In this document: one piece after another, positions 1 through 25,835 of the stretch
How the letters are laid out: each line of letters begins with the position of its first letter
How positions within the stretch are numbered: position 1 is the stretch's first letter
Source of the DNA: a virus
DNA: 25,835 nt
Virus record (IMG/VR): IMGVR_UViG_3300027905_000635
Location: 1-25,835 of that record
Reading direction: 5' to 3' (one strand)
Notes under the pieces: model-generated
Told to the model about the DNA's origin: nothing
What the model saw: the letters and a program-made list of their open reading frames with translations, nothing else
The model's database searches: none
Program-made: the position numbers and the translations under genes

Positions 1-382
1 GCAGCGGCGCGGGATCAACTTCGAGACCGAGCAGGCGGGTCGGCCCGTCGGCGAGCCCGATCGTGTTGAGCGGACCGAACGTCACCTGGACGAGCCCGGC
101 GGTCCGACCGTTCGGGAACGTGATGATGTTCGGGAACGTCGCGGTCGACTTCGAGACGGCGACCGCCTGCGAGTCCTGGTCCGCGTAGGAGTACTTCGCG
201 GTCGACTGGAGGAACCACCCGGTGAGGTCCTGCGGCGCCGAGCTCGCCGGCGGCGGCATGAGCACCTGGAGCTGGAACGTGAGCGTGTCTCCCCGGGCGC
301 TCTTCCGGGCAGTCCGCCCGCGTCGTCGGCAGCCCTCCTCCCAGTCGGCGAGGTACTCCTCCGCGTCGTCGTCCCAGCCCAT
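1..382 (-). CDS. Probable phage structural protein (N-terminal 127 residues, runs off left edge)
   Basis: An open frame starts at the ATG at 382 on the minus strand and continues without a stop past the left edge. The product begins MGWDDDAEEY, has a short acidic then basic N-terminus, and from about residue 36 becomes beta-rich with the motifs DLTGWF, STAKYS and ITFPNG. A 'DLTG...strand...threshold-value' pattern like this is seen in small phage baseplate or fibre-attachment proteins (BppU-like N-terminal domains); that assignment is inference. There is no Shine-Dalgarno sequence. Instead TACCTT lies 7 bases before the ATG, overlapping the promoter of the divergent phosphatase gene. Codon third positions are strongly G/C, which supports this frame over the longer Arg/Pro-rich open frame covering 15-872 on the same strand. 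Confidence 0.72.
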   Translation of the reverse strand, partial: MGWDDDAEEYLADWEEGCRRRGRTARKSARGDTLTFQLQVLMPPPASSAPQDLTGWFLQSTAKYSYADQDSQAVAVSKSTATFPNIITFPNGRTAGLVQVTFGPLNTIGLADGPTRLLGLEVDPAPL

Positions 383-388
383 GCCGAG

Positions 389-395
389 TAAGGTA
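389..395. promoter_or_regulatory. Overlapping divergent leaderless promoters
   Basis: The near-palindrome GAGTAAGGTACTC contains TAAGGT (plus, 389-394), 7 bases before the GTG at 402, and TACCTT (minus, 390-395), 7 bases before the ATG at 382. Both fit TANNNT -10 boxes whose start site would fall on the start codon. One small site would serve two opposite genes. No clear -35 box is visible on either side. Confidence 0.55.
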
Positions 396-401
396 CTCGA
401 C

Positions 402-884
402 GTGGGCGACGAGGAGGAGAAGCCGCGGCTGGACGCGACCGAGGCGGCTCCCGGGCTCCTGATCGGCTCCGCGCCGCTCCCCTGGGCGGCCCCCCCGCCT
501 GAGCTCGACGTGCTCGTGCTCCTCGCGTCGGAGTACCAGCCCGACCCGGCCTGGTTCCCCGGCGTCGAGGTCTGGTCGGTCCCGCTCGTCGACCCGGGGG
601 AGGGGAGCGGGCTCGACTACGCCGCGATCGGCGCCGGGGTGAAGGTCGGCCGGAAGGTCGCGAAGGCGGTCGGCGCCGGGAAGAGGGTCTTGGTCACGTG
701 CCGGAGCGGGCTGAACCGGAGCGCGTTCGTCGCCGCGATCGCGCTGATGACGATGGGCAGGGGGAGGCTCGGGGCGGACAAGGCGATCGAGATCCTCCGG
801 CGCTCGCGCGGCGACGACGTGCTCTCGAACGACGTCTGGGAGGACGTCCTCGAGCGGTACTTCTCCGGGCACGGCTCGGGCTAG
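402..884 (+). CDS. Dual-specificity/tyrosine phosphatase-like protein
   Basis: This 160-residue protein carries the cysteine-phosphatase signature CX5R within VTCRSGLNRS, with nucleophile C100 and phosphate-binding R106. A possible general acid is D64 in VPLVDP. A preceding strand (LDVLVLLAS) and a following helix (AFVAAIALM) match the order of the DSP fold. The family hydrolyses phosphotyrosine, phosphoserine/threonine or RNA 5'-phosphates; the substrate here is unknown. I chose the GTG at 402 because TAAGGT sits 7 bases upstream and no ribosome site exists. ATGs upstream at 222, 258 and 381 would put the start inside the divergent gene. In a phage it may alter host signalling or be a moron gene. 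Confidence in the fold is good; the role is inference. Confidence 0.8.
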   Translation: MGDEEEKPRLDATEAAPGLLIGSAPLPWAAPPPELDVLVLLASEYQPDPAWFPGVEVWSVPLVDPGEGSGLDYAAIGAGVKVGRKVAKAVGAGKRVLVTCRSGLNRSAFVAAIALMTMGRGRLGADKAIEILRRSRGDDVLSNDVWEDVLERYFSGHGSG

Positions 885-887
885 GAT
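882..887 (+). promoter_or_regulatory. Candidate -10 box for leaderless gene at 895
   Basis: TAGGAT lies 7 bases before the ATG at 895. Its TAG is also the stop codon of the phosphatase gene, so part of the match could be accidental. Confidence 0.35.
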
Positions 888-894
888 GCTCGGG

Positions 895-1083
895 ATGGAC
901 GGCGTGGAGCGGAGCGAGCTGGATGCGTGCCGGGCGATGGGCGAGGGGTCCGAGCCCGAGGTCGGAGCCCGGGCGTTCGACAGCCAGGCCGTCGCCGCGT
1001 TCGTGGACGACGATGCTCCTACTCTCCGCCGTCTTCCTGTCGACGTGCGCGACGGTCGCGCGGACGGGCTCGATCGTGCGTGA
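895..1083 (+). CDS. Small acidic hypothetical protein
   Basis: This 62-residue acidic protein begins MDGVERSELD. I recognise no domain. I prefer the ATG at 895 over the in-frame ATG at 886 because the latter overlaps the TAGGAT box. The codon pattern is phage-like (G/C third positions) up to about 1010, then turns poor over the last 23 codons, where the next gene (from 1013) takes over in another frame. The C-terminal segment may therefore be free to vary. An embedded lipoprotein start inside a preceding gene resembles the layout of Rz/Rz1 spanin pairs, but no membrane segment is present here, so it is not a convincing inner-membrane spanin. Confidence 0.5.
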   Translation: MDGVERSELDACRAMGEGSEPEVGARAFDSQAVAAFVDDDAPTLRRLPVDVRDGRADGLDRA

Positions 1084-1219
1084 CCCCTGCCTCCACGTCG
1101 GCGCCCGCCCGGCCGACCTGACGATGGTCGACGACTACTCGGACGGGACCGGGCTCAGCCTGCGGGTCAGCACGGACTGGCCACTCCCCTGCGCGGCGAC
1201 GGACGGAGGCAGACCGTGA
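1013..1219 (+). CDS. Small lipoprotein (possible outer-membrane spanin)
   Basis: This 68-residue protein begins MLLLSAVFLSTC, a hydrophobic stretch ending in a lipobox-like LSTC, so Cys12 is the likely lipidated residue. The hydrophobic stretch is very short and has no basic n-region. Two further Cys follow (in DPCLHV and PLPCAA). Its start lies inside the 3' part of the previous gene, and its stop TGA overlaps the GTG of the GH25 lysozyme (GTGA), so translation is probably coupled. A small lipoprotein next to an endolysin is the usual setting of an o-spanin in phages of Gram-negative hosts, but the sequence does not prove that role. Confidence 0.6.
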   Translation: MLLLSAVFLSTCATVARTGSIVRDPCLHVGARPADLTMVDDYSDGTGLSLRVSTDWPLPCAATDGGRP

Positions 1220-1938
1220 CCATCCTCGTCGTCGACGTGAGCTCCGCGAACGCGATGGGCGCCGCCCCCGGGCGCTCGTCGCTTCAGGACGATCTCGACT
1301 GGGGCTGGCTCTGCGCGCAGGGGGTGCGCGGCGCCTACGTCGAGGGGTACATCGGCAACGACGGGCCGAACCTCGACTACGCCCAGCAGCGGGACGACGC
1401 GCGCGCCGCAGGCATCGCGGTCGGGACCTACGACTTCTGCTTCCCCGGCCTGCCGGACGAGGCGGGGCACCCGGCGCGGGACCCGGTCTCGCAGGCGCGG
1501 CTCCACGCCGAGCACGACGGGATCTGGATGCCGGGCGACCTGCCGACGATGGCCGACCTCGAGTGGCCGGCCCCCGAGGACCTCGCGCGGTGGTCGACGA
1601 GCTGGCCCCTGATCGACACCTGGAACGGGATCTACCTCGGCGAGCGCGACCGGCTCGCGGGCCGGCGCGTCGGCATCTACAGCTACCCGTGGTGGTGGGA
1701 GTCGCTCGCGAAGGGGATGTCGGGGACGTTCGACCCCGTCTACGCGGGCCGCCCGCTCTGGTGCGCGGCCGTCGGGGCGCCGTGGGTCAAGCCGCCCTTC
1801 TCGGACTGGACGCTCTGGCAGCGGACCGGGCGGGAGCTGATGGTCCCGACGCGCTCGGGGCGGCCGCCGGTCAAGACGGACTGCAGCGCGTTCAACGGGG
1901 ACGAGGATGCCTGGGCGGCGTTCCTGGCCGGGCCGTGA
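1216..1938 (+). CDS. GH25-type lysozyme (endolysin)
   Basis: This 240-residue protein is likely a muramidase of glycosyl hydrolase family 25, cutting N-acetylmuramic acid to N-acetylglucosamine bonds at lysis. Visible family features are the N-terminal strand ending in VVDVSS (D7), the YVEGYIG segment, GTYDF around residue 70, the catalytic-type DxE pair in MADLEWP (D114, E116), GIYSYPWWW, and the late WTLWQRTG strand. Length matches a single catalytic domain with no added wall-binding repeat and no signal peptide, so export would need a holin. The start is GTG, coupled to the upstream lipoprotein by GTGA overlap. Confidence 0.82.
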   Translation: MTILVVDVSSANAMGAAPGRSSLQDDLDWGWLCAQGVRGAYVEGYIGNDGPNLDYAQQRDDARAAGIAVGTYDFCFPGLPDEAGHPARDPVSQARLHAEHDGIWMPGDLPTMADLEWPAPEDLARWSTSWPLIDTWNGIYLGERDRLAGRRVGIYSYPWWWESLAKGMSGTFDPVYAGRPLWCAAVGAPWVKPPFSDWTLWQRTGRELMVPTRSGRPPVKTDCSAFNGDEDAWAAFLAGP

Positions 1939-1942
1939 AGCG

Positions 1943-2200
1943 ATGCCGGACAAGCGGGAGGAGATGCACGAGCTGCTCGGCAAGCTCCGCTCGATGCCGG
2001 AGGTCCCCGAGCCGCTCTTCAGGCTGGTCGAGCTGATCGTCTCGCGCTTCGACGACCCGTTCGCGATCGAGGAGGCCCCGACTCGACCGGAGAGGCGGGC
2101 GAGCTCGGGAGCGATCGCCAAGGTCAGCTTCCAGAAGGTCGGTCACATCCTCGACGAGGCGGGGAAGGGCGACCCGTCGAAGGGCGAGCCCGGGAGCTGA
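1943..2200 (+). CDS. Small hypothetical protein, possibly helical
   Basis: This 85-residue protein begins MPDKREEMHELLGKL. It is predicted mostly helical and amphipathic, with an acidic centre and a C-terminus rich in Gly, Ser and Lys. I recognise no family. It starts 5 bases after the lysozyme stop and belongs to the same transcription unit. There is no obvious Shine-Dalgarno sequence, so translation is probably by reinitiation. The stop is followed directly by palindrome copy 1, which marks the end of this unit. Confidence 0.65.
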   Translation: MPDKREEMHELLGKLRSMPEVPEPLFRLVELIVSRFDDPFAIEEAPTRPERRASSGAIAKVSFQKVGHILDEAGKGDPSKGEPGS

Positions 2201-2226
2201 GGGTCGGAAACCCGGGTTTCCGACCC
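2201..2226. repeat. Palindrome copy 1 (26-bp perfect form)
   Basis: This is the longest of seven copies: the 18-bp core CGGAAACCCGGGTTTCCG extended by GGGT/ACCC arms. It begins at the base after the stop codon of the preceding gene and ends 11-13 bases before the -10 box of the candidate small RNA. Confidence 0.9.
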
Positions 2227-2237
2227 GGCGACCGCGG

Positions 2238-2245
2238 CATATAAG
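2238..2245 (+). promoter_or_regulatory. Candidate -10 region of the small RNA
   Basis: CATATAAG followed by GGGGG is A/T-rich in a GC-rich region and resembles the CATGATGGGG signals found elsewhere in the window. A start about 7 bases on falls at 2249-2251, the first base of the closing stem of the RNA. Confidence 0.5.
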
Positions 2246-2248
2246 GGG

Positions 2249-2323
2249 GTGCGGCGCGCGCCGCGACCGGCCGAGGGGGTGCCCCCCCGCTCCCTCGCCA
2301 CCTCGGCGCGCGCCGCGCTTTTT
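2249..2323 (+). ncRNA. Candidate compact structured RNA (about 75 nt) ending in a terminator
   Basis: Bases 2249-2263 pair with 2304-2318 in an uninterrupted 15-bp helix (one G-U pair), followed at once by TTTTT (2319-2323). Inside it, CGAGGG (2272-2277) pairs with CCCTCG (2292-2297). A -10-like box sits just upstream, so promoter, fold and terminator delimit one short transcript. No open frame of note lies in it. The alternative is a large-loop Rho-independent terminator or attenuator ahead of the transglycosylase gene at 2350. Both readings accept the terminator; only the independent transcript is inference. Confidence 0.5.
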
Positions 2324-2349
2324 CACCTGACGGGGAAAGGAGTCTCGAC

Positions 2350-2823
2350 ATGACCTTCATCCGCTGGATCGCCTGGGCCATGCTCTCGATGTTCCCGTGC
2401 TCGAGTCCGTCCCGCATCGCGGGCGAGTACCGGGTCGTGGCGACGGCGATCTCTCGGGCGACGCCGAGCCCCTCGGACGCGGCGGACCTCGCCAGCGTCG
2501 CGAGCTACGAGAGCGGCTACGACGTGCGCGCGGTCGGTCGGAAGGGCGAGGTGGGCGCGTGGCAGCTCATGCCGCCGGTAGCCTGCGAGTCGGTGCGCAG
2601 GGACGGAGCGAACGCCCAGCGGGCGGTGGACTGCCAGGCTCGGGAGGCGCTCCGGCGCTGGAAGGAGCAGGCGCCGTGCGGGTACACCGGGGAGATGGGC
2701 CGCACCTGGGCGAGCGCCGAGGCGACGGACTGCCCGATGGCTCGCCGCCGAATGAACCGCGCGACGGCCTGGGTCGCCCAGCACCCGTTCGAGCCCGTCG
2801 CGACCTCGTCGCCTGACAGCTGA
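2350..2823 (+). CDS. Lytic transglycosylase-like lipoprotein
   Basis: This 157-residue protein has an N-terminal hydrophobic stretch (IRWIAWAMLSMFPC), so it may be exported and lipidated on Cys17, although the lipobox is atypical. Residues 47-75 match the SLT/goose-lysozyme-like core: ASYESGYD with catalytic-type E54, then VGAWQLMP, equivalent to the G-x-x-Q-x-x-P motif. Later Cys residues (in VACES, VDCQA, APCGY, TDCPM) could form disulfides in an exported protein. It would cleave peptidoglycan during entry or lysis. A clear Shine-Dalgarno sequence (GGGGAAAGGAG) precedes the ATG, unlike many neighbours. It stands alone between the U-tract terminator at 2323 and the next promoter at 2836. Confidence 0.68.
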   Translation: MTFIRWIAWAMLSMFPCSSPSRIAGEYRVVATAISRATPSPSDAADLASVASYESGYDVRAVGRKGEVGAWQLMPPVACESVRRDGANAQRAVDCQAREALRRWKEQAPCGYTGEMGRTWASAEATDCPMARRRMNRATAWVAQHPFEPVATSSPDS

Positions 2824-2835
2824 CCTTCCCCCTGC

Positions 2836-2916
2836 TAGCGTTCCGATCGTCTCCTCTTGGTCGGGGAGCGGCGTGTGGATTCAGGCAGGCTGAGCGCCCG
2901 GGCGACCCCCGGGCGT
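2836..2916 (+). promoter_or_regulatory. Promoter and 5' leader hairpin for the papain-like protease gene
   Basis: TAGCGT at 2836-2841 is a candidate -10 box. The roughly 90-base leader contains a hairpin in which 2895-2902 (CGCCCGGG) pairs with 2908-2915 (CCCGGGCG), 8 bp with a 5-base loop. It sits 9 bases upstream of the Shine-Dalgarno GGAGG and may tune translation or stabilise the message. Confidence 0.4.
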
Positions 2917-2935
2917 TCGTCTCTGGAGGTCGGAG

Positions 2936-3850
2936 ATGGGCGAGTCGGTGATCCTCCTCGGGCGCGGCCTCAAGCAGAAGGACTCGGCGACGGCGCTCTT
3001 CTCGCTGACGCGCAGGTCGGTCGGCGAGCACGAGGGGATCGCGGCGCGGCTCAAGACCCTGAAGGGGAGCGCCGACTGGACCCCCTGCGTCCGCTCGGTC
3101 CTGAACCAGGGCGTCAGCGAGACGTGCTGGGCGCACTCGGCGGCGCAGGCGAAGTTCATCGTCGACGTCGCGAAGCTCGTCGCGGCGGGCACGCCCCTCG
3201 CGGACGCGATCGCGAAGGTCGTCCTCGCCTCCCCGCTCTACTTCGCGCTCGTCCTCTACGCGCTCTACCGCGCGGCGCAGACGCCCCCGGGCGTGCCGCT
3301 GCCGGGGCCGGGGCTCGCGGACCAGGGGGCGCAGCTCGACGACGCGGCGGCCGCGTTCGGCAGGTTCGGCTCCCAGCCGTTCGGAGAGCAGCAGCAGGGC
3401 ATCAACACCGACGTCCCGGCGACTCAGGACGAGAACGGCGATCCGGTCCTCCTCCCGGAGCTCTCCGTCCCGGCGGCCGAGTCGGGCTTCGCCCAACCGT
3501 TCGGGGGGAGCTACGACGTCCAGACGGGGAGCGGCGCCGGCGACCGCGTCGCGGCCGCGCTCGAGGCGGTCGGCCCGGTCTGGTTCGGCACGAGCGTCGG
3601 GCAGGCGTTCCAGGCGCTCGTCGCCGGGCAGGTCGCGCAGCCGTGCCCCGCGAGCGACCCGACGGCGGGCGGGCACGCGATGCTCTACGCCGGCTATGAG
3701 GCGGTCCCCGTGAACGGGACGCTGACCCGGCGCTACCGGGTGCTCAACAGCTGGGGATCCGACTTCTGCGAGGGTGGGTACTGTTGGGCTTCTGAAGCAT
3801 TCGTCGAGGCCAACTGGCAGATCGTGCCCTTCGAGGACCAGACGCTATGA
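2936..3850 (+). CDS. Papain-like (C1A) cysteine peptidase
   Basis: This 304-residue protein keeps every active-site element of the papain family: oxyanion Q58 in VLNQGVSETCWAHS, nucleophile C64, base H247 in GGHAMLYAGY, and N271 in RVLNSWGSDF, followed by GGYCWAS. A helix with SPLYFALVLYALYR and the later 'DQGAQLDDA' segment match the usual order in bacterial members. The segment of about 90 residues before the His strand is Pro/Gly/Gln-rich and probably a surface loop. No signal peptide or long prodomain is visible; the 50 residues before the Q58 region are short for a propeptide. It could process a virion protein or act on host surface proteins. Translation starts behind GGAGGTCGGAG. It is translationally coupled (ATGA) to the lipoprotein at 3847. 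Confidence 0.85.
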   Translation: MGESVILLGRGLKQKDSATALFSLTRRSVGEHEGIAARLKTLKGSADWTPCVRSVLNQGVSETCWAHSAAQAKFIVDVAKLVAAGTPLADAIAKVVLASPLYFALVLYALYRAAQTPPGVPLPGPGLADQGAQLDDAAAAFGRFGSQPFGEQQQGINTDVPATQDENGDPVLLPELSVPAAESGFAQPFGGSYDVQTGSGAGDRVAAALEAVGPVWFGTSVGQAFQALVAGQVAQPCPASDPTAGGHAMLYAGYEAVPVNGTLTRRYRVLNSWGSDFCEGGYCWASEAFVEANWQIVPFEDQTL

Positions 3851-4056
3851 ATCTCCGAACCATCATCGCGCTCGTCGTCGTGCTCGCGTACCTGACGGCG
3901 TGCCCGACGCCGTCCCCGCTCCCCGTCCCGGACGTCGTGATCACGACGAGCGACTCCAGCTCCCCGAAGGACCCCTGCGCGGCCGCGGACGCGATCAGCC
4001 AGGCCCGGCTGATCCGCGGCGACGGCGGGATGCCGCTCGTCGTGCCCTGCCCGTAG
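3847..4056 (+). CDS. Small proline-rich lipoprotein (Rz1-like)
   Basis: This 69-residue protein begins MNLRTIIALVVVLAYLTAC, a textbook signal peptide with lipobox LTAC (Cys19). The mature part starts with a Pro-rich stretch (CPTPSPLPVPD), the composition typical of Rz1-type outer-membrane spanins. The start overlaps the stop of the protease gene (ATGA), and a membrane-protein gene follows 2 bases after its stop. That supports a lysis or envelope role in a Gram-negative host, but no matching inner-membrane spanin with a long coiled coil is adjacent, so the function stays a proposal. Confidence 0.7.
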   Translation: MNLRTIIALVVVLAYLTACPTPSPLPVPDVVITTSDSSSPKDPCAAADAISQARLIRGDGGMPLVVPCP

Positions 4057-4058
4057 CG

Positions 4059-4367
4059 ATGGCGTCCTTCGCCTGGATGTCGAGCCCGCAGTACCTAGCC
4101 CAGGTCGGCCACGGGTTCGGCGCGTGCTCCGTCGTCCTGACCGCCGCGCTCTTCTCGCTCGCGCTCGGCGCCGGCTGGGCCCCGATCCTCGTCGTGCTCG
4201 GGGCCGGGATCGCGCTCGCGGCGCTCAAGGAGTTCGTCTTCGACGTCGCGAGCTGGGGCGAGGGCGACTCCTGGGCGGACAGCGCGATGGACTTCGGCTT
4301 CTACGTGCTCGGCGCCGCCGTCGGGACGGGGCTCGCCGCGCTCGCGCTGCACCTCGCGCCTCGGTAG
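4059..4367 (+). CDS. Small integral membrane protein
   Basis: This 102-residue protein has two to three hydrophobic segments: about residues 20-33 (CSVVLTAALFSLAL), 37-50 (APILVVLGAGIALA) and 78-97 (FYVLGAAVGTGLAALALHL). Between the second and third lie KEFVFD and an acidic loop (WGEGDSWADS). The pattern 'GHGF... KEF.FD ... DF.FY.LG' is, as far as I recall, seen in uncharacterised phage membrane proteins. It could be a holin or part of the lysis group with the preceding lipoprotein. The ATG at 4059 follows the preceding stop after two bases with no ribosome site, so translation is presumably coupled. Confidence 0.65.
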   Translation: MASFAWMSSPQYLAQVGHGFGACSVVLTAALFSLALGAGWAPILVVLGAGIALAALKEFVFDVASWGEGDSWADSAMDFGFYVLGAAVGTGLAALALHLAPR

Positions 4368-4369
4368 GG

Positions 4370-4453
4370 CATGATGGGGGCGGCCCCGCCGGGGGTGCCT
4401 CTCAGCCCTTCAGCGGGGGAGCTCCCGGCGGGGTACACCGTTCGTGGTAGCTT
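4370..4453 (+). promoter_or_regulatory. Two candidate promoters and leader upstream of 4478
   Basis: CATGATGGGGG (CATGAT at 4370-4375) matches the repeated CATGAT signal, and TAGCTT (4448-4453, in GTGGTAGCTTCG) matches the element before 21833. The second gives a leader of about 18 bases carrying GGAGG. Between them lies a GC-rich stem-forming stretch. The 110-base gap holds only a 36-codon frame (4371-4481) that I do not call a gene. Confidence 0.42.
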
Positions 4454-4477
4454 CGCGTCCGGAGGCAACGGAGCGTC

Positions 4478-5059
4478 ATGAACATCGTCGTCTGGGACCC
4501 CGCGGGGGAGTGGTGGGAGGGGGCGCTGGTGCCGGAGCCGGAGCAGGCGCGCGAGCTCGCTCGACGGGGGGCCTGCCTGCTGCCGGTCGTCCCGCAGCTG
4601 CTGAGCGCCGCGAGCGACGCGGGTTTCTTCAAGCGGGCGTGGGGGAAGGGCGTCGCGCTCGCGACGGGCGGCCCGATGCCGCTCTGCCCGCTCGGGCTCT
4701 ACGCGGTGCACGACATGCACTACCTCCATTGGGCCGCGCGCCTCGTCCCGACCGCCGACGTCGAGCGGCGGGAGGACGGCTCGCACAAGCTCGTCGGGAT
4801 GCTCGCGCTCGTCCCGGACGGGACGCAGCGGGGCGGCTTCCAGGCGCAGCTCGAGGGGGCGGACCGGAGCCGGGTCGACCTCTCCCTGCTCGGCCCCCCG
4901 GACGAGGCGGGCGGCTGGACGGTCGGGGGCTACGCGCGCGTCCGGCAGATGAACGACGCGAAGGTCTGCGTCTGCCTGCACGGCGCGGCGATGGGGGCGA
5001 GGGCGCAGCTGAGAGTGGCGTGGGCGGCGGTCACCCAGACCGCGAGCCCGGAGGGCTGA
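4478..5059 (+). CDS. Hypothetical phage protein (193 aa)
   Basis: I do not recognise this 193-residue protein. It begins MNIVVWDPAGEWWEGALV, has a hydrophobic middle (LCPLGLYAVHDMHYLHWAARLVP) and a Gly-rich C-terminal half with short strands (WTVGGYARVRQ). There is no signal peptide. Shine-Dalgarno GGAGG lies 14 bases ahead, a somewhat long spacing; the TAGCTT element precedes it. It is followed after 4 bases by another unknown gene, with fibre-like proteins downstream, so a virion accessory role is plausible but unproven. Confidence 0.6.
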   Translation: MNIVVWDPAGEWWEGALVPEPEQARELARRGACLLPVVPQLLSAASDAGFFKRAWGKGVALATGGPMPLCPLGLYAVHDMHYLHWAARLVPTADVERREDGSHKLVGMLALVPDGTQRGGFQAQLEGADRSRVDLSLLGPPDEAGGWTVGGYARVRQMNDAKVCVCLHGAAMGARAQLRVAWAAVTQTASPEG

Positions 5060-5063
5060 ACCG

Positions 5064-5621
5064 ATGCAGTTCGCGATCCAGTGGCTCAGGACCACGTCGG
5101 AGTCGGGGCCGATCCCGGAGCTCGGCGACGATGTCGACCCGACGACGGCGTACGGGACGCCGGGGACCCCGCCGGGGGCCTACAAGGCGAACACGCCGAA
5201 CCAGGACAACGTCCTGTTCATGCGTCCTTACTCGAAGACCGGGATCCCCTACCGGCGCGTCGCGATCGCGGCGACGGGGCCGAGCAGCCCGGACGCGGCG
5301 CGGACGGCGACCCTCTACGCCTGGGACGCGCTCACCGGGCACTGGTACATCGTCGGGACGAAGAGCGGGATCTCGCTGACGTACAACACGATCACGATGG
5401 TCACGATCCCGACCATCGGGGACGTTCCTCCGTCGTCGACGACGACGGGGACGCAGTCGATGCCGTCGGCGCTCCAGCCGCAGGGGCGGAGCGCGGGGGG
5501 CTCGCTCCAGGCGGACCCGGGCGGGCTCGCGCTGATGCTCAACGTCGACGCGAACGGGAGCCCGACGACGGGGACCTACCAGTTCGCGATGTCGCCGAGC
5601 TTCTCCGCCGACGTGACGTAG
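5064..5621 (+). CDS. Hypothetical protein, probable virion component
   Basis: This 185-residue protein begins MQFAIQWLRT. It is rich in Thr, Ser, Pro and Gly with alternating strand-like segments (YRRVAIAATG, ATLYAWDA, HWYIVGTKSG) and a low-complexity Ser/Thr run after about residue 117, typical of phage surface or fibre proteins. I recognise no family. It starts 4 bases after the preceding stop with no ribosome site and ends at palindrome copy 2, whose first base is the last base of the stop codon. Confidence 0.6.
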   Translation: MQFAIQWLRTTSESGPIPELGDDVDPTTAYGTPGTPPGAYKANTPNQDNVLFMRPYSKTGIPYRRVAIAATGPSSPDAARTATLYAWDALTGHWYIVGTKSGISLTYNTITMVTIPTIGDVPPSSTTTGTQSMPSALQPQGRSAGGSLQADPGGLALMLNVDANGSPTTGTYQFAMSPSFSADVT

Positions 5622-5642
5622 TCGGAAACCCGGGTTTCCGAC
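5621..5642. repeat. Palindrome copy 2 (22 bp)
   Basis: GTCGG...CCGAC around the 18-bp core. Its first base is the last base of the TAG stop. It is followed by a second palindrome, CCCGGGCCCGGG (5643-5654), and by a -10 box 33 bases downstream. Confidence 0.9.
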
Positions 5643-5675
5643 CCGGGCCCGGGTGCGGCGCCGGGGGGGTGCTGA

Positions 5676-5681
5676 TAGGTT
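5676..5681 (+). promoter_or_regulatory. Candidate -10 box, leaderless gene at 5688
   Basis: TAGGTT lies 6 bases before the GTG at 5688, and no Shine-Dalgarno sequence is present. This is one of the clean cases where the hexamer does not overlap a stop codon. Confidence 0.5.
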
Positions 5682-5687
5682 CGGCAC

Positions 5688-6485
5688 GTGTCCGTCAGCT
5701 GCCTCGTCAAGTTCGTCCAAGGGCTGACCGTCGGGACCCCCGGGGTCGCCCTGATCGGGGCGACGGGGACCTCGGTGACGGTCTCGAACGGGGGGACGAA
5801 CCCGGCGCCGGACCCGGGGACCTGGACCTTCGACGTGCTCGGGGTGCCGAGCTCGAGCTCCGTCCCGACGGGGGTGGTGCAGACCGGGCCGACCCCGACG
5901 TGGAACTTCACCCCGGACGTGCCCGGCTGCTACGTCGTCTCGCTGACGGTCGTCGACGACACGACCGGGGCCGCGAGCACGGACGTCCGGGCGTTCGGGA
6001 TCTACACGTCGCTCGGGGCGCCGTACCTGATCCCGGCCTTCACGGGGGACGACAAGAGCCTGAACTTCGGCTCGCAGACGACCGGCTGGGACGTCTACAT
6101 GGAGGCGTGGCTGAACCTCCTGCTCGCGCTCGCGACGGGGGCGGTCCCGGCGAACATCGTGAACGTCGTCGCGCCGGGGACGATCGCGGCCGCGCCGGGC
6201 GCGCGCTACTACGTCGACCTCGGGGTCGCCGGCGGGGACGTGACGTTTACGACGGCGGGGAGCATCGGGGCGAGGCAGAGCTTCTTCGTGAAGCTCGTCG
6301 ACCCCACCGGGGTCGGGACGGGCGGGCACAAGGTGACGGTCGAGCCGATCGTCGCCGGGCTCCACGTCGAGTCGCGCGCCTTCCCCGGGACGCTGAACGC
6401 CCTCGACTCGGCGAGCTACCTGATGACCGTGCTCGGCGACGAGGTCGAGCTGGAGAGCAACGATGGAACGAACCTCTGGGCATAG
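5688..6485 (+). CDS. PKD-like domain protein, probable tail/fibre component
   Basis: This 265-residue protein has an N-terminal Ig/PKD-like fold: a turn around GGTNPAPDPGTWTFDV, then WNFTPDVPGCYVVSLTVVDD, the typical 'Tp G.Y.v.LtV.d' strand pair, over about residues 20-105. The C-terminal half carries a hydrophobic helix (WLNLLLALATGAV) and a strand-rich region with ARYYVDLG and QSFFVKLVD. PKD-like domains are common in phage tail and adhesin proteins that contact sugars or proteins. It is leaderless with a GTG start. Its 3' end overlaps the next gene by 23 bases. Confidence 0.66.
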   Translation: MSVSCLVKFVQGLTVGTPGVALIGATGTSVTVSNGGTNPAPDPGTWTFDVLGVPSSSSVPTGVVQTGPTPTWNFTPDVPGCYVVSLTVVDDTTGAASTDVRAFGIYTSLGAPYLIPAFTGDDKSLNFGSQTTGWDVYMEAWLNLLLALATGAVPANIVNVVAPGTIAAAPGARYYVDLGVAGGDVTFTTAGSIGARQSFFVKLVDPTGVGTGGHKVTVEPIVAGLHVESRAFPGTLNALDSASYLMTVLGDEVELESNDGTNLWA

Positions 6486-8967
6486 GGCGATCGTCGCCGC
6501 GCTCGCGGCATCCCTCCTCGGGGGGGCGCTCGCGCTCGGCTGCCCGTCGCCGTCGAAGGGCGGGCCGGACGCGGGGCAGGCGCCGACCGCCGCGGGCTCC
6601 GACGCGGGGGCTCCGCAGAAGCTCGGCACCGGCAACGTCTTCCCGGTCTGGATCAACGACGGGAGCGCGGGCTTCACCCCCCGGATGACGATGCCCGCGT
6701 CCGCCTCCGGCGGCGGTCTGATCGTGGACGGCTCGGCGCCGACCTTCAGCTTCTACGTGAACAAGGGCGGCTCCGACGCGAACCTCTGCAGCCTGCTCTC
6801 GCCGTGCCTGACGATCGCGCGCGCGGAGAGCCTCGTGAAGGGGCTCTCCGGGCTCGGTCTGGTCGAGACCGGCGCGGGCTACGACACGGCGGTCCAGTAC
6901 GCCGAGATCTTCCTGGGCCCGGGCAACTACCAGGAGGTCGTTCCCGCGCTCCCGTGGCTCTACGTCGTGGCGCAGGACATCGCGGGCACGAGCGGCATCC
7001 AGGGCGTGAGCATCGACCCGAGCTACTACCTCACGTCGGGCGTGACCTTCTCCGGCTTCACCGGGCTCCTCATCGGAGGCGACTTCCCCGATGGCGGACG
7101 CCCACCCGACTCCGTGCTCGACTTCAATGCTGGCGGGCATGCAATCCCAGAGGGCGAGGTCAATTTCCAGCAGTGCTCATTCGCAACGAACCTCACGGCG
7201 ACCGCGGCGGGGACATCGAACACCGAGGCGGTCACATTTACCGCGAGCTACTTCTACACCACGAATTTCTCCGCGGTCGGCGTCTACGTCTTCTCGTCGA
7301 AGAGCACGTTCGGCAGCGTCTCATGCGCGTCAACGTCGACGAACCAATGTGGCTGGCAGTCGCAGCAGGACACCATCAGCTTCGGGAGCACCCCGAGCGT
7401 CTTCGACTCCACGGCGGGGCAGATCGTCAGCGCGTACATGGTCGACACCGCCGTGGACTGCGCGTCGGGCGGCATCACGCTGACGGGCTCTCTGACGACC
7501 TACTCGGCGACCGCGGGGGGCATCCCCCCGCCCTGGTGCGTCACGCTCACGCCGTTCGACGGCGGGGTCCCCGCGCTCGTCCCGCTCACGGGCATCAACA
7601 CGCTCTCGACGGACGGTGGGACGATCGGGCAGGTCGCGACGATCTGCGACGCGGGCGCCGGGGTGCTCCCGGTGTGGTGCCCTCAGTCGGTCGAGGCGGG
7701 ATCGTCCTTCGACGCGAACACGCTGAGCATCACGGGCGGGGTGGCCTGCACCTTCTCCGGCGGGGTCTGTGCGTCGACCTGCACGGGGGCGACGGGCAGC
7801 ACGCTCGGGTGCGTGCAGCTGGCGGGCGACCTGCAGGCGGGGACCGCGTCGTCGCCCCAGGTAGGCGGGCTCTGCGGCAGCGAGATCATCTGCCAGGCGA
7901 CGGGCGAGCTGCGGTGGTCGAGCGGGGCGACGGCGATGACGCTCGATGCCGTGTCGACTTCGGCCACACCGGGCGTGGATCTGAGGCTCAAGGGTCAAGT
8001 ATCCACGGCTAACCCCGGGACGAGTGGAAACGTTGTAGCCGTCCTGACTCCTCCAGTGGGGGCCGGCTCTGAAGCCCACGTCTACATCGATCGAACGCTA
8101 GGGACGCACTACTTCGCGTTCGGTGCGTATCCCGGCTTCGAGAGTTCGGATGGGGCTTTCTGGATTGGGGCTCCCCTGACGCTCGATGCAGCCCACATCT
8201 TCGGATACTCGAATGGGACCGATTCGCGGATCAACGGGTCGGCGTCGGCAGGATTCACGCTCTCCGGCATCAACGCGCTTCTTGCGACTTTTTCCACGAG
8301 CGAGGTCGGCGTAGCCGCCGGTTTCAACTTCAACATTGGCGCAACGAGTGGCTCCTATGGCGGCGGCGTTGGCGTGCTCGGCCTCCACAACGCCGGGACG
8401 AACCCGACGACGGTTCCCACCGCCGAAGGCGTCGTCTGGGAGGGTCTTACGGGGGATGGGCTCCACGGTACAGGGCCCAGCGGGGCTGGGTACTTCAATG
8501 ACTGGATGTTCTCTCCTACGGCGAGCCCGAGCCCCGGGAACACCGCGCTCAATACACAAGCCACGCTAGTTCACGTCCCGCACGTCGGATACGCGAGGAC
8601 GTCTACGACGGCCGCAGTCGCCGTCTACAACTTCCCGCTCGCCTCGGGTCACGCGGTCGGCGTCCACGCCTACTGCACGGGGCGCCTGACCGCGAACGGG
8701 TCCGGGTGTTCGGGCTCGTGCCTCACGGGCGGATCGGTCTACGAGGAAGCTATCACCATGTTCACCAACGTCTCCGGGACGCTGACCCAGGGGAACGACA
8801 CTATCGGCGGATCTGGGGCCCCTGTCGCCCAGAGCGCGATCTCGTCGCTCGTCCCGGCTATCACGTTCACCAACCCGAGCACGAACCTCGTTCAGCTCAA
8901 CGTCGCCCAGACGAACGGCACGACCGCCGTGGACTGGACGTGTTGGGACGAGAGTACGTTCGACTGA
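6463..8967 (+). CDS. Large lipobox-bearing beta-helix fibre/adhesin-like protein
   Basis: This 834-residue protein begins with a basic n-region, the hydrophobic stretch AIVAALAASLLGGALALGC (Cys27 lipobox) and then an Asp-Ala-Gly-rich linker (GGPDAGQAP, GSDAGAP). Around residue 90 comes FYVNKGGSDANLC, then SPCLTIARA, the start typical of secreted right-handed beta-helix proteins, followed by long Ser/Thr/Gly-rich strand repeats. The C-terminal 250 residues look like a separate fibre tip. Bases about 7120-7400 and 7960-8600 are visibly less GC-rich with different codon choice, suggesting patchwork exchange. A virion fibre with a lipoprotein signal is unusual; it may be placed on the host surface instead. 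The ATG lies 23 bases inside the previous gene. Confidence 0.68.
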   Translation: MERTSGHRAIVAALAASLLGGALALGCPSPSKGGPDAGQAPTAAGSDAGAPQKLGTGNVFPVWINDGSAGFTPRMTMPASASGGGLIVDGSAPTFSFYVNKGGSDANLCSLLSPCLTIARAESLVKGLSGLGLVETGAGYDTAVQYAEIFLGPGNYQEVVPALPWLYVVAQDIAGTSGIQGVSIDPSYYLTSGVTFSGFTGLLIGGDFPDGGRPPDSVLDFNAGGHAIPEGEVNFQQCSFATNLTATAAGTSNTEAVTFTASYFYTTNFSAVGVYVFSSKSTFGSVSCASTSTNQCGWQSQQDTISFGSTPSVFDSTAGQIVSAYMVDTAVDCASGGITLTGSLTTYSATAGGIPPPWCVTLTPFDGGVPALVPLTGINTLSTDGGTIGQVATICDAGAGVLPVWCPQSVEAGSSFDANTLSITGGVACTFSGGVCASTCTGATGSTLGCVQLAGDLQAGTASSPQVGGLCGSEIICQATGELRWSSGATAMTLDAVSTSATPGVDLRLKGQVSTANPGTSGNVVAVLTPPVGAGSEAHVYIDRTLGTHYFAFGAYPGFESSDGAFWIGAPLTLDAAHIFGYSNGTDSRINGSASAGFTLSGINALLATFSTSEVGVAAGFNFNIGATSGSYGGGVGVLGLHNAGTNPTTVPTAEGVVWEGLTGDGLHGTGPSGAGYFNDWMFSPTASPSPGNTALNTQATLVHVPHVGYARTSTTAAVAVYNFPLASGHAVGVHAYCTGRLTANGSGCSGSCLTGGSVYEEAITMFTNVSGTLTQGNDTIGGSGAPVAQSAISSLVPAITFTNPSTNLVQLNVAQTNGTTAVDWTCWDESTFD

Positions 8968-9146
8968 TGCTCTCCCGCGCCCACATCGCCCTCGACGCGA
9001 CGCTCCTGCTCCTGCTCCTCGCGGACGGCGCGGATCAGCGGTTCTTCGCGGTAGCGATCCCGTGGTCGCTCTGGACGCTGTGGGTGGTCCTCGATGGAGC
9101 TCGGCAGCGGCGCGAGACGGAGCGCAGAGAGGACGCGGTGCGATGA
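8967..9146 (+). CDS. Small two-segment membrane protein (holin-like)
   Basis: This 59-residue protein has a first hydrophobic segment at about residues 7-20 (IALDATLLLLLLAD), a short loop (GADQR), a second at about 26-44 (FFAVAIPWSLWTLWVVLDG) and a charged, Arg/Glu-rich C-terminal tail (RQRRETERRED). The pattern fits a small class II-type holin or a membrane accessory. The ATG overlaps the fibre gene's stop (TGATG) and its own stop overlaps the next ATG (ATGA), so it sits in a tightly coupled string with a lipoprotein and a coiled-coil protein. Confidence 0.6.
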   Translation: MLSRAHIALDATLLLLLLADGADQRFFAVAIPWSLWTLWVVLDGARQRRETERREDAVR

Positions 9147-9352
9147 CGATCCACGAGGCTGTAGTCATTCTCGGTCGGCGGTGCCGCGCGGGCCTGCTCG
9201 TCCTCGCGGCCGCGGTCGTCTTCGCGGCCGTCGGCTGCTCCCCTCGTTCGACGGCGAAAAGGCTCGGGGTCGGAGCGGCCGACGCGGGTTCGGACGTCGT
9301 CGGTTGTCGGCGGTGGGGGACGACCCGCGGTCTTCGGGCGTGCCATCAGTGA
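9143..9352 (+). CDS. Small lipoprotein
   Basis: This 69-residue protein has a basic n-region (GRRCRAG), a hydrophobic core (LLVLAAAVVFAAVGC) and lipobox AVGC, giving a mature protein of about 35 residues. The mature part contains another Asp-Ala-Gly motif (GAADAGSDVVGC). Being coupled by four-base overlaps to a small membrane protein upstream and a coiled-coil protein downstream, it may form a second envelope or lysis module. An o-spanin role is possible; the mature part is less Pro-rich than typical Rz1. Confidence 0.58.
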   Translation: MTIHEAVVILGRRCRAGLLVLAAAVVFAAVGCSPRSTAKRLGVGAADAGSDVVGCRRWGTTRGLRACHQ

Positions 9353-10077
9353 CCGACGCGCGCCTGGCCGAGGGGCTCGCCAACGTCACCGCCGAGCTCC
9401 GCCTACACGAGGAGCGCGAGGAGCACGCCCTCGCGGACTTCGCGAGCGAGCTGCGCGCGATCCAGAAGTCGATCGCGACCGTCGCGGACGAGGTGCACGA
9501 GGTCCACCAGTCGCTCCCCGAGCTCGTCCGGACGAGCGGGGCGCTCCTCGCGCGGGCGAACGAGCACGAGCGGCGCATCCGGGCGGCCGAGATGAACGGG
9601 ACCGGGAGCAAGCAGAAGATCGAGCAGCACGAGAAGCGGCTCGGCGATCTGGAGAAGCTCCCCCACGCGCGGCCGCCCTACCCGAGCCTGAAGGACCTCT
9701 CGAGTCTCGACGACGACGACGGCGACACGCCGGCCGAGCGCACGAGCCCCGGCGGGCGGCGCGTGATGGACGACCATCGTTGGGCCCAGATCGAGGAGAA
9801 GCACGCGCAGACCGAGCGGGCGCTCGACAAGGTTCGGCAGGAGCTCGACGGGGCGGAGCGCGCGCGGCTGATCGAGGCGGCGCGGGCCGAGACGGCGGAG
9901 GCGACGAGGGCTCAGATCGCCGAGGAGGCGGAGGAGAAGGTCCGGGTCGCGGACGCGCACAACCTCGCGCGCTGGCGGCAGGTGAAGATCGCGGTCGGGG
10001 CCGCGGGGCCGGTGCTCATCGGGCTCTGGGAGGGCGGCAAGCACCTCTTCGACTTCTTCGTCCACCTCGCGCGCTAG
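9349..10077 (+). CDS. Coiled-coil protein with C-terminal membrane segment
   Basis: This 242-residue protein starts with GTG in a GTGA overlap with the previous stop. Two long charged helices likely to form coiled coils cover about residues 8-110 and 140-215, separated by a Pro/Asp-rich hinge (LSSLDDDDGD). The C-terminus has a hydrophobic stretch (IAVGAAGPVLIGLW) and then an amphipathic end (GGKHLFDFFVHLAR). That layout suits a tail-anchored membrane protein. With the lipoprotein before it, it could be the inner-membrane partner of a spanin-like bridge, though real i-spanins carry the membrane segment at the N-terminus. I recognise no family. It ends 1 base before the GGTCGG arm of palindrome copy 3. 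Confidence 0.6.
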   Translation: MTDARLAEGLANVTAELRLHEEREEHALADFASELRAIQKSIATVADEVHEVHQSLPELVRTSGALLARANEHERRIRAAEMNGTGSKQKIEQHEKRLGDLEKLPHARPPYPSLKDLSSLDDDDGDTPAERTSPGGRRVMDDHRWAQIEEKHAQTERALDKVRQELDGAERARLIEAARAETAEATRAQIAEEAEEKVRVADAHNLARWRQVKIAVGAAGPVLIGLWEGGKHLFDFFVHLAR

Positions 10078-10081
10078 GGGT

Positions 10082-10099
10082 CGGAAACCCGGGTTTCCG
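10082..10099. repeat. Palindrome copy 3 (18-bp core)
   Basis: The core is exact. The left arm keeps GGGT but the right arm changes to GGTAGGGT, so it abuts the -10-like TAGGGT of the portal gene with a single base between. Confidence 0.9.
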
Positions 10100-10100
10100 G

Positions 10101-10106
10101 TAGGGT
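10101..10106 (+). promoter_or_regulatory. Candidate -10 box for the portal gene
   Basis: TAGGGT lies 12 bases before the ATG at 10119. If used, the leader is only a few bases long. The palindrome would occupy the region normally holding the -35 box and spacer. Confidence 0.4.
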
Positions 10107-10118
10107 GGGCGGCGAGCC

Positions 10119-11861
10119 ATGGCGAACGCGATCGAGCTGCTCGGGAGCTTCAACCCGTCGGGGGCGGCGAGGGAGGAGGGCGCCGGGCTCGGCCCGATCC
10201 GGCTGGGGGCGAACTTCCGGGCGAAGACGATCCTCGAGAGCGAGCGCTACCGGGAGCTCTCGTTCAAGCAGGCGTACTTCAAGTGCACGCAGCACCACGG
10301 GAAGACCTTCGACTTCGAGGGGCGGGCGGCGCGCCCGGGGCCGCCGAGCTCGATGCCGTTCCTCTCGCAGGAGAAGAGCGCCGCCTACGTCCCGCTGACG
10401 CTCCGAAAGCCGTCCTCGCCGTTCCGGCTCGCGAAGCTGCAGGTCAACGCGTTCACGGCGCTCCTGCTCGGCGAGCAGCGCTGGCCGCGGGTCGAGACGC
10501 CGGGCGACGACGCGGCGGGCGACTACGCGAACGCGCTCTGCGACGCGGCGAGCATGCAGGCGCGGTTCATCCAGGGGCGGGCGGAGGGCGGCTCCTGCGG
10601 CACCGTCGGCTTCTCCTGGAGCTTCCACCTCGGGCGGCCGAGGGTCACCGTCCACTCGGCGAAGCACTTGTTCGTGCACCGTTGGATGGACCGCGACCTG
10701 CTCGTCCCCGCCGAGGTCTCGGAGGTCTACCGCTGCCCGAGGGACGAGTGGGACCCGATGAAGGGCGGGTTCGTCCGGAACTTCTACTGGCACCACCGCT
10801 ACTGGGACGAGCAGCTCGACGTGACGATGGTCCCGGTCCGCTGCGACCCGAAGGTCGAGCCGATCTGGGTCCCGGACGAGGCGAGCTCGGCGAGGCACGG
10901 CAACGGGTTCGCCCCGTTCGTCTGGTGCCAGAACCTCCCGAGCGACGAGGTCGACGGGGAGGCGGACTACGACGGGCTCTACGAGAACTTCGACACGCTC
11001 GACGTGGTCAACTCGATCCTCGCGAAGGGCTGCGTGCTGAACCTCGACCCGACGCTGGTGGTGAACGTCGACCCGATGCGGCAGGGGGACGTGAAGAAGG
11101 GGAGCGAGCACGCGCTCTGGGTCGGCGAGGGCGGCGGGGCGAGCTACCTCGAGCTGGTCGGCACGAGCGTCGACGCGGGGCTGAAGTACTTCGAGCAGCT
11201 GAAGCGGAACGCGAACGACGTCGCGCAGTGCGTGCTGCCCGACCCGAACGAGGTCGCGGCGCAGGGGATCTCGAGCGTCGCGCTGAAGGTCATCTACGCG
11301 CCGATGATCGCGAAGTGCGACGTGCTCCGCGAGCAGTACGGGGAGGCGCTCCGGCGGATCGTCTCGCAGATGATGACGGTCGTCCGGCGCCGGGCGCAGG
11401 AGGGGGGGTTCCTCTATCTCCCGCCGCGGACGAAGGACGGGGAGGCCGACCCGACGCCGAGGACCCCGGGGCTGAGCAGCGACTACGAGCTGCTCTGGGG
11501 GTCGTACTTCCAGACGACGCCGTCCGACCGACAGGCGCTGCTCGCGAGCTTGACGACGGCGAGCGGCGGGCTCGCGGTCGTCTCGCAGCAGACGGCGGTG
11601 ATGGAGGCGGCCGCCGCGATCGGGAAGGATCCGGAGGAGGAGTGGGCGCGCTATCGGGCGGAGAAGGCGGAGCGGGACGCGCGGAGCGCGACGCTCTTCG
11701 ACGACGCGGACTCGGGCGGGCGGCAGGCGCTGATGAGCATCGACACGAAGGACGGGAATCGCATCGCGGTTGCCGGAGCCGGCGGAGCGCCTGGGAAAGG
11801 CGGGGCTGGGGGAGCCGGAGGCGATTCAGGCGGGGGTGGGTTTTCCGAGGCGGGGCCGTGA
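10119..11861 (+). CDS. Portal protein (SPP1 gp6-like)
   Basis: This 580-residue protein is of portal size. It has a soluble N-terminal wing region, a segment FDTLDVVNSILAKG and a strand-turn region (LWVGEGGGASYLELVG). Then come the long helices characteristic of gp6-like portals: ALKVIYAPMIAKCDVLREQYG and EALRRIVSQMMTVVRRR. The Gly-rich C-terminus is probably disordered. Portals form the twelve-fold ring through which DNA enters and leaves the capsid. Position ahead of the minor head protein, scaffold and capsid genes agrees. Its last 36 bases are overlapped by the convergent HNH-like gene, suggesting that insertion altered or replaced the 3' end. Confidence 0.85.
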   Translation: MANAIELLGSFNPSGAAREEGAGLGPIRLGANFRAKTILESERYRELSFKQAYFKCTQHHGKTFDFEGRAARPGPPSSMPFLSQEKSAAYVPLTLRKPSSPFRLAKLQVNAFTALLLGEQRWPRVETPGDDAAGDYANALCDAASMQARFIQGRAEGGSCGTVGFSWSFHLGRPRVTVHSAKHLFVHRWMDRDLLVPAEVSEVYRCPRDEWDPMKGGFVRNFYWHHRYWDEQLDVTMVPVRCDPKVEPIWVPDEASSARHGNGFAPFVWCQNLPSDEVDGEADYDGLYENFDTLDVVNSILAKGCVLNLDPTLVVNVDPMRQGDVKKGSEHALWVGEGGGASYLELVGTSVDAGLKYFEQLKRNANDVAQCVLPDPNEVAAQGISSVALKVIYAPMIAKCDVLREQYGEALRRIVSQMMTVVRRRAQEGGFLYLPPRTKDGEADPTPRTPGLSSDYELLWGSYFQTTPSDRQALLASLTTASGGLAVVSQQTAVMEAAAAIGKDPEEEWARYRAEKAERDARSATLFDDADSGGRQALMSIDTKDGNRIAVAGAGGAPGKGGAGGAGGDSGGGGFSEAGP

Positions 11862-12467
11862 GTGGGCAAGCGTTTCTGCATCGCTCCAACCATGTCGGAT
11901 CCGATAAACGATCGTGCTCGCCGGGATGCCGAGTCGGCGAGCCCACTCGGCCGACGACGCGGTCTCGCCGCCGAGCGTGATCGAGATCGGATCGCGCCGA
12001 GTGGGTGTCCCGAGCGCTTCTTCGAGGGGCCAGCCGTAGCGCGCGAGTCGATGCTGCAGCGTAGACGGTTCTAGCCCTACGTGTTCCGCCCATTCGACGA
12101 GGCACATCGTGATGCCGGCGTAGGTGAGAAGAACGTTGGTGCGGCGGTTGCGACCTTGCTCTAGGGCCGTCGCCCAGCGGACGTTCCCCGGTTCGTAGTC
12201 GCCGTCGTTGTCGGGGAAGCGATCGAGCGTGTGGAGCAGGCTCGGCTTCGATCCAACGTCTTTGAGGAAGCGCACGAAGTCGCTTCGCCACTGATCGCAC
12301 ACGCCGATTCCGCGGCCACCGTATCGGCGGAACGCCGGGCACCGGGGGTTGAAGCACCGATCCAACATGGCTCGCCAGGATCGATACTCGGGGCTGGAGC
12401 CGGTGCAGGGAGAATGCCCGTGCTTGAAGTTGTAGTGATCACGACCACGCTTGGGGTTACGGTTCAT
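11826..12467 (-). CDS. HNH-like endonuclease with two C-terminal helix-turn-helix modules
   Basis: This 213-residue protein (start MNRNPKRGRD) matches a phage nuclease-like family. The motifs are YRSWRAMLDRC (28-38), RRYGGRGIGVCDQW (47-60), LDRFPDNDGDYEPGNVRW (81-98) and then a basic NRR. Residues 114-155 and 162-203 are two related modules (VEWAEHVGLEPSTLQHRL and AEWARRLGIPASTIVYRI), like the NUMOD-type DNA-binding repeats of homing endonucleases. Shine-Dalgarno AGGAGG lies 9 bases ahead of the ATG. GC content is clearly lower than that of flanking genes, orientation is opposite, and its end overlaps the portal gene. All of this suggests recent insertion as a free-standing homing gene. Nuclease activity is inferred; the classic HNH residues are not all identifiable. 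Confidence 0.72.
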   Translation of the reverse strand: MNRNPKRGRDHYNFKHGHSPCTGSSPEYRSWRAMLDRCFNPRCPAFRRYGGRGIGVCDQWRSDFVRFLKDVGSKPSLLHTLDRFPDNDGDYEPGNVRWATALEQGRNRRTNVLLTYAGITMCLVEWAEHVGLEPSTLQHRLARYGWPLEEALGTPTRRDPISITLGGETASSAEWARRLGIPASTIVYRIRHGWSDAETLAHSRPRLGKPTPA

Positions 12468-12492
12468 CTCGTAGCGCCTCCTGCGCGCTGCC

Positions 12493-12534
12493 GGGCTCGG
12501 GGCGCTTGCAACGCCGCCGAGCCCAAGTCTATCT
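12493..12534. promoter_or_regulatory. Divergent promoters and leader hairpin between 12467 and 12543
   Basis: On the minus strand TAGACT (12531-12526) can serve the HNH-like gene. On the plus strand CTATCT (12529-12534) lies 8 bases before the GTG at 12543. A strong hairpin pairs GGGCTCGGGGCG (12493-12504) with CGCC-G-CCGAGCCC (12512-12524), 12 bp with one bulged base. It would form the 5' end of the minus transcript. Confidence 0.42.
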
Positions 12535-12542
12535 CGTTGGGG

Positions 12543-12740
12543 GTGGGGCTCGTCGGCAAACCGGGGGGTCGAGGCAGGGCGGCCCCTGACCCGCGGCTGC
12601 ACCTCGTCCACGTCGTCGCGCAGCACGCGGCGTGGGCGCGGGGGATCTGCGCGTGCTCTCTCTGCGAGCGGGCGGAGCGGCTCGGGCTCGTCCCGAAGGG
12701 CTGCTCGAAGGTCGGCCGGAAGCCCGGGCGCTCGCCTTAG
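12543..12740 (+). CDS. Small Cys-rich basic protein
   Basis: This 65-residue protein with GTG start has an N-terminal Gly/Lys/Arg segment, a helix (LHLVHVVAQHAAWARG) and a Cys cluster CACSLC with a fourth Cys in PKGCSK, followed by a basic tail. Three or four Cys plus two His could bind zinc. I recognise no named family. It lacks a ribosome site and fits the leaderless pattern, with CTATCT 8 bases upstream. Third codon positions are mostly G/C in this frame from 12543 on, whereas the same frame upstream of 12543 is poor, which supports this start. Confidence 0.55.
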   Translation: MGLVGKPGGRGRAAPDPRLHLVHVVAQHAAWARGICACSLCERAERLGLVPKGCSKVGRKPGRSP

Positions 12741-12753
12741 TCTCGTCGGGCGC

Positions 12754-12759
12754 CATGAT
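12754..12759 (+). promoter_or_regulatory. CATGATGGGG-type promoter
   Basis: CATGAT followed by GGGGGG. The start would lie near 12766, giving a leader of about 45 bases that contains a GGAGCG/CGCTCC hairpin and the Shine-Dalgarno GGAGGAAAAG ahead of 12812. Confidence 0.42.
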
Positions 12760-12811
12760 GGGGGGTAGGAGCGCGGGCGGCTCGCCTCGCTCCCGGCGCG
12801 CGGAGGAAAAG

Positions 12812-12982
12812 ATGCACGAGGCCCATGGTCGAGAGTCGGCCGACGACTACCCCAACGCGACGCACTGCCCCTGCGTGGGCGTCGCGCCGCCGGCGACCCA
12901 AGAGGAGTGCGCCGAGGCGGGCTGTCGCTACTGTATTCACTCGCAGGCGAGAGACCTGAAGCGACGGAAGGCGCGCTCCTAG
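12812..12982 (+). CDS. Small Cys-rich protein (possible zinc knuckle)
   Basis: This 56-residue protein begins MHEAHGRESADD. It has CPC at residues 19-21, then Cys38 and Cys41 (in AGCRYC), a His nearby and a basic C-terminus (KRRKARS). The spacing could hold one zinc ion. A strong Shine-Dalgarno sequence (GGAGGAAAAG) decides this start over the in-frame ATGs at 12755 and 12758, which belong to the promoter. Function unknown; it lies in the accessory block between portal and minor head genes. Confidence 0.55.
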   Translation: MHEAHGRESADDYPNATHCPCVGVAPPATQEECAEAGCRYCIHSQARDLKRRKARS

Positions 12983-13006
12983 CTATGCGCGCGGAGGGCT
13001 TCGACC

Positions 13007-13300
13007 ATGGTTGAGACGATCGTTCGACGGACCATCCTGGAGAAGGTCGGCGAGGACTTCGGACCCGAGGCCAGGGTTCGGTTTACGCTACCCAACGGAG
13101 CCATCGTCGAGGTTTGCCACGCGGGCCGACAAGACCCGGAGGTTCGCCCGTGGCCCGCGAATGACCTGTACGACCTGATCCACTACGAGACGACAGAGAC
13201 GGGCAAGTGGGCGCTCCGGCTCTTCGACAAGTACGAGCGCGAAGGCTACCCGGCTCCGTGTCCGGAAGCGTACCGACTGGTGCGCGACGGGTCGAAATAA
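13007..13300 (+). CDS. Hypothetical protein (97 aa)
   Basis: This 97-residue protein begins MVETIVRRTILEKVG, with a strand-rich middle (ARVRFTLPNGAIVEVCHAG) and a helical C-terminal half (NDLYDLIHYETTETGKW, RLFDKYEREGY). I recognise no domain. Shine-Dalgarno GGAGG precedes the ATG. GC content is lower and codon choice more even than in the head genes, like the neighbours up to 14205, suggesting an accessory block of separate origin. Confidence 0.6.
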   Translation: MVETIVRRTILEKVGEDFGPEARVRFTLPNGAIVEVCHAGRQDPEVRPWPANDLYDLIHYETTETGKWALRLFDKYEREGYPAPCPEAYRLVRDGSK

Positions 13301-13482
13301 TGAGCGCCGTCGTGCGCGCGATGAACTTTGGAGCGGGTTTGCGAAATCTGACCCGTAGGAGCACCGGATGGTAAACCGGCCATTGGAGACGGATGCGGGA
13401 CGCCGTCACCTCGAATGCTCCCGTCTCCCCCGCGGACGCTCCGAAGAGCGGGGACGTAATTCGACGAGAAGGAGGGTTTGCG
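13301..13482 (+). other. Intergenic leader region with hairpin
   Basis: No gene is convincing here. A stem pairs GGAGACGG (13385-13392) with CCGTCTCC (13421-13428). The in-frame ATG at 13393 directly behind the first arm would lengthen the next protein by 30 residues, but its ribosome site is poorer than the one at 13471-13475. The segment may be the leader of the next gene. Confidence 0.3.
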
Positions 13483-13737
13483 ATGACATTCGAGGAGTGG
13501 GAGGCGAAGAGGAAGATGAAGAAGGCTGCGAAGAAGGCCACGAAGAAGTCGAAAAAGGCTGGGGGCAGTTACATCTCCGGGGCAGGCTCGGACGGGACCT
13601 ACGCGAAGGCACCGGATGGTGGCAACCACGGAGGACCAATTGTCGGAGGCGTGGAGCGGTGTAGCCCGACTAACGACACTCCGCGCTATAGCATCTACGA
13701 TCCCAGCAACAGCGGCACTAACCAAAAACAGGACTAG
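13483..13737 (+). CDS. Small Lys-rich hypothetical protein
   Basis: This 84-residue protein begins MTFEEWEAKRKMKKAAKKATKKSKKAGG, a strongly basic N-terminal helix that could bind nucleic acid or DNA-packed capsid. A Gly/Ser/Pro/Asn-rich tail without evident fold follows (GSYISGAGSDG, DPSNSGTNQ). The Shine-Dalgarno AAGGAGG decides this ATG; an upstream in-frame ATG at 13393 is possible. The Lys codons are AAG and the tail is A/T-richer than structural genes nearby. Confidence 0.5.
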   Translation: MTFEEWEAKRKMKKAAKKATKKSKKAGGSYISGAGSDGTYAKAPDGGNHGGPIVGGVERCSPTNDTPRYSIYDPSNSGTNQKQD

Positions 13738-13789
13738 CACACTCCCGGATCTGCGCGCTTTTCAGACCAGGACGAAGGGAGACGGGGGC

Positions 13790-13978
13790 ATGGTGAGACT
13801 GAAGGCGACGGAGCTGGACGTGTACGTGGACGGCAAGCGGGTCGGGACGGTGATCGACTGCGGCGACTGTTGGCGACTTCGCGTGTTGGGGCGCCGAAAG
13901 CGACGTGCCTACAACCTCGACCTCGACACGCGAGGCGAGGCAGTGTCGGCGGTGGTGCGCATCGTTACCGCGGCATGA
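13790..13978 (+). CDS. Small beta-rich hypothetical protein (62 aa)
   Basis: This 62-residue protein begins MVRLKATELDVYVDGKRVGTV, with a Cys pair in DCGDCW, a basic turn (GRRKRRAY) and a last strand (AVSAVVRIV). It looks like a small compact beta fold. No family is recognised. The start follows GGGAGACGGGGGC, half of a duplicated ribosome-site cassette. Its stop TGA lies inside a CATGAT element at 13974. Confidence 0.52.
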   Translation: MVRLKATELDVYVDGKRVGTVIDCGDCWRLRVLGRRKRRAYNLDLDTRGEAVSAVVRIVTAA

Positions 13979-13979
13979 T
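13974..13979 (+). promoter_or_regulatory. CATGAT element (weak candidate)
   Basis: This matches the repeated hexamer but is followed by GCGC and not GGGG, and overlaps the stop codon at 13976-13978. Use as a promoter for 14002 is uncertain. Confidence 0.22.
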
Positions 13980-14001
13980 GCGCGCGAAGGGAGACGGGTC
14001 G

Positions 14002-14205
14002 ATGCCGAACTGCGACTTAGACGCGGTACGTGAGCAGCATCGTCAGGCTGACGACTATATCCGTGAGGAGGGGCGGATAGAGGAGAGGGCGCGGATCGTG
14101 GCCTGGATGAGGGCGTCTCGCACACCGCACGCCCAAGCCGACGCAATCGAACGTAAGGATCACTGGTCCGAGGTGCGTGATGTCATCCCGGCAGACGGGC
14201 GCTAG
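14002..14205 (+). CDS. Small helical hypothetical protein (67 aa)
   Basis: This 67-residue protein begins MPNCDLDAVREQHRQADDYIREEG and is almost entirely charged helix, with one Cys and a short ending after DVIPADGR. No domain is recognised. The start is set by the second copy of the GGGAGACGGG ribosome-site cassette. It is the last gene of the lower-GC accessory block; the next gene returns to head morphogenesis with strongly G/C-biased codons. Confidence 0.52.
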   Translation: MPNCDLDAVREQHRQADDYIREEGRIEERARIVAWMRASRTPHAQADAIERKDHWSEVRDVIPADGR

Positions 14206-14276
14206 CGTGCGCGCTGAACGGGGGAGGACGGCGGGCGTAGGGGAGCGCCGAGACGACTCGGAAGTTCAGACCGGGT

Positions 14277-14282
14277 TAGCCT
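14277..14282 (+). promoter_or_regulatory. Candidate -10 box for the minor head gene
   Basis: TAGCCT lies 10 bases before the ATG at 14293. The intervening bases (CGACCCCGCG) contain no Shine-Dalgarno sequence, so a very short leader is expected. Confidence 0.42.
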
Positions 14283-14292
14283 CGACCCCGCG

Positions 14293-15300
14293 ATGCCCGT
14301 CGACGTGCTGAGAGACGCCCTCGCGGCGAGCCGGCAGCAGGCGCTCGACGTCGCGGAGACGACGGGGAGGCGCGCTCTTCTTCGGGTGCTCCGCCGGTCG
14401 GAGGGGGAGCTCGCGGCGCGGGTCCACCAGGCGGAGGGGCTCCGGGGGGCCGGGGCGACGACGTTCACGGAGGCGAGGATGCGGGCGACGCTCGCTCAGG
14501 TCCGGGAGGTCGTCCGCGGGCTCGAGGACGACCTAGGGCGCGTCCTCGCCGACCAGGCGGGGGACGTCGCCTACGAGGCGGGGAAGGGCGCCCTGGGCTA
14601 CCTGCGGGCCGCGGAGGGGGCGTTCCGGGGGGTCGGGGCGGCGCCGCTCGCGATCCGGGAGGCGATGATGCTCGACGCGGCGACGGCGGGGGCGCGGGCG
14701 AGCCTGCTCCGGCGGCTGGCGGGGGAGGGCGAGCCGGGGGTGCTCGCGCGCTACGGGGAGGCGACGATCGGGGAGTTCGAGCGGGTGCTCCAGCAGGGGG
14801 TGGCGCAGGCGAAGCCGTTCAACGAAGTGAGGGCGGGGCTGATCGAGAGCTCCCCCTTCCTGCGGGGGGCGCCGGCGAGCTGGGCGGAGCGGATCGCGAG
14901 GACGGAGCTGCACGGGGCGAGCTCGCGGGCGGCGCACGAGACGCACAAGGCGGCGCAGCGGGAGCTCGGGGACGTCGTCCGGATCGTGAGCGCGACCTTC
15001 GACGATCGGACGGGCTGGGACAGCTACAACGTCCACGGGGAGGTGCGGCGGGTCTCCGAGCCGTTCGAGTACGTGACGTACGACGGGGAGCACGAGGCGT
15101 TCATGCACCCGCCGAACAGGCCGAACGACAGGGAGATCGTGCTCGTGCATCGCCTCTCGTGGGGTCCTCCTCCCCCGATGCTCCGGCCGAAGAGCACGGG
15201 GGAGGTTCGGGCGCGCGCGGCGCGCGACGGGGTGAAGGACTTCCCCGGGCGGCCGCGCGTGATGTCGACGGTCCCCGGCTCTCGGTTCGTCGCGGGCTGA
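14293..15300 (+). CDS. Minor head / head morphogenesis protein (Mu F, SPP1 gp7-like)
   Basis: This 335-residue protein has a helical N-terminal two-thirds and a C-terminal domain with the Mu F-type signature. RIARTELHGASSRAAHE (equivalent to 'R TE ... A') is followed by VSATFDDRTGWDSYNVHGEV and then the HPPNRPNDREIVLVHRLSW region. Family members usually show 'HP.CRC'; here the Cys residues are missing and Asn/Asp stand in their place. In SPP1 and relatives this protein binds the portal and enters the head in few copies. It ends at palindrome copy 4. Confidence 0.8.
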   Translation: MPVDVLRDALAASRQQALDVAETTGRRALLRVLRRSEGELAARVHQAEGLRGAGATTFTEARMRATLAQVREVVRGLEDDLGRVLADQAGDVAYEAGKGALGYLRAAEGAFRGVGAAPLAIREAMMLDAATAGARASLLRRLAGEGEPGVLARYGEATIGEFERVLQQGVAQAKPFNEVRAGLIESSPFLRGAPASWAERIARTELHGASSRAAHETHKAAQRELGDVVRIVSATFDDRTGWDSYNVHGEVRRVSEPFEYVTYDGEHEAFMHPPNRPNDREIVLVHRLSWGPPPPMLRPKSTGEVRARAARDGVKDFPGRPRVMSTVPGSRFVAG

Positions 15301-15302
15301 GT

Positions 15303-15320
15303 CGGAAACCCGGGTTTCCG
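15303..15320. repeat. Palindrome copy 4 (18-bp core)
   Basis: Exact core with left arm GT directly after the TGA stop and right arm changed to GGTTCGG, resembling copy 3. The CATGAT box of the next gene starts 9 bases downstream. Confidence 0.9.
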
Positions 15321-15329
15321 GTTCGGCGT

Positions 15330-15335
15330 CATGAT
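15330..15335 (+). promoter_or_regulatory. CATGATGGGG-type leaderless promoter
   Basis: CATGAT then GGGGTC (6 bases) then the ATG at 15342, with no Shine-Dalgarno sequence. The palindrome core occupies roughly -18 to -36 relative to the predicted start. Confidence 0.5.
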
Positions 15336-15341
15336 GGGGTC

Positions 15342-15671
15342 ATGCCGAGGAACCCCGAGCTGGACGCGCTCGCGCTGCGGCTCGTGCAGGACAACACGCG
15401 AGACGCCTGGGACCGCTTCGTCGCGAGCTTCCGCGAGCCGTGGGCGCGGCGCGAGGCGGAGCGGGCGAAGGCGATGCGCGACGAGTTCGCGGAGCGCGCC
15501 GGGCAGCTGCTCGCCGAGACGGACTACGAGCGGGCGATGGGGCACGCGCTCTGGGTCTCGCGGAACGCGGCCGAGGTCGTCCACCGCTGGGCGGTCGTCC
15601 GGCGGGCGTTCGCCGAGTGGTGCGCCCGGGAGACGACGGCGTTCCGGGTCGAGATCGAGCGGGGCGGTTGA
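15342..15671 (+). CDS. Hypothetical helical protein (109 aa)
   Basis: This 109-residue all-helical protein begins MPRNPELDALALRLVQDN. It is rich in Arg, Glu and Ala with periodic hydrophobics (WDRFVASFREPWARREAER, VVHRWAVVRRAFAEW). I recognise no family. The size and place directly after the minor head gene would suit a head accessory or regulator. It overlaps the next gene by one base (TGATG) and fits leaderless initiation from CATGAT. Confidence 0.6.
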   Translation: MPRNPELDALALRLVQDNTRDAWDRFVASFREPWARREAERAKAMRDEFAERAGQLLAETDYERAMGHALWVSRNAAEVVHRWAVVRRAFAEWCARETTAFRVEIERGG

Positions 15672-16177
15672 TGGGCTGCGTCGAGTTCACCGAGGCGGAC
15701 CTGTCGATCGGGCTCGCGGAGCTGCCGGGGAAGTCGGGGGCCGACGCGATGGCGTTCGAGGTCGCGCGGGCGCACGGGGTGCGGCTCGCGGACATGCTCG
15801 GGCCGAGCCGGTACGCGGCGCTCGCGAGGGCGCGGGCGGACCTCTATCGGCGGCTGCGGCAGTGCGGCTGGAGCTACCCGATGATCGGGAGCTTCGTCGG
15901 GGGCCGGGACCACACGACGGTGATGGCGGCGCTCGGCATGCTCCGGCGGTCGCCCGGGACGAGCCAGGGGCCGGCCGTCTGCCGCCGCTGCCGGTTCTCC
16001 GAGGGGGCGCACGTTCGGCGGCCGCTGATGCGCGGGGTCTGGTCGCCGCTGCTATGCCCGACCGGCGGCGGGCAGTGGGAGCCGGGCCCCCGGAGACCGC
16101 CCCCGCGCATCTCGGAGGCGCTCGAGGAGGTCCGGCGGGCGAACGAGCGGCGGCTGCGCGAGGCGCGCCGTGGATAG
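15671..16177 (+). CDS. DnaA domain IV-like DNA-binding protein with Cys-rich C-terminus
   Basis: Residues about 28-88 of this 168-residue protein match the C-terminal DNA-binding domain of the replication initiator DnaA. The match covers SRYAALARARADLYRRLR, then WSYPMIGSFVGGRDHTTVMAAL, including the signature G-R-D-H-T-T-V helix that reads the DnaA box. The AAA+ ATPase and N-terminal domains are absent. Downstream, C104-x2-C107 and C129 (with H114) suggest a zinc-binding extension. Such a protein could occupy DnaA boxes, compete with host DnaA, start phage replication or act as a transcription factor. It starts by one-base overlap with the previous gene. Confidence 0.8.
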   Translation: MGCVEFTEADLSIGLAELPGKSGADAMAFEVARAHGVRLADMLGPSRYAALARARADLYRRLRQCGWSYPMIGSFVGGRDHTTVMAALGMLRRSPGTSQGPAVCRRCRFSEGAHVRRPLMRGVWSPLLCPTGGGQWEPGPRRPPPRISEALEEVRRANERRLREARRG

Positions 16178-16349
16178 GGAGACGATCCGGCATCCGTGCG
16201 GCTGCGTGCAGCAGCTCGTCTGGATCGCGGTCGGCGCCGGCGAGAGCGCGTGGGAGTGGGTGAAGGTCTGCCCGAAGCACCTCCGGGGGGAGTCGGAAAC
16301 CCGGGTTTCCGACCCGCTCGCCCTTGCGAGCCGGAGCACGCGCGCGTAG
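16170..16349 (+). CDS. Small Cys/His protein ending across palindrome copy 5
   Basis: This 59-residue protein starts with GTG 8 bases inside the DnaA-like gene. It contains HPCGC (residues 8-12), a hydrophobic stretch (LVWIAVGAG) and CPKH (residues 34-37): a C-x-C...C-x2-H arrangement that could bind zinc. The palindrome is read in frame as SETRVSDP at residues 42-49, then about ten more residues to TAG. The part after the palindrome is probably not conserved, as if the original stop was lost when the element arrived. No family recognised. Confidence 0.55.
   Translation: MDRETIRHPCGCVQQLVWIAVGAGESAWEWVKVCPKHLRGESETRVSDPLALASRSTRA
16292..16313. repeat. Palindrome copy 5 (22 bp)
   Basis: GTCGG...CCGAC form inside the 3' end of the small Cys/His gene, 48 bases before the next ATG (16361). 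A possible -10 (TAGTCC, 16347) lies 33 bases downstream, the same spacing as at copy 2. Confidence 0.9.
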
Positions 16350-16360
16350 TCCTCGGAGGC

Positions 16361-16699
16361 ATGGGCGTCTTCAAGCCTGCGAGCCTTCCCGCCGACCGAC
16401 CGAACACGAAGACGGTCGGCAGCTACATGGTCGGGAGCGCCTCCGAGCCGGGGCCGAAGCCGACGCCCGCCCCCGAGCCGAAGAAGGACCCGGAGGCGGC
16501 CGACAAGTACCCGAAGGACGGCGAGCGGGTGCGGCAGGACGACTACTCGACCGCGACGTACGGGCCGGGGGACAAGGTCCCGGACATGCCGATCCGGAGC
16601 GCGGCGGAGACGAGGAGCCAGGGGAAGTCGCCGAGCTTCGTCGGCACGATGCCGTTCCCCGAAGCGCCGGCGGCTCGCAAGCCGTTCAAAGTGAAGTAG
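16361..16699 (+). CDS. Disordered Pro/Lys-rich protein with KPFKV tail
   Basis: This 112-residue protein begins MGVFKPASLPADRP. It is low in hydrophobics, rich in Pro, Lys, Glu and Ser, and probably unfolded. It ends in ARKPFKVK, almost the same tail as the next protein. Shine-Dalgarno GGAGG sits just before the ATG. Its stop TAG overlaps the next gene's TAGGCT box. A flexible protein anchored by a short C-terminal motif would suit a capsid or scaffold-associated role, but this is inference. Confidence 0.6.
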   Translation: MGVFKPASLPADRPNTKTVGSYMVGSASEPGPKPTPAPEPKKDPEAADKYPKDGERVRQDDYSTATYGPGDKVPDMPIRSAAETRSQGKSPSFVGTMPFPEAPAARKPFKVK

Positions 16700-16702
16700 G
16701 CT
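16697..16702 (+). promoter_or_regulatory. Candidate -10 box, leaderless gene at 16710
   Basis: TAGGCT lies 7 bases before the ATG. TAG is also the stop codon of the preceding gene, which weakens the evidence, but no Shine-Dalgarno sequence precedes the ATG (TCCGACC). Confidence 0.38.
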
Positions 16703-16709
16703 TCCGACC

Positions 16710-17087
16710 ATGGGCGACGGAAAGACTTCGGGCAGCGGCGCATCGAGCCCCTTCGGCGACGGTGGCGGCAAGCCCTCTGGAGGCGGCATGAGCGGCAACG
16801 ACTTCGTGAAGAACCCGGCCGGCAGCGGCGGCCCGAGCGCGGGGCACAACTTCGTCGAGAACGGCGCGCAGAGCCCCGGGGGCGGCGCGAAGCCGAGCGT
16901 CAACCCGGCGAAGACCGACGCGGGGGCGCAGCCGAGCGGGACCCCGCGCTGCCCGGAGAGCATCCCGAGCGGCGGCATCTGGCCGCAGGGGCAGATGGAC
17001 CAGAGCGCGCGCTCCCCGCAGCGAGACCTCGGCACCGGCGCGCAGGGCGCGCCGGTGCACAAGCCGTTCAAGGTCTCGAAGACCTAG
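16710..17087 (+). CDS. Disordered Gly/Ser/Pro-rich protein with KPFKV tail
   Basis: This 125-residue low-complexity protein (GDGKTSGSGASS, GGGKPSGGG, GPSAGHNFVENG) lacks a predicted fold. It ends in VHKPFKVSKT, sharing KPFKV with the previous protein's C-terminus. Short repeats NDFVKNPAG and HNFVENGAQ appear near residues 30 and 47. Start by leaderless TAGGCT. The gene ends 1 base before palindrome copy 6. Confidence 0.58.
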   Translation: MGDGKTSGSGASSPFGDGGGKPSGGGMSGNDFVKNPAGSGGPSAGHNFVENGAQSPGGGAKPSVNPAKTDAGAQPSGTPRCPESIPSGGIWPQGQMDQSARSPQRDLGTGAQGAPVHKPFKVSKT

Positions 17088-17088
17088 A

Positions 17089-17110
17089 GTCGGAAACCCG
17101 GGTTTCCGAC
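17089..17110. repeat. Palindrome copy 6 (22 bp)
   Basis: GTCGG...CCGAC one base after the TAG stop, 16 bases before the next ATG. No -10 box is evident between it and that start, but a Shine-Dalgarno (GAGGGAGACGAG) is present. Confidence 0.9.
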
Positions 17111-17126
17111 CCGAGGGAGACGAGCC

Positions 17127-17567
17127 ATGGCGGCGGCGCAGATCATCTGGAGCGGCACCCTGACCATCACCCCGACGTCCGTCGTCGGGGCGTCGCCGGG
17201 CGGCGGCTTCCCGATCCCGGGGGGCACGGACCAGGAGCCGGTGCTCCTCCAGCCGAACCCGAAGCCGAGCGCGGTCCGCGCGATCGGGAACAAGCGGAAC
17301 GCGAGCGCGCTCGGCACCTACGTCGCGCTGAGCGGCGTCGGCTCGACCGACAACGTGCAGACGGCCGACTTCCTCTACGTCGTGACCGACGCCCCGATGG
17401 TGCTTCGGCTCACGATGCAGGACCTCGTCGCGGGGACCGGGACGACGCAGCAGCTGGTGCAGGTGGAGGGCCCGCAGGTCTTCAACTTCCCGGTCCGGGG
17501 CTACCTCGTCGGGATCGAGGCGAGCGGCGCGGGGAACATCGCGTACCTCGCGAGCGGCCCGCAGTAG
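17127..17567 (+). CDS. Probable virion structural protein (146 aa)
   Basis: This 146-residue beta-rich protein begins MAAAQIIWSGTLTITPTS. Its Gly/Pro loops and strands (FLYVVTDAPMVLRLTMQDL, FNFPVRGYLVGIEAS) are typical of small head or fibre-head proteins. No named family recognised. The Shine-Dalgarno sequence is GAGGGAGACG. It lies at the start of the run leading to scaffold and capsid, which supports a capsid decoration or head-fibre role. Confidence 0.6.
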   Translation: MAAAQIIWSGTLTITPTSVVGASPGGGFPIPGGTDQEPVLLQPNPKPSAVRAIGNKRNASALGTYVALSGVGSTDNVQTADFLYVVTDAPMVLRLTMQDLVAGTGTTQQLVQVEGPQVFNFPVRGYLVGIEASGAGNIAYLASGPQ

Positions 17568-17626
17568 GGTGACAGGCGGGGCCGCGCTGCTGTAGGAGTA
17601 ACGGGAACCCGAGGGAGAAGACGACC

Positions 17627-18424
17627 ATGACCATCGCGCAGGCCGGACAGCAGGAGTCGATTCGCGAGGCGCTCAACCGGGCGGACCTCAACACCATCGC
17701 GGACCTCCTCCGCTCCGGCGCCTTCGGCGACGTGCTGCGCGGTCTCCCCGTCTACCTCCGGGCGGTCGCGCCCGCGGCGCACACGCCGCAGCAGCTCTCG
17801 ACGCTCGACGTCATCGAGCTGCCGCAGGACGCGAAGGCGGCGGTCATCCTCCGAGCGACGGTGAAGAAGAGCGGCGGGAGCACGATCGGGGAGCTGACGA
17901 TCGAGCCCTACGGCACGACGCCGTCGACCACGCAGGTCGCGGTCGCGCCGAACGGGGACATCGTCTTCGACCACACGACGGACCTCGTCACGAGCGTCGA
18001 CGTGATCTACGTCCCGCAGAAGGGCGACGTGCTCGGCAACTGCAAGTACTCGAAGCTCGGCGTGACGAGCCTGACGCTCGCGATCGACGCGACCGGCTTC
18101 GCGAAGCTCCCGGCCCCCTACGCGGGGCAGGCGATCCTGCTCATGCAGGCGAACGTGACGGTCGGGGCGGTGACGGGGCAGAAGATCATCCTCGTCCCGG
18201 CGTCCGCGGTGGTCGCGACGACGAAGGCGGCCCTCTCGAAGGACGGGACGGGCGTCTGGTTCAACCTCGCGACGGACGCGCCCACGCAGTGCGTCGTCGA
18301 CGTACTCGTCGCGAGCGGCCTCGTCTCGACCGGGGGCGTCCCCGGCCTGAACAGCCCGACGACGGACATCAACGCGGTCCTCGAGCAGGCGAACGGCGGC
18401 GCGTCCTCGGCCATCGGCACCTGA
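17627..18424 (+). CDS. Probable head/decoration protein (265 aa)
   Basis: This 265-residue protein begins MTIAQAGQQESIREALNRADLN, with a helical N-terminal 45 residues and then a long strand-rich domain (AAVILRATVKKSGG, VDVIYVPQKGD, SLTLAIDATG, QKIILVPASAVVATTK). It resembles in layout the capsid-associated proteins encoded just upstream of scaffold and capsid, but I cannot name a family. Shine-Dalgarno GAGGGAGAAG precedes the ATG; a possible -10 (TAGGAG) lies in the 59-base gap. Confidence 0.6.
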   Translation: MTIAQAGQQESIREALNRADLNTIADLLRSGAFGDVLRGLPVYLRAVAPAAHTPQQLSTLDVIELPQDAKAAVILRATVKKSGGSTIGELTIEPYGTTPSTTQVAVAPNGDIVFDHTTDLVTSVDVIYVPQKGDVLGNCKYSKLGVTSLTLAIDATGFAKLPAPYAGQAILLMQANVTVGAVTGQKIILVPASAVVATTKAALSKDGTGVWFNLATDAPTQCVVDVLVASGLVSTGGVPGLNSPTTDINAVLEQANGGASSAIGT

Positions 18425-18434
18425 GCCCCCGAGA

Positions 18435-18453
18435 GGGCCCCGGAGCCGGGCCC
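18435..18453 (+). terminator. GC hairpin after 18424 (U-less, weak terminator candidate)
   Basis: GGGCCC (18435-18440) pairs with GGGCCC (18448-18453) across a 7-base loop, 11 bases after the stop. No U-tract follows. It may slow polymerase or only stabilise the upstream message. Confidence 0.3.
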
Positions 18454-18501
18454 GTCCTCGCGGAAGTCTGACGTCGGAGAGAGCAAGGGAGAGGCACGGA
18501 C

Positions 18502-19596
18502 ATGGGAGCAGCAGGAGAGGTCGTAGAGCAGCCCGCGAACCAGACGGGGGCCGCAGCGCCTCCTCCCCCGCCGCCCCCCGCGGCCGCGCCCCCCGCGAAG
18601 GCGGCCCCGCCGCCCCCCGCGGCCGCCGCTCCTCCGGTCGGAGCTCCCGCGGCGGTCCCGCCCCCGGCGAGCAGCGAGCCGCCGGCGGGGACGCCGGACG
18701 GGGCGAATCGGGTCTCCATCGACCTGCACGACCTCGGCAAGAGGATCGGGAAGGCGGAGAAGAAGACGCTGCGCGAGGTCGGCAAGATGCTCGGGCTGCC
18801 CGACTTCAAGAACGGGACGAGCCGCGAGGAGATGCGGAGCGTGCTCGGCGATAAGGTGAAGGCGCTCTCCGCGCTCGAGACGGCGGAGGCGGAGCGGCAG
18901 CGCGCGGCGCTGACGGAGAAGGAGCGCTTCGAGCTCGAGAAGCAGGAGGCGGAGCGGACGGCGCGGCACGCGACGCGGAGGATGGAGAAGGCGCTCGAGA
19001 AGCTCTCGGTGAAGCGCTGGGACTCGCGCGTGAAGAAGATCGCGGCCGGGCACGTCGCGGTCGGGCAGGTCGGGGAGGTCATCAAGATCCTCAAGACGGA
19101 GCTCCGGACCGACCGGCACCTGCGGCACCAGTTCCGGACGAGCGACAAGAAGAAGATCGCGCGCCGGCTCGACCGCTGGTTCGAGGCGAAGGCGAAGTCG
19201 AACCCGGCGTTCGCGAAGGACGGGGCGTCGCCTCCGGCGGCGGGCGCTCCCCCGCCCGCGGCGGCCCCCTCGGCGGCGGGCGCGGAGGACGTGGTCCAGA
19301 AGCTCTACCCGGGGAAGACGATGGTCGCCGGGAAGCCGAACAGCCTGACGGCGACGGAGGTGGCGGCGGTGCAGGCGCACCTCGCGCAGCCGCCCGCGGC
19401 GCCGGCGGGGCAGCCCATCACGAGCGGGGCTCCTCCGAACCCGAACCGGGTCTCGGCTCCTCCCGACGGGGCGTCGGGAGGGGACATCGTGCAGCGGCTC
19501 TTCCCGGGCAAGACGATGAAGGCGGGGCTGCCGAACAGCCTGACCTCGCAGGAGGTCGCCGAGGTCCAGCGGCACGTCCTCCGGGCGTCTCCGTAG
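18502..19596 (+). CDS. Probable scaffolding protein with C-terminal twin repeat
   Basis: This 364-residue protein sits directly upstream of the capsid gene. Residues 18-65 are almost only Pro and Ala. About 70-245 are charged helices, including a coiled coil (ALETAEAERQRAALTEKERF) and a very basic stretch (RTSDKKKIARRLDRW). After a second Pro/Ala linker come two related 33-residue units: 262-294, with LYPGKTMVAGKPNSLTATEV, and 327-359, with LFPGKTMKAGLPNSLTSQEV. Scaffolds guide capsid assembly and bind coat protein through C-terminal basic or helical tails; the twin units may be the coat-binding elements. Shine-Dalgarno AAGGGAGAGG is present. The scaffold call rests on position and composition. 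Confidence 0.65.
   Translation: MGAAGEVVEQPANQTGAAAPPPPPPPAAAPPAKAAPPPPAAAAPPVGAPAAVPPPASSEPPAGTPDGANRVSIDLHDLGKRIGKAEKKTLREVGKMLGLPDFKNGTSREEMRSVLGDKVKALSALETAEAERQRAALTEKERFELEKQEAERTARHATRRMEKALEKLSVKRWDSRVKKIAAGHVAVGQVGEVIKILKTELRTDRHLRHQFRTSDKKKIARRLDRWFEAKAKSNPAFAKDGASPPAAGAPPPAAAPSAAGAEDVVQKLYPGKTMVAGKPNSLTATEVAAVQAHLAQPPAAPAGQPITSGAPPNPNRVSAPPDGASGGDIVQRLFPGKTMKAGLPNSLTSQEVAEVQRHVLRASP
19285..19578 (+). repeat. Internal duplication in the scaffold gene (19285-19383 and 19480-19578)
   Basis: Two 99-base units encode 33-residue copies that agree at about 20 positions, with the shared core PGKTM-AG-PNSLT--EVA-VQ-H. A Pro/Ala linker separates them. Codon differences show the duplication is not recent. 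Confidence 0.75.
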
Positions 19597-19617
19597 GCTC
19601 CGCCGGTTCGTCGGGGC

Positions 19618-19647
19618 TTGACGGGCTCGGCGCGGCGCGCGCATCCT
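19618..19647 (+). promoter_or_regulatory. Candidate promoter with -35 and -10 for the capsid gene
   Basis: TTGACG (19618-19623), an 18-base spacer and CATCCT (19642-19647) form the only sigma70-style pair I can see with a recognisable -35. The start near 19654 gives a leader of about 137 bases. Confidence 0.5.
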
Positions 19648-19710
19648 GGGCGCCAGCGTAAGAGCACGACCCCCAACACCGCGACCACGGCGGGCGGCAT
19701 CCAGCAGCGT

Positions 19711-19784
19711 GGGACTCCGGGGAGAGTGATCGACGAAGCGAGGCGAAGAGCCTCCGACCGCGATCCCACCCGATCAGGAGTCCC
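19711..19784 (+). promoter_or_regulatory. Structured 5' leader that can hide the capsid ribosome site
   Basis: GGGACTCC (19711-19718) pairs with GGAGTCCC (19777-19784), TGATCG (19727-19732) pairs with CGATCA (19771-19776), and GAGGC (19740-19744) pairs with GCCTC (19750-19754). The first helix contains the Shine-Dalgarno GGAG. This suggests translational control of the major capsid protein. Confidence 0.45.
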
Positions 19785-19790
19785 CCCACC

Positions 19791-21203
19791 ATGGCTCAAG
19801 GCGTCATCCTCGGCATCCCCCCGTCGATCGTGCAGCTCGTGCAGACGGGGCTCCTCGAGCGCTCGTTCCACGACGCCCTCTTCCCGGCGCTGCTCTACCG
19901 CTCCGAGGCGATGGCCGAGGAGTGGCCGGCGCACACGGGCGTGCAGAGCATCGAGACGCGCCCGTCGCTGCTCGCGGTCAACACGACGCCGCTCCAGCCG
20001 GGGCAGGACCCGACGCCGCAGGCGCTGCAGTACGAGCAGTGGTTCGTGAACCTCTCCCGCTACGGGGACGGGATCGACACGCACATGCCGACGAGCGTCT
20101 GGTCGAACGCGGACCAGTTCATGCGAAACCTCCAGCAGCTCGGGCTGCAGGCGGGGCAGAAGGTCAATCGGCTCGCGAGGGACCCGATCTTCCAGGCGTA
20201 CGTCGGGGGGCAGACGCTCTCGACGGCGGCGGCGCTCTCGACGGACGCGGTGCTCCAGGTCGCGTCGCTGAACGGGTTCACGACGGTCGTGCAGACGGGG
20301 TCGACGGTCCGCCCGGTGCCGGTCAGCGCGCAGAACCCGCTGCCGATCACGATCGTGCTCTCGCCGACGAGCACGCTCAGCGCGATGGTGGTCGGGGTCC
20401 AGCCGTTCTACCCGAGCGACCCGCTGAACGGCCCCGGCACGCTGATCCTCGCGGCGCAGCTCGGCGGCGCGGGGTTCGCGGCGCGGACGCCGGTCTACTC
20501 GAACAACGCCCCGGTCGTGATCCGCGCCAGCGGCGGGAACAGCATCGACGCGATCTCGAACGCCGACATCGTGACGATGCAGGACTTCCTGAACGCGGTG
20601 ACCGTGCTCCGGTCGAACAACGTCCAGCCGCACGAGGACGGCTTCTACCACGCGCACGTGCAGCCCTCGGTCGCCGCGCAGCTCTTCGCGGACCCGGCGT
20701 TCCAGCGGCTCTACACGGCGCTGCCGCAGTCCGAGACGTTCGTGAACGGCTTCCCCGTGCCGATGCTCGGGATCAAGTTCTTCATGAACACGGAGAGCCC
20801 GACGCCGACGAACACGGGGAGCCAGGTCGTGACGGTCGCCGGGCAGTCGGCGACGTACGCGCAGGGGCTCGGCTCGGAGATCGTCAACTACACCGGGGTG
20901 CAGATCGCGCAGACGCTCATCACGGGGCGGGGCGCGATGTACGAGCGCTGGGTGAACGAGAACCAGTACATCTCCGAGGCGGGGGTGACCGGGAAGGTCG
21001 GCGAGTTCGACGTCGTCAACCAGGGCATCAGCATCCAGACGGACCGGATCCGGCTGGTCATCGCGAGCCCGATCGACCGCCTGCAGGACATGGTGCGCGC
21101 GACCTGGTCGCTGTCGACGTGCTTCCCGATCCCGACGGACCTCGGGGCGACGACGAGCACGGCGCTCTACAAGCGCGCCGTGGTGCTGCAGTCCGCGGCC
21201 TAG
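19791..21203 (+). CDS. Major capsid protein
   Basis: This 470-residue protein lies just after the scaffold gene, has its own promoter-like region and the size of a HK97-fold coat protein. The C-terminal half shows the coat-type run DGFYHAHVQPSVAAQLF, NGFPVPMLGIKFFMNTES and a closing domain ending KRAVVLQSAA. This resembles N4-gp56/P22-like coat families ('haHihP...; G.ipvlGi.f..tt'). The N-terminal part is helical around residues 100-135 (NADQFMRNLQQLGLQAGQK). It has no obvious prodomain and the window has no prohead protease, so assembly probably depends on the separate scaffold. Shine-Dalgarno AGGAG, 10 bases from ATG, sits within a leader stem. Confidence 0.78.
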   Translation: MAQGVILGIPPSIVQLVQTGLLERSFHDALFPALLYRSEAMAEEWPAHTGVQSIETRPSLLAVNTTPLQPGQDPTPQALQYEQWFVNLSRYGDGIDTHMPTSVWSNADQFMRNLQQLGLQAGQKVNRLARDPIFQAYVGGQTLSTAAALSTDAVLQVASLNGFTTVVQTGSTVRPVPVSAQNPLPITIVLSPTSTLSAMVVGVQPFYPSDPLNGPGTLILAAQLGGAGFAARTPVYSNNAPVVIRASGGNSIDAISNADIVTMQDFLNAVTVLRSNNVQPHEDGFYHAHVQPSVAAQLFADPAFQRLYTALPQSETFVNGFPVPMLGIKFFMNTESPTPTNTGSQVVTVAGQSATYAQGLGSEIVNYTGVQIAQTLITGRGAMYERWVNENQYISEAGVTGKVGEFDVVNQGISIQTDRIRLVIASPIDRLQDMVRATWSLSTCFPIPTDLGATTSTALYKRAVVLQSAA

Positions 21204-21225
21204 TCGTCGGAAGAGAGAGCTACCC

Positions 21226-21265
21226 AAAAAAAGAGGGCTCGGTCGTCCTAGGCGGCCGGGCCCTC
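21226..21265 (-). terminator. Strong Rho-independent terminator (minus strand)
   Basis: On the minus strand a 10-bp stem (GAGGGCCCGG pairing with plus 21233-21242; one G-U pair) is followed by seven T (plus AAAAAAA, 21226-21232). It overlaps the stop of the zinc-finger gene and ends the two-gene minus operon. It may also slow plus-strand transcripts leaving the capsid gene. Confidence 0.78.
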
Positions 21266-21479
21266 ACGCTTTCCGGGTCTGCTTCAGGAAGCCGCCGCGG
21301 GCGACGACGCCGAGCCGCCACGCCTCGTCCTTGCGCGCGCGGTGGCAGGCCTTCGTGCGGCGCGTCCGCCGCGGGTAGGAGCCGAAGCAGAGGTCGCCGG
21401 GCTGGGCGCCGCAGAGCGGGCAGGCGACGGAGCGGTGGCGGCGCGAGAGGTCGTCCTGGTAGGCGGAGGACGCGCTCAT
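21264..21479 (-). CDS. Small zinc-finger protein
   Basis: This 71-residue protein contains ACPLCGAQPGDLC and then TKACHRARKDEAW. That is the C-x2-C-x6-C...C-H-x-x-R pattern of the short zinc-finger proteins frequent in actinobacteria and their phages ('CP.CGA.PG..C...H..R'). An N-terminal segment SAYQDDLSRRHRSV precedes it. It probably binds nucleic acid or protein; no specific role is known. It starts 3 bases after the stop of the upstream minus-strand gene and ends on the terminator. Confidence 0.65.
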   Translation of the reverse strand: MSASSAYQDDLSRRHRSVACPLCGAQPGDLCFGSYPRRTRRTKACHRARKDEAWRLGVVARGGFLKQTRKA

Positions 21480-21482
21480 CGG

Positions 21483-21785
21483 TCAGCACTCCGAGAAGGT
21501 CGTGGGGCCGATCCGGAGCGTGACCGCGCCCCCGGGCATCACGAGGATCGGCCCGGACCGCCAGCGCATCGCGTGCCGCTGGACGCCCCAGCCGCGCGGG
21601 GTCCAGGCGAAGAGGAGGAGCTCGCGGTCGGCCGGCGGCATCGCGTCGAGCTTGGCCCGCAGCGCCGGGTGGACGAAGCGATCGTGCGGGATCTCGGCGA
21701 CGGCCCAGCCGACGCCGACGCGCCAGCCGACGCCGACGCGCGCGTATCCGGCCGCGCTCGCTTCGGGCGCCCTGGGCCTGTTCAT
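21483..21785 (-). CDS. Hypothetical protein (100 aa)
   Basis: This 100-residue protein begins MNRPRAPEASAAGYARV, with a short duplicated RVGVGW segment from an 18-base tandem repeat, then FVHPALRAKLDAMPPADRELLLFAW and strands near the end (GPILVMPGGAVTLRIG). No family recognised. The ATG at 21785 is preferred over in-frame ATGs at 21794 and 21797 because those lie within the CATGAT box, which then stands 7 bases upstream. No Shine-Dalgarno sequence. First gene of the minus-strand pair. Confidence 0.58.
   Translation of the reverse strand: MNRPRAPEASAAGYARVGVGWRVGVGWAVAEIPHDRFVHPALRAKLDAMPPADRELLLFAWTPRGWGVQRHAMRWRSGPILVMPGGAVTLRIGPTTFSEC
21705..21740. repeat. 18-bp tandem direct repeat (two units)
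   Basis: CCAGCCGACGCCGACGCG is repeated exactly at 21705-21722 and 21723-21740. It encodes two RVGVGW units on the minus strand. Probably replication slippage. Confidence 0.75.
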
Positions 21786-21792
21786 GGCTCCC

Positions 21793-21812
21793 ATCATGCC
21801 GCGTGGTAGCTT
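21793..21812. promoter_or_regulatory. Divergent promoter pair between 21785 and 21833
   Basis: Minus strand: CATGAT (21798-21793), then GGGAGCC, then ATG at 21785 (leaderless). Plus strand: TAGCTT (21807-21812) in GTGGTAGCTTCG, the same block seen before 4478, giving a short leader with GGAGG. The two -10 boxes are separated by 8 bases. Confidence 0.5.
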
Positions 21813-21832
21813 CGGGGTCGGAGGACGGAGCC

Positions 21833-22249
21833 ATGCCGAGAGCGACGAGGGAGCAGCAGGCGCAGGAGCGGGAGCGGGAGCGGGAGCGGGGCGGGGAGAG
21901 CGGGGACCCGAGGGAGCTGGAGGTGCTGACGGGGTCGGGGATGAACGGGGGGCCGCGCCAGCCGCTGCCGCCGCTCCAGCAGCCGCCCCCGCTGATGCGC
22001 CGGTCGGAGGAGCTCCGGCAGGCGTACGAGGCGGAGCGGCAGGAGCAGGTCGACGCGCTCCCGACGCCGAAGCGGTACCGGGTGACGAAGCTCCCGCGCG
22101 AGGACGGGAAGGTGGTCGGCCGGGACGGGCGGAGCTTCAAGCTGACGGAGGGCAAGGAGCTCGACGAGCGCTACTTCGACGTGCCGGGGCTGAAGAAGCA
22201 GGGGGTGAAGTTCGAGCTCGTGAAGGACGAGGAGGGGCCGACGGCCTGA
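21833..22249 (+). CDS. Hypothetical protein after the capsid gene (138 aa)
   Basis: This 138-residue protein has a charged N-terminus (EQQAQERERERERGG), a Pro/Gln-rich middle and a compact C-terminal part: KRYRVTKLPREDGKVV, GRSFKLTEGKELDERYFDV, LKKQGVKFELV. The C-terminal part recalls small phage proteins encoded after the capsid gene, but I cannot assign it. Shine-Dalgarno GGAGG is 11 bases before the ATG at 21833. It could be a head completion or internal protein. Confidence 0.6.
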   Translation: MPRATREQQAQERERERERGGESGDPRELEVLTGSGMNGGPRQPLPPLQQPPPLMRRSEELRQAYEAERQEQVDALPTPKRYRVTKLPREDGKVVGRDGRSFKLTEGKELDERYFDVPGLKKQGVKFELVKDEEGPTA

Positions 22250-22261
22250 GCCCGCCCGGGG

Positions 22262-22267
22262 CATGAT
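22262..22267 (+). promoter_or_regulatory. CATGATGGGG-type leaderless promoter
   Basis: CATGAT, then GGGGGGC (7 bases), then the ATG at 22275. The ATGs at 22263 and 22266 belong to the box itself. Confidence 0.5.
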
Positions 22268-22274
22268 GGGGGGC

Positions 22275-23078
22275 ATGAGCACCTACGAGTGGCGGCGGTG
22301 CGCGGCGGTCTCGCGCGAGGGTCGGGCGGCGTTCCTGAACGCGGCGGACGCGGAGGGTCTGGAGTACGTCGCCGGGCTCGAGGGCGGGACGAGCGGGGAC
22401 TTCACGATGGGGGAGCAGCGCGACGTGCTCTTCCGCCGGCGGGGCTCTCCCGGGCTCGTGCGGGGGGCGACCGCGATGGTCGTCCTGGACGGGAACTTCC
22501 TGGCGCACGTCCCGCTGCCGGGCATCGAGGCGGAGGGCGGGCCGCCGCACCGGGTGGACGTCTACGTCTGCGGGCCGGACGAGGTTCCGACGGTGGCGGC
22601 GAGCGTCGACGTGGTCGACGGGCGGGCGGTCGAGCCGCGGCGGGACGGGCGAAGGGCCCTCGCCGCCCGCATCCAGGAGGAGGTCGCGCGGGGGCTGGCG
22701 AGCTTCGCCGGGAAGCTGAACGACGAGGAGGTCCGCGGGCGGTTCGCTCGCGCCGCGGAGGAGCTCCTCCGCGGCGCGACGTTCGCGGACCAGCAGGAGA
22801 TCGACGCGGAGCGACGGAAGACGGCCGCGGAGATCGTGTGCGCGACGAAGCGCTCGGTCGTCGGGTTCGCCGACGCCGAGAAGCGGATCGCGGAGCTGGA
22901 GCAGTTCGCGATCAACTGGATCGAGACGGCGGCGCAGCACGCGAGCAACGAGGAGTACTGGCGCGGGCGCGCGCGGGAGGCGGAGGCGGCGCTCGCCGAC
23001 GCGGGCCGGGCGCCGACCTCCCCGGCCCCGCCGTCCTCCGGCGAGCTCGTCGGCCGGGACGAGGGCGGGCACCGATGA
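22275..23078 (+). CDS. Hypothetical protein (267 aa)
   Basis: This 267-residue protein begins MSTYEWRRCAAVSREGR. The N-terminal 120 residues are mixed strands and helices (AMVVLDGNFLAHVPLPG, HRVDVYVCGPDEV). The rest is long helix, including IQEEVARGLASFAGKLN and EKRIAELEQFAINWIE, likely coiled coil. It ends in a Pro/Ser-rich tail. No family recognised. It is coupled to the next gene by ATGA overlap. Confidence 0.6.
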   Translation: MSTYEWRRCAAVSREGRAAFLNAADAEGLEYVAGLEGGTSGDFTMGEQRDVLFRRRGSPGLVRGATAMVVLDGNFLAHVPLPGIEAEGGPPHRVDVYVCGPDEVPTVAASVDVVDGRAVEPRRDGRRALAARIQEEVARGLASFAGKLNDEEVRGRFARAAEELLRGATFADQQEIDAERRKTAAEIVCATKRSVVGFADAEKRIAELEQFAINWIETAAQHASNEEYWRGRAREAEAALADAGRAPTSPAPPSSGELVGRDEGGHR

Positions 23079-23479
23079 GCTGGCCGAAGGCCCCCGTCGC
23101 CGGGGACGCGGCGTCCCGGAAGATCCTCGCCGCGTCCGGGGCGGACCTCGGGGAGTTCGACGAGTCGGCGCTCGTCTCGTCGAAGACGAAGCGGTGGCGC
23201 CGGTGGTGCCCGGACGACGCGGCGGCCTCCGCGTGCGCGAGCTACGAGCGGTGCCGGGAGCTCGCGCCGGGCTTCCAGCTCCGAGGCTGGACCGAGGCCG
23301 GTCGCCCCCACCTCGCCTGGGACTGCGCGATCGGCGGGGAGCGCTACGGGTGCGCGGTCGTGATCGTCCTCGGGCCGAGCCTCCGGACCTACTCGAAGGC
23401 GTTCGACGTGCTCCTCCTTCAGGCGAGGATGAGCATCTGGACCGTCGCGTCGGGGCGGGCCGCGCGGAGGGCGTCGTGA
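23075..23479 (+). CDS. Hypothetical protein with several Cys (134 aa)
   Basis: This 134-residue protein begins MSWPKAPVAGDAASRK. It has a Trp/Cys-rich middle (RWRRWCPDDAAASACASYERC, slightly beyond residue 45), then LAWDCAIGGERYGC and a strand AVVIVLGPS. The Cys residues could bind metal. No family recognised. It overlaps both neighbours by four bases (ATGA before, GTGA after), so the three genes 22275-23964 form one translational unit. Confidence 0.58.
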   Translation: MSWPKAPVAGDAASRKILAASGADLGEFDESALVSSKTKRWRRWCPDDAAASACASYERCRELAPGFQLRGWTEAGRPHLAWDCAIGGERYGCAVVIVLGPSLRTYSKAFDVLLLQARMSIWTVASGRAARRAS

Positions 23480-23964
23480 CGCAGCAGCGTCCGGAGCCGA
23501 TCCTCGCGAACGCCGAGCAGCCGCCGTCGCAGCGCCCGCCGAAGCATTCCGCGCGGGAAGTCGTTTCGACCCCGATCGGCGACGACTGCGCGGCGTGCGG
23601 TCGGCACCACGGGAGCCAGGGGGAGGAGCTCTGGTGCATGCGCTCGGAGCTCGCCCGGCTCCGGGAGCTCGCTGCCCGCTTCGAGCCTGTCGTCCCGACG
23701 CCGGCGTCCTGCTCGTACCAGCACGTCCACGACCTGATCGAGGCGGTCCCGGCCGACCTGGAGTACTGGGCAGAACGGGGGAGCTGCCCGACGCTCTACT
23801 TCGACTCCCTGCAGGACGCCGCCCCCGAGAGCTGGGCGGCGTCGGAAACCCGGGTTTCCGACCCGGTGCTAGAGTCGGCGCATGACCGACCCCACGACGC
23901 CCCAGGACGCCCCGAAGCCCCCGAAGGGGGCGAGCCCCTCCCCGACCCCGACGAGCCCGTCTAA
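23476..23964 (+). CDS. Cys/His-cluster protein with C-terminus read through palindrome copy 7
   Basis: This 162-residue protein starts at GTG in a GTGA overlap. It contains DDCAACGRHH and then LWCMRSELARLREL, a C-x2-C-x2-HH...C cluster followed by a leucine-periodic helix. A second helix ends near YWAERGS. From residue 122 the palindrome is read in frame as SETRVSDP, and the remaining 30 residues are Pro/Asp/Glu-rich and overlap the next gene by 83 bases. That tail is probably not original; the true protein may have ended near ESWAA before the element arrived. Confidence 0.55.
   Translation: MTQQRPEPILANAEQPPSQRPPKHSAREVVSTPIGDDCAACGRHHGSQGEELWCMRSELARLRELAARFEPVVPTPASCSYQHVHDLIEAVPADLEYWAERGSCPTLYFDSLQDAAPESWAASETRVSDPVLESAHDRPHDAPGRPEAPEGGEPLPDPDEPV
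23841..23862. repeat. Palindrome copy 7 (22 bp)
   Basis: GTCGG...CCGAC form, ending 7 bases before the TAGAGT box of the leaderless gene at 23882. It lies within the 3' part of the preceding open frame, as does copy 5. Confidence 0.9.
23870..23875 (+). promoter_or_regulatory. Candidate -10 box, leaderless gene at 23882
   Basis: TAGAGT, then CGGCGC (6 bases), then ATG. No Shine-Dalgarno sequence and no stop-codon overlap. The palindrome covers the -35 region. Confidence 0.5.
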
Positions 23965-24226
23965 GGGCGTCGTAGGCGCCGCGCCGGACCCCCACGGGCG
24001 GAGCGCCGGGGAGCTGACGAAGGGCTACGCGCGCCCGCTCCGGGACGCGGTCGTGCACAAGACCTGCGGGCAGATCGTCGTCCTGGGGAAGGACGTCGCG
24101 GAGGTCTTCGCGCGGACGCCGGGGGTGCTCGGGACGATCAGCTGCCCGCACGGCTGCGGGAGGCGGCCGGTCGGCGAGTACTCGTGGCACGGGGCCGCGT
24201 CGAAGGGCGCCGCCGTCGGGAGCTGA
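23882..24226 (+). CDS. Hypothetical protein with Cys/His motif (114 aa)
   Basis: This 114-residue protein has a Pro/Thr/Lys-rich N-terminal 40 residues. The compact part shows VVHKTCGQIVVLG and ISCPHGCGRRPVGEYSW: H-x2-C...C-x2-(H)-x-C, consistent with a zinc ribbon. No named family. Its last 89 bases are overlapped by the convergent minus-strand gene starting at 24425. It is leaderless. Confidence 0.62.
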   Translation: MTDPTTPQDAPKPPKGASPSPTPTSPSKGVVGAAPDPHGRSAGELTKGYARPLRDAVVHKTCGQIVVLGKDVAEVFARTPGVLGTISCPHGCGRRPVGEYSWHGAASKGAAVGS

Positions 24227-24425
24227 CGAGCAGGCGCGCCTCGGCGACCCGGAGGGAGATCGCGAGGAGGACGAACGCGGCGTCGAAGAGGGCGGCCCTC
24301 GCGCGGAGCTCGGCGAGGTCCTTCCGCCAGACGGGGACGATGCCCGCCTCCTGAAGGTCGGTCACGCAGCGGCGGCCGACGACGCCCGCCGCTGCCTCGA
24401 AGACGTCCCGCGCTCGCCTGTCCAC
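24138..24425 (-). CDS. Hypothetical helical protein, convergent overlap
   Basis: This 95-residue protein starts with GTG at 24425, 6 bases after CATGAT on the minus strand. It begins (M)DRRARDVFEAAAG, has VWRKDLAELRARAALFDAAFVLLAISLRVAEARLL, a long partly hydrophobic helix in pieces, then an Arg/Ser-rich end. The last 30 residues are encoded opposite the 3' end of the plus-strand gene and look like overrun. Strong G/C third positions in the unique 199 bases support it. No family recognised. Confidence 0.52.
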   Translation of the reverse strand: MDRRARDVFEAAAGVVGRRCVTDLQEAGIVPVWRKDLAELRARAALFDAAFVLLAISLRVAEARLLVSSRRRRPSTRPRATSTRRPAASRSRAGS

Positions 24426-24431
24426 GGCCCC

Positions 24432-24453
24432 ATCATGCCGCCGGTGGTAGGCT
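24432..24453. promoter_or_regulatory. Divergent leaderless promoter pair between 24425 and 24461
   Basis: Minus: CATGAT (24437-24432), then GGGGCC, then GTG at 24425. Plus: TAGGCT (24448-24453), then CGCCCTC, then GTG at 24461. Both -10 boxes stand 6-7 bases from the start codon; only 35 bases separate the two genes. Confidence 0.55.
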
Positions 24454-24460
24454 CGCCCTC

Positions 24461-24859
24461 GTGCTCACGCTCGAGGAGAAGGCGAAGGTCCGGAAGCACG
24501 GGGGCTGGCCGAACATCAGCGCCGCCCAGACCTTCTTCCTGGGGAACCCGGCCGCGATGGAGCCGTTCTTCATCCTGGAGGCGGCGATGGACTCGATCAT
24601 CCCGACGGCCGAGTTCCTCCTGCGCGAGGGGCTCGAGCGCTGCGACCGCATCTACGCGACGATCTTCGACGACGCGGACACGCTCGTCGCGGCGAAGGTC
24701 GGGGACATCGAGATCAACCCGAAGCAGTTCGAGCAGCTCGTCCAGCGCTACCTGCTCTACGTCGACGACATGCTCCAGGTGATGGGCTGCTACCGCAATC
24801 CCTTCGACGCCCGGTTCGGCGGCGGGGCGGGACGGGGCATCAACTCGCGAGTAGGCTGA
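24461..24859 (+). CDS. Hypothetical protein (132 aa)
   Basis: This 132-residue protein with GTG start begins (M)LTLEEKAKVRKHGGWP. It is mainly helical (AMEPFFILEAAMDSIIPTAEF, LVQRYLLYVDDMLQVMG) with a Gly-rich end. The size and position downstream of the capsid gene would suit a head-completion or adaptor-type protein, but I recognise no family. It is leaderless. Codon use is typical of the phage core genes. Confidence 0.6.
   Translation: MLTLEEKAKVRKHGGWPNISAAQTFFLGNPAAMEPFFILEAAMDSIIPTAEFLLREGLERCDRIYATIFDDADTLVAAKVGDIEINPKQFEQLVQRYLLYVDDMLQVMGCYRNPFDARFGGGAGRGINSRVG
24852..24857 (+). promoter_or_regulatory. Candidate -10 box, leaderless gene at 24866
   Basis: TAGGCT, then GACTCCCC (8 bases), then ATG. 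The hexamer lies in the last codons of the previous gene in another frame (its stop is TGA at 24857). Confidence 0.45.
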
Positions 24860-24865
24860 CTCCCC

Positions 24866-25279
24866 ATGAAGCGCATCGCCGGACTCGTCCTCCTCGCCCT
24901 CGTCGCCGTCGTCCTCGCGTCCTCGCCCCCGGCGGCCCGCGTCCTGTCCCCCGCCGCCGAGACGGTCGGCTGCGGCCCGGTGAACGCGGCCCCGCTCGTC
25001 CCCGTCTCGGAGAAGCTCGGGATGTGCATCCTGCAGGCGGCGGTCGGCGACCTGGTCGAGGCCATCGCGGACCCGGTCAGCCTCGTCCAGGCCGTCATCG
25101 GCGCGTGCAGGGCGTACGGGGTCGCGACGATCGAGCAGGTGATCGCGATCATCGAGGAGGCGATCAGCTCTCCCCCCGCGGTCGACGCCGGCGCGGCCCC
25201 GCTCTCGGCGGCGCAGCACGCGCGGCTGGAGAAGGTCCACGCCGCGGCGCTCGCCCTGAAGGCGTCCGGGAAGAAGTAA
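24866..25279 (+). CDS. Exported or membrane-anchored hypothetical protein
   Basis: This 137-residue protein begins MKRIAGLVLLALVAVVLASS followed by PPAARVLS: a signal peptide or signal anchor with a possible cleavage near Ala19-Ser21. There is no lipobox. The mature part has Cys residues in VGCGPV, GMCILQ and GACRAY, hydrophobic helices (VEAIADPVSLVQAVIGACRAY, in pieces) and a Lys-rich C-terminus. It could be periplasmic or a superinfection-type envelope protein. No family recognised. Confidence 0.6.
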   Translation: MKRIAGLVLLALVAVVLASSPPAARVLSPAAETVGCGPVNAAPLVPVSEKLGMCILQAAVGDLVEAIADPVSLVQAVIGACRAYGVATIEQVIAIIEEAISSPPAVDAGAAPLSAAQHARLEKVHAAALALKASGKK

Positions 25280-25282
25280 GCT
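25277..25282 (+). promoter_or_regulatory. Candidate -10 box, leaderless gene at 25290
   Basis: TAAGCT, then CGGGGGC (7 bases), then GTG. Its TAA is also the stop of the preceding gene, so the evidence is weaker. Confidence 0.35.
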
Positions 25283-25289
25283 CGGGGGC

Positions 25290-25835
25290 GTGAGCGAGCC
25301 GCGCCCCCTCAAGCCCAGCGAGGCGGTCCGCTCGCTCGCGAACCGGCTCGCTCGGCCGGTCGACCGGATCCGGCAGGTCGCGGTCCGGCTCGGCGCGCGC
25401 TCGCGGCGGGTCTTCCTCGTCTGGCAGCGCTGGGACGGCGACGAGCGCGGCGACGGCGACCCGTTCGAGGTCGACCGGGTCGAGATCCTCCCGACCCCGG
25501 TGGTCGAGGGGCTCGACGCGGTCGCGCTGACGGCGGTGAGCGCCGGCGTCCTCCCGGTCGGGACGATCCGGGTCTCGCGGGTCTCGGCGACGTTCGCGGA
25601 GAGCACGCTGCGCGGGCTCTTCAGCGTGCGGGCGGGGGTCTTCGAGGAGGTCGAGTGCGGGAGCGCGGCGAGCCGGCTCCTGCCGGCCGGGCCGCACCCG
25701 GCGGACCACGTCCCGCAGCCGGTCTCGTTCTTCTACGAGGTCGTCGAGGACGGGAGGCACGAGGGGCTGCCGCTCCGGCAGAAGTACCGCCTGAGCGCGC
25801 AGCCGACCCTCGACGAGACGAGCGCGCAGTGGCGG
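25290..25835 (+). CDS. Hypothetical protein, cut by the right edge
   Basis: The first 182 residues are visible, with GTG start and no stop before the window ends. It begins (M)SEPRPLKPSEAVRSLANRL, then has mixed strands (RRVFLVWQRWDGDE, VEILPTPVVEGLDAVAL) and SVRAGVFEEVECG, SFFYEVVEDGRHEG. The fold looks like a phage connector or tail-completion type, but I cannot name it. It is leaderless with TAAGCT 7 bases upstream. Neighbouring genes point to the head-tail joining region. Confidence 0.6.
   Translation, partial: MSEPRPLKPSEAVRSLANRLARPVDRIRQVAVRLGARSRRVFLVWQRWDGDERGDGDPFEVDRVEILPTPVVEGLDAVALTAVSAGVLPVGTIRVSRVSATFAESTLRGLFSVRAGVFEEVECGSAASRLLPAGPHPADHVPQPVSFFYEVVEDGRHEGLPLRQKYRLSAQPTLDETSAQWR

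Follow-up and report, generated by a model that had tools for sequence, protein, structure and literature searches.

ParB and Noc bind as homodimers to perfect palindromes (parS and NBS, respectively), and recognition also involves interface residues that lie outside the recognition helix; in Noc, an arginine recognises a G:C pair close to the centre of the site (PMC7383237). KorB of plasmid RK2 is a ParB-family protein that acts on OB operators dispersed over the replicon, with transcriptional repression as its output (PMC11790492). Among phages, the stoperators of Cluster A mycobacteriophages are asymmetric, one-oriented 13 bp sites bound by a monomeric lysogeny repressor (PMC6550527, PMC9283540), and the SPBRE of Bacillus phage SPbeta is a 15-bp motif present at about ten promoter sites and bound by MrpR, a prophage repressor with a recombinase fold (PMC10516654).

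Here we analyse a 25,835-nt stretch of viral DNA, referred to in its entirety as the window, which carries seven copies of a long palindrome. These palindromes are probably genome-wide operators for a phage-encoded homodimer with a ParB/Noc/KorB-type domain.

Palindromic sites in the window and its relatives

The seven exact copies of an 18-mer palindrome that an initial annotation had noticed were all found where it had placed them. Shuffled sequence is expected to hold a mean of 0.02 copies, even allowing three mismatches, and no eighth copy lies in the window within 3 mismatches. The palindrome remains perfect over 18-26 bp; its left flank is always GT and its right flank is variable. The sites, which have no strand assigned, and the genes that give them context are as follows:

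2201..2226, site 1, 26 bp, GGGTCGGAAACCCGGGTTTCCGACCC, directly 3' of the stop codon at 2198-2200
5621..5642, site 2, 22 bp, overlapping the final base of a TAG stop
10082..10099, site 3, 18 bp, preceded by a stop at 10077 and followed by the portal gene start at 10119
10119..11861, + strand, portal protein gene (PHROG 64, E 3e-9), the mark of a tailed phage
14293..15300, + strand, head-morphogenesis gene (PHROG 3517, E 1.7e-5)
15303..15320, site 4, 18 bp, 3' of the head-morphogenesis gene stop
16292..16313, site 5, 22 bp, close to the end of an open frame
17089..17110, site 6, 22 bp, preceded by a stop at 17087 and followed by a start at 17127
19791..21203, + strand, major capsid protein gene (PHROG 1357, E 3.5e-18), the query for finding relatives
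23841..23862, site 7, 22 bp, its centre 31 bp ahead of a start at 23882

As first described, a stop codon lies a few bases 5' of five copies, and the other two, at 16294 and 23843, sit close to where an open frame ends or just within it. TAGGGT follows site 3 at 10101 and TAGAGT follows site 7 at 23870.

The 80 capsid relatives that were fetched define a family of uncultured tailed phages of ~85-100 kb. Many members carry a long perfect palindrome of their own, whose sequence varies between phages and is homogeneous inside each genome. Judged by these sequences, the palindromes are not peculiar to the window and appear as a genome-wide set recurring across an uncultured virus family. A count of the 18-mer in relatives had been proposed; the exact 18-mer occurs in no other IMG/VR record because each relative's sequence differs, but most near-full-length genomes hold 14-34 copies of their own palindrome, with exact copies numbering 14-30. 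Two 40 kb stretches of relatives contain 14-16 copies, one 60 kb record (G015) has 9 copies of a 10-bp core, and G034 and G028 have fewer copies than most relatives. More than 20 distinct site sequences were found in the family, as perfect palindromes of 16-28 bp, with central bases that are self-complementary in nearly all versions. Kromp and phiKX1, two named phages whose capsids are 28-30% identical, showed no repeated palindromes in 50 kb of each.

Across the family ~75% of copies are intergenic, where about 10% would be expected (43-93% per genome against 6-31% expected), counts that rest on a simple gene caller written for this analysis. The earlier statement that no copy lies inside the body of a gene roughly holds in the window and fails in the relatives, where about a quarter of copies fall inside called genes. 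Distances in the relatives peak at 10-15 bp from stop codon to site centre and at 20-35 bp from centre to start codon.

Inverted repeats placed right 3' of stop codons might be transcription terminators or RNA hairpins, N4-type hairpin promoters included, acting at the RNA or single-strand level. An intrinsic terminator is a GC-rich stem followed by a U-tract, in which structure rather than sequence is conserved, and an N4-type promoter is a short hairpin read single-stranded by the virion RNA polymerase. The palindromes do not have the features of an intrinsic terminator: no T-run follows any of the seven window copies, as already noticed, a scan of window positions 1-20000 placed no terminator at the sites, and an Rfam search of the window gave no match. 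The would-be loop bases are self-complementary, which also disfavours the hairpin promoter that the initial annotation had listed. Compensatory changes, which would favour terminators, were looked for among imperfect copies, and 82 one-sided changes were counted against 3 complementary ones. An RNA-level explanation is accordingly scarcely credible.

The closest relative, G001, has a capsid protein 82% identical to that of the window phage, and most of its sites lie at the same junctions. Five of the seven window sites (1, 2, 4, 6 and 7) have a clear orthologous junction there and a sixth, site 5, has a counterpart by gene order only; none was found for site 3 at the G001 portal. Between the two phages all copies have changed symmetrically, from CGG...CCG in the window to TGG...CCA in G001, as seen in the arms at site 1. 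In G034 the half-sites are mixed, GGG[A/T]TTCC, and asymmetric hybrid sites persist, a further point against hairpins. Because sites are genome-specific and homogeneous and change symmetrically in every copy, they point to a trans-acting homodimeric DNA-binding protein. That a dimeric DNA-binding protein reads the palindromes, and not that they are terminators, is strongly supported by these comparisons and bears out the initial preference.

A candidate reader and its co-variation with the site

The best candidate for the binder, and quite probably the protein that occupies the sites, is encoded by the phages and has a DNA-binding domain of the ParB/Noc/KorB type. A ParB-type domain lay outside the suggestions of the initial annotation. 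The protein consists of a SAP-like N-terminus, a CxxC zinc ribbon and the DNA-binding domain, and in the relatives its gene lies between those for a sigma-region-2 protein and DNA polymerase. All 18 palindrome-positive genomes of 77 kb or more encode it, as does one of seven palindrome-negative genomes of 67 kb or more. G016 has kept the protein and shows no palindrome. The DNA-binding domain was modelled at pLDDT 96, and Spo0J/ParB chains recur among the structural (PDB) matches (4umk, with parS DNA, prob 0.90; 1vz0, prob 0.23-0.63), although the E-values of these matches are poor (0.26 and 2.6). Among Pfam families, HTH_ParB was matched by a single member (E 7e-4) and DUF3102 by six of 18. 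This weak but specific evidence suggests a ParB-type helix-turn-helix domain, following helices included. A CTP-binding ParB_N domain was not recognised in the candidate, and the PF02195 matches in G001 and G006 fall in other proteins. Such ParB_N-domain proteins were rejected as binders, since no matching helix-turn-helix was seen in them and none passed the threshold in G004. The candidate's gene has no evident autoregulatory site, and at the limits used neither the candidate nor its polymerase had a relative in cultured phages.

Among about 40 families the candidate ranks first (inner site) and second (outer site) for co-variation with the palindrome. One residue position, equivalent to residue 307 of the G006 protein G006_8 and opening the final helix of the DNA-binding domain, co-varies with the innermost site bases: in the discovery set it is Arg or Lys in 6/6 GGG genomes and 0/11 others. 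The column was found by scanning, where it ranks second of 11,040, so the weight of this evidence lies on replication. In 12 genomes outside the discovery set Arg or Lys occurs in four of five GGG genomes and in none of seven others (Fisher p 0.01, permutation p 0.015), with some of these sites defined by only 2-3 copies. The sets combined give 10/11 with GGG and 0/18 otherwise, and a Pagel-type tree test of residue against GGG gives p about 3e-6. The exceptions are L306, which has Thr with GGG, and G033, which has Phe with a site whose second position is G. Co-variation at the top polB columns does not replicate. The comparisons are consistent with a palindromic site whose specificity is set by interface residues. 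The candidate gene is absent from the window; we predict that it sits elsewhere in the genome of the window phage and that its product carries Arg or Lys at the key position.

Small Fis-type (HTH_8) proteins encoded beside the primase gene were also considered as binders. In their favour, they occur at this locus in most palindrome-positive genomes and were not found there in G038, G039, G041 and G042. Against them, HTH_8 does not co-vary with the site (z about 0, a low rank among the families), and the recognition helices differ between G001 and G017 though the sites are identical over 20 bp. Their role as the binders is thus hardly probable.

Possible functions of the site network

In the mechanism that we propose, a SAP-like N-terminus and zinc ribbon would replace the ParB CTPase domain in a homodimeric reader, which would dock at each phage's own palindromes, mostly at gene junctions. 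The sites change symmetrically, all copies together, and their innermost bases co-vary with one residue of this candidate reader. The chances are roughly even that this protein acts on transcription, as a global regulator like plasmid KorB, with the adjoining sigma-region-2 protein. In several genomes -10-like hexamers (CATGAT, TAAGCT, CATAGT, GGCATAA) lie 12-30 bp downstream of the sites, not upstream. A fixed spacing from palindrome to -10 was considered and holds only in part: where GGCATNA is near a palindrome it is mostly 10-30 bp downstream, in some cases 18-28 bp upstream, and it often occurs alone.

The same binder may instead serve genome organisation (spreading, segregation, condensation or packaging), in the manner of parS or Noc sites, a reading that we regard as possible but doubtful. 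The ParB/Noc-type fold would suit it, as would copies inside called genes and sites that in most genomes are spaced more regularly than chance would give, with a copy about every 3-6 kb and the whole genome covered. Junctions also turn over: no conservation of junctions was found across the family, and site positions differ between distant relatives. Such turnover fits operators of fixed operons poorly. On the other side stand the strong preference for the gap right before a start codon, the downstream -10-like hexamers, and the candidate's lack of a recognised CTPase domain. Nor did 25 genomes yield the ParA-type ATPase (PF13614) of a ParABS partition system.

A phage repressor acting at scattered sites had been suggested initially, and stoperator-like sites of a prophage-silencing repressor, as in mycobacteriophage L5, do resemble these palindromes in copy number (a Cluster A phage can have up to 30 stoperators, PMC6550527), in placement at gene junctions and in genome-specific variants that track their regulator. 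Lysogeny of this kind is unlikely because no tyrosine integrase (PF00589) was found in 25 records, and no ParA-type ATPase was found in them either. The single serine recombinase (PF00239) in 19 records belongs to G016, itself without palindromes, and the capsid occurs in only one of 84,980 bacterial and archaeal genomes, on a stand-alone contig of ~103 kb. Neither an asymmetric, predominantly one-oriented 13-bp site nor a temperate phage with integration or partition functions was found; the sites here are perfect palindromes. We consider the stoperator explanation quite improbable.

Returning to the ParB-type reader, we tentatively suggest, at somewhat below even confidence, an undescribed control system in which a CTPase-less ParB-domain protein and its sigma-region-2 neighbour act on 15-30 identical palindromes, a fast-changing code governing a whole virulent phage genome and different in almost every phage. 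The findings suggest that uncultured phages have an undescribed system that regulates or organises the whole genome. With more than 20 protein-site pairs, the family would form a natural library in which entire site sets have been rewritten with their readers many times, making testable how a DNA-binding protein shifts specificity when dozens of sites must follow; G034, with its mixed half-sites, looks like a transition caught midway. The family may also supply the laboratory with ParB-type DNA-binding modules that are independent of one another.

Comparison with known systems

Like SPBRE and MrpR, the palindromes are a repeated intergenic element of one phage with one phage protein as its candidate binder, but the 15-bp motif, the roughly ten promoter sites and the recombinase-fold repressor are not features of the present sites. 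Cluster A stoperators likewise number up to about 30 in a phage, are genome-specific and vary along with the regulator; the present sites differ from them in being palindromic and in the absence of a detected tyrosine integrase in their phages. With ParB-parS and Noc-NBS they share perfect palindromes centred on CpG (CACGTG, CCCGGG); unlike those systems they comprise 15-30 junction copies in a phage and more than 20 site sequences, with neither ParA nor a CTPase domain recognised. As with KorB and OB, a ParB-family DNA-binding domain, here in a candidate, is paired with sites dispersed over a replicon. KorB has a CTPase N-terminal domain and a partner, KorA, whereas the candidate has a SAP-like domain and a zinc ribbon in that position, and the replicon here is a phage, with a site sequence that differs from phage to phage.

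The phage family and its palindromes

The window, a linear viral record of 25.8 kb, encodes portal, head-morphogenesis and major capsid proteins and is therefore a fragment of a tailed phage. Its capsid protein has 80 relatives in IMG/VR, where near-full-length records of the family measure roughly 77-100 kb, and was found on one contig (~103 kb, in a Methylocystis bin) among 84,980 bacterial and archaeal genomes. Cultured phages gave no match to the family's polymerase or candidate regulator at the limits used. An open frame at 222-884 resembles phage dual-specificity phosphatases (PHROG 10650, E 1.4e-8).

The seven exact 18-bp palindromes described in the initial annotation were confirmed: CGGAAACCCGGGTTTCCG occurs seven times against 0.02 expected, and no further copies within three mismatches were found in the window. 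Each copy is a perfect palindrome of 18 to 26 bp preceded by GT. The claimed placement, five copies 0-3 bases from a stop and two in last codons, also held, with five within a few bases after a stop codon and two in or near the end of an open frame. A lone 32-bp perfect palindrome, TCGCGCCGCGGAGGAGCTCCTCCGCGGCGCGA, lies within a gene at 22748-22779.

The proposed count in relatives recovered repeated palindromes in many of them, but not the same sequence: every palindrome-carrying phage has its own, nearly always centred on C|G. The set is mixed in G034 and odd-centred in G028, and no genome-specific palindromes were found in nine genomes (G007, G012, G016, G027, G037, G038, G039, G041 and G042).

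Table. Palindromes of individual relatives
G001 (closest relative): TTGGAAACCCGGGTTTCCAA; 18 exact copies, 20 allowing one mismatch
G004: TGGAACTCGAGTTCCA; 24 copies
G006: CCGCAACACGTGTTGCGG; 30 exact copies, 34 allowing one mismatch
G026: AATCCAATTGGATCGATCCAATTGGATT; strongly different sequence
G033: GAGATAACACCGGTGTTATCTC; strongly different sequence

Second repeated palindromes, 13 copies each, occur in G032 (TGTCTAGACA) and G022 (CGCGTACGCG). The distant relative G042 (L114 and L205-L209) carries the canonical bacterial parS, TGTTTCACGTGAAACA, twice.

Placement and recognition

Across 21 records, with genes called by our own gene caller, 43-93% of palindrome copies are intergenic versus 6-31% expected. 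Spacing is evener than random in most of these records, and distances peak at 10-15 bp from stop codon to palindrome centre and 20-35 bp from centre to start codon. No conserved choice of junctions was found among distant relatives. Five of the seven window sites align with G001 through flanking sequence and a sixth through gene order; at each matched site both arms have changed, C..G in the window being T..A in G001.

As the initial annotation stated, no T-run lies 3' of any window copy, and a terminator scan of positions 1-20000 picked none of them. Imperfect copies show 82 one-sided versus 3 complementary changes, and G034 contains asymmetric hybrid sites. Together with the joint arm changes, these comparisons of sequence argue that a symmetric protein, tracked by the full set of sites, reads the palindromes in double-stranded DNA, in line with the dimeric DNA-binding protein preferred earlier over a terminator. 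They also count against a hairpin acting at the RNA level.

A ParB-like candidate binder

The putative binder is a ParB-like protein encoded outside the window, of a family of ~315-480 aa; in the examined genomes its gene adjoins those for a sigma-region-2 protein and a family-B DNA polymerase. The family is present in all 18 palindrome-positive genomes of ≥77 kb and in 1 of 7 negative ones of ≥67 kb (Fisher p 4e-5, uncorrected for kinship). The N-terminus is similar to SAP domains (Ku70, E 0.014); a CxxC zinc ribbon comes next, then a helical domain. For the model of the whole protein, the best structural match is Spo0J on parS (4umk, probability 0.90, E 0.26); the model of the domain hits Spo0J chains of 1vz0 (probability up to 0.63, E 2.6), and in Pfam one member matches HTH_ParB (E 7e-4) and six DUF3102. 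Each E-value is weak singly; it is the recurrence of the same family that suggests a ParB-type protein. G016 (L186-L190) keeps the ParB-like protein, lacks the palindromes, and has GGTTTCGGTTTATG six times behind TTGACT-like boxes.

Among ~40 conserved families, the candidate ranks first in co-variation with the inner part of the site and second with the outer. The rival Fis-type HTH_8 proteins rank far lower. These small proteins follow the primase gene, usually as a pair; in G006 two domains share one protein.

L017:11018-11454, HTH_8 locus
L025:17536-17932, HTH_8 locus
L031:10987-11514, HTH_8 locus

The candidate's best column, where the last helix begins, is residue 307 of the G006 protein G006_8; from helix order we infer that this residue corresponds to alpha-8. 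In the discovery set it is Arg or Lys in 6 of 6 genomes with GGG as the innermost bases of the site and in 0 of 11 others; in GAT genomes the residue is Leu, Val or Tyr. This column ranked second of 11,040 tested, so replication was needed. In genomes outside the discovery set, 4 of 5 with GGG and none of 7 without it had Arg or Lys (Fisher p 0.01, permutation p 0.015). In this set the sites of L276, L282, L296, L299 and G073 are defined by two or three copies only, and the best polymerase columns did not replicate. On the polymerase tree GGG changes about nine times and Arg/Lys about eight, and a dependent model outperforms an independent one (LR 30.8, p 3e-6). The clearest switches are G034 (GGG and Arg within the GAT clade) and G036 (GAT and Val beside GGG relatives); L306, G033 and G016 fit the scheme imperfectly.

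Possible role of the palindrome network

In nearly all members with the ParB-like gene, the sigma-region-2 gene directly adjoins it; region 2 alone was recognised in both proteins scanned.

L017:3563-4231, sigma-region-2 protein (G001)
L027:3362-4012, sigma-region-2 protein (G006)
L026:2194-2913, sigma-region-2 protein (G004)

A promoter-like GGCATNA is enriched intergenically in G001, G006, G022, G026 and G028, with a palindrome often, not always, nearby.

Neither tyrosine integrase nor ParA was found in 25 records, and a serine recombinase occurs in one of 19 genomes searched (G016); the phages thus look virulent, and the stoperator role raised initially, a lysogeny repressor acting at scattered sites, is unlikely. 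The network may instead organise the genome, as the even spacing, the turnover of palindrome-bearing junctions and the copies within genes would suggest. We favour, only slightly, an action on transcription, which is consistent with palindromes standing before start codons, with -10-like hexamers downstream of them in G001, G020, G022, G026 and G036, and with the sigma-region-2 protein encoded beside the candidate, and for which KorB offers a precedent (PMC11790492).
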